Shown here: positions 1-64,000 of the stretch, piece after piece | Position numbering within the stretch: position 1 is the stretch's first letter | Layout: each line of letters opens with the position of its first letter | NCBI RefSeq assembly: GCF_000012325.1 | Contig: NC_003910.7 | Coordinates: 4,216,001 to 4,280,000, forward strand | Length of the DNA: 64,000 nt | DNA from: Colwellia psychrerythraea 34H | GTDB lineage: Bacteria; Pseudomonadota; Gammaproteobacteria; Enterobacterales; Alteromonadaceae | Direction: 5' to 3' | Program-made: the position numbers and the translations under genes | Notes under the pieces: model-generated | The model's database searches: none | The model's input: only the letters and a program-made list of their open reading frames with translations | What the model was told of the DNA's origin: nothing

Positions 1-1837
1 CACTACACCCTGGACAGGCCACTGCAACAATTTCAGCCTTAGTCTCAATAACATCCGCCATTCGCATGTCAGGAATACGCTGCTTACCCGGTATATCGGT
101 AACCGGAGCGCCACCACCACCGCCACAACAACGGGCGGTTGATTTGCTGCGATCCATTTCTTTTATTTTGACTCCCATACTTTCTAACAAGAATCGAGGA
201 GCATCATACTCACCGTTATAACGACCTAAATAACAAGGATCGTGATAGGTCAGTGCCAGTTCTTTACTGTTGTCTAACTTAATTTTCTGTTGGCTCACTA
301 ACTCAGCAAAAAATCCGGTGTGGTGCATAACGTTATAGTTACCACCAAATTCACCATATTCATTCTTAATACAATGAAAGGCATGCGGGTCAGCGGTAAC
401 AATGGTATTAAACTTGTATTTATTCATGGTGCTAATATTACTATTGGCTAAGCGCTGAAAAGTCGCTTCATCGCCCAAACGTCTAGCCAAGTCACCACTG
501 TCACATTCCACATCTCCTAAGACAGCAAAATTAACCTTAGCAGCACGTAATAATTTAATCATTGCTCGCAGTGTGCGTTGATTACGCATATCAAAAGCCG
601 CGTCACCAACCCATAAAAGTACATCGGCTTGAGTGACTTCCTGCTTTTTCTCATTATGACCAAACACCGTAAGATTTTGATCTGCCGCCCAGTTCATACG
701 AGAGCTCGGAGCAAAACCGTTCGGGTTATCTGTTGCGCTCAGGTTCTCTAAAATCTCACTGCCCTTGCCTGGAGTTTGTCCTTTCTCCATGGTTTCAAAA
801 CGTCTCATATCAACTATTGCATCAACATGTTCAATCATCATAGGACAAGCATCAACGCAGGCACGACAAGTAGTACATGACCACAAGGTATCGCTTTCAA
901 CCAATACGTTAACAATAGGAATGATCGCACCACCTTTATGGGTGCCCACTTTAATGCCTGGATAAGGACTGCCTGCAAATTTTGCGTCATCGCCCCCAGC
1001 CATGCCAATGACCATATCTTGGATCAGCTTTTTCGGATTTAGCGGTTGCCCTGCAGCAAATGCAGGACAGTTATTTTCACAACGTCCACATTCAACACAA
1101 GCATCAAAGCTTAATAGTTGAGTCCACTTAAAGTCGATTGGCTTTTCTACGCCAAGTTTCTTGGCGCTTAAATCTATTGCTTTTAACCCCGTTGACTGAC
1201 CGCCACCAAAACGATCTTGGCGTCGATGTAAGCCCAAATGCAAAGCACCCGCAAAAGCGTGCTTCATTGGCCCGCCCCAGGTCATGCCGCAAAACATTTC
1301 GCCAATGCCCCAAATAATGCCAGCAACTAACAACAGTGCGAGTAACCAACCGCCAGTATCACTCGGTAATATTCCCGTTGCGGGTAAGGTGAGGATAAAA
1401 AAACTCAATGAAAAAATCATCAAGCTCTTTGGTAATCGCTGCCATTTCCCTAACGATAAATTAGGCGGAGGATTACGACGTCTGATCATCACAAAGATAC
1501 TGCCCACAAACATTAATAACGAAGAGCCAAGTAATGACCAGGTCAATATCTGCAGTTTTAGCTGAAAGACATAAAGCAATATGATTAATATCGAAGACAA
1601 AACAAAACCACCCGCCGTAGCAACGTGGGTATTGGACATATATTTATCACGGGCAACGACATGATGTAAGTCAACTAAGTAGCGACGAGGGATCTGTAAT
1701 AACCCAAGCCAATGTATCGTTGATGATTGTCCCTGTGACCACAGCAACATACGTTTAACTGCACCGACTAACGTTAGCAATAAGGCAAACGAAATGAGGG
1801 TAAACAGAAAATGGGAAAGAAATTCGGATGATGACAT
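1..1837 (-). CDS. dgcB: DgcB, Fe-S/membrane subunit of dimethylglycine demethylase (C-terminus beyond window)
   Basis: Partial gene, open at the left edge; the ATG is at 1837. Reading the minus strand gives an N-terminal membrane region with several hydrophobic segments, then two CxxC..C ferredoxin clusters ('CVECGRCENNCP' and 'CTTCRACVDACP'), then cysteine-rich heterodisulfide-reductase-type motifs ('HDPCYLGRYNGEY' and 'CCGGGGGAP'). This order matches Pseudomonas DgcB, which passes electrons from DgcA-catalysed dimethylglycine demethylation towards an electron-transfer flavoprotein or the respiratory chain. It lies 120 bp downstream of dgcA in the same orientation, as in Pseudomonas; etfBA would be expected beyond the left edge. 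The family assignment rests on close recall of the Pseudomonas protein. The electron acceptor is inferred. Confidence 0.93.
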   Translation of the reverse strand, partial: MSSSEFLSHFLFTLISFALLLTLVGAVKRMLLWSQGQSSTIHWLGLLQIPRRYLVDLHHVVARDKYMSNTHVATAGGFVLSSILIILLYVFQLKLQILTWSLLGSSLLMFVGSIFVMIRRRNPPPNLSLGKWQRLPKSLMIFSLSFFILTLPATGILPSDTGGWLLALLLVAGIIWGIGEMFCGMTWGGPMKHAFAGALHLGLHRRQDRFGGGQSTGLKAIDLSAKKLGVEKPIDFKWTQLLSFDACVECGRCENNCPAFAAGQPLNPKKLIQDMVIGMAGGDDAKFAGSPYPGIKVGTHKGGAIIPIVNVLVESDTLWSCTTCRACVDACPMMIEHVDAIVDMRRFETMEKGQTPGKGSEILENLSATDNPNGFAPSSRMNWAADQNLTVFGHNEKKQEVTQADVLLWVGDAAFDMRNQRTLRAMIKLLRAAKVNFAVLGDVECDSGDLARRLGDEATFQRLANSNISTMNKYKFNTIVTADPHAFHCIKNEYGEFGGNYNVMHHTGFFAELVSQQKIKLDNSKELALTYHDPCYLGRYNGEYDAPRFLLESMGVKIKEMDRSKSTARCCGGGGGAPVTDIPGKQRIPDMRMADVIETKAEIVAVACPGCS

Positions 1838-1862
1838 AACAAGACCTATTAATTATCCTAGG

Positions 1863-1890
1863 TGTATACCCAAGCTACTTGATGATGTGT
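1863..1890. repeat. Dispersed intergenic repeat fragment
   Basis: The motif 'tatacccaagctacttga' in the dgcA-dgcB spacer recurs at 18316, inverted and imperfect near 18559-18582, and in altered form at 21480-21500. It is a member of the dispersed repeat family seen only in the left half of the window. Confidence 0.6.
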
Positions 1891-1907
1891 TTTCATGTAA
1901 CTTGAGT

Positions 1908-1938
1908 TGCATACCACCGCACAGAACGATGGTATGCA
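1908..1938. other. Hairpin in dgcA-dgcB spacer
   Basis: A 9-bp inverted repeat (tgcatacca / tggtatgca) with a 13-nt loop, inside a looser outer stem (cttgagttgc / gcaacttaag). There is no T-run on the transcribed strand, so attenuation or mRNA stability is more likely than full termination. Confidence 0.45.
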
Positions 1939-1956
1939 TTCTAAAAGCAACTTAAG

Positions 1957-4017
1957 CTAGAAATCCTTACATAAACGCAATGCGTCATATATTGCCGCAT
2001 GAGTATTACGCTGCGATACACAATCACCAATGCGATAGAGTAAGTAGCCTTCGCCTTCTTCTGACAACATTGGCTGAGGTAAAGCCGCATAAAGTGCTTC
2101 AATATCAATTTGCCCTTTGTTGCGAGAATCGCTTTTCAATTGCAGATAAATTTCTTCATCAGGACGCACGCCATTTTCAATCACAACCTGATCAACAACA
2201 CGCTCTTCTTGCTGTCCGGTATATTCATTCTCTAGCACTGCCACCAATTTATCGCCTTCACGATAGACTTTTTCTAGTATTAAATCCGAGGACATGATCA
2301 CCTCTTTTTCATACAAGTTACGGTAATAGGTAGGGAACGTTGTTCCACCCACTGCAGCACCTGGTTTAATATCATCAGTTACCATCTCAACCAATGAACC
2401 GTTTTGTGCTAAAAAGTCTGCGGCTGACAAGCCACTAAATTCACAAATGGTGTCATACACTAAAACATTTTTACCTGGCGCAACCTTGCCACTTAAAATA
2501 TCCCAAGTGCTTACTGATAAACCTTCTTCAACACCCCAATGCGGGTTTTGTGCTAAGAAAGGTTGGCCACCAACTGCTAAAATAACCACATCGGCATTTA
2601 GGCTGCGGATCATTGCTTCATCAGCAGCGGTATCAAGACGTAGATCAATTCCTAAGCGGTCTAGCTCTAAAGCAAACCAACGGGTTATACCGGCAATTTG
2701 GTCGCGCTGTGGTGCTTTTGAGGCAATAGTGATTTGCCCGCCAAGTTCTGGATTTTTTTCAATTAAGGTAACGTCATGACCACGCTCGGCACAAACGCGT
2801 GCTGCTTCCATACCAGCTGGACCACCACCAATAACGACAACTTTACGTACTTTTCCTTCGGTTTTAGCGATGATGTGTGGCATCGTCGATTCACGTGATG
2901 TAGCGGCATTTTGAATACACAATACATCTAAACCTTGGTACTGACGATCGATACAATAGTTAGCACCCACACATTGTTTTATTTGGTCAACTTGGCCAAG
3001 TTTGATCTTAGCGATCAAATGCGGATCAGCAATATGTGCACGGGTCATACCAACAAAATCAACATAACCAGCTTCGAGAATACGCTGTGCCTGATTAGGA
3101 TCTTTAATGTTTTGTGCATGCATTACCGGCACATTAACCACTTCTTTAATGCCTGCGGCTAAATGTAAAAATGGTTCAGGTGGATAACTCATATTCGGAA
3201 TAACATTGGCCAAGGTATTATGAGTATCACAACCAGAGCCGATTACGCTGAAGAAATCGAGTAAACCAGTGGCATCATAATAAGCAGCGACCTGTTTCAT
3301 GTCCTCATGGTTTAGTCCATCTGGATGAAATTCATCACCACAAATGCGCAAGCCCACAGCAAAGTCACGACCCACTTCTTCACGAATAGCATGTAGTACT
3401 TCCATACCAAAACGCATTCTATTTTCGAAACTTCCGCCATATTCATCGTCACGCTGGTTAACCCGAGGGCTCCAGAATTGATCGATTAAATGCTGATGAA
3501 CTGCTGACAGTTCAATACCATCTAAACCACCCGCTTTTGCACGCCCCGCCGCCTTGGCATAATCACCAACAATGCGTTGCATTTCTTCAATTTCAATAGT
3601 TTTACACGTGGCGCGATGCACAGGCTCACGAATACCACTTGGACTAACTAACGTTGACCAATTACCACCATCCCAACGAGAACGACGTCCCATATGGGTA
3701 ATTTGAATCATGATTTTACCGCCGTGCTTGTGTACAGCATCGGCTAAGTTTTGAAAATGAGGGATGATTCTGTCAGTAGATAAGTTAACCGACTTCCACC
3801 AGTCTTGTGGACTGTCAATCGATACTACGCTAGAGCCGCCACAAATTGACAGACCAACCCCACCTTTGGCTTTTTCTTCGTAATACTTAACATATCGTTC
3901 GGTCGTCATGCCACCTTCGGTAGCATATACTTCGGCGTGTGCCGTACTAACCACACGATTTCGTATGGTAAGTTGATTAATTTTTAATGGCTGAAATAGT
4001 GCATCGAACTGCGCCAT
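1957..4017 (-). CDS. dgcA: DgcA, dimethylglycine demethylase flavoprotein subunit
   Basis: 686 aa, the usual size for the trimethylamine-dehydrogenase-like NADH:flavin oxidoreductase family. Residues 1 to about 340 form an old-yellow-enzyme FMN barrel. A cysteine cluster follows for the 4Fe-4S centre (C349, C355, C367 visible). A dinucleotide-binding fold then begins with 'VVVIGGGPAGMEAA' near residue 394 and runs to the end. In Pseudomonas DgcA with DgcB converts dimethylglycine to sarcosine. It is flanked by dgcB and by the V4R-domain gene and dipeptidase gene in the same order as the PA5396-PA5399 locus, which supports the substrate assignment over other TMADH-like enzymes. Cytoplasmic. 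Start: ATG at 4017 preceded by 'AGGAGCTC' on the minus strand. Confidence 0.93.
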   Translation of the reverse strand: MAQFDALFQPLKINQLTIRNRVVSTAHAEVYATEGGMTTERYVKYYEEKAKGGVGLSICGGSSVVSIDSPQDWWKSVNLSTDRIIPHFQNLADAVHKHGGKIMIQITHMGRRSRWDGGNWSTLVSPSGIREPVHRATCKTIEIEEMQRIVGDYAKAAGRAKAGGLDGIELSAVHQHLIDQFWSPRVNQRDDEYGGSFENRMRFGMEVLHAIREEVGRDFAVGLRICGDEFHPDGLNHEDMKQVAAYYDATGLLDFFSVIGSGCDTHNTLANVIPNMSYPPEPFLHLAAGIKEVVNVPVMHAQNIKDPNQAQRILEAGYVDFVGMTRAHIADPHLIAKIKLGQVDQIKQCVGANYCIDRQYQGLDVLCIQNAATSRESTMPHIIAKTEGKVRKVVVIGGGPAGMEAARVCAERGHDVTLIEKNPELGGQITIASKAPQRDQIAGITRWFALELDRLGIDLRLDTAADEAMIRSLNADVVILAVGGQPFLAQNPHWGVEEGLSVSTWDILSGKVAPGKNVLVYDTICEFSGLSAADFLAQNGSLVEMVTDDIKPGAAVGGTTFPTYYRNLYEKEVIMSSDLILEKVYREGDKLVAVLENEYTGQQEERVVDQVVIENGVRPDEEIYLQLKSDSRNKGQIDIEALYAALPQPMLSEEGEGYLLYRIGDCVSQRNTHAAIYDALRLCKDF

Positions 4018-4065
4018 GATGAGCTCCTGATATTAGTTCTTTAAAAAGCTGTTTATAATAAAAAG

Positions 4066-4620
4066 TTAGCGTGGTGTTACTTCAAAGTAACCAACATCGC
4101 AACCCTCTTCAGCGGCACATTGTGTTTGTTTTGCAACGGTTTTCACTGGGTAACCTAAGGTTTCAGCAATTTGATCCATCGCACCAGCAAACCAACCAGT
4201 AAACATATAATCGACTTTGCGATTAACCTTGCCGTATTGATAAACAAAAGCAGAATTTTCTAATCGAACTTTTGCTGTACCATTTTCAAGATCGAGTTCT
4301 TCAGTAATGAAAAAGCCCCAACCACGTTGTGATAAACGTTTCATGTAATGCTCAAACAATTCTTCACCACGAATACCGTGCTCTTCGCCTTCTTTTTCAC
4401 ACCAGTAAAAAGCAGATTTATAACCAGCTTTATATAAAACATCGGCGTATTTTTCGGCGCCAAGTTCTTCTTCGATGCCCATATGGTTGTTAACAAAAAA
4501 GTGACGCGGTACATACAGCATAGGTAAAGCATCAGTGGTCCAAACGCCAGTCTCATTGTCGACTAAAATCGGCATATCAGGACTGTGGCTCGCGGTATTC
4601 AGGTTATTTACATTACTCAT
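4066..4620 (-). CDS. Conserved betaine-cluster protein with V4R-like domain (PA5397 type)
   Basis: 184 aa, soluble, no signal peptide. It matches my recall of Pseudomonas PA5397, which sits in the same position between the dipeptidase and dgcA. The second half ('FAGAMDQIAETLG' then 'CAAEEGCDVGYFEV') resembles the 4-vinyl-reductase (V4R) small-ligand-binding fold with a C-terminal Cys pair. V4R domains bind small molecules or metals; here it could sense or shuttle a catabolic intermediate, but its function is unknown. It is 3 bp from the dipeptidase stop/start junction and 48 bp from dgcA, so it is very likely co-transcribed with them. Confidence 0.75.
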   Translation of the reverse strand: MSNVNNLNTASHSPDMPILVDNETGVWTTDALPMLYVPRHFFVNNHMGIEEELGAEKYADVLYKAGYKSAFYWCEKEGEEHGIRGEELFEHYMKRLSQRGWGFFITEELDLENGTAKVRLENSAFVYQYGKVNRKVDYMFTGWFAGAMDQIAETLGYPVKTVAKQTQCAAEEGCDVGYFEVTPR

Positions 4621-4623
4621 TGT

Positions 4624-5610
4624 CTATTCTCCCCAGACGTCTTTAAGAACGCGAACCCAGTTCTCGCCCATGATTTTTTTAATTTTAGATTCTGACCAGC
4701 CGTGTTTTAACATCGTAGCGGTCAAGTTAGGAAATTCACCTAAGGTACGAATGCCCTCAGGGTTAATAATGGTGCCAAAGTTAGTTAAGTTACGGGCATA
4801 ACCTTTGTCGTGAGTTAACATATCGAAGAATGCTTGATCATGGCCTTGCGTAAAATCAGTGCCTATACCAACACAGTCTTCACCAGCTATATTGACTACA
4901 TAATCTATCGCTTCAACGTAGTCATCAACCGTAGAATCAATGCCATTTTTTAAGAAGGGAGCAAACATGGTTACGCCAATAAAACCGCCGTGTTCGGCGA
5001 TAAAGCGTAATTCTTCATCCTTTTTATTACGCGGATGTTCTTTTAGTCCGAAAGGTAAACAATGTGAATAACACACTGGCTTAGTGGACGCTAAAATAAC
5101 TTCTTCTGACGTTTTTGGTCCCACATGAGATAAATCACACATGATGCCAACTCGATTCATTTCAGCAACGATTTCAAGACCAAAGCCAGATAATCCACCG
5201 TCACGTTCATAACAACCCGTGCCTACCAGGTTTTGCGTGTTGTAAGCCATTTGTACAATGCCAACACCCAATTTTTTAAATATTTCGACATAACCAATTT
5301 TATCTTCAAAAGCATTAGCATTTTGAAAGCCTAAAATGATGCCAGTTTTGCCCTGCTCTTTCGCTTTAGCAATATCAGCAGTCGTATGTACAGGCATAAT
5401 TAAATCACTGTTATCACAGAAAAATTGATTAAATTCGGTGATGTTGTCAATGGTATCTTTAAAACCTTCCCACACTGATACGGTACAGTTGGCAGCGGTT
5501 AAGCCACCTTTAGCCATGTCTTCAAATAAATCTCGGTTCCATTTTGCGATGACTAAACCATCGAAAATTATTGAGCTTTCATGTAACGCTAAAGCTTGAT
5601 CTGTATTCAT
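4624..5610 (-). CDS. Membrane-dipeptidase-family (M19) peptidase, PA5396 type
   Basis: 328 aa. M19 renal-dipeptidase-like TIM barrel: 'CDLSHVGPKTSEEVI' (metal-binding His region), 'VCYSHC' and 'GIGTDFTQGH' near the C-terminus. The first metal site usually reads HxD; here the N-terminal stretch is 'SSIIFDGLVIAKWNRD', so that motif is altered, as in the betaine-cluster subfamily. It is the first gene of a likely operon dipeptidase-V4R-dgcA-dgcB. The Pseudomonas homologue is co-induced by glycine betaine through GbdR, but its substrate is not known to me. ATG at 5610 with 'GAGGTT' just upstream on the minus strand. Confidence 0.85.
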   Translation of the reverse strand: MNTDQALALHESSIIFDGLVIAKWNRDLFEDMAKGGLTAANCTVSVWEGFKDTIDNITEFNQFFCDNSDLIMPVHTTADIAKAKEQGKTGIILGFQNANAFEDKIGYVEIFKKLGVGIVQMAYNTQNLVGTGCYERDGGLSGFGLEIVAEMNRVGIMCDLSHVGPKTSEEVILASTKPVCYSHCLPFGLKEHPRNKKDEELRFIAEHGGFIGVTMFAPFLKNGIDSTVDDYVEAIDYVVNIAGEDCVGIGTDFTQGHDQAFFDMLTHDKGYARNLTNFGTIINPEGIRTLGEFPNLTATMLKHGWSESKIKKIMGENWVRVLKDVWGE

Positions 5611-5713
5611 TAAATTAACCTCATCTATGCTGTGAGATCTCTACTGATCAATCACAGGCAAATTTAAACTAAAGTCAGTCTAACAAAGGCAAATAGCGTG
5701 GTTTGGGAGAATG

Positions 5714-5748
5714 CGACACCTACCTTACTAAAAACGGCGTAGGTGTCG
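5714..5748. other. Inverted repeat upstream of dipeptidase operon
   Basis: Perfect 10-bp dyad (cgacacctac / gtaggtgtcg) with a 15-nt spacer, about 100 bp upstream of the dipeptidase start and 90 bp downstream of the 5839-7731 gene. No T-tract. It could be a weak terminator or an operator. Confidence 0.5.
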
Positions 5749-5838
5749 TTAATTGGATAGCTGACCAGAGATAGGGGTAATCAGCATTTGCTCATGACGC
5801 TAACTCATGGCGCTAATATAAGATCAGTTAAGTCAGGG

Positions 5839-7731
5839 TTATATATGTTGTCGATACAAAGTTAACGTTTTACGCCAAGCAAACTTAACTTCGGGGATCA
5901 TCAATGGCGAGCGCGGCTCAAAAACATTGCTCGATTGTTCGCCTTGTTCATTTTCGAGATAATAGTCAATAACATGTTCTTTATTCATGCCATAGGTTTG
6001 GTGCATAAAGTCGAGTTCTTTGTCCCCTAAGCAAATACCGTAGTACCTATGTATCGCCTGTGCTATCTGCTCAGATGCTTTAACCATGTCTTTTTTGACT
6101 TCTTTGGCTACCGACTCGCCCCAGCCAACTTTGGTGGTGGTACTCAAACCAGGTTCGAAGCTACCTAAATCGACAGCATTAGAGGAATATATGGCGCCCT
6201 GTACCTCAGGTAAACTAATAAAAACACAGGGATTTAGGGCTAATGCCAAATCTATTGCCAGCTGTTTTGCGGCCCGCACATGCTGATTACTAACCTGCCA
6301 GTTACTTTGTTGCGTGCGGTTTCTTAAACCCTTTGACAATATGCTTTGACTATCAAAATGATGGGCTATTTTTTTAACAACGGTAATTTTATCCGCATCC
6401 GTTAACTGTATTTGCCGCTCGATTATGTGTAAGCCCTGCTTACCAGTGACCGATACCTTAGTGTTAGCATCGGCATACTTTAGATTAATTCGCTGCCAGC
6501 TATTAATATCTTTTAAGAAATCAGCATGTTCATTGAGCACCATAGCACTACTTCGATAGGCTTGCTGATATAACTCCAGTGCCTTAATCAACACGCTATG
6601 ATTGAGCTTTAACGCACGCATATCGACGTTTTCACGCTTTTGCACACACCCGATATCGTCGCAAATATTTTGACAAAGCCGATCTATAGTTTCGAGACAT
6701 ATTTGCAATAAGTCACTACTTGGCAGACGCTCAGCCACGGTGGAGTAATCGAGTAAATTACTGTCACTTAAAAAGTTAGCCAACGCCAATAACTGGCTGT
6801 AACCACGTGCTCTAGCAATGCGGTACTTAGAGCGCTCTTTTTCTAATTTTTTGGTGGCTATGGTCAATTGCGATGAGCCAACACAATTAACTACTAACAT
6901 TGGAATACGTCGCCCAGATAAAAGCTCAAAGGCCAAGGTTAAGACTTCTTCAACATCGCTTAAGCCCATGATGTCTTCGTTATCTTCTTCAATCGCTGAA
7001 AATATACGCTCAATAAAAAAGGGCTCTCGTTCTACACCGCTACGCAAAGTATTTTTTTTACCTTGGAGGCGTTGTTCTAACAGCCGGGCCAATCGCGGAC
7101 GATCTGGTTCTAAGCTTGCTAAGGCAGCAGAGATTTCCGTTGAAAGTTCCTGGTTAATATCGTGGATACGACTATACATACCCGCGCGCCAATAAATTTC
7201 AATATTCGCCACGGCCTGAGCAATCACTGGTGAATCAATAATGCTATTTACCGCAAGCGTTAACCATTGCGGACCAAGATCCGATTTTTGCAACAGTATA
7301 CGTGCCGACTCATAACGCCTCGACTCAGGTTCCATACGACTTAGGGTGAGATCTCTGACCGACAGAATGAAATCAGGCAAGCTGCCAATAACCAATAACA
7401 ACTGCTCTTTGGCATCATCAAGTTCTTGCCCTTTTGTCGCTTTGTAGATGAACTTTACCAAGACGGCAATCAGTCCCATTAATACGGTGTAACCGACAAA
7501 AAATATCAAATTCTCATTGGGCAACCAAGTCCCAAATCCTAGATAATATCCGCCTTGGGCCGCTAAGAAGGTTACCGGACCTGCAGTCCAACCAACTTCA
7601 GCGAGACTCCATAATGAAGATTTTCCGACGCCAGATTGCGCCATGCGATCAATACGGCGTTGGCCACTCTGTTGAATTTGAAGATGATTTTTTTCTGAGT
7701 TTTCGGAATTTAACAAGGAGGATAATTTCAT
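5839..7731 (-). CDS. Uncharacterised membrane-anchored protein
   Basis: 630 aa; I do not recognise a family. Two hydrophobic segments near the N-terminus (about residues 41-66 and 75-96) are followed by some 530 residues of mostly helical, charged, soluble sequence with no enzyme motif I can name. This suggests a membrane-anchored cytoplasmic domain. Positions about 255-300 carry an acidic stretch ('SAIEEDNEDIMGLSDVEEV'). It lies between gbdR and the dgc operon on the same strand with roughly 170- and 230-bp spacers, so probably its own transcription unit. I know of no counterpart in the Pseudomonas betaine locus. A structural or regulatory role is possible; no function is claimed. Confidence 0.7.
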   Translation of the reverse strand: MKLSSLLNSENSEKNHLQIQQSGQRRIDRMAQSGVGKSSLWSLAEVGWTAGPVTFLAAQGGYYLGFGTWLPNENLIFFVGYTVLMGLIAVLVKFIYKATKGQELDDAKEQLLLVIGSLPDFILSVRDLTLSRMEPESRRYESARILLQKSDLGPQWLTLAVNSIIDSPVIAQAVANIEIYWRAGMYSRIHDINQELSTEISAALASLEPDRPRLARLLEQRLQGKKNTLRSGVEREPFFIERIFSAIEEDNEDIMGLSDVEEVLTLAFELLSGRRIPMLVVNCVGSSQLTIATKKLEKERSKYRIARARGYSQLLALANFLSDSNLLDYSTVAERLPSSDLLQICLETIDRLCQNICDDIGCVQKRENVDMRALKLNHSVLIKALELYQQAYRSSAMVLNEHADFLKDINSWQRINLKYADANTKVSVTGKQGLHIIERQIQLTDADKITVVKKIAHHFDSQSILSKGLRNRTQQSNWQVSNQHVRAAKQLAIDLALALNPCVFISLPEVQGAIYSSNAVDLGSFEPGLSTTTKVGWGESVAKEVKKDMVKASEQIAQAIHRYYGICLGDKELDFMHQTYGMNKEHVIDYYLENEQGEQSSNVFEPRSPLMIPEVKFAWRKTLTLYRQHI

Positions 7732-7767
7732 ATCGTTAAGTATTCATAAAGTAAGTTGTATTACCAA

Positions 7768-7803
7768 ACGACTTCAAAAGTGCAGGATTCAGCGGGAATT
7801 AGA
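7768..7803. repeat. Dispersed repeat remnant
   Basis: 'gcaggattcagcgggaatt' resembles the ends of the repeats at 18540-18582 (inverted) and 21460-21480. Short copy upstream of the 630-aa gene. Confidence 0.4.
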
Positions 7804-7850
7804 AACGTCTTAGACATGCTCAATCATCCTGAAATAGCCTCTTGAAGTAT

Positions 7851-7884
7851 AGATACCGTTTAACCTCAAGAGTAAACGGTATCT
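7851..7884 (-). terminator. Hairpin after gbdR-like gene
   Basis: Perfect 12-bp stem (agataccgttta / taaacggtatct), 10-nt loop, 17 bp downstream of the stop at 7901. No U-tract follows on the minus strand, so it may act as a 3'-end stabiliser or a Rho-assisted terminator. Confidence 0.5.
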
Positions 7885-7900
7885 TGCTGTGTTTTGTTAG

Positions 7901-8962
7901 TTAGTGATGTTGTTGATGTTGATGTTGAACCTTAACCGATCCCAAGCTGGATTCTTTACTGGAAGCAAATTGCTTATTTTTAGCTAAAACGTTGCGCTCA
8001 TCTCGGGGCGGAATGCTAAAAGAATTACGATAACACTTACTAAAATGCGGCGTAGAAACAAAACCACATGCTATAGCAATTTCAATAATAGACATATTGG
8101 TTTGCTTTAATAACTGACGTGCTTTTCCTAATCGTAACTGTAAATAATAACGATGCGGCGAACAGTTGAGATATTTTTGAAACAATCGCTCTAACTGACG
8201 TCGAGATAAATCAACAAAACTAGCTAATTCATCTAGGCATAATATTTCTTCAATATTTGCTTCCATTAACGCGACTACATCTTGCAATTTTGACTGAGTA
8301 GCACCAACAATATGCTGTAATGGTATGCGTTGCTGGTCGTTTTCATCACGAATATGTTCATGAGAAAACATGTCTGAAATAGCCGTTGTTAAAGCTTTAC
8401 CGTACTCTTTAGAAATCACCTGCAACATCATATCAATAGGTGCTGTACCGCCTGAACAAGTCATGCGATTACGGTCAAGTATAAACAATTGATTGGAGCT
8501 TTTTATTAAAGGGAACTCTTCCTGACAACTCGCCAACAATTCCCAATGAATGGTGCTTTGATAGCCGTTTAATAAACCCGCTTTAGCCAATAAATAACTG
8601 CCCGTGCAAATGCCGCCTAGCACGATATTACAGCGAGATAAATGGGTTAACCAGCTAAGCACTTTTCGCGTCACTGTGCCTTTTATATCTACACCGCCAC
8701 AAACCAACACAGTATCAAACTCAACATAGTTATTGATGCAAGAATCAACCTCGATCTTCAGTCCATCACTGGCAGTAACAACGCCGCCATCTTCACTGAG
8801 AATAGTCCAACGATATAGTTGTTCTCCAGACAATTGATTGGCCATTCGCAATGGCGCAATTGCCGAGGACAACGCTAACATGGTAAAGTTGGGTTGTAAT
8901 AAAAAACCAATATGTTTACATTTTATCTGTGCCTGACTGCTAGTTGATGGTACTAATGGCAT
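7901..8962 (-). CDS. gbdR: GbdR-like AraC-family transcriptional activator (GATase-1/DJ-1 sensor)
   Basis: 353 aa. An N-terminal DJ-1/PfpI-type class-I amidotransferase-like sensor (residues about 15-190) carries the typical 'LGGICTGSYLLAKAGLL' and 'CSGGTAPIDMMLQVI' motifs. The C-terminal AraC double helix-turn-helix (about 235-335) includes 'LCLDELASFVDLSRRQLERLFQ' and 'IIEIAIACGFVSTPHFSKCYR'. Pseudomonas GbdR has this architecture (367 aa) and activates gbcA, gbcB and dgc genes on sensing betaine or dimethylglycine. Its location among these genes supports that role, although related GlxA-family regulators (e.g. SouR for sarcosine) cannot be excluded. It is divergent from the fds operon across a 457-bp promoter region. 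Confidence 0.85.
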   Translation of the reverse strand: MPLVPSTSSQAQIKCKHIGFLLQPNFTMLALSSAIAPLRMANQLSGEQLYRWTILSEDGGVVTASDGLKIEVDSCINNYVEFDTVLVCGGVDIKGTVTRKVLSWLTHLSRCNIVLGGICTGSYLLAKAGLLNGYQSTIHWELLASCQEEFPLIKSSNQLFILDRNRMTCSGGTAPIDMMLQVISKEYGKALTTAISDMFSHEHIRDENDQQRIPLQHIVGATQSKLQDVVALMEANIEEILCLDELASFVDLSRRQLERLFQKYLNCSPHRYYLQLRLGKARQLLKQTNMSIIEIAIACGFVSTPHFSKCYRNSFSIPPRDERNVLAKNKQFASSKESSLGSVKVQHQHQQHH

Positions 8963-9099
8963 GTGATTTATTCCTATTCTGAAGATTGCAGTTCTTATTA
9001 TTATTATTGCAGTTTTTTTTAAAACAGCATGTAGATTTCCCTAATAACTTAATTATTCACTCGTTTAAATCTAGTTAGTCAAAATTTATCACCCAGGGA

Positions 9100-9113
9100 T
9101 TGATTTAGATCAA
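9100..9113. promoter_or_regulatory. FNR/ANR-type box 1, fds/gbdR promoter region
   Basis: TTGATTTAGATCAA, a perfect match to the FNR consensus TTGAT-N4-ATCAA, in the 457-bp divergent region between gbdR and fdsG. The identical 14-mer recurs at 18162 upstream of the BCCT carrier. Confidence 0.65.
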
Positions 9114-9141
9114 AAAGCCAGGTTTTAATTAATAACAACGC

Positions 9142-9155
9142 ATGATTTGAATCAA
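9142..9155. promoter_or_regulatory. FNR/ANR-type box 2, fds/gbdR promoter region
   Basis: ATGATTTGAATCAA, one base from the FNR consensus. Its centre is 42 bp (about four helical turns) from box 1, so both could be bound on one DNA face. Transcription starts are not known; the remaining sequence up to 9419 is an AT-rich leader with no other clear element. Confidence 0.5.
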
Positions 9156-9419
9156 TAAAAGCGTTAAGTTCAAAGTTGAAATCTACGCATACAATAGATT
9201 TACAGTACTTTAAAATCATCCCAATTACGACGTTATTCATACCAATTAGCGACATTCAAAGATAAGCATTTGATTTATTGTTGATTAATTAACCAGCACT
9301 TCAAAGGCATTGGCAAGGGACAAATGTCTCTATTAGCTATGAAGATGTCTTAATCGGCTATATTTATTATAATCACTTATTTGATAATGGTATTAATGTA
9401 AAATGCCCAGAGGATTATT

Positions 9420-9911
9420 ATGACTGCTACCAACGACAAAGGCCTGCAACAGATTGCGACTATTATCGAGCAACACCAAACATTGCCCGGAGCGATGTTA
9501 CCAATATTACATGCCATTCAGAATGACTTGTCTTTTATTCCGTCCAATGCACTACCTTTAATCGCCAAGGCTTTAAACGTATCTAAAGCTGAAGTTCACG
9601 GGGTGATTAGCTTTTACCATCATTTTCGCACTGAAGAACCCGGTGCTCATGTGATTGAAATCTGCCGAGGCGAATCATGCCAAGCCATGGGGTCACGCGC
9701 GTTAGAAGAAAATATCAAACAAAATTTGTCAATTGATTATCATCAAACCAGCAAAGATAGACAATATACTTTAGAACCGGTTTATTGTTTGGGTAATTGT
9801 GCGTGCTCACCTGCAATGCGTATTGGTGATGACATTCATGGTGAATTAGATCTACAAAAATTTGAACAAATTATTGCATCGTTAAATACTTATTCGTTGG
9901 AGTTAAAATGA
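9420..9911 (+). CDS. fdsG: NAD-dependent formate dehydrogenase, gamma subunit
   Basis: 163 aa, NuoE-like thioredoxin-fold 2Fe-2S protein with ligands in '[13 protein letters not shown]' and '[13 protein letters not shown]'. First gene of fdsG-fdsB-fdsA-fdhD-fdsD, the soluble cytoplasmic molybdenum formate dehydrogenase that oxidises formate to CO2 and reduces NAD+. FdsG receives electrons next to the FMN of FdsB. Its stop overlaps the fdsB start by 4 bp (ATGA), indicating translational coupling. Formate should come from FdhA and PurU encoded further along. Confidence 0.93.
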
Positions 9912-11521
9912 ATCACTCACCTTCCGATGACAGCTCAATGCCAGTAGCGTCACGAAAAATTTTCGTTTCTTTAGATACTACTGCCCGCTCCCGCGGTAGT
10001 GATAAGGTAGCAACGCAGGTTGAAAGTGTACTTAACGCACAACCAGAACTAGCAGCAACATTAGTAAGAAATGGCTCTCGCGGCATGTTTTGGTTAGAGC
10101 CTTTATTAGAAATTAATACCCCCAAAGGTCGAGTCGCTTATGGTCCGGTAAAAGCGGAAGATGTAAACGACATCATTAACCTGCAATGTTTTGATGATGC
10201 TACTGAACACCCATTATGCCTTGGTTTAACCGAAGAATTACCCTGGTTTAAATCTCAACAACGGTTAACGTTTGCCCGAGTGGGCATTATCGATCCTATC
10301 GATGTTGATGATTACATTAGCCATGGTGGATTTGTCGGTTTAACTAATGCTTTCGCAAAAACTGCACAACAGTTAGTCGATGAAGTAAAAGAGTCTGGTC
10401 TCAGAGGTCGTGGCGGTGCTGCATTTCCTACAGGTATAAAGTGGCAAACCGTTTTGAATGAACCAGAGCAGCAGAAATATATTGTCTGTAACGCCGATGA
10501 AGGTGATTCAGGTACTTTTGCCGATCGTATGTTAATGGAAGGCGATCCGTTAGTACTAGTTGAAGGCATGATCATCGCAGGCCTTAGCGTAGGAGCTGAC
10601 CAAGGTTATATCTATTTACGCAGTGAGTATCCTCAGGCCCATGACCTATTAAATAAAGCCATTAGCAATGCAAAAGCAGCTGGTTATCTAGGTGATAATA
10701 TTTGTGGCACTGAGCACAACTTTCATTTAGAAGTGCGTTTAGGCGCTGGTGCTTATATTTGTGGCGAGGAAACATCCTTATTAGAAAGCCTTGAAGGCAA
10801 ACGTGGCTTAGTTCGCGCTAAACCACCACTACCCGCTATTGAAGGTTTATTTGGTCAACCAACCGTGGTAAATAACGTCATATCACTCGCTTCTGTACCT
10901 TATATTTTAAGCCATGGCGGTGATAGTTATCGTGATTTCGGCATGGGCCGATCTCGTGGCACCTTACCCATTCAATTAGCGGGTAACATTGCTCAAGGGG
11001 GGTTAGTTGAATTAGCTTTCGGTATATCCCTTAATGAATTACTACAGCAATATGGCAATGGCTGTAAAAGCAAACGTGCTATGCGCAGTGTACAAGTAGG
11101 CGGACCGTTAGGTGCTTATTTGCCCGCAGAGCAATGGGATACCGCCCTTGATTATGAAGAGTTTGCCAGTATTGGTGCCGTATTAGGCCACGGTGGAATT
11201 GTTGTTTTTGACGACACTGTCGATATGGCTGCACAGGCTCGTTTTGCCATGGAATTTTGTGAAGTAGAATCTTGTGGTAAATGTACCCCATGTCGAATTG
11301 GCGCCGTACGTGGCGTTGAAGTCATTGATAAAATTATCGATGGCAACAATGACGAACAACAACGACAAGACAGCGTAGACTTATTACATGACCTATGTGA
11401 CACCATGGAATTCGGTTCTTTATGTGCTATGGGTGGCATGACCCCATTCCCGGTGCGCAGCGCACTAAAATATTTCCCTGATGATTTTTTGCCACAACCG
11501 TCAACACAAAAGGCTCAATAA
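9908..11521 (+). CDS. fdsB: NAD-dependent formate dehydrogenase, beta subunit
   Basis: 537 aa, NuoF-like diaphorase subunit. An N-terminal thioredoxin-like extension of about 130 residues precedes the FMN/NADH domain ('[16 protein letters not shown]', '[18 protein letters not shown]', '[19 protein letters not shown]'). The 4Fe-4S motif '[12 protein letters not shown]' lies in the C-terminal part. This is the site of NAD+ reduction. It overlaps fdsG by 4 bp and is followed directly by fdsA (1-bp gap). Confidence 0.93.
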
Positions 11522-11522
11522 A

Positions 11523-14423
11523 ATGATAACTTATTATGATCCCAAAACAGAGCCTGCTGCCAATCAATCAGCCGACCTTAGTAAAGATTTAGGCACACCG
11601 CCTTCTAAATCTACGGTACAAGTTAGCGTAGAAATTGATGGTGTTACTATTGTTGTACCTGAAGGAACTTCAGTATTACGCGCTGCCGCTATTGCCGATA
11701 TTAATATTCCCAAATTATGTGCCAGTGATAATTTAGAAGCCTTTGGTTCATGTCGTTTGTGTGCGGTAGAGATCGAAGGCATGCGCGGCATGCCAGCTTC
11801 TTGTACTACACCGGTAAGAGAGGGCATGAAGGTACAAACGCAAAATCCTAAAATAGCGACATTACGTCGTAATGTTATGGAACTTTACATTTCAGACCAT
11901 CCATTAGATTGTCTTACCTGTCCGGCCAATGGTGATTGTGAGCTGCAAGATATGGCAGGTGCCGTCGGTTTACGTGAAGTACGCTATGGTTTTGAAGGAA
12001 AAAATCACCTCGACGGAGCAACTGATTCGTCGAATCCTTATTTCAGCTTTGATGATTCTAAATGTATTTCCTGTTCTCGTTGTGTCAGAGCGTGTGAAGA
12101 AGTACAAGGTACCTTTGCCTTAACGGTTGAAGGTAGAGGTTTTGATTCACGTATAAGTACTGGTCAAGACACTAACTTTCTAGAATCTGACTGTGTTTCA
12201 TGTGGCGCCTGTGTACAAGCTTGTCCAACAGCTACACTCACTGAAAAATCTGTAATAGATAATGGCCAGCCAGATCATAGCATCATTACTACCTGCGCTT
12301 ATTGCGGTGTAGGCTGTTCGTTCCGCGCTGATATGCAAGGCGATAAAGTACTGAGAATGGTGCCAGATAAAAATGGTAAAGCGAACCAAGGACATTCTTG
12401 TGTTAAAGGCCGATTTGCTTTTGGCTACGCTACTCATCAGGACAGAATAACTAGCCCGATGATTCGCGATAATATAGAACAAGACTGGCGTGAGGTGAGT
12501 TGGGAAGAAGCATTAGCCTTTGCTGCTAAGCGCTTAACCGATATTCAAGAAGAACATGGCCGCAACAGTATCGGCGCGATAACGTCGTCTCGTTGTACCA
12601 ATGAAGAAACCTATTTAGTACAGAAACTAGTCCGTGCAGTTTTTCAAAATAATAATGTCGATACCTGTGCCCGCGTTTGTCATTCGCCAACAGGTTATGG
12701 CCTAAAAGCTACCTTAAACGAGTCAGCAGGAACACAAACCTTTGAATCGGTGATGAAAGCTGATGTGGTACTCATCATTGGCGCCAACCCTACCGATGCG
12801 CATCCGGTATTTGGTTCATTACTTAAACGTCGTTTACGCCAAGGGGCTAAATTAGTAGTGGCCGATCCGCGCAGCATCGATCTTATCGACAGTCCGCATA
12901 CCAAAGCACAACATCATCTTAAACTGCGTCCTGGGACAAACGTGGCATTAATCAATGCCCTCGCCCATGTCATTGTTGATGAAGGTTTAGAAGATGCTGA
13001 CTTCATTCAAAGTCGTTGTGATGATGCTAGCTTCCAGCAATGGTACAAACATATTCAAGACCAACGCCATTCACCAGAAAGCACAACAGAAATTACCGGT
13101 GTCGACGCAACAGAGTTACGCGCAGCGGCCAGACTATATGCTAACGCGGGTAACGGCGCTATTTATTACGGTTTAGGTGTTACAGAACACTCTCAAGGCA
13201 GTTCATCTGTCATGGCTATTGCTAACTTAGCAATGGTTAGCGGAAATATTGGTCGAGAAGGTGTTGGTGTTAATCCACTGCGCGGCCAAAATAATGTACA
13301 AGGCTCATGTGATATGGGTTCGTTTCCACATGAGTTGCCAGGATATCGCCATGTTAGCGATGAAAGCACCCGTAATTTATTTGAACAAGAATGGCAAGTT
13401 TCATTGGATTGTGAGCCTGGTTTGCGCATTCCAAATATGTTCGAAGCAGCAATACACGGTGACTTTAAAGGTTTGTATTGCCAAGGCGAAGATATTGCTC
13501 AATCGGATCCAAATACTCAGCATGTACAAAAAGCGTTAAGTTCGATGAAATGCATCATTGTACAAGATATCTTCCTTAACGAGACGGCAAAATACGCCCA
13601 TGTATTTTTACCCGGCTCATCGTTTATGGAAAAAAATGGTACCTTCACCAATGCCGAACGACGCATTTCTAGAGTACGTAAATTGATGCCAGCACTAGCA
13701 GGTAAAGAAGATTGGCAAGTAACGATTGAACTTGCCAAAGTACTCGGTTATGAAATGAATTATGAGCATCCAAGTGAGATAATGGATGAAATTGCCCGCT
13801 TAACACCAACATTTAGTGGTGTCAGTTATGAAAGGTTAGATCAGCTTGGCTCTATTCAATGGCCATGTAATGAAAAATCGCCTCTAGGCACGCCAATTAT
13901 GCATACCGAGGATTTTGTTGGCGAAAAAGGCAAGTTTGCGATTACTGAGTATGTGGCCACACCTGAAAAAGCGAATAAGCATTTTCCGTTGTTATTGACC
14001 ACAGGCCGTATTTTAAGCCAATATAATGTTGGCGCACAAACAAGACGTACTGCCAATCAAGTTTGGCACGATGAAGATGTATTAGAAATCCACCCTAATG
14101 ACGCTGAAGATCGTGGCATCAATGATGGTGATTGGGTAGGTATTGCCAGTCGTGCAGGTACCACCGCACTACGCGCACTCATTAGCCAACGCGTTCAACC
14201 AGGGGTTGTTTATACTACCTTCCATCACCCGTTAAGTGGTGCCAATGTAGTCACCACTGACAATTCTGATTGGGCAACTAACTGTCCTGAATATAAGGTA
14301 ACAGCAGTGCAAGCAACTAAAGTTGATGAGCCGTCGCAATGGCAAGCAGAATACGCCCAGTTCAGTCAGCGACAAGCGAAATACTTAAAGAATAAAAATG
14401 GGGGGGAAGTTGCTAAAACATGA
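11523..14423 (+). CDS. fdsA: NAD-dependent formate dehydrogenase, alpha (molybdenum) subunit
   Basis: 966 aa from the ATG at 11523, chosen because it begins just after the fdsB stop; an in-frame upstream start at 11481 would lie within fdsB. N-terminal NuoG-like 2Fe-2S domain ('CASDNLEAFGSCRLC'), further clusters ('CLTCPANGDCELQ', 'CISCSRCVRACEEVQG', 'CVSCGACVQACPT'), then the bis-MGD catalytic domain with 'CAYCGVGCSF'. The presumed Mo-ligand cysteine is in 'CARVCHSPTGYGL' (FdsA-type RVCHSPT). C-terminal molybdopterin-dinucleotide-binding domain near 'LLLTTGRILSQYNVGAQTRRT'. Length agrees with Rhodobacter and Cupriavidus FdsA. Overlaps fdhD by 26 bp. Confidence 0.95.
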   Translation: MITYYDPKTEPAANQSADLSKDLGTPPSKSTVQVSVEIDGVTIVVPEGTSVLRAAAIADINIPKLCASDNLEAFGSCRLCAVEIEGMRGMPASCTTPVREGMKVQTQNPKIATLRRNVMELYISDHPLDCLTCPANGDCELQDMAGAVGLREVRYGFEGKNHLDGATDSSNPYFSFDDSKCISCSRCVRACEEVQGTFALTVEGRGFDSRISTGQDTNFLESDCVSCGACVQACPTATLTEKSVIDNGQPDHSIITTCAYCGVGCSFRADMQGDKVLRMVPDKNGKANQGHSCVKGRFAFGYATHQDRITSPMIRDNIEQDWREVSWEEALAFAAKRLTDIQEEHGRNSIGAITSSRCTNEETYLVQKLVRAVFQNNNVDTCARVCHSPTGYGLKATLNESAGTQTFESVMKADVVLIIGANPTDAHPVFGSLLKRRLRQGAKLVVADPRSIDLIDSPHTKAQHHLKLRPGTNVALINALAHVIVDEGLEDADFIQSRCDDASFQQWYKHIQDQRHSPESTTEITGVDATELRAAARLYANAGNGAIYYGLGVTEHSQGSSSVMAIANLAMVSGNIGREGVGVNPLRGQNNVQGSCDMGSFPHELPGYRHVSDESTRNLFEQEWQVSLDCEPGLRIPNMFEAAIHGDFKGLYCQGEDIAQSDPNTQHVQKALSSMKCIIVQDIFLNETAKYAHVFLPGSSFMEKNGTFTNAERRISRVRKLMPALAGKEDWQVTIELAKVLGYEMNYEHPSEIMDEIARLTPTFSGVSYERLDQLGSIQWPCNEKSPLGTPIMHTEDFVGEKGKFAITEYVATPEKANKHFPLLLTTGRILSQYNVGAQTRRTANQVWHDEDVLEIHPNDAEDRGINDGDWVGIASRAGTTALRALISQRVQPGVVYTTFHHPLSGANVVTTDNSDWATNCPEYKVTAVQATKVDEPSQWQAEYAQFSQRQAKYLKNKNGGEVAKT

Positions 14424-15261
14424 CATTACAGTAGCAGACACCGACGTTAATGTGCCTACAGCACAACAGCGTCAAGTGCTGCGCTGTACTAATGACACCC
14501 TAACAACAGCGATGGACGACATCGCTGAAGAGACTGCTATTGCCTTGGTTTATAACGGCATTTCTCATGTGGTGATGATGAGTACACCGCATGATTTGTA
14601 CGACTTGGCAATCGGCTTTAGTTTAAGCGAGAAAATTGTCGATGACGCTAGTGAAATACTTGATATAAGTGCGACTAAACAAGCTTTAGGCATTGAAGTA
14701 AATATCACAGTATCCAATCGAGCAGTTTGGCGCTTAAAACAACAACGTCGCAATATGACGGGGCGCACTGGTTGTGGTTTGTGTGGTGCTGAGTCGTTAC
14801 AACAAGCGATGAAAAATCAACAAACTTCGATAGCTGATGGACAAAAAAACAAAAAAGCACCGCGAGAATTGAGTGAGTTAACTAATTTGGCGATACAAAA
14901 AGCTGTAGTTGACTTACAAGGGCACCAACCATTGCAACAGATGACTGGTGCAGTGCATGCTGCTGCTTGGTGTGATGAAAATGGCAGCATTAAACTCATT
15001 CGCGAAGATATTGGCCGACACAACGCATTAGACAAACTTATTGGCGCACTCAGTGCGTCAAACATTGTCATTAACCATAGCAGTTTTTTGCTCATTTCTA
15101 GCCGTGCTAGTTATGAAATGATCAGCAAAGCACAAGTTGCAGGTATTAGTATGTTGGTAGCGGTTTCGGCCCCAACCGCTTTGGCGATAAACATAGCAAA
15201 AAACACTGGTATGACGTTAGTGGGGTTTGCCCGTAACGGTCGTCATACCATTTACAGTTAA
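14398..15261 (+). CDS. fdhD: Formate dehydrogenase sulfurtransferase FdhD
   Basis: 287 aa. FdhD carries sulfur from IscS to the molybdenum cofactor and is required for formate dehydrogenase activity. The signature 'GRTGCGLCGAESL' holds the sulfur-relay cysteines. The second half has the conserved 'TGAVHAAAW' and 'REDIGRHNALDKLIGA' motifs and 'SSRASYEMISKAQVAGI'. ATG 14398 overlaps the end of fdsA; a TTG 12 bp later is the only close alternative. Between fdsA and fdsD, as in typical fds operons. Confidence 0.92.
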   Translation: MGGKLLKHDITVADTDVNVPTAQQRQVLRCTNDTLTTAMDDIAEETAIALVYNGISHVVMMSTPHDLYDLAIGFSLSEKIVDDASEILDISATKQALGIEVNITVSNRAVWRLKQQRRNMTGRTGCGLCGAESLQQAMKNQQTSIADGQKNKKAPRELSELTNLAIQKAVVDLQGHQPLQQMTGAVHAAAWCDENGSIKLIREDIGRHNALDKLIGALSASNIVINHSSFLLISSRASYEMISKAQVAGISMLVAVSAPTALAINIAKNTGMTLVGFARNGRHTIYS

Positions 15262-15299
15262 ACTAATTACAGTAAAACAAAGAAGCAAGAGAGCAGCAT

Positions 15300-15527
15300 A
15301 TGTCAGATGATCGTTTAAAATATGTGGTAGATATGGCCAATCAAATTGCGGTTAATTTATTACATGGTAAAGAACAGCAACAATGTGTGACTGAGATTAG
15401 TCATCACATCAATCGTTTTTGGGCGCCAAGCATGCGTGCACAACTTGCAGAAGCGGCAAACAATGATAACTATCAGCTCGAAGCTATGGTTATTTTAGCG
15501 CTCAAGCAAATCAAGAACGAGCAATAA
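15300..15527 (+). CDS. fdsD: NAD-dependent formate dehydrogenase, delta subunit
   Basis: 75 aa. Small FdsD protein with the conserved 'ISHHINRFWAPSMRAQL' stretch. In Cupriavidus and Rhodobacter FdsD helps assembly or stability of the FdsABG complex. Last gene of the operon, 38 bp after fdhD with 'AAGAGAG' upstream of the ATG, and followed by an intrinsic terminator. Confidence 0.9.
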   Translation: MSDDRLKYVVDMANQIAVNLLHGKEQQQCVTEISHHINRFWAPSMRAQLAEAANNDNYQLEAMVILALKQIKNEQ

Positions 15528-15548
15528 CACACTAGATATCACAGTATT

Positions 15549-15575
15549 AATGGCGATGATAATCGCCATTTTTTT
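15549..15575 (+). terminator. Intrinsic terminator of the fds operon
   Basis: 9-bp perfect stem (aatggcgat / atcgccatt), 4-nt loop, then a run of T, 22 bp after the fdsD stop. Confidence 0.9.
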
Positions 15576-15814
15576 CATTCAAACTTCCGCTGTTAATTGT
15601 CAAAACTATCCAATCACGCCCCTTTTCATCCAATTCCCCGTATTACCAATAGTAGAATTCACAAAGCTTTAAGCAATGATATATTGTCCAAAACAACGTC
15701 GCTAGTCGTTTTAAAGATAATCAACTACGTCGTTATTTATTTAATAAATAACACTGCATGAATGCAGCTTATTAGACAATGCAAGAGCATATTGTCCTGA
15801 ACAACTAGTTATTA

Positions 15815-16165
15815 AACTGAACTACATACCGGCTAAAGACGGTAGGTTCTTTTGCGGACTGAAAGTCCTATAGTGATCGTTGTACTCATATCCTTCCAAG
15901 TTAAATTGTCGGGCCTCGCTTCGCTCGTGCCGACCTACAAAAACTAAGCTGGTTTATTCCGTAGGTCGATGCTTGCCTCGACAAAAAGAATTACACCAGG
16001 ACTTTCGCCTATCAATTTTTCATTGTCGATATAAATCAGCATGTTCTTTATATATCTTTTCGGTTAACTCAGTTGCCACTTAACACTGTGATTTCGTTCT
16101 TTCCTACTGCGTTCTAAAGTCAACGGCTAGCTAAAGCTACTCATCTAAAGATGGGGGTTTTAACC
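15815..16165. repeat. Noncoding stretch with hairpin-rich repeats, possibly an IS200/IS605-type remnant
   Basis: The 15.58-16.30 kb gap contains no gene I can support. It holds short stem-loops of the form 'ccggctaaagacgg', 'ctagctaaagcta' and 'catctaaagatg', reminiscent of the subterminal hairpins of IS200/IS605 elements. It also has two related inverted segments, 'tgccgacctac' near 15929 and 'gtaggtcgatg' near 15961. No transposase reading frame survives. The element type is a guess; the repeats themselves are visible. Confidence 0.3.
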
Positions 16166-16302
16166 CACGTTCGGACTAATAAATGCCTTGTATTTGGCCA
16201 TTTTTACTTCGTATAAAGTAGATCACTTAATTAATGAAACTGGTATTAATCGGCCTTTAATTTTTCCTTTACCTAAAGTAAAAAAAAACTATAATCAGTG
16301 AC

Positions 16303-16335
16303 AAAAAAGCCAGAGCATATTACCGCTCTGGCTTT
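16303..16335 (-). terminator. Intrinsic terminator of the BCCT carrier gene
   Basis: 11-bp stem (aaagccagagc / gctctggcttt), 8-nt loop, followed on the minus strand by a U-run, 29 bp after the stop at 16364. Confidence 0.9.
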
Positions 16336-16363
16336 GTTAATTAACACTCGTGTTAGTTTTTCA

Positions 16364-17956
16364 CTAGTTAGTCACTAGCTTAGCTGGAGCGTATACCGCA
16401 GGAGTCAACTTCTCCTCTTTTAGTGATCTCATTAACCCCCACATCATAACTATCATGACTAATGAAAAAGGTAATGCGGCGGTAATAGCGGCGGTTTGCA
16501 GACCTTTCAGTCCTCCTACCAATAATAAGATGGCCGCGACAGCGCCTTCACCTAATCCCCATGCTACACGATGAGCCGTTGGTGGATGTTCATTACCCAT
16601 TGACAAAATAGTGGTAACCACTAACGTGCCTGAATCTGATGAAGTAATGAAGTAGGTCGCAATAAGTAATGTCGCCATAAATGCTGCGATAGTACCCATG
16701 AAGCCAGCATCAAGCTTGTCTAATGTTACATATAGCGCTGAAGTTACATCTGCCTTAACAGCATCAACAATACCCGCTTGTCCAACAGCAGCAACTAGTT
16801 CTCCTGCTTCATTGGTTACTTGATGGAACAGCTCTAGGTATATAGCGGTGCCTCCGAAAAGAGTTAACCAAATAAAACCTAGCATAGTGGGTACTAACAA
16901 TACGCCAACAATAAACTCACGAATGGTACGACCTTTAGAGATACGCGCAATAAACATACCTACAAATGGTGCCCAAGACATCCACCAACCCCAATAAAAT
17001 GCGGTCCACCAAGATTGCCACTGACTATTTTCGTTAGCATCAGTCCAGGTACTTAGTGATAAGACATTACCTAAATAATCACCAGTACTTTGCAATACAG
17101 CACCCAATAAATAACGAGTAGGACCAAAACAAAGTAAAAATACCAAAATACCAATGGTCAACCACATATTGACTTCCGATAAGATTTTTACACCTTTACC
17201 GACACCTGATACCACTGAAATTGTCGCAATAGCAGAAATAACAGCAATCAGTATAATTTGATTACTCAGAGAAACCTCCATACCAAACATGGTATTAAGG
17301 CCAGTATTCATTTGAGTAACGCCTAAACCTAACGACGTTGCTACACCAAATACAGTACCAAACACGGCAAGCACATCAACTGCATGCCCAATTGGACCGT
17401 ACATTTTTTTCCCAATTAATGGGTAAAGTGCTGAACGGATGGTCAAAGGTAATTTCTTTCTATAAGAAAAATAAGCCAACGACAAACCAACAACTACATA
17501 AATTGCCCATGGGTGAAGCCCCCAATGGAAAAAGGTTAGACGCATCGCTACTTGTGCTGCTTCCGGCGTTAATCCTTCAGTGATAAATGGATTACTTTGA
17601 AAGTGGTAAATAGGCTCCGCAATAGACCAAAAGACTAAGCCTATACCCATTCCTGCACTAAATAACATGGAAAACCACGAGAAGTTACTGTATTCAGGTC
17701 TTGAGTCATCATCACCTAAACGTAAGTTACCGTAGCGACTAAATGCCAGCCAGATACAGAAGAACAAGAATATTGCAACAATGCCAATGTAATACCATTT
17801 AAGATAAGACAGTATCCAACCCGATACCGCCGTAAATAATGCTGCTGTTTGTTCAGTGAAAAACACACCGCACAAAACAAACAGAGTAATTATAGCCATT
17901 GATACAAGTGTTGTAACTGGATTCATGCCTTTTAACAGACCATGATTCGCTACCAT
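16364..17956 (-). CDS. BCCT-family betaine/choline/carnitine transporter
   Basis: 530 aa, about 12 membrane segments. Family hallmarks: 'SAGMGIGLVFWSIAEPIYHF' early, 'WTAFYWGWWMSWAPFVGMFIARISKGRTIREF' in the middle and 'TYFITSSDSGTLV' near the end. BCCT proteins import quaternary amines with Na+ or H+. Given the betaine-degrading genes around it, glycine betaine is the most likely substrate, but choline or carnitine is possible because the substrate cannot be read from these motifs alone. Monocistronic with its own terminator; an FNR-type box lies about 212 bp upstream. The C-terminal tail is short, unlike osmosensing BetP, which fits catabolic uptake. Confidence 0.88.
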   Translation of the reverse strand: MVANHGLLKGMNPVTTLVSMAIITLFVLCGVFFTEQTAALFTAVSGWILSYLKWYYIGIVAIFLFFCIWLAFSRYGNLRLGDDDSRPEYSNFSWFSMLFSAGMGIGLVFWSIAEPIYHFQSNPFITEGLTPEAAQVAMRLTFFHWGLHPWAIYVVVGLSLAYFSYRKKLPLTIRSALYPLIGKKMYGPIGHAVDVLAVFGTVFGVATSLGLGVTQMNTGLNTMFGMEVSLSNQIILIAVISAIATISVVSGVGKGVKILSEVNMWLTIGILVFLLCFGPTRYLLGAVLQSTGDYLGNVLSLSTWTDANENSQWQSWWTAFYWGWWMSWAPFVGMFIARISKGRTIREFIVGVLLVPTMLGFIWLTLFGGTAIYLELFHQVTNEAGELVAAVGQAGIVDAVKADVTSALYVTLDKLDAGFMGTIAAFMATLLIATYFITSSDSGTLVVTTILSMGNEHPPTAHRVAWGLGEGAVAAILLLVGGLKGLQTAAITAALPFSLVMIVMMWGLMRSLKEEKLTPAVYAPAKLVTN

Positions 17957-18161
17957 GAGAAACCACCTTTTTTTTAGTTGTTATAAGTAAAAGTATAGAT
18001 TTCTATAAACTGTTAATTTAGGTATCAGTTTATAAGCATCTAGATGAAAAATGTGCATTTACATTTATTATTAATAAGTGACTTACTTATAATTGGAGTT
18101 CACTTACAATAATTTTCTGTCAAGTTAATTGAAAAAATCAACTTATCCCATTAAGTCAGAG

Positions 18162-18175
18162 TTGATTTAGATCAA
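18162..18175. promoter_or_regulatory. FNR/ANR-type box upstream of BCCT gene
   Basis: TTGATTTAGATCAA, identical to the 9100 site. It overlaps a second dyad (TTTAGAT-N6-ATCTAAA, 18166-18185). Confidence 0.6.
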
Positions 18176-18315
18176 GGTATCTAAACACGACACCGAAAGA
18201 ACATGTACCGACTTATAGCCATTCCACTTGTAGATTCAGAATTCTGCTGGAATTATAAACATATTTAGGTAAGCCTTTTGATGCTCACTAAGTGATAAAT
18301 TTATTGAAATCTGTC

Positions 18316-18582
18316 TATACCCAAGCTACTTGAAGATGCTAGTTTCAGGATGCCTGAGCTAGTCATGATCAAGGTGTCTCTTTTTATTAATGGTTACTCC
18401 CTTAAAAAAGGAGACAACGAAGTGCATGGTTAGCTGAGACATCTCCGCAGGGCTGGTTTAAAAACGATTTATGCAGCTTTATTGATTTCGACAATGGAAC
18501 GACTATTCTCTTTAATCGAAGCCTTGCCTAAATACATTTTTAATTCCAGCTGAATCCTGCATATTCATGTGGCTTGGGTATA
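18316..18582. mobile_element. MITE-like element with imperfect terminal inverted repeats
   Basis: The terminal 24 bp at 18316-18339 and 18559-18582 are inverted copies matching at 21 of 24 positions (TATACCCAAGC core). The interior has no full gene; the minus strand reads a short peptide-like tail ending 'SIVEINKAA' and stop. The same end motif occurs singly at 1863 and in related form at 7768, 18220 and 21450. This looks like a non-autonomous intergenic repeat of about 270 bp inserted between the BCCT and gbcA genes. Confidence 0.6.
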
Positions 18583-18591
18583 TATTCAGAC

Positions 18592-18621
18592 AAAAAAAAC
18601 CAGCGATATAAATCACTGGTT
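18592..18621 (-). terminator. Intrinsic terminator of gbcA
   Basis: 10-bp stem with one G-U pair (aaccagtgat / atcgctggtt on the minus strand), 4-nt loop, then an 8-base run read as U on the minus strand. It lies about 80 bp after the gbcA stop, abutting the MITE-like element. Confidence 0.8.
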
Positions 18622-18703
18622 TCAAGGCTGGTCATGAATTAACTCGACAACACGGTGGAAATGGCCCCCTTATTATTCAAAGACGGCGTTATCCACTAGC
18701 TGT

Positions 18704-19987
18704 TTAACTCTTTTCAGCTGACGCTTTAATATTACTTTGCATCGTATGGCTGAACCAATCGATAAAATTCACCACGCCAAACTCAAAGGTCGTTGAGTAA
18801 GGTCCAGGTTGGTAAGCCTTAGAATTAATACCTTTTTGATTATTCTCAGCTAACGTTCTGTCTTGCACATTGGTTGCATCCCATACTTGGCGTAATTGGG
18901 CAACATCATAATCAACACCTTCTACTGCGTCTTTATGGACTATCCACTTGGTGGTTACTTGAGTTTTTTGTGCGCCTAATGGGATCACCTGAAAGGCAAT
19001 TAAATGATCTCCCATCGCGTGACTCCACGAGTTAGGTAGGTGCAAAATTCGCATCGAACCCAGATCAGGGTTTTTAATACGGCCCATTAATTTTTTACAA
19101 CCCGCTTTACCGTCAATCGTCATCGATACGGTGCCTTCAAGTAACGGCATACGTACTATGCGGTTACGTAAACCATGGCCATGTGAAACATGCTTATATG
19201 GAATGCCTTCTGCTTCCCACATTGCTTGTTTAGCCGCTACCTGTGCCTTGAATTCATCACTAGCGCGTGGATCTTCAGTATCATCCCACTCTAATAAAGT
19301 ATTTAATAGTTCAGGGTGATTGCCGCTACAGTGATAACACTCACGGTTATTTTCAATCACTAACTTCCAGTTAGCATCTTCAATTAAAGTGCTTTCTACA
19401 GCGACCTTACAATTATCTAAATCATATGGTTCTAGGTAATGGGTTAAATCATCGAAGAAACCATCGATATTTGTTGGATTTTCACTCAGAGAAACAAAAA
19501 TATAACCACCAGCAACACGACAATTAACTTTGTGCAGACCATAATCATTCTTATCGAAATCATCGCCCATTTCAGTGCCTGCAAAGAGTAAATTGCCATC
19601 TAATTCATAAGTCCATTGATGATAAGGACATACTAACTTAGGTACCTTACCTTGTTTAACTAAACAAATTTTAGAACCACGATGACGACAAGTATTATGA
19701 AAAGCGCGTACTTCACCATTTTGATCTCTGATAACAGTAATCGGGTTATCGCCAATATCTAAGGTGATAAAATTACCATTATCTGGAATTTCGCCAGTGA
19801 TGCCAACGAACAGCCATTCTTTGTAAAAAATTTGTTCCATTTCTACTTGAAAAACATCGGCGTCGCTATAAAACTGCTGTGGTAAAGAAAACGTTATTGG
19901 GTGTTTTTCTAATGCATCCGCAACAGCCTGCGCTGATTTATTTGGTGAAGTAACTAGTAAACTTTCGTGTTCATGTGAGCAAGACAT
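18704..19987 (-). CDS. gbcA: GbcA, Rieske-type glycine betaine monooxygenase, oxygenase subunit
   Basis: 427 aa. N-terminal Rieske 2Fe-2S domain: 'CRHRGSKICLVKQGKVPKLVCPYHQWTYELDG' spans the CxH...CxxH ligands (about residues 97-128). The catalytic domain has mononuclear iron ligands in 'ENNRECYHCSGNHPELL'. GbcA with the reductase GbcB oxidatively demethylates glycine betaine to dimethylglycine, releasing formaldehyde and consuming O2 and NAD(P)H. It is divergent from gbcB across a 352-bp promoter region, as in pseudomonads. Confidence 0.93.
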   Translation of the reverse strand: MSCSHEHESLLVTSPNKSAQAVADALEKHPITFSLPQQFYSDADVFQVEMEQIFYKEWLFVGITGEIPDNGNFITLDIGDNPITVIRDQNGEVRAFHNTCRHRGSKICLVKQGKVPKLVCPYHQWTYELDGNLLFAGTEMGDDFDKNDYGLHKVNCRVAGGYIFVSLSENPTNIDGFFDDLTHYLEPYDLDNCKVAVESTLIEDANWKLVIENNRECYHCSGNHPELLNTLLEWDDTEDPRASDEFKAQVAAKQAMWEAEGIPYKHVSHGHGLRNRIVRMPLLEGTVSMTIDGKAGCKKLMGRIKNPDLGSMRILHLPNSWSHAMGDHLIAFQVIPLGAQKTQVTTKWIVHKDAVEGVDYDVAQLRQVWDATNVQDRTLAENNQKGINSKAYQPGPYSTTFEFGVVNFIDWFSHTMQSNIKASAEKS

Positions 19988-20128
19988 AAGTAATTCCTCT
20001 GTTCTTTATATTCGACAAAATAGATGTCGCTTTTTTTTAGTTAAAATGAACAACTTTATCGAATCAAGTGTTCACATTATTTGTTGTTAGATATTGAGTC
20101 CCACGGCGTCAATCGGTTTACCTAAAAA

Positions 20129-20172
20129 CGACCAAAAAGCGAATTAATACCGACCAAAAAGCGAATTAATAC
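20129..20172. repeat. Two exact 22-bp tandem repeats in the gbcA-gbcB promoter region
   Basis: The unit starting 'cgaccaaaaagcgaattaa' is repeated exactly (20129-20150 and 20151-20172), and a degenerate third start follows ('cagccaaaaaa'). A period of 22 bp is about two helical turns, as expected for tandem activator sites. GbdR is an obvious candidate, but this is not shown. Confidence 0.6.
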
Positions 20173-20200
20173 CAGCCAAAAAAAGTAATTATTAAATAAA

Positions 20201-20214
20201 TTGATCTAGATCAA
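20201..20214. promoter_or_regulatory. FNR/ANR-type box in gbcA-gbcB divergent promoter
   Basis: TTGATCTAGATCAA, a perfect palindrome and perfect FNR consensus, 132 bp upstream of gbcB and 220 bp upstream of gbcA. Confidence 0.65.
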
Positions 20215-20339
20215 AATTATTACACAAAGGATAATTTTTAGAGCTGGCAAAAACGACTACATTCATGTCGCTTTTAGTTAAGTGGTTGATAAGTACTTAG
20301 CGCATCGTATTGCCATAACTATAATATTCGGATCCACTC

Positions 20340-21437
20340 ATGATAAACACCTCCCAATACTCTGTTAACACGCAAACATGGACCAATGGGCGTCACGATG
20401 TTCAATGCGTTAAAGTGATTGACGAAACCATTGATGCACGTACCTATTGCTTTACCAGCACAGAGCCTGTAATGCACTTTTTCAAACCTGGCCAATTCGT
20501 GACGCTAGAATTAGAAATTGACGGTATGCAAGTATTGCGTAGTTACACTATTTCATCATCTCCTTCAGTGCCATACAGTTTTTCAATCACTGTAAAAAGA
20601 ATGCCTGGAGGTCAAGTATCAAATTGGCTGCATGATAACCTTAAACAAGGTGATCAAATCGCGGTGCATGGCCCGGTAGGTATATTCAATTGCATCGATA
20701 TTACGGCCGAAAAAGTTTTATTACTCTCTGGTGGTGTTGGTATAACACCAGTGATGTCAATGGCCCGTTGGTGGTTTGATACCAACGGTGATGTTGATAT
20801 GGTTTTTGCCCATAGTGCCCGCACCCCTAAGGACATAATATATCGTCGCGAACTTGAGTATATGGATTCCAGAATAACTAACTTCAATCTCAACTTTATT
20901 TGTGAGAGGTATGACATTGGCGATAGCTGGAGCGGTTTTTGTGGCTTCTTCGATGAACAAAAGCTTCGAATGATAGCGCCTGATTTTCTCGATCGCACCA
21001 TTTATTGTTGTGGACCGACGCCTTATATGACTGCTGTCAAAAGTATGTTGCAAAATATAGGCTTTGACATGGCCAATTACCATGAAGAAAGTTTTGGTGC
21101 GCCACCGGAAGAAGCACAACTCGACGCTGAACAGCAAATGGAAGATGCCGCAGGCGAATCAATCGATGACGATACTTTAATAGAAGTAGCATTTAGCAAA
21201 ACGGGTAAATCAGTCAAGATACAACCCGGTGGCACAGTGCATTTAGCCGCTTCACAAGTTGGCCTTCATATTCCTAAAGCTTGTGGTATGGGCATATGCG
21301 GCACCTGTAAAGTGAAAAAAATTCATGGTGAAGTGATTATGTCACATAACGGTGGCATCACAGATGAAGATGTTGCTGATGGATATATTCTTAGCTGCTG
21401 TAGTGTTCCTCAAGGTGATGTTTCAGTCGAATATTAA
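20340..21437 (+). CDS. gbcB: GbcB, ferredoxin-NAD(P)H reductase component of glycine betaine monooxygenase
   Basis: 365 aa. FAD domain with 'LRSYTISSSPS' (about residue 68), NAD-binding domain starting 'KVLLLSGGVGITPVMSMARWW' (about 124), and a C-terminal plant-type 2Fe-2S ferredoxin domain with 'ACGMGICGTCKVKK' plus a last ligand in 'LSCCSVPQGDV'. It passes electrons from NAD(P)H to the Rieske centre of GbcA. Separate transcription unit, divergent from gbcA, with its own terminator. Confidence 0.92.
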   Translation: MINTSQYSVNTQTWTNGRHDVQCVKVIDETIDARTYCFTSTEPVMHFFKPGQFVTLELEIDGMQVLRSYTISSSPSVPYSFSITVKRMPGGQVSNWLHDNLKQGDQIAVHGPVGIFNCIDITAEKVLLLSGGVGITPVMSMARWWFDTNGDVDMVFAHSARTPKDIIYRRELEYMDSRITNFNLNFICERYDIGDSWSGFCGFFDEQKLRMIAPDFLDRTIYCCGPTPYMTAVKSMLQNIGFDMANYHEESFGAPPEEAQLDAEQQMEDAAGESIDDDTLIEVAFSKTGKSVKIQPGGTVHLAASQVGLHIPKACGMGICGTCKVKKIHGEVIMSHNGGITDEDVADGYILSCCSVPQGDVSVEY

Positions 21438-21444
21438 AATTTAG

Positions 21445-21512
21445 ACCCATTCCACATGAAGGTACAGGATTCAACGGGTATATATACCCGTTCCACTTGA
21501 AGATGATATTTT
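21445..21512. repeat. Dispersed repeat copy at gbcB 3' end
   Basis: 'ccattccacatgaaggtacaggattcaacggg' and then 'cccgttccacttgaagatg' form an inverted pair related to the repeat at 18220 and 18540; the right arm runs into the gbcB terminator stem. Confidence 0.5.
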
Positions 21513-21537
21513 AACTAAAATATCATCTTTTTTTTTT
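21500..21537 (+). terminator. Intrinsic terminator after gbcB
   Basis: 13-bp perfect stem (aagatgatatttt / aaaatatcatctt), loop aact, then a run of about 8-10 T. Confidence 0.9.
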
Positions 21538-21656
21538 ATGTCGTAAATAGATGTAAAAAAGACGTTAGCTGAATGGTTAGCCACTATTTAGCAAGCTACT
21601 ATCGACTTAATCCAAAACAAAAAAACTACGGCGAATTGAGCCGCGGAGAAAGCAAA

Positions 21657-22910
21657 ATGTTTTACAAAAATGATCAAATAGCCGGTTTCGATGACAGTAT
21701 TTGGCAAGCCATGGAGCAAGAAGACAAACGTCAACAAGATCACGTTGAATTAATTGCCTCAGAAAACTATACCAGTGCGCGCGTGATGCAAGCCCAAGGC
21801 AGTCAACTGACTAACAAATACGCCGAAGGTTATCCTGGTAAACGTTATTACGGCGGCTGTGAACACGTTGATGTGATTGAGCAACTGGCGATTGATCGTG
21901 CAAAAGAATTGTTCGGCGCTGATTACGCTAATGTACAACCTCATTCTGGCTCACAAGCCAATGCCGCAGTCTTTATGGCCTTGCTTAAGCCCGGTGAAAC
22001 GGTGCTGGGCATGAGCTTAGCGCACGGTGGTCATTTAACCCACGGCTCCAAAGTGAGCTTCTCCGGTAAAATTTATAACGCGGTGCAATACGGCTTAAAT
22101 GAAGTAACCGGTGAAATTGACTACGACGAAGTAGCACGTCTTGCAAAAGAGCATCAACCGAAAATGATTATTGCCGGTTTCTCAGCGTATTCACGTGTAG
22201 TTGATTGGCAGCGTTTTCGTGACATTGCCGATAGCATTGGTGCCTGGTTATTTGTTGATATGGCCCACGTTGCCGGTTTAGTGGCCGCAGGTCTGTATCC
22301 TAACCCAGTACCAATTGCCGATGTGGTAACCACCACTACCCATAAAACCTTACGTGGTCCACGTGGCGGCTTGATTTTAGCGAAACAAAATGACGAACTG
22401 GCTAAGAAATTAAATTCAGCGGTTTTCCCAGCAGGTCAAGGTGGCCCATTGATGCATGTTATCGCTGCCAAAGCGATTTGTTTCAAAGAAGCACTTGGTG
22501 AGGGTTATGTTGAGTATCAGCAACAGGTCATCGATAACGCCCGTGAAATGGCGAAAACATTCCAAACCCGTGGTTATAACGTAGTTTCTGGTGGTACGGA
22601 CAATCACCTATTTTTATTGGATTTAATCGATAAAGGTATTACCGGTAAAGACGCGGATGCTGCGCTGGGCCGCGCTAATATCACGGTCAACAAAAACTCA
22701 GTGCCTAACGACCCGCAATCGCCATTTGTCACCAGTGGTCTGCGTATCGGCACACCGGCCATCACCAGTCGTGGTTTTGGACTTGAAGAAGCAGCAGCAT
22801 TAACGGGTTGGATTTGTGATGTGTTAGATGACATTAGCAATGAGCAAGTGATTGATGACGTGCGAAGTAAAGTGTTGGACTTATGTGAAAAAAATCCGGT
22901 CTACCGCTAG
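21657..22910 (+). CDS. glyA: Serine hydroxymethyltransferase
   Basis: 417 aa from the ATG at 21657, chosen because it follows 'CGGAGAAAGC' and gives the standard GlyA length; an in-frame upstream start at 21573 would add 28 unrelated residues. PLP-dependent: '[19 protein letters not shown]' holds the Schiff-base lysine, with '[10 protein letters not shown]' at the N-terminus. It condenses glycine with 5,10-methylene-THF to serine, using both products of the sarcosine oxidase encoded next to it. Probably a second, pathway-specific glyA; whether another copy exists elsewhere cannot be seen here. First gene of glyA-soxBDAG. Confidence 0.93.
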
Positions 22911-22920
22911 GTAACCCGAC

Positions 22921-22954
22921 AGAGAGCTTAGCAGCAGTTTAGCTCTCTTTGTTT
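22921..22954 (+). other. Hairpin in glyA-soxB spacer
   Basis: 8-bp stem (agagagct / agctctct) with a short T-rich tail, 77-bp spacer. Possible partial terminator setting the glyA:sox expression ratio, since the sox genes follow without another clear promoter. Confidence 0.5.
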
Positions 22955-22987
22955 AGCCAATAATACAATGTAGAAAAAGGGTATACC

Positions 22988-24238
22988 ATGCAACAATATT
23001 CAGGATTTGGTTTATTAAAACACTCGTTAACTTACCACGAGAATTGGCAACGGGTTTGGAGTAATCCTACCCCGAAAAAACACTATGATGTTGTTATCAT
23101 AGGCGGTGGTGGACATGGTCTGGCAACGGCTTATTATTTAGCGAAAGAGCATGGCATCACTAACATTGCCGTGATTGAAAAAGGTTATTTAGGCGGCGGT
23201 AATACCGCGCGTAATACCACCATTGTGCGTTCAAACTATTTATGGGACGAAGCGTCTCACTTATATGAGCATTCCTTAAAATTATGGGAAGGCTTAGCAC
23301 AAGAGCTGAACTATAACTTGATGTTTAGTCAACGCGGTGTATTAAACCTAGGCCATACCCTACAAGACATGCGTGATATTGAACGCCGCGTGAATGCTAA
23401 CCGTCTTAACGGCATTGATGGTGAAGTCTTAACCACCGCACAAGTACAAGAAATGGTGCCTATTTTAGATTGCTCAACCAATGCACGTTTTCCGGTGATG
23501 GGCGCTTCATGGCAAGCCCGTGCAGGTACGGCTCGTCACGACGCGGTTGCCTGGGGTTTTGCTCGCGCAGCCGATGCGTTAGGGGTTGATTTATTACAGC
23601 AAACGGAAGTCACTGGCATTCGCCGTAAAGATGGCGCAGTAGAGGGCGTTGAAACCAATCGCGGCTTTATTTCGGCCGGTAAAGTGGCATGTGTCGCTGC
23701 GGGTAACTCCAGTGTTATCGCCAAGATGGTGGGCATGGAATTACCGCTTGAATCTCATCCACTGCAAGCGATGGTATCAGAGCCATTAAAACCAATTTTA
23801 AATACCGTGGTGATGTCCAATCATGTCCACGGGTATGTCAGTCAATCCGATAAAGGTGACTTGGTCATCGGCGCGGGTATTGATGGTTATACCGGTTATG
23901 GTCAGCGCGGCTCTTTTAATGTGGTTGAGCATACTATTGCCGCCATTATCGAAATGTTTCCTATTTTCAGTCGTGTGCGTCTTAATCGCGCCTGGGGCGG
24001 CGTGGTTGATACGTGCCCAGATGCCTGTCCTATCATTTCGAAAACACACATCAAAGGACTGTATTTTAACTGTGGTTGGGGCACGGGTGGTTTTAAGGCT
24101 ACGCCGGGCGCTGGGCATGTCTTTGCGCATACTATCGCCAACGATGAGCCACACCCGTTAGCCAAACCCTTTAGTATCGACCGCTTTTCATCAGGCGAAT
24201 TAATTGACGAACACGGCGCTGCCGGTGTTGCGCACTAA
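22988..24238 (+). CDS. soxB: Sarcosine oxidase, beta subunit
   Basis: 416 aa FAD-dependent amine oxidase of the DadA/SoxB family: '[24 protein letters not shown]' at about residue 35 for FAD and '[16 protein letters not shown]' containing the region of covalent FMN attachment in heterotetrameric enzymes. The C-terminal '[20 protein letters not shown]' is typical. With SoxA, D and G it oxidises sarcosine to glycine, making 5,10-methylene-THF and H2O2. Followed by soxD after 12 bp with 'GAGGAAT' upstream. Confidence 0.94.
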
Positions 24239-24250
24239 GAGGAATTTATT

Positions 24251-24550
24251 ATGTTACTTATCCACTGTCCTTATTGTGAAGAGCTGCGCGAAGAAGAAGA
24301 GTTTAGCCCTGCTGGGCAAGCTCATATCGTGCGCCCACTTCAACCCGAAGAAATTAGTGATGAGCAATGGGCACGTTACTTGTTTTTCCGTAAAAACCCG
24401 CGCGGTTTACATCACGAGATGTGGCTACATGCGGCCGGTTGTCGCAAATATTTCAACGCGACCCGAAACACCGTGACCTATGAAATCATGGAAACTTACA
24501 AAATGGGCCTAAAGCCCAGCGTCACCGCTAGTGAAGAGGGCCAATCATGA
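24251..24550 (+). CDS. soxD: Sarcosine oxidase, delta subunit
   Basis: 99 aa. Zinc-binding small subunit: 'IHCPYCEELREEEEF' gives the CxxC pair, with a later His/Cys region 'HEMWLHAAGCRKYFN'. Needed for assembly of the heterotetramer. Overlaps soxA by 4 bp (ATGA). Confidence 0.94.
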   Translation: MLLIHCPYCEELREEEEFSPAGQAHIVRPLQPEEISDEQWARYLFFRKNPRGLHHEMWLHAAGCRKYFNATRNTVTYEIMETYKMGLKPSVTASEEGQS

Positions 24551-27500
24551 GCCAAGTTAATCGAATCGCTGGAAGCAGCAAACGCATTAATCGCAACCGC
24601 ACCTTAACCTTTAGCTTTAACGGCAAAGAATATACAGGTTTTGAAGGCGATACCGTCGCATCAGCCTTGTTAGCTAATGGTGTTGATGTCGTTGGGCGTA
24701 GTTTTAAGTACTCACGTCCTCGCGGTATTATTACCAGTGACTCGCAAGAGCCGAACGCCATTTTTCAAATTGGCTCGACGCAAGCGACCACTATTCCTAA
24801 CCCACGCGCGACACAAACCGACTTGTACCAAGGATTAACCGCAAGCTCAACCAACGGTTGGCCTAATGTTGATTTCGATTTAATGGGCACCGTGGGCAAA
24901 TTAGGTGGCTCGATGATGCCGCCCGGGTTTTATTACAAAACCTTTATGTTTCCACAATCGTTATGGATGTCATACGAGCACTTAATTCGCAAAGGCGCTG
25001 GTTTAGGGGCAAGTCCTCAGCAAAATGACCCGGACAGTTATGACAAAATGCACCATCATTGTGATGTGATGATTGTCGGTGGTGGTCCTGCGGGCTTAGC
25101 CGCAGCGTTATCTGCTGCGCAAACAGGCGCACGCGTTATCATCAGTGATGAGCAAAATGAATTTGGCGGCAGTTTATTATGCTCAACGCAGCAAATAGAT
25201 GGCCAATTGCCGAGTCAATGGGTAGAAAAAACCGTGGCACAGCTTAGCGAGATGGATAACGTGATGTTACTTCCTCGCAGCACGGTGTTTGGTTATTACG
25301 ACCATAACCTAGTGGGCATTAATGAACGTCGCACCGACCATTTAGGTGAGCATCAACTGCAAAGCACCCGTCAACGCGTGCATAAAGTGCGCGCTAAACA
25401 AGTGATTTTAGCCACCGGTGCTCATGAGCGTCCGCTTGTTTATGGTAACAATGACGTGCCAGGTTGTATGTTAGCCAATGCAATTTCTACCTACATTAAT
25501 CGCTATGATGTAGTACCAGGCAAGCAATTGGTGTTAATGACCACCAATGATAATGCCTACAAAACCGCGATTGATTGGCATCAAGCCGGTCGTAAAGTGG
25601 TCGCTATCGTTGATACGCGAAGCACCTCAAATGGCGACTTGGTCAATAAGGTCAAAAAACTGGGCATCGATATCATCTTTGGCCATGGCGTGATTGAAGT
25701 CAAAGGCAGCAAACGCGTCAAAGGCGTTGAGGTTGCGCCAATCAATGCGAGTAATCACAGTGTTACTGGTCCAGCGAAACATATTGTCTGTGATACGGTT
25801 GCCAGCTCAGGTGGTTGGAGCCCTGTTATTCATTTGTCATCACACACAGGCTCGCGTCCGGTGTGGAACGACGACATTGCGGGGTTTGTACCCGGTGATA
25901 CCGTGCAAAAGCAACACAGTTGCGGTGGACTGGAAGGCGTTTACGCGTTATCAAAAGTCATCAGTGATGGTTTCACCACTGGCGCTGTCGCAGCAGAGGC
26001 CGCAGGCAAAGGTGATGGACGTTATGCGGGGAACTCGCCAACAACCAGCGACCCACAAGAAGATGCGTCCATGGCGCTGTTTCACATACCGCACAGTAAA
26101 AAAACCAGTCGCGCGCCAAAACAGTTTGTTGATTATCAAAATGATGTCACCGCCGCAGGTATTGAACTGGCAAACCGTGAAGGCTTTGAATCGATTGAGC
26201 ATGTCAAACGCTACACCGCGTTAGGTTTTGGTACGGACCAAGGCAAGTTAGGTAATATCAACGGCATGGCAATTACCGCTAAATCGTTAGGTAAAACTAT
26301 CCCTGAAACGGGCACCACTATCTTCCGCCCTATGTATACCCCCACCACGTTTGGCGCCTTAGCGGGTGCGGATGTGAAGCACTTGTTCGACCCAGCACGT
26401 TTTAGCGCTATGCATAAATGGCATTTAGAAAATGGCGCTGAGTTTGAAGATGTTGGCCAATGGAAACGCCCGTGGTACTTCCCACAGCCAGGCGAAACCA
26501 TGCAGCAATCACTCGAGCGTGAATGTTTAGCAACACGTAACAGTGTCGGTATTTTAGATGCTTCGACCTTAGGTAAAATTGATATTCAAGGCAAAGATGC
26601 ACGCGAATTTTTAAACCGCGTCTATACCAACCCATGGAGCAAGTTAGGCGTAGGCAAATGTCGCTACGGCGTTATGTGTAAAGAAGACGGTATGGTCTTT
26701 GATGATGGGGTTACCGTCTGTCTTGACGATAATCGTTTTATCATGACCACCACCACTGGCGGGGCGGCGGGCGTATTGCAATGGTTAGAGCTATGGCATC
26801 AAACCGAGTGGCCTGAGCTGGAGGTGTATTTCTCAACCGTGACTGACCATTGGTCAACCATGACTATCTCAGGACCTAACTCTCGTAAAGTCTTGGAGAA
26901 AATCTGTGATATTGATGTCAGTAATGACAGTTTCAAGTACATGGATTGGCGCGCAGCGACGGTTGCGGGGGTTAAAGCACGCATTTTCCGTATCTCGTTT
27001 ACCGGCGAGCTGTCGTTTGAAATTAACGTGCAAGCAAACTATGGCATGCATGCCTGGAAAGCGGTGATGGCGGCGGGTGAAGAATTTAATATCACCCCGT
27101 ATGGCACCGAAACCATGCATATTTTACGTGCAGAAAAAGGCTTTATCATTGTCGGACAAGACACCGATGGCTCGGTGACACCACAAGATTTAGACATGGA
27201 CTGGGTTGTGGGTAAGAAAAAAGACTTTAGCTTTATTGGTAAACGCTCTTGGACGCGCTTTGACAATAAACGTGACGATCGTAAACAAATGGTGGGCTTG
27301 AAACCGAAAGACCCTACTTTTGTACTGCCTGAAGGCGCACAAATTGTCTTTGAGAAAAACCAATCCATCCCAATGAAAATGGTGGGTCACGTTACCTCAA
27401 GTTATTACAGTGCTTGTATGGGCTACTCGTTTGCCTTAGCAGTCGTTAAAGGCGGTATTAGCCGCAAAGGTGAGAGTGTCTATTTGCCATTAAGTGATGG

Positions 27501-27570
27501 CACCACCGTGGAAGCTGAAATTTGCAGCCCAGTATTTTATGATCCAAAGGGAGACCGTCAAAATGTCTAA
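24547..27570 (+). CDS. soxA: Sarcosine oxidase, alpha subunit
   Basis: 1007 aa, the usual size. An N-terminal ferredoxin-like fold binds NAD region partners ('FEGDTVASALLANGVDVVGRSFKYSRPRG'). The dinucleotide-binding domain has 'DVMIVGGGPAGLAAALSAAQTG' (about residue 175). The C-terminal third is a GcvT-like aminomethyltransferase/folate domain ('LDASTLGKIDIQGKDAREFLNRVY' onward) that transfers the methyl-derived carbon to THF. Overlaps soxG by 8 bp. Local composition looks less AT-rich than the fds genes by eye. Confidence 0.95.
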   Translation: MSQVNRIAGSSKRINRNRTLTFSFNGKEYTGFEGDTVASALLANGVDVVGRSFKYSRPRGIITSDSQEPNAIFQIGSTQATTIPNPRATQTDLYQGLTASSTNGWPNVDFDLMGTVGKLGGSMMPPGFYYKTFMFPQSLWMSYEHLIRKGAGLGASPQQNDPDSYDKMHHHCDVMIVGGGPAGLAAALSAAQTGARVIISDEQNEFGGSLLCSTQQIDGQLPSQWVEKTVAQLSEMDNVMLLPRSTVFGYYDHNLVGINERRTDHLGEHQLQSTRQRVHKVRAKQVILATGAHERPLVYGNNDVPGCMLANAISTYINRYDVVPGKQLVLMTTNDNAYKTAIDWHQAGRKVVAIVDTRSTSNGDLVNKVKKLGIDIIFGHGVIEVKGSKRVKGVEVAPINASNHSVTGPAKHIVCDTVASSGGWSPVIHLSSHTGSRPVWNDDIAGFVPGDTVQKQHSCGGLEGVYALSKVISDGFTTGAVAAEAAGKGDGRYAGNSPTTSDPQEDASMALFHIPHSKKTSRAPKQFVDYQNDVTAAGIELANREGFESIEHVKRYTALGFGTDQGKLGNINGMAITAKSLGKTIPETGTTIFRPMYTPTTFGALAGADVKHLFDPARFSAMHKWHLENGAEFEDVGQWKRPWYFPQPGETMQQSLERECLATRNSVGILDASTLGKIDIQGKDAREFLNRVYTNPWSKLGVGKCRYGVMCKEDGMVFDDGVTVCLDDNRFIMTTTTGGAAGVLQWLELWHQTEWPELEVYFSTVTDHWSTMTISGPNSRKVLEKICDIDVSNDSFKYMDWRAATVAGVKARIFRISFTGELSFEINVQANYGMHAWKAVMAAGEEFNITPYGTETMHILRAEKGFIIVGQDTDGSVTPQDLDMDWVVGKKKDFSFIGKRSWTRFDNKRDDRKQMVGLKPKDPTFVLPEGAQIVFEKNQSIPMKMVGHVTSSYYSACMGYSFALAVVKGGISRKGESVYLPLSDGTTVEAEICSPVFYDPKGDRQNV

Positions 27571-28159
27571 CTCAATCCAGGTAGAATCGCCGCTACACCA
27601 TGCTCAACTTGACCAATTAATTGGCCAATCAAGCGCGGGTGGCATTGTCTTGCATGAGCATAAGTTATTGGGTCACCTTAACTTACGTGGCAACTGTGCG
27701 GATGCTGAATTTTTAGCTGGTGTACAAGAAGCACTCGGGGTCGCACTGCCTATTACGCCGTGTAGCAGCGCCAAGAGTGAGCTCGCACAAATCATGTGGT
27801 TAGCGCCCGATGAATGGTTAATTATTGTCGCCTCAGGCAATGAAGATGAAGTCGAGCAAAAGCTGCGTTCGTATTTAACCGGCCACTTTGCCGTCAGTGA
27901 TATCAGTGGCGCGCAAACTCTGATTGAACTGAGTGGTGAGCATGTTATCGACTTGATGAAAAAATCAACTGGTTATGATTTACACCTGGATAGCTTTCCC
28001 GTGGGTAAAGTCGTGGGTACTACCTTTGCTAAAACGGGTGCGCATATCTTGCGCGTGAGCGAAGATTCGTTTCAGCTGGTGGTACGCCGCAGTTTTTCTG
28101 ACTATGTGTGGTTATGGATCCAACAAGGTAGCCAAGAATACGGCCTGACGATCGTTTAA
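27563..28159 (+). CDS. soxG: Sarcosine oxidase, gamma subunit
   Basis: 198 aa from the ATG at 27563 ('AAGGGAG' upstream). A longer in-frame start at 27494 inside soxA is rejected. GcvT-like fold without catalytic features, 'WLAPDEWLIIV' and 'SGAQTLIELSGEHVIDLM' as in other SoxG. Completes the heterotetramer soxBDAG. Confidence 0.92.
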   Translation: MSNSIQVESPLHHAQLDQLIGQSSAGGIVLHEHKLLGHLNLRGNCADAEFLAGVQEALGVALPITPCSSAKSELAQIMWLAPDEWLIIVASGNEDEVEQKLRSYLTGHFAVSDISGAQTLIELSGEHVIDLMKKSTGYDLHLDSFPVGKVVGTTFAKTGAHILRVSEDSFQLVVRRSFSDYVWLWIQQGSQEYGLTIV

Positions 28160-28184
28160 CGCTTGTTTAGCTAAAACCAATCGC

Positions 28185-28226
28185 CCCTTAACGCACATTG
28201 TTTGTTGTTTCAATGCGCGTTAAGGG
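28185..28226 (+). terminator. Stem-loop after soxG
   Basis: 16-bp stem with one G-U type mismatch (cccttaacgcacattg / caatgcgcgttaaggg), 10-nt loop; no T-run. Probably a terminator-like or RNA-stabilising structure separating sox from purU. Confidence 0.55.
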
Positions 28227-28242
28227 TAGCGATCACTCATTA

Positions 28243-28310
28243 TAAAACCGCTTATGTTTAACTGAATAGCTTGAATGCATAAAGTCATTCTGTTCAAACT
28301 AAGCGGTTTT
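28243..28310 (+). promoter_or_regulatory. Extended hairpin in purU leader
   Basis: An 11-bp perfect outer stem (aaaaccgctta / taagcggtttt) encloses about 46 nt that continue to pair imperfectly. It ends 22 bp before the purU start. Could be an attenuator or an unclassified cis-acting RNA; it does not fit the glycine or THF riboswitch consensus as I know them. Confidence 0.4.
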
Positions 28311-28331
28311 CACTTCAAAATAGGATCGAAC

Positions 28332-29210
28332 ATGTCCGATATCAAACCTGTATCGCAAACGCATATTATTACCGCAGATTGTCCTAGTCGGCCGGGAACG
28401 GTTGATGTGGTGACCCGTTTTTTGTGCGAAAAAGGGTTCTATATTAATGAAATTCACTCGTTTGATGATACCGCGGTCAATCGTTTTTTCATCCGCATAG
28501 AATTTAGAGCACAGACGGCGACAGACTTTAGCGCTGAAACCTTTAGCCAAGAGTTTGAGCAACGCGCCAGTGAATTTGAGATGCAATGGCAACTAGCCTC
28601 CAGTCCGTATAAATCTAAAGTTGTGATCATGGTGTCCAAACACGATCATTGCTTGAATGACTTATTATACCGTTATCGCACCGGCGATTTGGATATAGAG
28701 ATCCCCGCGATCATCTCTAATCACCCAGATTTAGAAGAGCTAGCAAAGTGGCATGGAATTCCTTATTACCACCTGCCCATCACGAAGGACACTAAACCTG
28801 AGCAAGAAGCCAAGGTGTGGCAGATTATTCAAGAATCTGATGCGGACTTGGTGGTATTAGCGCGTTATATGCAGGTCTTATCGAGCGATTTGTGTCAGAA
28901 GTTGTCCGGTAAAGCCATTAATATTCACCACTCGTTATTACCCGGTTTCAAAGGCGCAAGACCGTATTTTCAAGCCTATGACCGTGGCATTAAGTTAGTG
29001 GGCGCGACTGCGCATTATGTCAGTGATGACCTCGATGAAGGGCCAATCATCAGCCAAGGCGTTGAGACGGTTGACCACGGTTATTATCCTAAAGACTTAG
29101 CGGCTAAAGGACGTGATATAGAATGTTTAACGCTGTCGCGCGCGGTGCGTTGTCATATCGAACATCGCATATTCATGTATGGGAAAAAGACCGTGGTCTT
29201 TTCTAAGTAG
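28332..29210 (+). CDS. purU: Formyltetrahydrofolate deformylase
   Basis: 292 aa from the ATG at 28332 (preceded by 'AGGATCG'); a longer start at 28275 lies in the leader hairpin. N-terminal ACT domain ('ITADCPSRPGTVDVVTRFL'), C-terminal formyltransferase fold with 'LARYMQVLS', 'INIHHSLLPGFKGARPY' and 'GATAHYVSDDLDEGPII', including the Asn/His/Asp catalytic set. Hydrolyses 10-formyl-THF to formate and THF, so the one-carbon unit from sarcosine can leave as formate for FdsGBA. Downstream of soxG in the same orientation. Confidence 0.93.
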   Translation: MSDIKPVSQTHIITADCPSRPGTVDVVTRFLCEKGFYINEIHSFDDTAVNRFFIRIEFRAQTATDFSAETFSQEFEQRASEFEMQWQLASSPYKSKVVIMVSKHDHCLNDLLYRYRTGDLDIEIPAIISNHPDLEELAKWHGIPYYHLPITKDTKPEQEAKVWQIIQESDADLVVLARYMQVLSSDLCQKLSGKAINIHHSLLPGFKGARPYFQAYDRGIKLVGATAHYVSDDLDEGPIISQGVETVDHGYYPKDLAAKGRDIECLTLSRAVRCHIEHRIFMYGKKTVVFSK

Positions 29211-29424
29211 CGGGCTCTTAGTCGCCACTTACTAATCGCCATCTTATTAGAAGTAATCAACGACAACGTTTATTCATTTATCGTAAACATTGTCGCTGTT
29301 TGTTAAGTATTAACCCTCATTTGCCAAGGTACGTTTGTCTATTTATAGCGTATTAATGTCTCTTGAACTGCTCACTCTGCTTGCTAAATGACATGATGAG
29401 CAATAGTGAAAAAAGGACATCTAA

Positions 29425-30024
29425 ATGTCAATGACAGTAACAAGCAGTAAACATGATGTGCGAGCAATTGGCGCTATTAGCATAGGCGCGCAGCTAAAGT
29501 CGATCCGAATAAGGAACAAGCTAACCCTTAGAGAGGCGGCTAACCTGACTAACTTGGCAGCTTCAACCTTATCTAAAATTGAGAATGAACAAATTTCGCC
29601 AACCTTTACTGTGATGCAAAAGTTAGCAACCGGTTTAAATATTGAGTTACCGCAATTATTTACTAAGCCAACTGTGGCTCAAGCAGTTGGGCGTCGTGAT
29701 ATAACGTTAAAGGACCAAGGAAATTATCATTTAACTTCCACGTATGAGCATGAATTACTGTCCACGCAATTTAGCCATAAAAAAATGATGCCATACAAGT
29801 GCAGAGTTCACGCCCGTAGTTTCGATGACTTCGGTGAATGGGTTCGCCATAGTGGCGAAGAGTACATGTTGGTGTTAGAAGGCGAAGTCCAGTTGGTGAC
29901 TGAATTCTATGAACCAGTGAACTTGGTAGAGGGTGATAGCGTCTATTATGATGCAATGATGGGGCATTTAGTTATTTCTGTAAGTGAAGACGATGCACAA
30001 ATTCTCTGGGTAACTGCCAAGTAA
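29425..30024 (+). CDS. XRE-cupin transcriptional regulator
   Basis: 199 aa. N-terminal XRE helix-turn-helix (about residues 22-75: 'LKSIRIRNKLTLREAANLTNLAASTLSKIENEQISPTF'), C-terminal cupin domain (about 120-190: 'HSGEEYMLVLEGEVQLVTEF...EGDSVYYDAMMGH'). This architecture is common in small-molecule-responsive regulators of amine and amino-acid catabolism. Position between purU and fdhA suggests control of the sarcosine/one-carbon genes, but its ligand is unknown. ATG at 29425 preceded by 'AAAAGGA'. Confidence 0.85.
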   Translation: MSMTVTSSKHDVRAIGAISIGAQLKSIRIRNKLTLREAANLTNLAASTLSKIENEQISPTFTVMQKLATGLNIELPQLFTKPTVAQAVGRRDITLKDQGNYHLTSTYEHELLSTQFSHKKMMPYKCRVHARSFDDFGEWVRHSGEEYMLVLEGEVQLVTEFYEPVNLVEGDSVYYDAMMGHLVISVSEDDAQILWVTAK

Positions 30025-30459
30025 CCTCGATATATAGCGATCCACAAACGATCCATCGGTTCAATTTAGTTTAACACGACTAAAATCGAACGTTATTCGC
30101 TGATTTTATAGTTCTTTAGTGAAGTTGACACCTAACCTGTGATAACCAATTAACCATCTAACGATCAGATCTTTCAACTAAAAATCATTCGAAGAAGAGT
30201 AAAGTTTGTCGATCATTTTATTCTCTAATGTAGCACTTCTCATTCTTTTTAAACTAGTTCCGTCTGTTTTTGGCATGCTAGTGTCTTTTTTAGGTATGCC
30301 CATATAATCATCAAAACGGTACCCTAAACACAGTGCTTTTCACCTTAGCCAGTAACTATTTCAATAATGATAAGGAGATTGGCTTCGATTCTTAATTAAT
30401 GACCAAAGCAACATTTTAAAAATATTATTAGTGTCATTTAACCAACAAGAGAGATTGAT
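30025..30459. other. Intergenic region before fdhA
   Basis: 435 bp, AT-rich, presumed to contain the fdhA promoter. No repeat, hairpin with T-run or open frame that I can support. Confidence 0.5.
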
Positions 30460-31656
30460 ATGTGCTCAAATCATGGAAACCGCGGCGTTGTTTATACTGG
30501 CCCTGGAAGTGTTGAAATTCAAGATATTGCCTACCCTAAGCTTGCCATTGGCAATCGAAAATGTGAGCACGGTGTTATTTTAAAAGTAGTAACTACCAAT
30601 ATTTGTGGCAGTGATCAACATATGGTACGTGGCCGTACTACCGCTGAACCTGGGCTTGTTTTAGGTCATGAAATTACCGGTATGATCATTGAAAAAGGCA
30701 GCGATGTAGAGTTTTTAGACATTGGTGATATTGTCTCTGTACCTTTTAATATTGCTTGTGGTCGCTGTAGAAACTGTCGCGAAGGAAACACAGGTATTTG
30801 CTTAAACGTTAATCCTGGTCGCGCTGGTGCCGCCTTTGGTTACGTTGATATGGGCGGCTGGGTTGGTGGTCAATCTGAATATGTGATGGTGCCTTATGCT
30901 GACTTCAACCTGCTAAAATTTCCTGATAAAGATCAGGCATTAGAAAAAATTCGTGACTTGACCATGCTCTCTGATATTTTCCCAACGGGATATCATGGTG
31001 CTGTAACTGCTGGTGTTGTTCCTGGTGCCACAGTTTATATTGCTGGTGCTGGACCTGTAGGTCTTGCTGCTGCAGCTTCATCACAATTACTTGGCGCGGC
31101 TTGTGTCATTGTAGGTGATATGAATCCAGAGCGTCTAGCTCAAGCTCGTAGCTTTGGCTGTGAAACTATCGATTTACGTCAAGATGCCACAGTGCCAGAT
31201 ATGATAGAACAAATATTAGGTGTTCCAGAAGTAGATGCTGCTGTGGATTGTGTTGGTTTTGAAGCCCACAGCCACGGTTGTAGTCATCATAAAGAACAGC
31301 CTGCAATTGTACTTAATACTATGATGGAAGTAACACGTGCTGGGGGTGGTATCGGTATTCCAGGGCTTTATGTAACTGGCGATCCAGGTGCATCTACTGA
31401 AGCGGCTAAAACTGGCCAACTTAGTATGAATTTTGGTCTTGGTTGGGCGAAATCACATTATTTTGTTACCGGTCAATGTCCAGTAATGAAATATCATCGC
31501 AACCTAATGCAGGCTATTTTGTGGGATAAAGTTCAAATTGCTAAAGCGGTTAACGTGAAAGTCATTTCACTTGATGGTGCACCTGAAGGTTATAATGCCT
31601 TTGATAAAGGCGCCGCACAAAAGTTTGTCATTGACCCTCATTCAATGGTGGTTTAA
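30460..31656 (+). CDS. fdhA: Glutathione-independent formaldehyde dehydrogenase
   Basis: 398 aa zinc alcohol-dehydrogenase superfamily, close to Pseudomonas putida FdhA (399 aa). Catalytic zinc region 'TTNICGSDQHMVRGR' and 'GLVLGHEITG'; structural zinc 'CGRCRNCREGNTGIC'; NAD-binding 'VYIAGAGPVGLAAAASSQLLGA'. A bound-NAD dismutase-type enzyme that oxidises formaldehyde to formate without added glutathione. It would detoxify formaldehyde from GbcAB and DgcAB. Monocistronic with a clear terminator. Confidence 0.92.
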   Translation: MCSNHGNRGVVYTGPGSVEIQDIAYPKLAIGNRKCEHGVILKVVTTNICGSDQHMVRGRTTAEPGLVLGHEITGMIIEKGSDVEFLDIGDIVSVPFNIACGRCRNCREGNTGICLNVNPGRAGAAFGYVDMGGWVGGQSEYVMVPYADFNLLKFPDKDQALEKIRDLTMLSDIFPTGYHGAVTAGVVPGATVYIAGAGPVGLAAAASSQLLGAACVIVGDMNPERLAQARSFGCETIDLRQDATVPDMIEQILGVPEVDAAVDCVGFEAHSHGCSHHKEQPAIVLNTMMEVTRAGGGIGIPGLYVTGDPGASTEAAKTGQLSMNFGLGWAKSHYFVTGQCPVMKYHRNLMQAILWDKVQIAKAVNVKVISLDGAPEGYNAFDKGAAQKFVIDPHSMVV

Positions 31657-31674
31657 TTCTAGTTTATCTATAAT

Positions 31675-31700
31675 AAACGGCACATTTATTGTGCCGTTTT
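31675..31700 (+). terminator. Intrinsic terminator of fdhA
   Basis: 10-bp stem (aaacggcaca / tgtgccgttt), 5-nt loop, T-rich end, 18 bp after the fdhA stop. Confidence 0.9.
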
Positions 31701-31780
31701 AGTAACTACAGAGTGACGTAGACATAACAGTGTCAGCAAAGAGCTTATTAGCATTGATATTGTCAACTACAAAGCAATAA
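31700..31780 (+). pseudogene. Decayed tyrosine-integrase fragment at left edge of island
   Basis: One frame reads RRHNSVSKELISIDIVNYK, in phase with the integrase remnant at 59.7 kb (KDRIKIDIDNYKAM). At DNA level 31753-31778 and 59758-59783 agree at 24 of 26 bases, in the same orientation, and the match continues weakly upstream. There is a stop codon within the fragment. It lies immediately after the fdhA terminator. Confidence 0.6.
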
Positions 31781-32467
31781 TTCCCCCAAACGCTTAAACA
31801 AGCCTAGGTTCTGAATCTATGACCAGTTTTAACTGCTGATATTCATAATTCCAGATGGTTGACGGTAAGTTAAGTTTGAGTCGATACTCGACAAGATCTA
31901 ATTGAATTATTTACTCAGTTTTTAAAAGTTGACTTTGATTTTCGTAATCATAAATGCCAAAACCAACGACCATACTTAACACTAACAACAAGGTGTTAAT
32001 GATAAGCTAAACAGATATCGATTTTGTTAATTTTATTAATAACATGTTGTTGTATTTTATCTCAGCTATCAAATCTAAAGCTAACTTCACATAAACACAT
32101 CGGACAAGGCTGTAAACCCAATGTTGATGTCTTGATGTATAGAAATATCATATTTTTATAGCAGAAATTATAACGTCTACTAACTGATAAATCTTGTAAT
32201 TATCCATAAGTTCGGTCCTATTTATATGTGTCTATATTATCGATATTAACTTTAAAATTATTATTGCCCCAGAAAGCACAAATTATATATACACATAACG
32301 CTTAGCAAATAAATGCAGAGCGTTTCAAATGTATATTTCACACTACTTTTAATAGATTGCCCGTGATTCCATTGCTGATAAAAGTTGTTGCCTTGGCATG
32401 TAAAACTTAACGCTGTGAAGATCGCCATACACTCACTTTATTACTAAACTCCCCACGGGCAACCAGT
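31781..32467. other. Junction region without recognisable gene
   Basis: About 690 bp of AT-rich DNA. The minus strand near 31800-31960 has a short reading stretch broken by a stop ('FGIYDYENQSQLLKTE' and stop) that may be gene debris. An inverted pair (ttgcccgtg / cacgggcaa) lies near 32357 and 32453, just downstream of pntB. Confidence 0.4.
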
Positions 32468-33874
32468 TTATGCAGCTTTATTAACAGCCGCAGTTAAGTC
32501 CTGAATTGCTTTTTTACCATCACCAAACAACATCAGAGTATTGTCATTGGCAAATAACGGGTTGGGTAATCCCGCAAATCCCGCGCTGAGACTACGTTTA
32601 ACCACAACCACAGTTTTGGCTTTGTCGACATTAAGAATTGGCATACCATAAATAGGGCTGCCTTTATCTTCCCTCGCCATCGGGTTCGTTACATCATTGG
32701 CGCCAATTACGATCACCACATCGGTCTGATCAAATGTGGGGTTAGCTTCGTCCATGGTTTTCATCAGGTCATAATCCACTTCGGCTTCCGCCAAGAGTAC
32801 GTTCATGTGACCAGGCATGCGGCCAGCAACAGGATGAATGGCATATTCCACCTCTATATTTTGTGACTGGAGTGTATCAGCGAGATCCCTTACGGCATGT
32901 TGAGCCTGTGCCATCGCCATTCCAAATCCTGGAACAATCACTACTCGACTAGCAGTTTCCAAAACCATAGCCACCTCATCTGGGCAAGACGACTTGACCT
33001 TACCACCATAGACTTCATCAGCATCCATAGTTTCGCCACTACCAGTCTCGATGGTACCAAATAGCACATTCACCAACGAACGGTTCATCGCCACACACAT
33101 AATTTGGGTTAGGATAAGACCCGACGCGCCGACTAGCGCACCAGAAATTATTAGCACTGTATTTCCCATGATAAAACCAGCCGCCGCTGCAGCAATACCG
33201 GAATAAGCATTTAACAAAGCAATTACTACCGGCATATCCGCTCCGCCGATAGGTATTACCAGAGTAACCCCCAATACAAGGACAATAGCCACCAATAACA
33301 CCAAATAACCACCACTGACGGGCGACTCAAATAAACCATACCCCATGTACAAAGCGCTAATTACCAACAGTACGTTGAAAAACTTGATCCCGGGAAACCC
33401 TATCGATTTTCCTGGTAACCATTCTTGCAACTTGGCAAGTGCCACCGCACTACCCGACAGTGTCACACCACCGATCAATACGGTTAACACTATTGCTACT
33501 TGCGAGGCAATCAACAAAGGACCGTTGTTCTGTTCTGCACCTACACTCATTACCAGGTAACTGGCCACAGCTATGGCTAGCGAAGCACCACCACCAAAGC
33601 CATTTAGCAAGGCCACCATTTGCGGCATGCTAGTCATTGGCATTTTTTTAGCTAATACCGCACCAACCAGTGAACCCAACAAGATACCTGCGATGATCAA
33701 CTCGTAACTGACGATCTTACTATTAAGAAGTGTCACAACTACCGCAATAAACATTCCGATAGCCGCAACAATATTTCCCCTGACTGCAGTTTTCGGTCGG
33801 GTTAGTCCCTTGATGCCAGTGATAAACATCACCGCCGCCACCAGATATAATAAATCAATCCATATAAAATTCAT
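32468..33874 (-). CDS. pntB: Proton-translocating NAD(P) transhydrogenase, beta subunit
   Basis: 468 aa. Membrane domain of about 9 segments, then the soluble NADP(H)-binding domain III ('VVIVPGFGMAMAQAQHAVRDLAD', 'HPVAGRMPGHMNVLLAEAEV', 'VIGANDVTNPMAREDKGSPIYGMPIL'). With PntAa/PntAb it drives NADH + NADP+ -> NAD+ + NADPH using the proton gradient. Last gene of pntAa-pntAb-pntB (2-bp spacing). In this neighbourhood it would feed NADPH to the F420 reductase Fno. Confidence 0.94.
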   Translation of the reverse strand: MNFIWIDLLYLVAAVMFITGIKGLTRPKTAVRGNIVAAIGMFIAVVVTLLNSKIVSYELIIAGILLGSLVGAVLAKKMPMTSMPQMVALLNGFGGGASLAIAVASYLVMSVGAEQNNGPLLIASQVAIVLTVLIGGVTLSGSAVALAKLQEWLPGKSIGFPGIKFFNVLLVISALYMGYGLFESPVSGGYLVLLVAIVLVLGVTLVIPIGGADMPVVIALLNAYSGIAAAAAGFIMGNTVLIISGALVGASGLILTQIMCVAMNRSLVNVLFGTIETGSGETMDADEVYGGKVKSSCPDEVAMVLETASRVVIVPGFGMAMAQAQHAVRDLADTLQSQNIEVEYAIHPVAGRMPGHMNVLLAEAEVDYDLMKTMDEANPTFDQTDVVIVIGANDVTNPMAREDKGSPIYGMPILNVDKAKTVVVVKRSLSAGFAGLPNPLFANDNTLMLFGDGKKAIQDLTAAVNKAA

Positions 33875-33876
33875 TC

Positions 33877-34164
33877 TTATGCCCTCTTCTTAAACATGCT
33901 TAGCATACGGTGAGTTACCATAAACCCGCTGATCACATTAATCGTCGCCAATACAACAGCGATAAAACCCAATATAGACGCCATTGTGGATGCCCCCTCC
34001 CCAGCACCCGCTGCTATCAGAGCACCAACTATGGTGATCCCCGAAATAGCATTACTGCCGGACATCAGTGGTGTATGAAGTGTCGCTGGTACCTTGGTGA
34101 TCAATTCCACACCCAGATAAACAGCTATTACAAACAAGGCTATCTGTAAGACTAAAATTTCCAT
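33877..34164 (-). CDS. pntAb: NAD(P) transhydrogenase, membrane alpha-2 subunit
   Basis: 95 aa, three hydrophobic segments with 'TLHTPLMSGSNAISGITIVGAL', the conserved start of domain II. In three-gene transhydrogenases (Rhodospirillum type) this piece is separate from the soluble alpha-1 subunit; in E. coli the two are fused. Its ATG overlaps the last base of the pntAa stop. Confidence 0.92.
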   Translation of the reverse strand: MEILVLQIALFVIAVYLGVELITKVPATLHTPLMSGSNAISGITIVGALIAAGAGEGASTMASILGFIAVVLATINVISGFMVTHRMLSMFKKRA

Positions 34165-35351
34165 TATGCTACCTCTGTCATTTGTTCTTGCTCGTTAATC
34201 AACTCCGGCAGTCCCAGTAGGCTCCGAAGTCGAGGATGATATACTGTGCCTTGATGACTCACCAAAGTGCCTTGGACTATCTCATCTTCGAAATCCAATA
34301 CCATCTCACCACTGTCAGTCATTAGCTGCAGCAACAGATTCTCAATATTTTTTCCATATAACTGACTAGCATGATGAGGAATACTGCCAGCGATATTATC
34401 AGGACCTACAATCGTAACCCCGTGGGCTTCAATAGTTTGACCATGTTTTGTCAGTTCGCAGTTACCACCTCGTTCAGAGGCCAAATCGATGATCACCGCT
34501 CCACGTTTCATCCGACTGACCATATCGGCAGTGATCAATACAGGGGATTTTGCGCCAGGGATCGCGGCAGTGGTGATCACCACATCCTGCTCTGCCAACA
34601 CCTCACTCATTAGTTCACGCTGACGGCTCAGAAACTCTTCGCCCTGGGCCTTGGCATAGCCGCCCTGACCTTCTGCAGCTCCGGTGTCCAGTGCCAGTTC
34701 AATTGCCTTGGCACCCACAGAAATAATCTGATCACGCGCTGCTGGACGTACATCGTAAGCCTCAACTATCCCACCAAGGCGTTTAGCGGTCGCTGCCGCC
34801 TGCAATCCTGCAACGCCAGCCCCCATAATAAACACCCGTGCCGGATTTAAGGTACCCGCAGCAGTCATCAACATAGGGTAGATTCGAGGACAGATACTCG
34901 CCGCCATCAACACGGCTTTATACCCGGCAATCGTCGCCATCGAGGAAAGAGCGTCCATACTTTGTGCCCGACTGATCCGCGGGATCAACTCCATAGCTAG
35001 TGAAGTAATATTCTGTTTCGCCAAAAAACCCGCTTGTTCCGGTTCACCTAATGGATCCATCAAACCGATGACCCACTGGTTTGCGCGAAACTCATTGGCT
35101 TCATCGGCAGTCTGTGTCCGTGAGACATTCACCTGAGTGATGACTTCGGCGCGGGTGAGTAGAGTCTGGCGGCAATCAACTATCTCCGCTCCAACAGTCC
35201 TATAATCCTCATCTGTATAACCAGCTTTGACACCAGCATCACTTTCCACCAACACCTGACAGCCTTTGGCTATCAGTACCGCAGCATTTTTTGGCACCAT
35301 CGCCACTCGTTGTTCGTTTGCTTGAGCTTCTTTAGTAATTCCAATAATCAT
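34164..35351 (-). CDS. pntAa: NAD(P) transhydrogenase, soluble alpha-1 subunit
   Basis: 395 aa, alanine-dehydrogenase-like fold, NAD(H)-binding domain I: 'GITKEAQANEQRVAMVPKNA' N-terminus, 'RVFIMGAGVAGLQAAATAKRLGG' Rossmann motif, 'QDVVITTAAIPGAKSPVLIT' and 'DLASERGGNCELT'. First gene of the pnt operon; upstream spacer 35352-35551 has no RutR-like box that I can find. Confidence 0.94.
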   Translation of the reverse strand: MIIGITKEAQANEQRVAMVPKNAAVLIAKGCQVLVESDAGVKAGYTDEDYRTVGAEIVDCRQTLLTRAEVITQVNVSRTQTADEANEFRANQWVIGLMDPLGEPEQAGFLAKQNITSLAMELIPRISRAQSMDALSSMATIAGYKAVLMAASICPRIYPMLMTAAGTLNPARVFIMGAGVAGLQAAATAKRLGGIVEAYDVRPAARDQIISVGAKAIELALDTGAAEGQGGYAKAQGEEFLSRQRELMSEVLAEQDVVITTAAIPGAKSPVLITADMVSRMKRGAVIIDLASERGGNCELTKHGQTIEAHGVTIVGPDNIAGSIPHHASQLYGKNIENLLLQLMTDSGEMVLDFEDEIVQGTLVSHQGTVYHPRLRSLLGLPELINEQEQMTEVA

Positions 35352-35510
35352 TTCAAACTCCTGTTATTAATTTCGGTGTAACTTGACCTGATATAACCTC
35401 GATAATGCTTCAGAAGACGTTGGCATCAACAGTGATCACAACTGTTTTTTAAGCGCAAAAATCCTGATGGCTATTTTTATAACCATAATAAACATAAATA
35501 CCGAAGGTGA

Positions 35511-35539
35511 AACCTGACCCCAGAGAGCGGTGTCAGGTT
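35511..35539 (-). terminator. Hairpin downstream of the amidase gene
   Basis: 8-bp stem (aacctgac / gtcaggtt) with 13-nt loop, 12 bp after the amidase stop; weak U-run. Likely separates the amidase from pnt. Confidence 0.5.
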
Positions 35540-35551
35540 ATTCTGAAAAAC

Positions 35552-36787
35552 TTAGGCGTCGTTAGCCTGTTCAACGACTGCTTGGAATAACACATCACAG
35601 CCAGCCGCTAAATCGGCAGGATCAGCGTTTTCGGCTTCATTATGGCTGATACCATTTTCACAAGGGACAAATACCATAGCGGTGGGTGCCACCCGCGAGA
35701 TATAACAGGCATCGTGACCAGCGCCACTGATAATATCCTGGTGGCTGTAACCTGACGTTTCAGCAGCTTTCCGTACCGAATCGACACAGTTTTTGTTAAA
35801 AGGTACCGGTGGTGAGTGCCAGATCTGCTCGAACTTCATTTCTAGGCCCTGCTCATCGGCAATTCGTTGGCTTAACTCACGTAGTTCATGGTCCATTGCT
35901 GCCAGAATCTGATCATTGGGATGACGGAAATCAATTGTAAAAAACACTTCTCCCGGAATGACGTTGCGCGAATTAGGGAATACCTGCAACAGACCAACAG
36001 TCGCACAAGCGCTAGGCTGGTTACTCAGACCAATACGGTTAACCTGATCAATAATCTTAGCAGCGCCTACCAGTGCATCTTTCCGACTCAGCATCGGCGT
36101 TGGTCCGGCATGGGATTCCTGCCCTGTAAGTGTCACTTCATACCATCGCTGTCCCTGAGCATCAGTCACAATGCCAATGGTTTTCTTTTCATTTTCGAGG
36201 ATCGGTCCCTGCTCGATATGCGCTTCGAAGAACGCCTTGAATTCACGATTACCGCACTCCACTTCACCGGCATAACCAATGCGGGCAAGCTCGTCCCCCA
36301 TAGTTTTACCATCGAGATCGGCACGACTGAGACCGTACTCAAGATCAAAAACCCCGGCAAATACCCCAGAGGCCACCATCGCTGGTGGGAAACGTGATCC
36401 TTCTTCATTTGTCCAAACAGAAGCTTCAACAGGAGCAAGGGTCTCTATATTGTGATCGTTTAAACTGCGGATCACTTCCAGTCCCGATAATACACCATAA
36501 ATACCGTCAAACTTACCGCCCGTCGGCTGAGTATCTAGGTGGCTGCCCATCACCACAGGTGGCAGACTATTATCTTTACCAGCCCGTCGGGCGAATATGT
36601 TACCCATAGTGTCAACACGAACAGTACAACCAGCCTCCAGACACCAGTCAACGAAGAGGTCGCGCCCCTCTTTATCGAGATCTGTCAGAGCTAACCGGCA
36701 AACACCACCTTTGGGTGTGCCACCAATTTGCCCCATCTCCATCAAGCTATCCCACAAACGCTGACCATTGATTTTATTATTTAACAT
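35552..36787 (-). CDS. M20-family amidase, probable beta-ureidopropionase (N-carbamoyl-beta-alanine amidohydrolase)
   Basis: 411 aa metal-dependent amidohydrolase of the allantoate/N-carbamoyl-amino-acid group. Motifs: 'VVMGSHLDTQPTGGKFDGIYGVL' (metal His/Asp), 'WTNEEGSRFPPAMVASGVFAG' (catalytic/metal Glu), 'FFEAHIEQGPILE' (metal His and substrate site), 'SGAGHDACYISRVAPTAMVFVPCENGISHNEAE' at the C-terminus. In reductive pyrimidine degradation this step turns N-carbamoyl-beta-alanine into beta-alanine, CO2 and NH3. Alternatives in the family are allantoate amidohydrolase and L-carbamoylase; the dihydropyrimidinase, beta-alanine aminotransferase and RutR-like repressor in the island favour beta-ureidopropionase. 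Three RutR-like boxes lie directly upstream. Confidence 0.85.
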   Translation of the reverse strand: MLNNKINGQRLWDSLMEMGQIGGTPKGGVCRLALTDLDKEGRDLFVDWCLEAGCTVRVDTMGNIFARRAGKDNSLPPVVMGSHLDTQPTGGKFDGIYGVLSGLEVIRSLNDHNIETLAPVEASVWTNEEGSRFPPAMVASGVFAGVFDLEYGLSRADLDGKTMGDELARIGYAGEVECGNREFKAFFEAHIEQGPILENEKKTIGIVTDAQGQRWYEVTLTGQESHAGPTPMLSRKDALVGAAKIIDQVNRIGLSNQPSACATVGLLQVFPNSRNVIPGEVFFTIDFRHPNDQILAAMDHELRELSQRIADEQGLEMKFEQIWHSPPVPFNKNCVDSVRKAAETSGYSHQDIISGAGHDACYISRVAPTAMVFVPCENGISHNEAENADPADLAAGCDVLFQAVVEQANDA

Positions 36788-36832
36788 TTATTATTGCTCC
36801 TTATGTGTCGACCGACAGGACGACCAAGAAAT

Positions 36833-36848
36833 TTGACCACTAGGTAAA
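36833..36848. promoter_or_regulatory. RutR-like box A upstream of amidase
   Basis: TTGACCACTAGGTAAA, compared with the E. coli RutR consensus TTGACCA-N2-TGGTCAA (as recalled). It forms a perfect 17-bp inverted repeat with box B across a 9-bp gap. Starts 46 bp upstream of the amidase ATG. Confidence 0.65.
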
Positions 36849-36859
36849 ATTAGCAATCT

Positions 36860-36875
36860 TTTACCTAGTGGTCAA
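36860..36875. promoter_or_regulatory. RutR-like box B upstream of amidase
   Basis: TTTACCTAGTGGTCAA, mirror image of box A; two mismatches to the recalled consensus. Confidence 0.65.
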
Positions 36876-36903
36876 GAAATATATGCCTATTTCAAAAATT
36901 AAT

Positions 36904-36919
36904 TTTACCCAATGGTAAA
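36904..36919. promoter_or_regulatory. RutR-like box C upstream of amidase
   Basis: TTTACCCAATGGTAAA, the weakest member of the upstream trio; 44 bp (four helical turns) from box B. Confidence 0.5.
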
Positions 36920-37001
36920 TTTAATGATAACAGCATGTTTAATAATACTTTTAAATAACAATCACTCTATATATTCCTACGAATTGATATATTCAGAACA
37001 T

Positions 37002-37030
37002 AAAAAACGCCAGTACTACTGGCGTTTTTT
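37002..37030 (-). terminator. Terminator of the cof-fno-oxidoreductase operon
   Basis: 12-bp stem (aaaaaacgccag / ctggcgtttttt) with loop tacta and T-runs on both strands, 26 bp after the oxidoreductase stop; could work in both directions. Confidence 0.92.
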
Positions 37031-37056
37031 TATGTGGTATAGATTACAACTGAAAA

Positions 37057-38058
37057 TTAACGGAACAACGGGATGATATGTTTACCGTAGTTCTCTATAA
37101 TTTTCTCTTCATCACCGTTATCCAAGTAAACGTTGAACTGGGTAGTACCCGCTTCTTCAAGCTCTTTAATCTTAGTGACATGCTGATCCATATCACCCAG
37201 AACGCAGAAACTCTCAACAATCTCTTTAGAAATAAAATCCAGATATGGGTTATCACTCTGACCGTGTTTTGAGTAGTCGTAACCCTTACGTTGTTCGATG
37301 TAAGCCGTCAGACTTTCAGGAACAAGACCACTGTGAGCTCCATATTTTTCAACGATATCAGCTACATGATTACCCACCATAGCAGGGAACCATTTAGTGG
37401 CTTCGACACAATAATCCATGTCCCCCACATAGGCAGGTGCAGAAGCAATAACTTCAAACTTAGACATATCACGTCCCGCTTCTACACCAGCTTTAATTGC
37501 TTGATCTGCAAACCATTTTACCAGTGATGGTTCTGCGATTTGGATAACAACACCGTCACCTACTTCACCAGCGGTTTTCAACGCTTTAGGACCATAGGCA
37601 CCAATGTATACCGGCAACTCATAACCTTCTGCCCATGGTAATTTCACTGCTTCAGGACTGTCGCCGTACTGAACTTCGTCACCACGGACCATTGCTTTCA
37701 CCTTAGTAGTGAATTCAGCAACACGGGCCAGGTTAGCCGGTTTTTTCCCCATAACTCGCATAGCGCTATCGCCACGACCCAGACCAACATGAAAACGCCC
37801 CTTACTTTGCAGCGCAAGGCTGGCGAATAAACTCGCGGCCACTGACCAGTCACGTGAGTTTGGATTAGTCACACAAGGACCAAAACTTATTTTAGAGGTG
37901 TGTTCCATACACATCGCAATGGCCGGATAACATTCGCGCCACAGCACGTGTGAATCGTAAAACCAGCAATGTGTAAATCCTGCGTCTTCTGCCTGTTTGA
38001 CCAAACTACGTGCACGTTCGGGGCTTACAAACCCTTTGAAAGTAATACCAAAATCCAT
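37057..38058 (-). CDS. F420-dependent LLM-family oxidoreductase; candidate pyrimidine reductase
   Basis: 333 aa from the ATG at 38058, which follows 'AAAGGAGAAAATC'; a longer frame begins 21 bp upstream without a ribosome site. Luciferase-like monooxygenase fold related to methylene-tetrahydromethanopterin reductase: 'DFGITFKGFVSPERARSLVKQAEDAGFTHCWFYDSH', 'GPCVTNPNSRDWSVAASLFASL', 'GRFHVGLGRGDSAMRVMG' and 'VYIGAYGPKALKTAGEVGDGVVI'. It matches the F420-dependent 'CPS_4043' family as I recall it (TIGR03842). Last gene of the cof-fno operon, 51 bp from fno, so F420 is the likely cofactor. The surrounding pyrimidine genes lack a dihydropyrimidine dehydrogenase. I infer that this enzyme reduces uracil or thymine to the dihydro form; that is unproven. 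Confidence 0.88.
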   Translation of the reverse strand: MDFGITFKGFVSPERARSLVKQAEDAGFTHCWFYDSHVLWRECYPAIAMCMEHTSKISFGPCVTNPNSRDWSVAASLFASLALQSKGRFHVGLGRGDSAMRVMGKKPANLARVAEFTTKVKAMVRGDEVQYGDSPEAVKLPWAEGYELPVYIGAYGPKALKTAGEVGDGVVIQIAEPSLVKWFADQAIKAGVEAGRDMSKFEVIASAPAYVGDMDYCVEATKWFPAMVGNHVADIVEKYGAHSGLVPESLTAYIEQRKGYDYSKHGQSDNPYLDFISKEIVESFCVLGDMDQHVTKIKELEEAGTTQFNVYLDNGDEEKIIENYGKHIIPLFR

Positions 38059-38109
38059 GATTTTCTCCTTTATTAACAAAATTGTTATTTTTATTTATTG
38101 TTGAAGCTA

Positions 38110-38787
38110 TTAAGTACCAGGCGCCCAAATTTTAAGACCTGAATGGGTAAACGGTACTTTTTTGGAAATATTAAGACGGATCAGCATCGGCGTAATAGCC
38201 TCTACACAACGGGCATTCACCGCCGGACCTACGTTATACGCACACACATCCATTCGCTGGATAAGAGCAATGACCTGCTCTTTAGCTGCTAGATCGTTAC
38301 CACAAACCAGGATATCGCAATTGATCGCCTGGTCGAGTTTGTTGAGGGTATGAGCAGACACATTGTGCAGTGCTCCTACCACAGGAATATCATCACCTAG
38401 CAGCGCCTGAGCCTCTTCGGTCACCGAGCCTTCAGCCGGCATATCCACCGCTTTAGGATTACCTTCAGCCAGTGGCACAACGATATCCACTAAGATCTTG
38501 TCGGCCAGCTGTGCTTTGATGGCCTCTAAAGTGGTATTGTGCGCGCTATATGGCACCGCTAGAACAACCATCTTATCGGCTGCATCTACCGCATCCTCAT
38601 TATTTGCACCGGAGATAACACCCAGTTCATCACTTGAAGGTTTAATAATTTGATTGAGCTCAATGGCTATTTCATCAGCGCGTGCTGCATCCCTAGAACC
38701 CAACACAACATCAACACCTGCTTTTGCCAAGCGTAATGCAAGACCTCGTCCCTGGGGACCAGTACCACCTAAAATTGCTATTTTCAT
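38110..38787 (-). CDS. fno: NADPH:F420 oxidoreductase (Fno/NpdG type)
   Basis: 225 aa. N-terminal NADP-binding motif '[23 protein letters not shown]' followed by '[11 protein letters not shown]', the Arg/Ser pair typical of NADPH specificity in this family. '[17 protein letters not shown]' and '[16 protein letters not shown]' match archaeal Fno, and a C-terminal F420-binding part follows. Moves hydride between NADPH and F420. Its ATG overlaps the cofE stop by 4 bp, tying it to F420 biosynthesis. In bacteria growing on sugars this enzyme supplies F420H2 from NADPH, the direction expected here. Confidence 0.92.
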
Positions 38788-39557
38788 CTAAATAAATCCT
38801 CTTTTAATGGTCTAACTAAATCGAGGGCTGAACTCACTTCTGATTGCCAGTTAACCCCCTTAAAAATGAGTGCCGGTTTTTTACCATCTTTTGCCATCAA
38901 TAAACCAGACGCGGCGGCCAGTTCATCAGCTAGTGCCGGAGCGGTGACTGCTAATGGGCGGCCAAAAGCATCTTTTTCACCAGCTAAATCCACTTTCGCA
39001 GGGACACCAGCTAGGCCAATGGCTACATTCACTAGCCCCATGCGCCATGGTCGGCCAAAAGTATCGGTGATCACCACTCCAACCCTTACGCCATAGGCTT
39101 CTTCTAGACGGTCACGTAAAGCACGAGCACTAGCGTCTGGATCAACAGGCAAGAGTAGCAAAGTGTCTTTCTGGTCGATATTAGATTCATCTACCGCCGC
39201 ATTGGCGCAGACAAACCCTAGATTATGCTCAGTGATAACAATGCCTTCTGATTGCCCTGCATGTATTACCGCTCGCAAAACACCTTTTGACTCAGCAAGA
39301 ATGACCTCAATTTTACGCGGATCCTTGTTGACCTTATTCGCCAGAGCCAGAGCCTCTGTCGATGGGATAATGTCTTTGAGAGCGACATAACGATCCTCTG
39401 CTTTGGATACCACTTTCTGGGCAATGACTAGAATGTCCCCGTCTTCAATATAAAGCTCCGTTTTGTCCATGGCGCTTATTAAAATCTGCGCCAGATCATC
39501 GCCCGGTTGAATATCACCAATACCGTCGATGGTTTGAATTGTTACGCTGTTTTGCAT
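38784..39557 (-). CDS. cofE: Coenzyme F420-0:L-glutamate ligase
   Basis: 257 aa, stand-alone CofE domain: '[42 protein letters not shown]', '[32 protein letters not shown]', '[25 protein letters not shown]'. Adds glutamate residues to F420-0 using GTP. Unlike actinobacterial FbiB it has no C-terminal FMN (nitroreductase-like) domain, which matters for which phospho-precursor is used. Overlaps cofC by 16 bp and fno by 4 bp. Confidence 0.93.
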
Positions 39558-40174
39558 AATTTATTTAACTCCTGAGTAACTGGACTTGACAATAGTGCCA
39601 ACAACTCTAAATCGTCTGGGGTATCAATATCTAACGCTAATGCAGGTAACTTAATCACCTGGCAAACTATATCCCGCTCCTGTGCCACCCTTTGATGGGC
39701 GAGACTAGAGTCAATACCGTATAAAAACGGGATCGCATTAGGTGGCGTAGTCAGCAATGCATTAGTACCTAGATCAAATGCAGGGCATAATAAAACTGAC
39801 GGCACTGGACGGTAAATCATCAACAGCCGTTCAAACTCCCTGTAATCGAGCTCGGCAATATCCGCGGGGATTAACAGTTGTGACTGAAAATCATTATTAA
39901 GACTCCAGCGGGCGGCACTTTCAACAGCCTGCCGTAAGCCCAGCTTAGTTTCTATCAATACCGATGCACCATAGGTACAGGCGATATCAGATATGAACTC
40001 AGAAGCTGTCACCACCAACAAGTGATGCTGGGGAAAATACTTATTAAAAAATGACAAAGTAGTTTTAAACATCGACAGCGCCAGTGCCTGGCGCTGTCGG
40101 CTGCTCAGTTGTGGATCTAATCGAGTTTTAGACAACTGCGGATCTTTCATGGGTATGACAATATTGGTTCTCAT
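39542..40174 (-). CDS. cofC: CofC/FbiD, phospho-precursor guanylyltransferase of F420 synthesis
   Basis: 210 aa MobA-like nucleotidyltransferase: N-terminal 'IVIPMKDPQLSKTRLDPQLSSRQRQALALSMF', the GTP-binding start, 'LLIPADIAELDYREFERLL' with catalytic acidic residues, and 'CPAFDLGTNALLTTPPNAIPFLYG'. It activates 2-phospho-L-lactate, phosphoenolpyruvate or 3-phospho-D-glycerate, depending on lineage; the choice cannot be read from the sequence. 'GAGGAGG' lies just before the ATG, overlapping the end of cofD. Confidence 0.9.
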   Translation of the reverse strand: MRTNIVIPMKDPQLSKTRLDPQLSSRQRQALALSMFKTTLSFFNKYFPQHHLLVVTASEFISDIACTYGASVLIETKLGLRQAVESAARWSLNNDFQSQLLIPADIAELDYREFERLLMIYRPVPSVLLCPAFDLGTNALLTTPPNAIPFLYGIDSSLAHQRVAQERDIVCQVIKLPALALDIDTPDDLELLALLSSPVTQELNKLCKTA

Positions 40175-41161
40175 CTAAACCTCCTCTGCCAATTGAGTAC
40201 CGCATTTAAGCCCAAATTTTGTGCTCATTTCGGCTACCACGTTTTCAGCAAGAGAAACCTTATCTATGCGGTTTTTCATCAACGTTTGTGCCACCATCAC
40301 CTTCAGACCACTTGCTTCAAGTACAGAGGTAAATTGTTGGTCTTCGATATCAATAACAAAACCGTCAATCAACCCCTGATAACAGTTCGCTACCCCCAAG
40401 ACATCGCTGCTAAAGTTCATCGCAGCCATCATTCGATCAGCAGGACCTTTAACCGTCTTGCCATTAATCATTGGTGATACCGCTACCACAGGGGCTTTGG
40501 AAGATTTTAGTGCCGCTCGAATCCCCGGCACATTCACAATGGGGTTGATACTGACAATGGGATTACTCGGCGCAATGATGATCAGATCGGCTTCGTTGAT
40601 GGCTTTCAGTGATTCTGGAGTAGGTTGCGCATCTTCAATGCCCGACACGAAAATATCAAGGATCTCCGGCTGACAGCCCTTTTTGACAAAGTAACTCTGA
40701 AAATCTAACCAACCCTGCTCTGTATGGATACGATTTTGAATCACCTGATCGGTAGGTAACAATATATTGGCGGTCACACCAAGCTGCTTAGCAATATGCT
40801 TGGCTATCACCGACGGTCGAATGCCTGATTGTTTCTGTTGGGTGCGGTATATATGGGTAGCAAAATCTTTATCGCCCAAGTACATCCAGGTATCACAGCC
40901 CAGACGCTCAAGTGCTTCAAGGGTATTGGTCGTTTCGTCTTTTAGGCCCCAACCCTTTTTAGTATCAATCAGATCCGCTAGTGTATAAGTAAGGGTATCA
41001 ATATCAGGGGAGACCCACAGACCATGAAATAACATATCGTCGGCTACATTACCTATCACTGACAGCTCGTTTCCATATTCACTGTGATACAGACCTTCGG
41101 CCATTTTGGCGCCACCGACACCACCGGATAACAGCAAAATTTTCATCGTTGAATGGCTCAT
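40175..41161 (-). CDS. cofD: 2-phospho-L-lactate transferase CofD
   Basis: 328 aa. 'ILLLSGGVGGAKMAEGLYH' N-terminal Rossmann loop, 'SVIGNVADDMLFHGLWVSPDIDTLTYTLADLID', 'ADLIIIAPSNPIVSINPIVNVPGIRAAL' and 'VAVSPMINGKTVKGPADRMM', all CofD hallmarks. Transfers the activated phospho-moiety to the deazaflavin FO, giving F420-0 or an analogue. ATGA overlap with the cofH stop. Confidence 0.94.
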   Translation of the reverse strand: MSHSTMKILLLSGGVGGAKMAEGLYHSEYGNELSVIGNVADDMLFHGLWVSPDIDTLTYTLADLIDTKKGWGLKDETTNTLEALERLGCDTWMYLGDKDFATHIYRTQQKQSGIRPSVIAKHIAKQLGVTANILLPTDQVIQNRIHTEQGWLDFQSYFVKKGCQPEILDIFVSGIEDAQPTPESLKAINEADLIIIAPSNPIVSINPIVNVPGIRAALKSSKAPVVAVSPMINGKTVKGPADRMMAAMNFSSDVLGVANCYQGLIDGFVIDIEDQQFTSVLEASGLKVMVAQTLMKNRIDKVSLAENVVAEMSTKFGLKCGTQLAEEV

Positions 41162-42450
41162 AACAAACCTCCAGAAACTCTTGGCAAAGCAGCATCTTCT
41201 GTTACTGCTATTTCCACCACAGAAATAGTTTGGGGACAGGTATTTTTGACAATTTCAAGAGGTGAAGATCGCTCGAAGGTTTCAACCGATTTATATAGGG
41301 TATTACGACGCACAGCGCTTAAACCTGCTTTTTCGATCATCATTACCATATCGGCTGGCATAATCTCTTGACCGTTTTTACCGCCGGAGGCCCGGGTAAT
41401 ACTTTCATTCATTAAAGTGCCGCCAATATCGTTGGCACCTGCCCGTAACATTGCGGTGGCATAATCCGGTCCTAGTTTGACCCATGATGCTTGGATGTTG
41501 TCGATCCAGCCATTGAGCATTACTCGTGAAATGGCATGCATCTTGATATTTTCATCTGGCGTCGGGCCTGGACGAACATTAGGGTTGCTCAGATACAGTG
41601 GCGATTCATAGTGGACAAATCCCAGTGGCACAAACTCAGTGAAACCGCCGGTTTGTTGCTGAATACTGCGGATCTTACCAATATGCTCTACCCAGTGTTT
41701 CGGGCTGTCAACATGGCCATACATAATGGTAGCAGTGGTTGGTAAACCCAGTTTGTGAGCTGTAGTGATTATATCTACCCACTGTTCAGTACTGAGTTTA
41801 TCCTTGGTCAGTTGTTTACGGATCTCCACATCAAGAATTTCCGCCGCCGTGCCTGGCATAGATCCGAGCCCATGATCGATTAAATCCTGGATAAAATCTG
41901 CTGTAGACATCCTGCTTTTGCGAGCGCCATACCAAATTTCAAACGGTGAAAATGCATGGATATGCATCTCAGGCACCTGCGTCTTGATAGCTTTTAAAAT
42001 ATTACGATAGTGATCGCCCTTAAGATCTGGGTGTAAACCGCCTTGGATACAAACTTCAGTGGCACCACGATCCCAAGCTTCCTGGGCACGATTTGCAATT
42101 TCATCCATCGACAACAATTCAGCACCTGCTTCGGTTTTACGTTTGGCAAAACCACAGAACTTACAGCCCATATTACAGACATTGGTGAAGTTGATATTAC
42201 GGGTAATCACAAAGGTCCCACAATTACCAACAGTCTTCATCCGCAACTCATCGGCAGTCGCAATTAAAGCATCAAGCTCAAGCCCTTGGGTATCGAATAA
42301 GACCAATCCTTCTTGCTCACTGATATCTTCATCATTGAGCGCCTTATTGAGGATGTCGCTGACTTTTGGAGAAATTGACGTTAATAAAGCAGTTAACGAA
42401 CCATCACCACCTGACGATAGAGGTACCATTGAAATATAATTATTCATCAC
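41158..42450 (-). CDS. cofH: FO synthase subunit 2, CofH
   Basis: 430 aa radical-SAM protein with 'NINFTNVCNMGCKFCGFAKRK' (CxxxCxxC at about residues 92-99), 'EVCIQGGLHPDLKGDHYRNILKAIK', 'GSMPGTAAEILDVEIRKQL' and 'EFVPLGFVHYESPLYLS'. Joins tyrosine to 5-amino-6-ribitylaminouracil, an intermediate of riboflavin synthesis. In actinobacteria it is often fused with CofG as FbiC; here the two are separate and adjacent (8 bp), as in archaea and cyanobacteria. Confidence 0.93.
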   Translation of the reverse strand: MMNNYISMVPLSSGGDGSLTALLTSISPKVSDILNKALNDEDISEQEGLVLFDTQGLELDALIATADELRMKTVGNCGTFVITRNINFTNVCNMGCKFCGFAKRKTEAGAELLSMDEIANRAQEAWDRGATEVCIQGGLHPDLKGDHYRNILKAIKTQVPEMHIHAFSPFEIWYGARKSRMSTADFIQDLIDHGLGSMPGTAAEILDVEIRKQLTKDKLSTEQWVDIITTAHKLGLPTTATIMYGHVDSPKHWVEHIGKIRSIQQQTGGFTEFVPLGFVHYESPLYLSNPNVRPGPTPDENIKMHAISRVMLNGWIDNIQASWVKLGPDYATAMLRAGANDIGGTLMNESITRASGGKNGQEIMPADMVMMIEKAGLSAVRRNTLYKSVETFERSSPLEIVKNTCPQTISVVEIAVTEDAALPRVSGGLL

Positions 42451-42458
42451 TATTCTCC

Positions 42459-43637
42459 TTAAAGGGCCACGTGGTAGATCATATCAGCGGCATGCTTTGC
42501 CGATTCTGCAGTAACACATTGTTGAGAGGCTAAACCGTCGGCGCGAGCCATACCTTCGAGTCGCTTTGAGATTTGTGGGCTAAGATATTGTTGTTTAAGA
42601 TATTCAGGGTAAACAGCTAGGCGTTCTTGTAACTGATAACCACAGTCCTGAGTCGCCTTGGCTAATTGCTCAATTTGAGGCCAGGCTCTTTCTGGGTTGA
42701 TAAAGTCCTTGGTTAACGGCGAAATTCCACCCCAATCATTAATACCGCTGCCGATATAATCTTTATAGCGTTGTTGTAGATTTGGTGGTGCCTGAATACT
42801 AATACTCGGATCGAGCATTAGACGAGCGACGGCCAAAGTCCGCAACATATCTTCAAGATCAGGCTCTGGATGGTCAGCCATGGCCGTGCCGGATTTGGCA
42901 CAAAAATTCTGCACGATAACTTCCTGAATGTGACCATATTTGAGGTGAAGATTATTAATGGCTTCAAGACTTTCTACACGTTCCTGCCACGTTTCACCAA
43001 TACCTATCAAAATACCAGTGGTATAAGGAATGTTCTGCTCGCCCGCACTTTTGATGGTTGCCAAACGTGTAGCGGGAACTTTGTCTGGACAGGCGTAGTG
43101 CGCTTGTCCTTTTTGCAATAATCGTTCACTGACAGTTTCAAGCATCATGCCCATGCTAGCGCTGACTTTTTTAATATTTGCCAACTCATCAGCGGTCATA
43201 GTACCGGCATTAACGTGTGGTAACAGGCTGGTTTCACGCAGTATTAGTGCACTGATCTCAGCTACGTATTCCATCATCGTGGAAAAACCTTGTTCAGCGA
43301 GTGCTTCTCTTGCTTCGCGATAGCGTAGTTCAGGTTTTTCACCTAGGCTCAACAACACTTCTTTGCAGCCCATTGCCTGACCCTGACGAATGACGGTCAA
43401 TACCTGCTCCGGCGTCATGATGGTTGCATTACCGGATTCTGGACGCTGAACGAAGGTGCAGTATTGGCACTCATCGCGGCACATGTTGGTCAGAGGAATA
43501 AAAACCTTTCTTGAATACGTCATGATCTTGCCCCAATGTTGATCACGCACAGCACAGGCGGCTTGTCGGAGCGTATTCAACGCTTTGCCGCGAACATCGC
43601 CTAGTTGGCTGGCCTGTACTGCTGTTAACTTATCCAT
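42459..43637 (-). CDS. cofG: FO synthase subunit 1, CofG
   Basis: 392 aa from the ATG at 43637, preceded by 'CTGGGAG'; a TTG-initiated extension to 43706 is less likely. Radical-SAM motif 'LTNMCRDECQYCTFVQRPE' (CxxxCxxC), 'KEVLLSLGEKPELRYREARE', 'NAGTMTADEL', 'TTGILIGIGETWQERVESL' and 'DWGGISPLTKDFINPERAWP'. Completes the 7,8-didemethyl-8-hydroxy-5-deazaflavin ring. First gene of the F420 operon; two RutR-like boxes lie 86-134 bp upstream. Confidence 0.93.
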   Translation of the reverse strand: MDKLTAVQASQLGDVRGKALNTLRQAACAVRDQHWGKIMTYSRKVFIPLTNMCRDECQYCTFVQRPESGNATIMTPEQVLTVIRQGQAMGCKEVLLSLGEKPELRYREAREALAEQGFSTMMEYVAEISALILRETSLLPHVNAGTMTADELANIKKVSASMGMMLETVSERLLQKGQAHYACPDKVPATRLATIKSAGEQNIPYTTGILIGIGETWQERVESLEAINNLHLKYGHIQEVIVQNFCAKSGTAMADHPEPDLEDMLRTLAVARLMLDPSISIQAPPNLQQRYKDYIGSGINDWGGISPLTKDFINPERAWPQIEQLAKATQDCGYQLQERLAVYPEYLKQQYLSPQISKRLEGMARADGLASQQCVTAESAKHAADMIYHVAL

Positions 43638-43722
43638 GACGACTCCCAGATTATAATTATTGTTTTTGTTATCTAAGGGCTTAAATGATCGGCAGTATGA
43701 AATCAATTCATCACCACTAAGT

Positions 43723-43738
43723 TTTACCCTTTGGTCAA
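43723..43738. promoter_or_regulatory. RutR-like box D upstream of cofG
   Basis: TTTACCCTTTGGTCAA; two mismatches to the recalled RutR consensus, 33 bp (three helical turns) from box E. Confidence 0.65.
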
Positions 43739-43755
43739 TTTATACTAGTTTAAGT

Positions 43756-43771
43756 TTTACCATATGGTCAA
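43756..43771. promoter_or_regulatory. RutR-like box E upstream of cofG
   Basis: TTTACCATATGGTCAA; a single mismatch to TTGACCA-N2-TGGTCAA. Confidence 0.7.
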
Positions 43772-44172
43772 GCATTTTTAATAAATAAATTAAAACTATA
43801 TTTAAGTCATTGTTATTTATATATTATTAATAATTTATTATTTATACGAGAGAATACGATTATTAAACAGGTAAAGACAAATAGGGAGGAAGTATGAAAT
43901 ATGAATGACAGATACAACAAAGGTAAACTAAGCAATTAAAGTTTTGATAAATAAGATATTAATGGTAGAAAAATACCATTTAAAGCCATCATTCAATCGA
44001 TTAGGATGTATTAAAACCCACAGTTGCTAATATCGGGGATAACATTTAGCCAAAATATTTTCATTCGTTATCCGAGGTCCACACACCTAATTTGAACGAC
44101 GGCACAATAGAGGAAGACAAGGTGCTAATTCAATGAGAAATAGAAGTTGGTGGCCAAATTAACTACGTCACC
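43772..44172. other. AT-rich spacer between cofG and DMT transporter
   Basis: 400 bp with very AT-rich 43780-43860. 'GGGAGGAAG' at about 43884 precedes only 4- and 12-codon frames, which I do not call genes. No terminator with a T-run seen for the DMT gene. Confidence 0.4.
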
Positions 44173-45126
44173 CTACGGCCTATTCTGTAGTGCTTTAATC
44201 TTCGCAGCGTTCACCAAAAGTGGATCCTTACCCAACTGCTGGCTAGCAGTATTTACTCGCGTTCGTCCATGATAAAATAGGTACAGTCCACTGCTGATAA
44301 CTATCGCTCCACCAAAGTAGACATAAAAATCAGGTAGTTCCCCGAACATCAACCAGCCAAGACCCAAGGCCCAGAATATCTGTGAATATATAAAAGGAGC
44401 GACTGTCGTGGCAGCCGCATATTTATGAGAAATGATAATCAGGCTATGAGCTGACCCGCCAAATAGACCGATAAAAATAAGTGCAGCCCATACCTCTAGA
44501 CTAGTTGGAGTCTCCCAAATGAAGGGCAAAAATAAACTGGTTACTACAGCTCCGACTATAGCGGTATAGAACAAAGTAACTGGTATCGGCTCGCTAGCTG
44601 AAAGTTTTCGTGTGGTGACGTTATAAATAGCAGTACAGCAAGCCGCTCCAAATATAAATAGTGCACCTATGCCAAGATCCGAAGAACCCAGGCCATTGAT
44701 GCCAGGCCGAACGATAATCAAAGTGCCAATGAATCCGACTATAACAGCCACAATTGATGAAGCGCTCACCCGCTCACCAAGCAAAGGAATAGATAGCAAT
44801 AACACTAACAACGGTACAGTAAAGAAAATAGCGGTGGCTTCAGCCAGACCAAGCATCGTCAATCCAAAAAAGAACAGCACAGTATCAATCAGCAGGATCA
44901 GAGAGCGAGCAATTTGTATAAATAGTTTATTGGTCTTCAGCAGGCTCATGCCATTCTTCGGCCAGAGTAATATTATCATCAACACCAGATGTCCCAGATA
45001 TCGAGCCCAAACCACCTGTGCTACAGGCAGTGCCTGTCCCAGATATTTAGCTAACGCTTCCTGAACGGATATCAGCAACATGGCAGCCATCATGTAAAAA
45101 ATACCGCGTAATTGATTGGTTTCCAT
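44173..45126 (-). CDS. EamA/DMT-family transporter under a RutR-like box
   Basis: 317 aa from the ATG at 45126; a GTG start at 45201 would add 25 residues without membrane features. About ten hydrophobic segments in two EamA repeats, including 'AKYLGQALPVAQVVWARYLGHLVLMIILLWP' and 'AEATAIFFTVPLLVLLLSIPLLGERV' in the first and 'YKYAAATTVAPFIYSQIFWALGLGWLMFGELPD'-like sequence in the second. C-terminal cytoplasmic tail of about 25 residues. Substrate unknown; the island context suggests export or uptake of a pyrimidine-pathway metabolite such as beta-alanine or a ureido acid. Box F lies about 85 bp upstream. Confidence 0.82.
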   Translation of the reverse strand: METNQLRGIFYMMAAMLLISVQEALAKYLGQALPVAQVVWARYLGHLVLMIILLWPKNGMSLLKTNKLFIQIARSLILLIDTVLFFFGLTMLGLAEATAIFFTVPLLVLLLSIPLLGERVSASSIVAVIVGFIGTLIIVRPGINGLGSSDLGIGALFIFGAACCTAIYNVTTRKLSASEPIPVTLFYTAIVGAVVTSLFLPFIWETPTSLEVWAALIFIGLFGGSAHSLIIISHKYAAATTVAPFIYSQIFWALGLGWLMFGELPDFYVYFGGAIVISSGLYLFYHGRTRVNTASQQLGKDPLLVNAAKIKALQNRP

Positions 45127-45210
45127 AAAGGCACTCTGGTTAAAAAATACATAAGAACTGCGACTTACGCACTTTTTGATACGATTAATGAAGACTAACA
45201 CTAATCATAT

Positions 45211-45226
45211 TTTACCAATTGGTCAA
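45211..45226. promoter_or_regulatory. RutR-like box F upstream of DMT transporter
   Basis: TTTACCAATTGGTCAA; one mismatch to the recalled consensus. Confidence 0.7.
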
Positions 45227-45614
45227 TAATTATCTATTACTCGATCGCAAAGTCTTAATTGATTGGTGCAGGAGTATTCCCGTCTGCTCAATTTACTCGA
45301 CTAATTAACTATTGGACGTAGACAAACTAGCACTCTCAAGCTGCATACCTAGTTCAAATAGTCGGGCTACCTCGATATGAGCTTAATTACGCCACTCACC
45401 GTTAACGTCATGTTGTAATTTAAGTTCATTAATTGGCACTTGTAGTTACTCGTCAGTTTGTGACTGTACGCCCCAGCACTACTCTTCTAATAAAATAATA
45501 TCTATAGGCTTTTCAATGGAATTCCACTGACTTTCAGGCCGTGGCTCGTCGGTAACTTTATTGAACTTTGGAATAGAGAGCCTGATTAGTGGTTTAATTA
45601 ATTCAGAGGGTATT

Positions 45615-46440
45615 ATGTGGGTATGGGAAGATAAAAAATGGCCAAAGTTCATTGATGATAACTCCACTATTGTACCTAGATTAGAAAAATGTATCCAAGG
45701 GGTTTCTCCTCTCAAGCAACTAAGAAATATGCTCACTCTTGAGCAGTATTTAGGTTGGGAAGCTGTCGTATTACTAAATAAAACACTTTCATCAGCTAAA
45801 ATTAAAGGTGAGTTATTTTATCGTGATTCTGTACGCTCTAGTATCGTAAATAAGCTAGGGATCAGTAAAGGAAATAAGTATCCTCAACAAAGTGATTCAA
45901 TGGTTTAATTATTATTAAGAACTATCCGTTTTCGTTTTTTTGATAATCAGCTAAGTTATAGAACCATTAAAGCTTGGCATCAGTTACTGTTCCCTTCCCA
46001 ACCATTAGTTACCCCTAAAGCGATTGGTGAATATCGAAATGATAAAATGCAACGACTCTCTGGTCGCTAAGAAAAACAGCAAATTCACTACCTAGCTCCT
46101 GGATTAAACTAAAAAGAAGTAACTCATGAAATGGATATATTTTTCAATTGGCTAAATTAACCCTATGAGAGGTCAGCCTATATTCGTGCTGCCGTTGCCA
46201 AATTTTGGTTTGTTACTGTTCACCCCTTTGATAATGGTTACGCTCTGTTATCTCGTGTCATAACAGAGCGTTGTTTAGCAGAAACTGAGCCAAAAAAATT
46301 TGCGTTTATTCTCATTATCTTCGGTATTTGAGGCTAATAGGAATGAATATTACCAACAACTAGAAAATCAACAACGAGGCGAAATAGATAATCTTCTTGA
46401 GGTGACACAAAGGTTCTGTCGCAAACTCAAAATCTGCAGC
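45615..46440 (+). pseudogene. Broken Fic-family gene with DUF4172 N-terminal domain
   Basis: Translated fragments in several frames line up with a Fic/DUF4172 protein. 'MWVWEDKKWPKFIDD' and 'AKIKGELFYRDSVRSSIVNKLGI' are the DUF4172 region. 'TIKAWHQLLFPSQP' is mid-protein, and 'RAAVAKFWFVTVHPFDNGYALLSR' is the Fic motif region, where HPFxxGNGR has become HPFDNGYAL. 'VFEANRNEYYQQLENQQRGEID' is C-terminal. A stop at 45906 and further frameshifts break it, and the catalytic motif is damaged, so no working AMPylase is expected. Unrelated to the neighbouring pathway; likely debris of an earlier insertion. Confidence 0.75.
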
Positions 46441-46559
46441 CTTAATTGAAGGTGTACTCAGTGCCTATTTTGAAGGAATAGGTGAAATCCATATACGGGA
46501 TGCCGGTTAGAATAGATTACAAAATAGACTCTTTATTAATTTTAAGCGTCTGAAATATT

Positions 46560-47453
46560 TTATTTATTAGCATTATTTCTATTTTGAAATTGCAGTACGA
46601 TAGTTGCAATCAACGATATAATCATTCCGGGAAAAACAATAGAAGGTATGCTTTTTCCTTCAATAAATAGCATTAGAAAAGCAACACAAATAGGATTTAA
46701 GTAAATATAGGCCATAACTTTCGAGGGGCCTAATACCACAGTCGTTTTTTGAATAATGAAGGTAGATGCTAGTGTTGCAAACAATGCTAGATAACCCATA
46801 TGAAACCATAAATCTGATTTCAATAAATGCCACTGAAGCGGCTGATTAAAAACAAGTAGCGCCAATAACATCCAAAGAGCACCACAAAAAAGTGTGCAAA
46901 AGACAATAACAATGATTTCGTCTCCTCTATAAAGAAATTTCATGGATATAGAGTAACAAACCATTGAGATACAACCTCCTATGAAGAGAGCATCCCCACC
47001 GTTGAGGGAAAATGCTAACAGTGCTTCAATATCGCCACCGAAGATAATCCAGGATGTACCAGCAGAGCCTATTAGATATACCACTAGCCTTTTTTTAGTA
47101 ATTTTCTCTTTGAAAGCAAAGATGCTAAATATAGCCGTTAGAAATGGTACTAAGGTGTATAAGGTGCCCGTATTTAATGGCGTTGTGGTTTTTAAAGCTT
47201 CAAACATACAAATAAAAAAAACAGAAAAAAATACGCTCATTATTAGGCTCCTAGGCAGCGCTCTAATAATTCCTTTTCTATATTGTGCTTTAAACAGCAC
47301 AAAAGGTAATAATGTAAAAGCAGCTATAACAAACCTAAGTAAAGTTAATGAGAAAGGGTTAACAACACCAGATAATTTTTCTGATGAAATAAATGAACCC
47401 GCTACTAATAACGTTACCAATAGTGCTAATAGATGGTATTTAACATAGTTCAT
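46560..47453 (-). CDS. EamA/DMT-family transporter
   Basis: 297 aa, about ten membrane segments: 'LALLVTLLVAGSFISSEKLSGVVNPFSLTLLRFVIAAFTLLPFVLF' (first EamA half) and 'GPSKVMAYIYLNPICVAFLMLFIEGKSIP' (second half). Typical length for RhaT/YdcZ-like exporters. Substrate unknown. No RutR-like box found upstream. Its AT-rich composition resembles the Fic debris next to it more than the F420 genes, so it may be an older or independent arrival. Confidence 0.8.
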   Translation of the reverse strand: MNYVKYHLLALLVTLLVAGSFISSEKLSGVVNPFSLTLLRFVIAAFTLLPFVLFKAQYRKGIIRALPRSLIMSVFFSVFFICMFEALKTTTPLNTGTLYTLVPFLTAIFSIFAFKEKITKKRLVVYLIGSAGTSWIIFGGDIEALLAFSLNGGDALFIGGCISMVCYSISMKFLYRGDEIIVIVFCTLFCGALWMLLALLVFNQPLQWHLLKSDLWFHMGYLALFATLASTFIIQKTTVVLGPSKVMAYIYLNPICVAFLMLFIEGKSIPSIVFPGMIISLIATIVLQFQNRNNANK

Positions 47454-47558
47454 TTTAAGTTTTTCCTGCTACTCAATTCCGCAAATTTTTCTTGTTTAAA
47501 CTTACTAATGAAGCCATTAGTTATCCGTAATCATTTGATTTTAAGATATTGTAATTAT

Positions 47559-47582
47559 CTCGGTCGCAGGCGACCGAGTTTT
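47559..47582 (+). other. Hairpin between DMT gene and lysR gene
   Basis: 8-bp GC-rich stem (ctcggtcg / cgaccgag), 4-nt loop, followed by TTTT on the plus strand. Both flanking genes are on the minus strand, so its orientation as a terminator is unclear. Confidence 0.45.
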
Positions 47583-47651
47583 AAAATAAGTCCAGCTGTT
47601 CTGAATTTATTTCTGATCTAATTCAACGAAAATTCACTATGGTCGGCTGAA

Positions 47652-48587
47652 CTAGCCTCCAGCTGTCGTACTGGCTAGTTTTAATTGTTCAAGGTAATTT
47701 TCCAACACCAGATTACTGGGAGCGCCTTTTTTGGTAATCGTTGCAAAGGGCGTCAGGTAGCTCATATTTGCTGGCAGGATAGCTCGCATCACTCCTTCTT
47801 TGACCCACCGGTGGGCATAATGATCAGGTAAATAACCGATATAACGCCCAGTCAAAATCAAAAACGCTACCCCTTCCCTGTCTGTTGCTGATGCCGACAG
47901 CTGGAGTTCATGATGCAATGCCTTGATCTCCGATGTTTGGTCATAGGCAGGCAACACACCGTTGTATTGTTTCAACATCGATGGAGACAACTCGCTATCA
48001 TGTCGGCAGAACAGCTCGTGTTCTTGCCCGCAATATAGTGACGAGCGCTCCTCATACAGGAGTAAATATTCAAGCCCCTCATAGTGTTTCTGTACGGGGA
48101 TCACTCCGGTATGTAACTGACCATCGAGCACCCCACTTATTATTTCATTGGGCGGGATCATCTGAATATTGATCTGCACATCAGGTCCCAGCCTATTGAG
48201 TTCCCTGAGCGCAGAGGTGATGCGCATTTGCGGCATCGTCACAAGGTTATCGGTAATGCCGATATTGAGTTCACCCTTGAGGTTAAAATGGATCGCATTG
48301 ATCTGAATTCGGAATTGATCAAGCGCAGAAAATAATTGCCGGGTTGAACGATAGACTTCCCTTCCCTCAGTGGTCAGCGAAAAACCAGCACGACCCCGCT
48401 CACACAGTCGCAATGATAAGCGTTTCTCAAGATCGGCCATCGCAATACTCACTGCCGAACGGCTGACATTGAGTTCCAATGCTGCTGGCGTAAAGCCACT
48501 GTAATGAACCACTGCCATAAATATCCGCAACGTACGGAGCTCAGTGTCAGTCAGTTTTCCGGATAATGCCGGCGATTTTGTTTTCAT
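47652..48587 (-). CDS. LysR-family transcriptional regulator
   Basis: 311 aa. N-terminal winged helix-turn-helix (about residues 14-73: 'LRTLRIFMAVVHYSGFTPAALELNVSRSAVSIAMADLEKRL'). C-terminal periplasmic-binding-like effector domain from about residue 100 ('KGELNIGITDNLVTMPQMRITSALRELNRLGPDVQI'). Transcribed next to the tsx-like gene. A decayed near-copy lies at 53261-54007, divergent from the aminotransferase gene, so this regulator probably controlled or still controls the beta-alanine genes or tsx. Ligand unknown. Confidence 0.88.
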   Translation of the reverse strand: MKTKSPALSGKLTDTELRTLRIFMAVVHYSGFTPAALELNVSRSAVSIAMADLEKRLSLRLCERGRAGFSLTTEGREVYRSTRQLFSALDQFRIQINAIHFNLKGELNIGITDNLVTMPQMRITSALRELNRLGPDVQINIQMIPPNEIISGVLDGQLHTGVIPVQKHYEGLEYLLLYEERSSLYCGQEHELFCRHDSELSPSMLKQYNGVLPAYDQTSEIKALHHELQLSASATDREGVAFLILTGRYIGYLPDHYAHRWVKEGVMRAILPANMSYLTPFATITKKGAPSNLVLENYLEQLKLASTTAGG

Positions 48588-48645
48588 GAATACACCCTGT
48601 CAACAGTCTATGGATAAGTGAGTTATTCGTTTTTATTTATCAATA

Positions 48646-48661
48646 GTTGTATATAAACAAC
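48646..48661. promoter_or_regulatory. Candidate LysR-type box
   Basis: GTTGT-atataa-ACAAC dyad of the T-N11-A type, 59 bp upstream of the lysR start. Confidence 0.4.
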
Positions 48662-48736
48662 AATATAAATTAACCTAAGTACATAATATCTATTCTTTAA
48701 ATTCCCATGCGATGAAGATTATACGCAGAGACAAGC

Positions 48737-48774
48737 CTCTGAGATTTTCGTTACACTCCTTTAAAATCTCAGAG
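48737..48774 (-). terminator. Hairpin after tsx-like gene
   Basis: 12-bp perfect stem (ctctgagatttt / aaaatctcagag), 14-nt loop, 24 bp after the stop at 48798; only a weak U-tract. Confidence 0.6.
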
Positions 48775-48797
48775 ACTAAAAAATTAGAAGTTAAGTG

Positions 48798-49526
48798 TTA
48801 GAAATGCCATTTAGCCAGCAATGATACGCTACGCTCATCCACACCTGATATGCCAAATTTATTGTTCCAGTAAGCGTACTCAATACCCACATAAACAGGC
48901 GATTTTAAATCAAATAACTGACCTACATTATATTTCAGCTGTGAGGTGAAATTCATTTCAGAGGCCTGACTATCTGAAGACGTACTCCAATCAATAAAAC
49001 CATCATATAGGAAATCAGCACTGCCCAATTTAAAGCCTTTACTCCAGGTGATGGTCAACATTTGATCGTTGTCCCACAACATGTTATTGGCCTGATAAAC
49101 ATTGGCGGTGAAGTAATTAAAGCCAGGTATATTAAGGCTTACACCCAGACCAATTAGGTAATTATCAAATGACTCACCCATCTCCCAAGTGCTAGCAACA
49201 TACACGTCACTGACAATGCCAAACGACAGATCGTTACCAGTGACATAGCCAAGACTCAGTCGCGGAGAAAACTCAGCATAATTTTCCAGAGTGCCATCAT
49301 CATATTTAGAACGATCCAAAAAGAAGAAGGTATCACCCCATGTGTGGCCACTGGCATGTTCTACGGTCAAGAATTGACGGCTATTGTCACCCACTTCATA
49401 TTGATCACTGGTAAGATAACTGAGACTAAAGTCGCTCCATTGCATCTCAGCGCTCGCCATAGGGCTAAATGTAAGAGTGCTACAAATCGATACCATCGCC
49501 AGTGCCATATTTTTAAAATTACTCAT
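48798..49526 (-). CDS. Tsx-like outer-membrane nucleoside channel
   Basis: 242 aa with a signal peptide (positively charged start, hydrophobic core, cleavage probably after 'MASA' at residue 26). Alternating amphipathic beta strands follow and the C-terminus ends in Phe ('SLLAKWHF'), as in outer-membrane barrels. 'WSDFSLSYLTSDQYEVG', 'QFLTVEHASGHTWGDTFFFLDRS' and 'YVGIEYAYWNNKFGI' match the Tsx/nucleoside-channel family. It would let nucleosides or pyrimidine bases cross the outer membrane to the NCS1 permease. Between lysR and the dihydropyrimidinase gene; no RutR-like box seen. Confidence 0.85.
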   Translation of the reverse strand: MSNFKNMALAMVSICSTLTFSPMASAEMQWSDFSLSYLTSDQYEVGDNSRQFLTVEHASGHTWGDTFFFLDRSKYDDGTLENYAEFSPRLSLGYVTGNDLSFGIVSDVYVASTWEMGESFDNYLIGLGVSLNIPGFNYFTANVYQANNMLWDNDQMLTITWSKGFKLGSADFLYDGFIDWSTSSDSQASEMNFTSQLKYNVGQLFDLKSPVYVGIEYAYWNNKFGISGVDERSVSLLAKWHF

Positions 49527-49667
49527 GCTATTTTCCTTTTAAAGTTTAAAGAGTGTGCTGTGTTGTTATTTTTATTGTAAATACTGCACACACTGATCCA
49601 TGCGTCTATTTTTGGAAACAAAGTAATGGACGCGAGTATCTATAAGTGTGGAAAGTATTGCCTATCC

Positions 49668-49696
49668 AGGACTCACCGGTAAAAGCAGTGAGTCCT
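49668..49696 (-). terminator. Hairpin after dihydropyrimidinase gene
   Basis: 9-bp perfect stem (aggactcac / gtgagtcct), 11-nt loop, 17 bp after the stop at 49713; short U-tract only. Confidence 0.6.
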
Positions 49697-49712
49697 ATTA
49701 ACCAGGAATAAA

Positions 49713-51164
<1,452 letters not shown>

Positions 51165-51260
51165 CTAAATAAAACGGAATTCAGTCGTGCTGTGGCGAAC
51201 AGACAATAACTGCCTGTTACCACAATGGTGCTGTTACAAATTAATGTATTCAGCGAGTAG

Positions 51261-52808
51261 TTATGCGTTGTTTCTCAGGCTTTTCAGTTCGCTGGCATCC
51301 GACGCTGTTTGCTGGATCCCAACACTACTTTCTGCTTGCTGTTTGCTGGCGGCGATGAAATACACCACACCACCCATAATAGACCCAGTGAACCAACCGA
51401 ATTGATAAAACCAGGAGAACATGCCTGTAGTTATCGCAATGAGCGTCAAGGTGACAGGGATTCCGAAAGCAAGCAGTCCAGCTTTATTGAAGCCACCGTA
51501 AATACCCTCTGATTTATAGAGCTCTGCCAATTCCAGACGCTGTTTTTTGATAATAAAGTAATCGACCACCATGATCCCGGCTATCGGCCCCAGCAAACTG
51601 GAGTAGCCCAATAACCAGCCGGTGTACATGGCTTCAACACTAACATCAGACTCAATCCAACCCAGTTTTTTAAGCAGCTCCCAGCTCATCAGTAACACAC
51701 CCAGCAGACCAGTCAGTAATACACCGCGTGTTTGACTAATCTTCTTGGGTGCTAGGTTCTGAAAATCATTGGTAGGTGACACAACATTGGCGGCAGTATT
51801 AGTCGACAGCGTCGCGATAATAATCATCACCATTGCAATCACCACCCATACTGGGCTGTCGATTTTGCCAATAAGGTTAATTGGATCAGAGATAGTTTCA
51901 CCAACCAAGGTCGTTGAAGCGGCAGTCAAGACTACCCCTAAAGCGGAAAAGAAGAACATGGTAGCTGGCAGGCCTATGATTTGGCCTGCGATTTGTGATT
52001 TCTGTGACTTAACATAACGACTAAAATCCGGAATGTTCAGCGACAAGGTTGCCCAAAAACCAACCATCGCAGTTAACCCGCCAAAGAAGTAACCCCAGAA
52101 TGATGCACCTTCAGGACGGTTAGCGGGTGTGGCTAGAATTTCAGTCACAGAGATCTGTGGATAGGCCCACATCATCAGACCAATACCTACCGCAAGCAAC
52201 AGCGGTGCGGCAACGGTTTCAAGGATCTTAATTGATTCGGAGCCCTTGATAACGATAAACAGGTTAATAGCGAGAAAAGTAAAGAAGCCAAAAACCTCAC
52301 CCGTTCCTCCCAAGGTCGCCCAGGACTCAAACAGATTTGACATCAAAATATGAATAGCGACGCCGCCAAACATGGTTTGGATCCCAAACCAGCCACAGGC
52401 GACTAGCGCTCGGATCATACAGGGAATATTGGAGCCTTTGATACCAAAGGAAGAACGTAATAATACCGGGAAAGGAATGCCATATTTTGTACCAGGATAC
52501 GCATTAAGGGTCAAGGGAATCAATACTACGATATTTGCCAGTAATATGGTGATCAGCGCTTCAGTTACACTCAAACCGAAATAAGCCGTCAAGACCCCCC
52601 CTAGGGTATAGGTCGGCACACAAATTGCCATGCCCACCCACAACGCCGCGACATTCCAGGTATTCCAAGTCCTGTCTTTCACACTCGTCGGGGCCATATC
52701 TTCATTATAGTGATCACTATCCTGGACATCTTTGCCCACTTCTAGCTCATAAAATTCGCCAACCTGAACGACTGACGAAGAATTTAAATTACTGTTGCTC
52801 ATCTTCAT
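51261..52808 (-). CDS. NCS1-family nucleobase/hydantoin/allantoin permease
   Basis: 515 aa, about 12 membrane segments. 'WNTWNVAALWVGMAICVPTYTLGGVL' (TM1 with NCS1 Trp/Asn signature), 'GTKYGIPFPVLLRSSFGIKGSNIPCMIRALVACGWFGIQTMFGG', 'SLNIPDFSRYVKSQKSQIAGQ' and 'GPIAGIMVVDYFIIKKQRLELAELY' are family hallmarks. Imports uracil, allantoin, hydantoin or similar with Na+ or H+. Pairing with dihydropyrimidinase and a RutR-like box upstream suggests a pyrimidine base or dihydropyrimidine. First gene of the two-gene unit. Confidence 0.9.
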   Translation of the reverse strand: MKMSNSNLNSSSVVQVGEFYELEVGKDVQDSDHYNEDMAPTSVKDRTWNTWNVAALWVGMAICVPTYTLGGVLTAYFGLSVTEALITILLANIVVLIPLTLNAYPGTKYGIPFPVLLRSSFGIKGSNIPCMIRALVACGWFGIQTMFGGVAIHILMSNLFESWATLGGTGEVFGFFTFLAINLFIVIKGSESIKILETVAAPLLLAVGIGLMMWAYPQISVTEILATPANRPEGASFWGYFFGGLTAMVGFWATLSLNIPDFSRYVKSQKSQIAGQIIGLPATMFFFSALGVVLTAASTTLVGETISDPINLIGKIDSPVWVVIAMVMIIIATLSTNTAANVVSPTNDFQNLAPKKISQTRGVLLTGLLGVLLMSWELLKKLGWIESDVSVEAMYTGWLLGYSSLLGPIAGIMVVDYFIIKKQRLELAELYKSEGIYGGFNKAGLLAFGIPVTLTLIAITTGMFSWFYQFGWFTGSIMGGVVYFIAASKQQAESSVGIQQTASDASELKSLRNNA

Positions 52809-53029
52809 TCCCCATTGTTACCAATCAACTAAAGCTGTTGCCTTAGTTATTTATGATATTATTATTATATTAAGAACTCACAATTTCCTGTGGTGAACCT
52901 AGATTTACACCCAAGCACAGAGCCACGATAACCTATTGTTATAAATAAGTTTTTTTTGTCATCTTCAAATTCTCAATGTTATTTTTCAATTAAACTCTAG
53001 CTGTGTAAATTACAGTTTGCAAGTGTTAT

Positions 53030-53045
53030 TTTTCCATTTGGTCAA
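53030..53045. promoter_or_regulatory. RutR-like box G upstream of NCS1 permease
   Basis: TTTTCCATTTGGTCAA, two mismatches to the recalled consensus, about 220 bp upstream of the permease start. Confidence 0.55.
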
Positions 53046-53260
53046 TTTTAGTGTCGAATAAGTATCCGGATCTTGACTCAAAAATGGCGTCGAAAACTAG
53101 GCCGTTTTTTAGGAGGAAAGGGACTTTCAGGGGTAATTGGTTTTGTCTGAAAATTGGCAGGAAAAGACGTTAAAAAATTATTTCAATAGTAGACCTTTGG
53201 TCGTATTGACGAAAACAGCTTACTAAGATTGACTGAAATAGTCGCCGGTTTTAGTGCTGA

Positions 53261-54007
53261 GATATAACGCCCGATCATAATCAAAAACACTACCCCTTGC
53301 CTGTCCTTCCTGATGCCGACGGCTGGAGTTCATGATGCAACGCCTTGACCTCCGAGGTTTGATCATAGGCTGGCAACACACCGTTGTATTATTTCAATAT
53401 CGATGGAAAAAACTCGCCATCATACCGCCAGAACAGCTAGTGTTCTTGCCCGCAATACAGTGACGAGCGCTCCTCATACAGAAGTAAATATTCAAGCACC
53501 TCATAGTGTTTCTGTACGGGTATAACTCCGGTATGCAACTGACCATCGAGCACCCCACTTATTATTTCGTTGGGCGGGATCATCTAAATATTGATCTGCA
53601 CATCAGGTCCCCACCTGTTAATTTCCCTGAGTGAATAGGTGATCAGCATTTTCGGTATCATCACAAGATTATCGGTAATACCAATATTGAGTTCACCCTT
53701 GAGGTTAAAATGGATCGAATTGATCTGAATTCGGAATTCATTCTGTGCAGAAAATAATTGGCAGGTTGAACGATAGACTTCCCGTCCATCAGTGGTCAGC
53801 GAAATACCAGCACGTCCCCGTTCACGTATTCGCAATGATAAGTATTGTTCAAGATCGGCTATCGCAATACTCACTGCAGAACGGATGACATTGAGTTCCG
53901 ATGCCGCCGACGTAAAGCTACTGTACTGCACCATCCTAATAAATATCCGCAACGTACGGAGCTCAGTATCAGTCAGTTTTCCGGACAATGCAGGCAGTTT
54001 TTTTCAT
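53261..54007 (-). pseudogene. Decayed copy of the LysR regulator gene
   Basis: Nearly the same DNA as 47840-48587 along its length. It is broken by a 2-bp loss just after the ATG, a premature stop after 'VQINI' (53584), and more small indels; the last 190 bp or so of the gene are absent. The similarity continues past the start into the upstream DNA (54008-54040 with 48588-48620). The copy is divergent from the aminotransferase gene, the usual place for a LysR regulator. Confidence 0.88.
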
Positions 54008-54247
54008 TGATACACCCTGTCAATAATCTATTTAATAAGTAAATTATTAGTTTTTTACTTATAACATATTGATTATAAATAAAAATAAATATAGGTGAGT
54101 AAAGGCTAACCTAAAAGTTAGTACAAATGTATTTATCACTTGTTGTCATCCGAGCAAACTGAATTTCAATCAAACAGGCTAGATCCTGGGCTATTTGCCC
54201 CGCTTTGGCCTCGCTTAACAAACAACTGTCAATCTAAGGGAACAATA

Positions 54248-55591
54248 ATGTCAGCTTTTGATATCCAACAATCTGCCAGTATGAGCCGAGAAGAACTAGA
54301 AGCTTACTGGATGCCATATACTGCCAATCGTCAGTTTAAAGAAAAACCTCGGATGATTGTGGGTGCCAAAGGCGCCTATTATACAGACGCCGATGGTCGC
54401 AAAATATTCGATGGTTTGTCCGGACTATGGACTTGTGGTGCAGGTCACAACCGCCCCGAAATTGCCGAAGCAGTTTACAAACAACTTGGTCAACTCGATT
54501 ATGCGCCAGCATTCCAGTACGGTCACAAGGGCGCCTTCGAACTGGCAAATAGAATTAAGGAGTTGACCCCAGACGGCCTTGACCATGTATTTTTTACTGG
54601 TTCAGGTTCAGAAAGCGCTGACACCTCATTAAAAATGGCCCGCGCTTACTGGCGAAAAAAAGGTAAAGGTACCAAAATCAAACTTATCGGTCGTAGCAAA
54701 GGTTATCACGGAGTCAACTTCGGTGGCTTTAGCGTTGGTGGTATCGGTGCCAACCGCACTCTTTATGGACCAGCGGTTGATTGCGATCACCTGCCACACA
54801 CTATGTTGCCTGAAAACAAGTTTATCCGTGGCATGCCTGAAACGGGTGCAGAAAAAGCCGAAGAGTTACTTGAACTCATAGCGCTACACGATGCGTCAAA
54901 TATTGCCGCAGTGATCGTCGAACCGCTCGCAGGATCTGCAGGGGTGCTGCCACCACCTAAAGGTTACCTAAAACGCTTACGTGAGATCTGTGATCAACAT
55001 GAAATACTATTAATCTTTGACGAAGTGATCACCGCCTTTGGCCGAATGGGCTCTAATACAGGTGCTGAAGAGTTCGGTGTGGTACCGGATATTCTCAATG
55101 TCGCCAAGCAACTGACCAACGGAGCGGTGCCTATGGGCGCGGTGATTGTCAACGATGACATTTACCAGACATTTATGGATAACGGTGGTCCCGAGTATAT
55201 GATGGAATTGCCACACGGCTATACCTATTCAGGACACCCGGTCGCCTGTGCCGCTGCTCTGGCATCACTGGACATATTGAAAAACGATCAGTTGATCACC
55301 CGAGTACGGGAGATGAGTCCAGTATTTGAACATGCCCTGCACTCACTTAAAGGTACCCAGTACATTAGTGATATACGCAACTATGGTCTGGCAGGTGCAC
55401 TAACTATTGAGTCAGCACCAGGAGAGCCAGCATTACGTCCATATCAAATTGCCCAGAAGTGTTGGGAAAAAGGATTTTATGTACGTTATGGTGGCGACAC
55501 TATCCAACTTGGCATGCCATTTATTGTTGAGCATCAAGAAATTGATGATGTAATCAACGCGGTGGGAGAGTCAATTAACGAATTGAGTTAA
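54248..55591 (+). CDS. Beta-alanine:pyruvate aminotransferase (class III)
   Basis: 447 aa from the ATG at 54248, which follows 'AAGGGAACAATA'; an upstream frame from 54140 is not needed. Class-III PLP transaminase: 'YWMPYTANRQFKEKPRMIVGAKGAYYTDADGRKIFDG', 'FFTGSGSESADTSLKMARAYWRKKGKG', 'LLIFDEVITAFGRMGSNTGAEEFGVVPDILNVAKQLTNG' (PLP lysine in AKQLTNG), 'YSGHPVACAAALASLDIL'. Very like Pseudomonas omega-amino acid:pyruvate aminotransferase. It converts beta-alanine plus pyruvate to malonate semialdehyde plus alanine. Followed by the semialdehyde dehydrogenase, with which it forms the end of pyrimidine catabolism. Confidence 0.92.
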   Translation: MSAFDIQQSASMSREELEAYWMPYTANRQFKEKPRMIVGAKGAYYTDADGRKIFDGLSGLWTCGAGHNRPEIAEAVYKQLGQLDYAPAFQYGHKGAFELANRIKELTPDGLDHVFFTGSGSESADTSLKMARAYWRKKGKGTKIKLIGRSKGYHGVNFGGFSVGGIGANRTLYGPAVDCDHLPHTMLPENKFIRGMPETGAEKAEELLELIALHDASNIAAVIVEPLAGSAGVLPPPKGYLKRLREICDQHEILLIFDEVITAFGRMGSNTGAEEFGVVPDILNVAKQLTNGAVPMGAVIVNDDIYQTFMDNGGPEYMMELPHGYTYSGHPVACAAALASLDILKNDQLITRVREMSPVFEHALHSLKGTQYISDIRNYGLAGALTIESAPGEPALRPYQIAQKCWEKGFYVRYGGDTIQLGMPFIVEHQEIDDVINAVGESINELS

Positions 55592-55592
55592 C

Positions 55593-55612
55593 TATATAGG
55601 TATACCTATATA
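55593..55612. promoter_or_regulatory. Perfect 20-bp palindrome between aminotransferase and dehydrogenase genes
   Basis: TATATAGGTATACCTATATA starts 2 bp after the aminotransferase stop. No loop, so poor as an RNA hairpin; more like an operator or a protein-binding site for the downstream gene. Confidence 0.5.
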
Positions 55613-55693
55613 AGTGAACAATACAAACAAGCACATTACATACTAACAATAATTAGCTACGGGTAGGCACTGCGCCTCCCAAAGGAGAACAAA

Positions 55694-57184
55694 ATGAGTA
55701 TCGTAGGACATTTGATCAACGGCGAAAATCGCACAGACGCAACACGTCACCAAGATATATTTAATCCATCAACGGGCCAAGTAAGTAATCAGTTAGCAAT
55801 TGCTGGTAAAGCGACCGTTGAAGAAGCAATTGAAGCTGCTAATGCTGCCTTTCCAGCTTGGCGCGCTACCCCTCCGGCAAAACGCGCCCGGGTTATGTTC
55901 CGCTTTAAAGAGCTATTGGAACAACATGCTGATAAGATCATTACCCTGATTGGCGAAGAGCACGGAAAAATATCACACGATGCCCAAGGAGAATTGCAAC
56001 GCGGTATCGAAAGCGTTGAATATGCCTGTGGTGCCCCAGAATTACTTAAAGGTGAACATAGTCGTAATGTCGGCCCGTCGATTGATTCATGGAGTGAGTT
56101 CCAGCCACTGGGTGTTGTTGCGGGCATCACTCCGTTTAATTTCCCGGCGATGGTACCCTTATGGATGTACCCAATGGCAATTGTTTGCGGCAATACATTT
56201 ATCCTAAAACCATCAGAGCGCGATCCTAGTTCCACACTATTTATTGCTCAATTATTAGAAGAAGCGGGGTTACCACCAGGCGTGCTAAACGTTGTTAATG
56301 GTGACAAAGAAGCGGTAGATACACTGCTCCATTCACCAAAAATTCAGGCAGTTAGTTTTGTAGGTTCGACCCCTATTGCCGAATACATCTATGCGACTGC
56401 TAGCGCTAACGGCAAACGCTGTCAGGCACTAGGCGGCGCTAAAAACCACGCCATCGTATTGCCCGATGCAGATATGGACAACGCTGTTAATCAACTACTC
56501 GGTGCTGCCTTTGGATCTTCAGGTGAACGTTGTATGGCTTTATCTGTGGCAGTCACTGTCGGTAACGCCGCCGGTGATGCGCTAGTTGCTAAAATGAAAC
56601 AAGCGATGACAGGTCTCAAAGTCGGCGCTCATAACGATAGCAGTAATGATTTTGGTCCAGTGATCACCAAACAGCACCAGGAAAAGGTTGTTGGCTATAT
56701 TAATAGTGCTGAAGAAGACGGTGCCAAGATTGTTGTTGATGGCCGTAATCCAAAAATTGCAGGTTTCAGCGAAGGATTTTTTGTTGGTGGCACGCTAATC
56801 GATAACGTCACCCCGGAAATGATCAGTTATAAAGAAGAGATATTTGGTCCGGTATTACAGGTAGTGCGTGTAGAAAGCATGCAAGAAGCAATGAATCTTA
56901 TCGATGCCCACGAGTATGGTAACGGCACTTGCGTATTTACCCGTGATGGCGAAGCTGCACGATACTTCTCTGATCATATTCAGGTAGGCATGGTTGGTAT
57001 CAATGTACCTTTACCAGTACCTGTCGCTTATCATAGCTTCGGTGGCTGGAAGCGTTCATTGTTCGGTGACTTACATGCCTATGGCCCGGATTCAGTTCGC
57101 TTTTACACCAAACGTAAAACTATTACCCAACGTTGGCCATCGACCGGTGTCCGTGAAGGCGCTGAGTTCGCATTCCCTTCATAA
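55694..57184 (+). CDS. mmsA: CoA-acylating (methyl)malonate-semialdehyde dehydrogenase
   Basis: 496 aa aldehyde dehydrogenase of the MmsA/IolA group: 'GVVAGITPFNFPAMVPLWMYPMAIVCGNTFILKPSERDPS', 'KIQAVSFVGSTPIAEYIYATASANGKR' and catalytic Cys in 'GSSGERCMALSVAV'. This family converts malonate or methylmalonate semialdehyde, CoA and NAD+ to acetyl- or propionyl-CoA, CO2 and NADH. That finishes uracil and thymine degradation after the aminotransferase just upstream. 'AAAGGAG' precedes the ATG. Confidence 0.92.
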   Translation: MSIVGHLINGENRTDATRHQDIFNPSTGQVSNQLAIAGKATVEEAIEAANAAFPAWRATPPAKRARVMFRFKELLEQHADKIITLIGEEHGKISHDAQGELQRGIESVEYACGAPELLKGEHSRNVGPSIDSWSEFQPLGVVAGITPFNFPAMVPLWMYPMAIVCGNTFILKPSERDPSSTLFIAQLLEEAGLPPGVLNVVNGDKEAVDTLLHSPKIQAVSFVGSTPIAEYIYATASANGKRCQALGGAKNHAIVLPDADMDNAVNQLLGAAFGSSGERCMALSVAVTVGNAAGDALVAKMKQAMTGLKVGAHNDSSNDFGPVITKQHQEKVVGYINSAEEDGAKIVVDGRNPKIAGFSEGFFVGGTLIDNVTPEMISYKEEIFGPVLQVVRVESMQEAMNLIDAHEYGNGTCVFTRDGEAARYFSDHIQVGMVGINVPLPVPVAYHSFGGWKRSLFGDLHAYGPDSVRFYTKRKTITQRWPSTGVREGAEFAFPS

Positions 57185-57209
57185 CCCCTAGCGTTTAGTC
57201 TTTATCAGC

Positions 57210-57236
57210 GGGACAACAAGGTGGTGTCCCATTTTT
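57210..57236 (+). terminator. Intrinsic terminator after mmsA
   Basis: 8-bp stem with one mismatch (gggacaac / ggtgtccc), 5-nt loop, then ATTTTT, 26 bp after the stop. Confidence 0.75.
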
Positions 57237-57463
57237 AATGGCTATTTCCTGATAATTATGACTATATAAATGTAGAAAAACTGAAAAATAAAAATACTAT
57301 AACTCTGAATTTACAAAAATAACATGAGCCAGTTACTCAAATAATTAATAGTAACATTGTTAATATAAATTGTGATTTCACCATTTATATTAAGGCTTTC
57401 GTTCCAGAAAATCTAAACGCCTCCATCAGTGTAGGTACAGGCTAAAGTAAATAAGGTTATTAT

Positions 57464-58072
57464 ATGTCAGTTAATTTTGTTGATTCATGTCGACTACCCA
57501 CGCATTTAGGTGAGTTTGAAATGTATGGTTTCGTGGAAGAAAGTGGTCAGGAGCATATAATGTTAACCTATGGTGAGATAACTCCAGATAAGCCATTGTT
57601 AATTAGACTTCACTCTGAATGCTTAACTGGTGATTCTTTATTTAGTATGCGATGTGACTGTGGTTATCAACTAGAAACAGCATTAGAAAACATTGTTGAT
57701 GCTGGCCAGGGTGCATTACTTTATTTACGCCAAGAAGGTCGTGGTATTGGCTTAATTAATAAAATTAAAGCTTATCATTTACAGGACGATGGCGCCGATA
57801 CTGTTGAAGCGAATGAACAACTTGGCTTTGCCGCCGACTTGCGCCGTTACACTATGTGTAAACCAATGCTGGAACATTTTCGTGTTAACAAAGTTAAATT
57901 ATTGACCAATAATCCGAAAAAAGTACAGGCATTAAAAGATTTGGGTATCGAAGTCGTTGAACAGATGCCAATTCAAGTTGGGCGCAACCAGTACAATCAT
58001 GAGTATTTAAACACTAAAGCCGAAAGAATGGGTCATATGATGACACATGGATTGTTAAGTGATTTAGGGTAA
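57464..58072 (+). CDS. ribA: GTP cyclohydrolase II
   Basis: 202 aa, single-domain RibA like E. coli (no fused RibB). Zinc motif '[20 protein letters not shown]' with three Cys, catalytic '[20 protein letters not shown]' and '[17 protein letters not shown]', then '[12 protein letters not shown]'. First step of riboflavin synthesis from GTP; the pathway intermediate 5-amino-6-ribitylaminouracil is also the substrate of CofG/CofH. Its place in the F420 island suggests extra precursor supply. Own promoter in a 280-bp spacer; I saw no FMN riboswitch there. Confidence 0.93.
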
Positions 58073-58257
58073 GGGATTATGTCGCATCGTTGATTACTAT
58101 GATGTGGTCAACTAGAACAATTCAGTATTATTATCGTTTAAAAATGCATTCACCTTAATATTAGGTATTCTGTTATACCGTCTATTTTTGAATTTACCTA
58201 TGTCTTAACTGGCTGAATAAAAGGGACTGCGGTTATGGACTTGTTTCACTTCCTGTC

Positions 58258-58914
58258 CTAAATATTAAGGCCGATACCTTTTAGCAAGGTGTGGGTGAGG
58301 AAATCACCAGCACTTTTGAAATCATCATTTTCAAGCGAAGATTTGCCCAAAGCTATCTGGATCTGAGTGGAGAAGTCGGCATAGGTCTGGGTGGACGCCC
58401 AGATCACAAAAAATAAGTGATGGGGATCAATATCATCAATTAACCCTTGAACAATCCAGCCTTTAACCAGTTCGACATCCCTTTCCAGCGCCGGCGCTAG
58501 ATTTTCCTTAAGGTATTGGCTAATATGCGGCGCACCATTGATTATTTCATTGGCAAAAACTTTAGAGCCGTTGGGGTGGCTCTGGGAAATCTCCAACTTA
58601 CCGCGTATGTAATTGGATAACATGGTGGCCGGATCTGTGCCTTCCTGGTCTATTAGATTCATTCTTGCCAACCAGAGATTTAATATATTTTTCAGCACTT
58701 TCTGATAGAGTAGCTCTTTGGAGGAAAAATAATATAGCATATTCTGCTTGGAGAAGCCTGCTTGCTCAGCAATGGACTCTATAGTAGCACCATTATAACC
58801 ACGGTGGGCAAAGATGTGTTCCGCCGCTTCAATAATTTTAACTTCGTGGGCTTCACGGGTTCTTGAACGACGACGTTTGGTAGTTGGCTTCTCTTCAGGT
58901 CTATTTAACAACAT
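58258..58914 (-). CDS. RutR-like TetR-family repressor
   Basis: 218 aa from the ATG at 58914; alternative GTG or TTG starts lie a few codons upstream. N-terminal TetR helix-turn-helix ('IIEAAEHIFAHRGYNGATIESIAEQAGFSKQNMLYYFSSKELLYQKVL', about residues 25-75). The C-terminal ligand domain is close to E. coli RutR ('NLWLARM', 'SNYIRGKLEISQSHPNGSKVFANEIINGAPH', 'FFVIWASTQTYADFSTQI'). RutR binds uracil or thymine and then leaves its box. RutR-like boxes occur ahead of four island units, so this is the likely local repressor. Faces ribA tail to tail. Confidence 0.88.
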   Translation of the reverse strand: MLLNRPEEKPTTKRRRSRTREAHEVKIIEAAEHIFAHRGYNGATIESIAEQAGFSKQNMLYYFSSKELLYQKVLKNILNLWLARMNLIDQEGTDPATMLSNYIRGKLEISQSHPNGSKVFANEIINGAPHISQYLKENLAPALERDVELVKGWIVQGLIDDIDPHHLFFVIWASTQTYADFSTQIQIALGKSSLENDDFKSAGDFLTHTLLKGIGLNI

Positions 58915-59323
58915 GGGGACTTTCACTACAAAATATAGGACAGAAAACAACTAATAATAGCTATTAATGAATCGGCATTATATGCCAATGAAAATACTAT
59001 GTCAGTTGTTTTATGTGAGTATATTCCCTTATCACAGACTAAGATCACAGTTAAATCAATATTTTGGGGTATAAATATGTTCAAGCTACATTGAACTTTA
59101 CTAAATTATTGAGTGCTGAACGATAGCGTAAAAAAGCAATCTCTGATTCCAATTTACATCCACTTATTTGCAATTTCAGCTATAGAAAATAAATCTCAGA
59201 TAAAATAAAGACTTTGAAAGTTATAAAAATAGAGGGCTAACTTTACCTATGATAAAAAGCTGTCCCAATCTTTGTAAGCTATCAGTTGGAATCAAATGCC
59301 TGTTATGCTCGTAGAGGTATACC
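58915..59323. other. Region without recognisable gene upstream of rutR-like gene
   Basis: About 400 bp, AT-rich, expected to hold the rutR-like gene promoter. No RutR-like box, hairpin or coding stretch that I can support. Confidence 0.4.
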
Positions 59324-59536
59324 TTAACAGTTAGAAACAACGGCATCAATTTGTACCAAAGCATCCATAGGGATAGCCGAAATGCCAATTGTTGTTCTTG
59401 CAAAAAGAGAGCTGTTAAAGAATTTTTTGTAAACTTCGTTTACAGCATTAATATCTGTGATATTTTTAAGTTTAGTATTTACTTTAGCTACATCATCCAT
59501 AACGTGATCGACACTTCCCACAATTGCCTTGATATG
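59324..59536 (-). pseudogene. C-terminal remnant of a RidA/RutC-family gene
   Basis: About 70 codons read 'KAIVGSVDHVMDDVAKVNTKL...INAVNEVYKKFF...FARTTIGISAIPMDALVQIDAVVSN', the C-terminal half of a RidA (YjgF) protein with the active-site Arg region 'ARTT'. The N-terminal half is missing; a stop appears just upstream exactly where the integrase fragment begins (59534). RutC of the Rut uracil pathway belongs to this family, so the remnant may have belonged to a pyrimidine set, though ordinary RidA is equally possible. Confidence 0.7.
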
Positions 59537-60134
59537 GATAGATTAAATGAATTATATGCAGAAGTTATTACCAAAGCGTTATCACTCTCACATGTTGATC
59601 AATATTTAAAAACTTATGTGGCGGATAAATCTAACCATGTTTACAATGCTAAGATCTCATTTTACGTAAAGTGTTTAATTATCTTCTTGACGAGGTTGCA
59701 ATGGTTACAAACTATGTCACCAAAAGAAGAAAAAAACCAACAAAAGATCGTATTAAAATTGATATCGACAACTACAAAGCAATGTTAACCTCTGCCGAAC
59801 ATTACCTCAGCACTGCCATGCGTCTAGCTTTACAAACCACACACGCAATTAATGAAATCAGCTCAGCGAAATATAACGATTGTGCTTGGCTGAAAAAAAC
59901 TACATTGCAAGATGCTTACTTGTATTTGGTACGCTAAGAATTCATAGACAAAAGTGAAGGAAAAAAAATCGTCCTATATTTCACAAGATCCGTTATCTCT
60001 CAATACTCTTGTATAGTAAAAAAGGTTTAGATCCACAAGAACGCGCTGCTCACTCGGACGCAAAGACCACGAAAAAATACAAAGAAGGGCATGTTGAATG
60101 GGTGCAAATTCAAGCCACTGAATTAGCTATTTAA
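59534..60134 (+). pseudogene. Decayed phage-type tyrosine integrase gene
   Basis: Three successive frames read an integrase. 'MDRLNELYAEVITKALSLSHVDQYLKTYVADKSNH' is frame 1; 'MVTNYVTKRRKKPTKDRIKIDIDNYKAML...ALQTTHAINEISSAKYNDCAWL' is frame 2. After a deletion, 'GLDPQERAAHSDAKTTKKYKEGHVEWV' (frame 3) carries the C-terminal His/Tyr region of tyrosine recombinases. A frameshift near 59665, a stop at 59937 and the loss of the middle catalytic domain make it non-functional. It sits between the rutR-like gene and rplS, marking the island's right edge. Confidence 0.85.
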
Positions 60135-60170
60135 ACCACTATATAAAAATAATAAGGTTATGCTCTAAAA

Positions 60171-60206
60171 ACAAAAAGGCCTGAATAATGAATTATTCAG
60201 GCCTTT
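60171..60206 (-). terminator. Terminator of the rpsP-rimM-trmD-rplS operon
   Basis: 14-bp stem (aaaggcctgaataa / ttattcaggccttt), 4-nt loop, then a U-run on the minus strand, about 40 bp after rplS. Confidence 0.92.
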
Positions 60207-60246
60207 ATTCAAACTTTCTTTACAGAAAATTGTATTGGAAATATTT

Positions 60247-60600
60247 CTATTTCTTAGCCAATTTTTCTTTGATACGTGCTTTACGGCCAGATAGCTCGCG
60301 CAAGTAGTAAAGTTTAGCTTGACGAACATCGCCACGACGTTTAACTTCAATTGAATCAACAATAGGGCTATGTGTCTGGAATACACGTTCTACACCAACA
60401 CCGTTCGAAATTTTACGAACAGTGAAAGCAGAATGTAAGCCGCGGCTTTTAACAGCGATAACTACACCTTCAAACGCTTGAAGACGTGATTTATCAGCTT
60501 CAGTAACTTTTACTTGAACTACAACAGTATCGCCTGGGGCGAATGCTGGTAGATCTGTTTTCATTTGCTCTTGTTCGAGCATTTCAAGAATTTTACTCAT
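60247..60600 (-). CDS. rplS: 50S ribosomal protein L19
   Basis: 117 aa, standard length. '[56 protein letters not shown]' and '[27 protein letters not shown]' are diagnostic of L19, which lies at the 30S-50S interface. Last gene of rpsP-rimM-trmD-rplS. Its vertically inherited nature gives a fixed reference for the island edge. Confidence 0.97.
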
Positions 60601-60635
60601 ATTACCTTCTTCCTAGTGTGCACAGTCTAAGTGGT

Positions 60636-61397
60636 TTATTTCACTTGCTTTTTAATCAAAGTAAGTGCTTTCTCCTGCTCAGCTGTCAGAGCTAGGTTGT
60701 TTAATAGTTCTGGTCTTCTAGTCCACGTTCTTAGCAAAGATTGCTCTTGTCGCCATAAGCGTATGTGTTCATGATTACCACTTAACAATACTTTTGGTAC
60801 TGACATTTCATCTCCCTGAGGAGTTGTTAGTACTTCTGGCCGAGTGTAATGAGGACAATCTAATAAACCGTTAGAGAAGGAGTCCTGCTCTGCTGATTCT
60901 TTATGTCCTAATACCCCTGGCACTAAGCGTGCTACAGCATCAATAACATTCATAGCAGGGAGTTCACCACCACTTAAAATGTAATCGCCAACCGACCACT
61001 CTTCGTCAATATCTGACGCGATTAGTCGCTCGTCTATGCCTTCATACCTACCAGCAATAAATACTAGTCGATCATGTTGTGCTAATTCACTTACGCCTTG
61101 TTGATCAAGCTTTCTTCCTTGCGGAGACAAGTAGATAACTTTAGCTTTACCGCCATTAACTTCTGCCGCTTTACGCGCAGCTGCAATGGCATCTCGTAAT
61201 GGTTGCACCATCATTAACATGCCCGGACCACCGCCATAAGGACGATCATCAACGGTACGATGCTTATCATGGGTGAAGTCTCTTGGATTCCATAAATGAA
61301 AATCAATTAACCCATTGCGAATCGCTCGGCCTGTTACCCCGTACTCCGTGATAGCATTAAACATTTCGGGAAAAAGGCTTATCACCCCAATCCACAT
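60636..61397 (-). CDS. trmD: tRNA (guanine37-N1)-methyltransferase
   Basis: 253 aa from the ATG at 61397 ('AAGGGAAG' upstream, and [13 protein letters not shown] matches the usual TrmD start); a GTG 36 bp upstream is less likely. SPOUT-class knot: '[25 protein letters not shown]', '[19 protein letters not shown]', '[14 protein letters not shown]', '[14 protein letters not shown]'-type loop and '[12 protein letters not shown]'. Methylates G37 in tRNAs reading CNN and related codons, preventing frameshifts. Confidence 0.96.
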
Positions 61398-61436
61398 TTT
61401 GTTCTTCCCTTTATCAGAGATAGTGCTAGTCACAAG

Positions 61437-61967
61437 TTAAAAACCCGGGTCCCAGTCAACACAAATTTGTTTATTTTCAATGCTAACCGACTCAATTACT
61501 TGTTCAAAAAGGTACGGGATTAACCGTTCTTTTTTACTAAAGCCATCTTTTAAATTAGCTTTCACAACCAGTACATCATTAGCGCCAGTTTCCATCATGT
61601 CTGTAACTACACCCAGGTCGTAACCTTTGTTAGTCACAACAGACATACCTATTAAATCGCGCCAGTAAAAATCATCTTCCGATAATTCTGGCAACGCTGC
61701 TTCATTGGTTAATATTTCAGAGCCGACTAATGCTTGCGCTTCATCTCTGTCATCAATACCAGCCACTTTCACAATAAGTACTTTGTTATGCTTGCGCCAA
61801 TCAGTTATTTCAACTGTTTGTGTATTATTCCCTAATTTTAATGACCAAGGGAAATAGTCAAGTATGGCTTCAGTTTCATCAGTGAATGAATGAATTTTTA
61901 ACCAGCCTTTGATTCCGTAAACTGCGCCTACTTTACCCAAGATGATTTTTTTTTCTTCTGTACTCAC
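61437..61967 (-). CDS. rimM: 16S rRNA processing protein RimM
   Basis: 176 aa. N-terminal RimM beta-barrel ('LGKVGAVYGIKGWLKIHSFTDETEAILDY') and C-terminal PRC-like barrel ('FYWRDLIGMSVVTNKGYDLGVVTDMMETGANDVLVV', 'RLIPYLFEQVIESV'). Assists 30S head assembly. Between rpsP and trmD in the conserved order. Confidence 0.96.
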   Translation of the reverse strand: MSTEEKKIILGKVGAVYGIKGWLKIHSFTDETEAILDYFPWSLKLGNNTQTVEITDWRKHNKVLIVKVAGIDDRDEAQALVGSEILTNEAALPELSEDDFYWRDLIGMSVVTNKGYDLGVVTDMMETGANDVLVVKANLKDGFSKKERLIPYLFEQVIESVSIENKQICVDWDPGF

Positions 61968-61995
61968 AAAAATTCTCCTACTGCCTACTAAGCTA

Positions 61996-62241
61996 TTAAG
62001 CCGCAGTTGCGTCTTTAACTAACTTAGCCACACGATCAGATACTGTCGCACCTTGACCTACCCAATGGGTAATACGGTCTAGATCTAAGCGTAATTTTTC
62101 AGCTTGACCTTGTGCTGTTGGGTTGAAGAAACCAACTTTCTCGATGAAACGACCATCGCGAGAGTTACGGCTATCTGCAACAACAACCTGATAGAATGGA
62201 CGCTTTTTAGCGCCGCCACGAGCTAAACGAATGGTAACCAT
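61996..62241 (-). CDS. rpsP: 30S ribosomal protein S16
   Basis: 81 aa: '[41 protein letters not shown]' is the standard S16 N-terminus. First gene of the operon; the promoter should lie in 62242-62419. Confidence 0.97.
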
Positions 62242-62419
62242 ATCGTCCTCTATATATGTTAAGTGTAAAAACGGATTTTCCAGACACTTCCTGTCAACAA
62301 GCGACAGAAAAGCTCGCGTATTTTACGCTTCTAGTATATTTTTACAAGTTTTATTTACCTATCGGGTAATGAGCGTTGTGACGGGTGTTGTTTAAAGAGA
62401 ACAAATTAGGTCAAATAGA

Positions 62420-64000
62420 TTAATTTGATTGCCATGACGGGGATTGTAAGAGTAGTTCAAAGGCTTTGGCAGCTACGGGGCGGCTAAAGTGATAACCCTG
62501 CATAGAGTCAACATTATTAGTCATCATGAACTCACATTGATTGGCTGTTTCAACGCCTTCAGCGGTTACGTGTAGTTTTAGTTGTTTAGCTAGAGCAATG
62601 ATGGCTCTTGTAGCAATGATATCTCCTGCACTTTCAGGAATATGTTTTATAAAACTACCATCAATCTTTAATTTGTTGAGCTTGAACTTAGCTAAATGTT
62701 TGATAGACGAATAACCGGTGCCAAAATCATCAAGTGCAATAGAAACACCTAAAGCACTCAACTCTCTAAGTTGCACTATCGATTGTTTTGCATCTTTCAT
62801 CAGCGTGTTCTCTGTGAACTCTAACTCCAAGTATTGAGGCTCCAAACTTGTTTCGGTAAGAGACGTGGATACCGTACGGGCATAATTGCTAATAGCTAAT
62901 TGCATCACTGACATGTTAATGGTCATTACGATGCAAGGATAACCCTGCTGCTGCCAGGTTTTATTTTGCAGGCAAGCTTGTGCAAGTACCCAATCACCAA
63001 TTTTTGTAATGATGCCAATCTCTTCTGCTATCGGAATAAAGACATCTGGCGCCAAATCACCGAGTAACTCATTATTCCATCGTAACAAGGCCTCTACAGC
63101 AATAATTTCATTAGAGTGGGTTGCAATGATAGGTTGGTAGTGTAGGACTAATTCATCCCTTTCCATTGCACCTCGTAATTGTTCAGCAATTTTCTTCTTG
63201 ATATTAACTTGCTCTTGTAGCTCTTTAGAGAAAAAAGCTAGGCGATTACGGCCTTTTTCTTTGGCAAAGCACATCGCCGTATCTGCATGTTGAATTAACT
63301 CTTTACCGTATTCACCATCACTTGGGTATAAAGCAACTCCGATATTACCCGTGATATAGACCTCTTGCATGGCAATTCGATAACATTTAGTGAGCTTTAA
63401 CAATATTTTGTCAGCAAACATATTTATATTATCTTTAGGCGAAATAGTCTCGAGTATGATAATAAATTCCACCCCAGTTATTCTCGCTAAGGTATCACCT
63501 GAACGTAATTGACCAGATAAACGTTTAGCTATTTGTTTCAAAAGCTTATCGCCGCCCACATGACCTTGTTGATCATTAACGGCTTTAAAGTCATCAATGC
63601 CAATAAATAATACGGCAATTGAAGTATTGTTTCTTGCCGCACGCGCTAGAGCCTGTTCGATACGATCTTGACAAAGTTCTTTGTTAGGTAAATTAGTTAA
63701 ACTATCAAAAAAAGCCAGTCTTTTAATTTCCTCTTCAGCAACAAATTGTAGCTTCATTTTTTTACGTAAATGCAAACTATAACGAATGAGTAAAACCAGT
63801 GAGCCTAAGGCTGAAATGCTAACTAGCGTGATAATGTTACCTAATTGCCAATGCGGTTGACTGCTAGATAAGTTCATTACAAATTCAGTGATATCGAAAA
63901 AACGTGTTGACCACATCAGTGCCGCAGTAATAAGCACGATAAACAGACTTTCAAATACCATAGCAAAACGTTGAAAAAACCCTACGTCTTCAGTCTGACT
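62420..64000 (-). CDS. GGDEF/EAL-domain signalling protein with degenerate GGDEF motif (N-terminus beyond window)
   Basis: The frame is open to the right edge, so an upstream part is missing; a Met at 63961 is internal or an alternative start. Two membrane segments (about 'ESLFIVLITAALMWSTRFF' and 'LGNIITLVSISALGSLVLLIRY') precede a GGDEF domain ('FDSLTNLPNKELCQDRIEQAL') whose signature reads 'ARITGVEFIII' instead of GGDEF, so cyclase activity is doubtful. The EAL domain looks intact: 'AVEALLRWNN', 'INMSVMQL', 'LELEFTENTLMKD', 'ALDDFGTGYSSIKHLAKFKLNKLKIDGSFI' and 'TAEGVET'. A membrane-bound c-di-GMP phosphodiesterase is most likely. Confidence 0.88.
   Translation of the reverse strand, partial: SQTEDVGFFQRFAMVFESLFIVLITAALMWSTRFFDITEFVMNLSSSQPHWQLGNIITLVSISALGSLVLLIRYSLHLRKKMKLQFVAEEEIKRLAFFDSLTNLPNKELCQDRIEQALARAARNNTSIAVLFIGIDDFKAVNDQQGHVGGDKLLKQIAKRLSGQLRSGDTLARITGVEFIIILETISPKDNINMFADKILLKLTKCYRIAMQEVYITGNIGVALYPSDGEYGKELIQHADTAMCFAKEKGRNRLAFFSKELQEQVNIKKKIAEQLRGAMERDELVLHYQPIIATHSNEIIAVEALLRWNNELLGDLAPDVFIPIAEEIGIITKIGDWVLAQACLQNKTWQQQGYPCIVMTINMSVMQLAISNYARTVSTSLTETSLEPQYLELEFTENTLMKDAKQSIVQLRELSALGVSIALDDFGTGYSSIKHLAKFKLNKLKIDGSFIKHIPESAGDIIATRAIIALAKQLKLHVTAEGVETANQCEFMMTNNVDSMQGYHFSRPVAAKAFELLLQSPSWQSN

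Follow-up and report, generated by a model that had tools for sequence, protein, structure and literature searches.

Why should a gammaproteobacterium carry a complete set of genes for the cofactor F420 among genes for pyrimidine breakdown? This question is raised by the 64,000-nt stretch of Colwellia psychrerythraea 34H DNA analysed here (the window). Why Proteobacteria make F420 at all is listed as unanswered in the excerpt consulted of a 2021 F420 review (PMC8498797). We propose that the locus encodes F420-dependent reductive pyrimidine catabolism induced through RutR, and that its TIGR03842 oxidoreductase takes the place of dihydropyrimidine dehydrogenase, reducing uracil/thymine with F420H2. 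The genes, absences, co-occurrence and operator sites behind this proposal are observed, whereas the reaction, its direction and the binding of RutR are predicted; as the best explanation, we give the whole reading a probability of about 0.86.

The pyrimidine/F420 island occupies approximately positions 32468-58950 of the window (Table 1). The original prediction had placed it at 31700..60134, and its gene content stood but its extent did not: read by eye, nothing belonging to the island was seen at 59-60.1 kb, and the rplS/trmD block starts at 60.2 kb. Gene calls were based on NCBIfam profile scores and curated cutoffs. All the genes that had been named (cofG, cofH, cofD, cofC, cofE, an NADPH:F420 reductase, the oxidoreductase, the pyrimidine genes, ribA and a RutR-like repressor) were found, with all five F420 biosynthesis proteins over their cutoffs. 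The transhydrogenase is also present, corrected to three split genes, and the first-pass gene list had missed the Tsx-like channel, two DMT transporters and the RutR-type operators before four genes. NCS1, RutR and PntB are relatives scoring under the curated cutoffs, while PntA passed one model (388 bits, cutoff 383) and failed another (342, cutoff 444). In 12 of the 80 loci compared, a pntB-like gene 68-79% identical lies near the amidase, and an alpha-2 gene 67-78% identical is flanked by the two remaining pnt genes in 12/80. A ribA-like gene occurs in four of the 80, and the extra ribA may feed the FO precursor. The amidase matched the PDB entries 8c46 (N-carbamoyl-beta-alanine amidohydrolase, 486 bits) and 1r3n (beta-alanine synthase, 295 bits), three chains with generic names scoring above 8c46. 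It is of the right family for a beta-ureidopropionase, the family models being common to allantoate and carbamoyl amino acid amidases.

Table 1. Genes and predicted operators of the island, in window coordinates.
Feature	Position	Strand	Evidence
pntB-like transhydrogenase beta subunit (NADPH supply)	32468..33874	-	NF006974 440 bits, below cutoff 689
Split transhydrogenase alpha-2 subunit	33877..34164	-	ORF
Split transhydrogenase alpha-1 subunit	34164..35351	-	NF006942 388 bits, cutoff 383
Zn amidase, probable N-carbamoyl-beta-alanine amidohydrolase (beta-ureidopropionase)	35552..36787	-	TIGR01879 436 bits, cutoff 204
RutR-type operator before amidase	36833..36848		1 mismatch to TTKACCANNTGGTMAA
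RutR-type operator before amidase	36860..36875		1 mismatch; minus strand starts with -35-like TTGACC (by eye)
RutR-type operator before amidase	36904..36919		1 mismatch
TIGR03842 F420-dependent luciferase-like oxidoreductase; proposed uracil/thymine reductase	37057..38079	-	502 bits, cutoff 295
NADPH-dependent F420 reductase (Fno/NpdG)	38110..38787	-	TIGR01915 205 bits, cutoff 150
cofE, F420-0:glutamate ligase	38784..39557	-	TIGR01916 248 bits, cutoff 181
cofC guanylyltransferase	39542..40174	-	TIGR03552 178 bits, cutoff 105
cofD transferase	40175..41161	-	TIGR01819 278 bits, cutoff 257
cofH, FO synthase half	41158..42450	-	TIGR03551 529 bits, cutoff 374
cofG, FO synthase half	42459..43706	-	TIGR03550 503 bits, cutoff 213
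RutR-type operator before cofG, downstream member of pair	43723..43738		1 mismatch; 33 bp from next box
RutR-type operator before cofG	43756..43771		0 mismatches; minus strand starts with -35-like TTGACC (by eye)
DMT-family transporter	44173..45201	-	Weak YddG/2A78 matches; homologue in 2/80 loci
RutR-type operator before DMT gene	45211..45226		0 mismatches
Tsx-like outer-membrane nucleoside channel	48798..49526	-	PF03502 60.6 bits, cutoff 27.2
Dihydropyrimidinase	49713..51155	-	TIGR02033 609 bits, cutoff 393; PDB 5e5c 800 bits
NCS1 nucleobase permease	51261..52808	-	TIGR00800 317 bits, below cutoff 353
RutR-type operator before permease-dihydropyrimidinase unit	53030..53045		1 mismatch
Beta-alanine:pyruvate-type aminotransferase	54140..55591	+	NF052567 (omega-aminotransferase AptA) 718 bits, cutoff 500; PDB 4b98 622 bits
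(Methyl)malonate-semialdehyde dehydrogenase, CoA-acylating (MMSDH)	55694..57184	+	TIGR01722 666 bits, cutoff 449
Additional ribA, GTP cyclohydrolase II	57464..58072	+	TIGR00505 258 bits, cutoff 206
RutR-like uracil-sensing repressor	58258..58950	-	TIGR03613 185 bits, below cutoff 368

Only the classical first enzyme of the pathway had been described as missing, and our search of the genome agreed. The search covered PreA/PydA and RutA; PreA gave no match over its cutoff in the genome (best 48 bits, cutoff 335) and RutA gave none at E 1e-60. A PreT/PreA or PydA elsewhere in the genome was sought with PF01180, which found two places. One (L001) reads by eye as PyrD, and the other (L002), a weak match, is an LldD/pre-mycofactocin-synthase-like FMN enzyme whose best NCBIfam score of 301 bits lies under that model's cutoff of 471; both were rejected as hidden dihydropyrimidine dehydrogenases. 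Searching the genome with PF00296 found the island gene as the sole luciferase-like protein and no second one.

The same association was found in other genomes. Similarity to a single protein was used to identify 50 genomes with the oxidoreductase; these carriers are related, and thus the statistics are not independent. Dihydropyrimidinase is present in 49 of them and cofH in 48, whereas PreA exceeds its cutoff in four and RutA in none, C. psychrerythraea included (two carriers have sub-cutoff RutA-like proteins of ~223 bits, cutoff 498). By comparison, among 297 sampled genomes of non-carriers, dihydropyrimidinase was found in 75, and PreA accompanies it in 56 of these. PreA is depleted among the carriers, and F420 synthesis, the oxidoreductase and dihydropyrimidinase go together. 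The two carriers lacking cofH are both Devosia, and in each the oxidoreductase is immediately preceded by FGD, CofE and a putative F420-0 ABC importer, an arrangement seen in 11/80 loci. A run of cof genes, fno and oxidoreductase that shares its locus with pyrimidine genes was seen in 46 of the 80 loci and across many genera, which argues that the island grouping is more than chance. Another 13 have cof genes with no pyrimidine gene in the retrieved stretch, and 15, of which 11 are importer-type, have neither at the thresholds used. In a phylum sample, two of four cofH genomes had no TIGR03842 protein over the cutoff, and F420 therefore has other uses too.

Control of the island was examined through its repressor and operators. 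The five uracil contacts of RutR named in the excerpt consulted of an earlier paper (W77, Y97, W167, Q171 and Q179; PMC10891134) are all conserved in the island protein, as aligned with positions counted by hand. The protein scored 150 bits with E. coli RutR and did not reach the curated score of the TIGR03613 equivalog. For the operators, the starting pattern was the E. coli RutR consensus, widened to TTKACCANNTGGTMAA after the window had been inspected, and the window counts are therefore partly fitted: seven palindromic 16-bp sites with at most one mismatch, all before island genes, versus an average of 0.3 in 20 shuffles. Besides the site at 43756..43771, the 5.37 Mb genome has only one other perfect match. 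Even with two mismatches allowed, no box in the window precedes the aminotransferase, MMSDH, ribA or rutR.

The counts across loci are a fairer test. The 80 loci contain 178 sites with at most two mismatches versus 14.3 in shuffles, and a RutR-type operator precedes 47 of 57 cof operons, compared with 13 of 1140 control stretches (two more operons, too near a contig end, were left out). Three further operons have a box at two mismatches only, and seven (L036, L051, L053, L054, L056, L080 and L083) have none within two mismatches before the operon, L036 having a one-mismatch site inside its tblastn-extended cofG match. Of 38 close pairs of boxes, 26 have a spacing of 32-34 bp. No box was found at either member of a control set of two cof operons without TIGR03842 (L106 and L107). 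Among dihydropyrimidinase regions of other carriers, 12/20 have a one-mismatch site, a raw count that includes two (L099 and L100) in which no pathway gene follows the site. Genome-wide, sites with at most two mismatches (184) hardly exceed the control (166). Twenty places outside the island have a site with at most one mismatch, and of five examined, two lie 52-53 bp before cdd-deoA and deoB. None of the other three lies at a pyrimidine gene: one is ~65 bp before a sulfatase gene, one is inside glucose-6-phosphate isomerase, and the third lacks an ORF of 120 aa within 450 bp. The operator argument thus rests on position and conservation, and RutR is predicted to bind these sites. The original prediction that the cell makes F420 largely for pyrimidine use is supported by the PF00296 search for luciferase-like proteins and by the operators before the cof operon, which speak for it more directly than anything available to that first prediction.

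In the literature searched, we found no assay of any TIGR03842 protein. In both sequence and fold, the oxidoreductase is nearest to F420 enzymes, which fill all of the best 15 rows of a structure comparison, and the closest is the F420-dependent Mer. It is nevertheless extremely improbable that the protein is a Mer-type methylene-tetrahydrofolate/-methanopterin reductase lying in a pyrimidine locus by chance. It scored 142 and 145 bits with Mer models whose cutoffs are 349 and 276, and the position of Glu6, catalytic in Mer (E6Q is a mutant with a solved structure), is Thr in 29 and Cys in 15 of 44 aligned TIGR03842 members; Mer membership was dropped on these grounds, and RutR-type operators precede the oxidoreductase operon. 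A RutA-like flavin/O2 ring-opening monooxygenase, with the F420 genes serving something else, is highly improbable too. RutA membership was dropped given the absence of above-cutoff RutA among the carriers; in addition, the neighbours in sequence and fold are F420 enzymes, the gene adjoins fno and cofE in most loci, and dihydropyrimidinase would be left without a substrate.

The oxidoreductase might act at a later step, such as (methyl)malonate semialdehyde to the hydroxy acid, with an unknown enzyme reducing uracil. We consider this quite unlikely, since a CoA-acylating semialdehyde dehydrogenase is already encoded in the island, the known first enzymes are missing from most carriers, and the closest match is Mer, not an alcohol dehydrogenase. 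Degradation of another cyclic amide, such as hydantoins or a purine-derived ring, with uracil only as inducer, would fit the name D-hydantoinase borne by TIGR02033 and an F420 luciferase-family reductase proposed, in the excerpt consulted, for Chloroflexota uric acid loci (PMC12507026). However, this is very unlikely given the beta-alanine aminotransferase and malonate-semialdehyde dehydrogenase of the island, at least one of which neighbours dihydropyrimidinase in 11 of the 20 regions compared from other carriers, and the boxes before cdd-deoA.

On the preferred reading of F420-dependent pyrimidine reduction, pyrimidines would enter through the Tsx-like channel and NCS1, and the TIGR03842 enzyme would reduce uracil (or thymine) by hydride transfer from F420H2, yielding dihydrouracil. 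Dihydropyrimidinase and the Zn amidase would convert this to beta-alanine, CO2 and ammonia, and the aminotransferase and CoA-acylating dehydrogenase would complete the carbon skeleton. F420H2 would be regenerated from NADPH by the NADPH:F420 reductase, with NADPH potentially coming from the transhydrogenase. RutR is predicted to repress the amidase and the permease unit, the cof operon, and the nucleoside genes cdd-deoA and deoB until released by uracil, and so the cofactor would be made together with the pathway. The original interpretation of F420H2 as ring reductant is supported, the reduction of uracil by F420H2 itself being predicted from sequence. According to the excerpt consulted of a cerulenin study of strain 34H, an 'allantoate amidohydrolase' (11-fold) and an F420 reductase (4-fold) were up together (PMC4744452). 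Product names and tag spacing suggest that these are island genes.

If correct, this proposal offers a concrete and testable reason for F420 production in some Proteobacteria, including many marine and soil genera. It would provide a substrate for the orphan F420 family TIGR03842, give pyrimidine catabolism an F420-dependent version of its first step, predict nucleobase-induced cofactor synthesis and tie a putative F420-0 importer to a pathway. More broadly, in many Proteobacteria F420 is probably a cofactor of catabolism that is synthesized or taken up as needed; uracil, via RutR, would switch on biosynthesis (in Devosia, F420-0 uptake and CofE) for one F420H2-dependent pyrimidine reductase displacing the iron-sulfur flavoenzyme dihydropyrimidine dehydrogenase. 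Speculatively, a first enzyme free of iron-sulfur clusters could be favourable in waters that are oxygenated or poor in iron.

We found no proposal of F420-dependent pyrimidine reduction in literature searched by title and abstract start, and an earlier one may exist. The NCBIfam model names already describe TIGR03842 (F420_CPS_4043) as an F420-dependent oxidoreductase and TIGR03868/03869/03873 as a putative F420-0 ABC transporter but, compared by name only, give no substrate, pathway or regulator. The proposed F420-dependent yanthine reductase of Chloroflexota is, in the same excerpt (PMC12507026), also an F420 luciferase-family enzyme, put forward as replacing a YgfK/UacX-type reductase, but it concerns a purine ring in another phylum and is a prediction only. 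Mer is closest in sequence and fold and shares F420 hydride transfer, whereas the island enzyme falls under the Mer cutoffs and aligned TIGR03842 members have Thr or Cys in place of Glu6. The Rut pathway (RutA-G) shares RutR control, and RutA is a uracil enzyme of the same fold; however, RutA is absent here and the chemistry proposed is reduction rather than oxygenation. The island also resembles the reductive (Pyd/Pre) pathway, with which it shares dihydropyrimidinase, a putative amidase of the N-carbamoyl-beta-alanine type, beta-alanine aminotransferase, semialdehyde dehydrogenase, NCS1 permease and RutR, but in place of PreTA/PydA, which were not found, it carries an F420 luciferase-like enzyme together with the biosynthesis of its cofactor.

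We found the F420 biosynthesis genes interleaved with pyrimidine catabolism genes, as the original prediction had described, in the 5,373,180-base, single-contig genome of Colwellia psychrerythraea 34H. By profile matches, cofG, H, D, C and E, the NADPH:F420 reductase gene (fno) and a gene for a TIGR03842 oxidoreductase (NCBIfam F420_CPS_4043) form one run, followed by a Zn amidase and then a transhydrogenase of three genes. Upstream of this run lie a Tsx-like channel, a dihydropyrimidinase and an NCS1 permease; past the permease, on the opposite strand, are a beta-alanine aminotransferase, a malonate-semialdehyde dehydrogenase and an additional ribA. RutR comes last. Alignment scores to solved relatives agree with the family names of the dihydropyrimidinase (5e5c, 800 bits), the amidase (486 bits to 8c46, an N-carbamoyl-beta-alanine amidohydrolase; three generically named chains score higher), the aminotransferase (beta-alanine:pyruvate transaminase 4b98, 622 bits) and RutR (Escherichia coli RutR, 150 bits). 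A LysR-type regulator gene adjoining the aminotransferase gene looks broken, with a 134-aa HTH part and the rest in other frames by eye, and several of the other loci likewise have LysR-like genes close to the aminotransferase. Adjoining rplS is a short ORF resembling, by eye, the end of a tyrosine recombinase, possibly an island-border remnant. A glycine betaine/sarcosine/one-carbon catabolic cluster (BCCT, SHMT, SoxA/SoxG, PurU, glutathione-independent formaldehyde dehydrogenase) also adjoins the island.

The usual first enzyme of the reductive pathway, dihydropyrimidine dehydrogenase, was not found in this genome, which bears out its claimed absence. PF01180, the domain of the catalytic subunits, gave two matches genome-wide, and both were rejected as this enzyme: that of 295 bits reads as PyrD and that of 38 bits is an LldD-like FMN enzyme. 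The best match to the PreA model was just 48 bits, at the PyrD place, and RutA, the uracil monooxygenase of the Rut pathway, gave no match at E 1e-60. The luciferase-like domain PF00296 occurs in exactly one place in the genome, the island oxidoreductase gene.

Scanning 84,980 species genomes yielded 92 oxidoreductase relatives. We kept the best 80 loci, which belong to Gamma-, Beta- and Alphaproteobacteria, and counted their genes at 38% identity or more. Among these 80 of 92, four or more of the six cof/fno genes were present in 59 and at least one pyrimidine gene in 52; the proposed neighbourhood comparison found both together in 46. In one TIGR03842 genome drawn blind in a phylum sample, dihydropyrimidinase, NCS1, amidase, rutR, cofGHDCE, fno and the oxidoreductase stand side by side. 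In five genomes (G323, G328, G331, G338 and G344, with loci L042, L047, L050, L057 and L067) CofH lies outside the fetched oxidoreductase locus, in a frame whose length, 836-864 aa, matches that of a CofGH fusion, unlike the separate cofG and cofH of the window; a review assigns the fusion to Proteobacteria (PMC8498797).

Fifty carriers of the oxidoreductase were searched, namely this genome and 49 reached through hand-picked loci from the 80. Over cutoff, cofH was present in 48 (both exceptions are Devosia) and PreA in four; RutA was over cutoff in none (two matches, at about 223 bits, fell below it), and dihydropyrimidinase was found in 49. Of 299 genomes in a background sample of the phylum, two had TIGR03842 over cutoff; another 113 gave weaker matches, whose scores mark them as other luciferase-like proteins. 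Dihydropyrimidinase occurred in 77 of the sample and PreA in 56, all within the 77. Among dihydropyrimidinase genomes, PreA was present in 56/75 without TIGR03842 vs 4/49 with it (Fisher p 6e-14, a statistic that ignores kinship); within the class of this genome the background was 16/20. Of the four genomes that carry both systems, three (G301, G335, G339) have two dihydropyrimidinases, and in three (G301, G336, G339) a dihydropyrimidinase copy is found no more than 5 kb from PreA. In G301, a Colwellia MAG (locus L007), an F420 island coexists with a PreA locus, and each of the two has a separate dihydropyrimidinase. F420 has other roles in the phylum too, since only two of the four cofH genomes in the sample carry TIGR03842.

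According to PMC10891134, the palindrome bound by Escherichia coli RutR is 16 bp long, and uracil converts the protein to a non-DNA-binding form; the five residues that this paper names as uracil contacts are all conserved in the island RutR (alignment counted by hand). Seven window sites have at most one mismatch, all before island genes (amidase three, cofG two, DMT gene one, permease unit one), and 20 shuffles averaged 0.3. By eye, a box starting with a -35-like TTGACC occurs at cofG, the amidase and the DMT gene. The only two perfect sites in the genome are within the island, which holds seven of the genome's 27 sites of one mismatch or none. Five of the other 20 were examined: three are not at pyrimidine genes, and two lie 52-53 bp upstream of cdd-deoA and deoB, in the neighbourhood of NupC and uridine kinase, making these likely further RutR targets. 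At two mismatches or fewer, the genome has 184 sites vs 166 in the control, barely above, so the operator argument is carried by position and conservation rather than number. Upstream sequence sufficed for 57 cof operons; 47 of them had a site of one mismatch or none in the preceding 450 bp, vs 13/1140 random stretches from the same loci, and 26 of 38 close box pairs were spaced 32-34 bp. As raw counts without a control, 12 of 20 regions around dihydropyrimidinase genes of other carriers held a site anywhere when one mismatch was allowed, and 19 when two were. A cerulenin study of C. psychrerythraea 34H (PMC4744452) reports CPS_RS18085 (allantoate amidohydrolase) up 11-fold and CPS_RS18095 (NADPH-dependent F420 reductase) up 4-fold. 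Because product names and tag spacing fit, these should be the island genes for the amidase and the F420 reductase, which flank the oxidoreductase gene; the data show their joint induction, its cause left aside.

We also found a different layout in 11 of the best 80 of 92 loci, 10 of them Devosia (L062, L063, L065, L069-L072, L074, L076, L077, L082): one strand carries, in this order, F420-dependent glucose-6-phosphate dehydrogenase (FGD), CofE, a putative F420-0 ABC transporter of three genes and the oxidoreductase. In 11/11 a RutR-type site (10 perfect, one with one mismatch) directly precedes the run, and no cofH was over cutoff in the two such genomes searched (L062, L063). This run is a candidate F420 scavenging system.

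Locations and profile scores of features
Feature	Location	Strand	Profile	Score (bits)
Window in genome	4,216,001-4,280,000
Island	window 32.5-59.0 kb
One-carbon catabolic cluster	window 16364-31656
LysR-type regulator gene	window 53394-53988	minus
Recombinase-like ORF	window 60009-60134
Boxes at cdd-deoA and deoB (L109)	G000:C1:2038325 and 2043822
L062 run	5271-11014
L062 FGD			TIGR03554	492, over cutoff
L062 CofE			TIGR01916	219, over cutoff
L062 putative F420-0 ABC gene			TIGR03868	437, over cutoff
L062 putative F420-0 ABC gene			TIGR03869	443, over cutoff
L062 putative F420-0 ABC gene			TIGR03873	343, under cutoff 372

In the proposed route, the transhydrogenase would pass reducing power from NADH to NADPH and the F420 reductase from NADPH to F420H2, from which the TIGR03842 enzyme would transfer hydride to uracil; ring opening and decarbamoylation would follow. 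The steps after uracil reduction have family-level support. Uracil reduction itself is proposed because of elimination, linkage, co-occurrence and co-regulation. We put the probability that the TIGR03842 enzyme is an F420H2-dependent uracil reductase at about 0.86. That F420 is induced by uracil for this enzyme is a broader claim and a reasonably likely one. Our literature search, whose scope stopped short of key older papers and the RegPrecise tables, found no paper stating F420-dependent pyrimidine reduction. NCBIfam already names the TIGR03842 family as F420-dependent, and a 2025 paper proposes an F420 luciferase-family reductase for a purine ring in Chloroflexota (PMC12507026). We take the island to encode a probable variant form of the reductive pyrimidine pathway.
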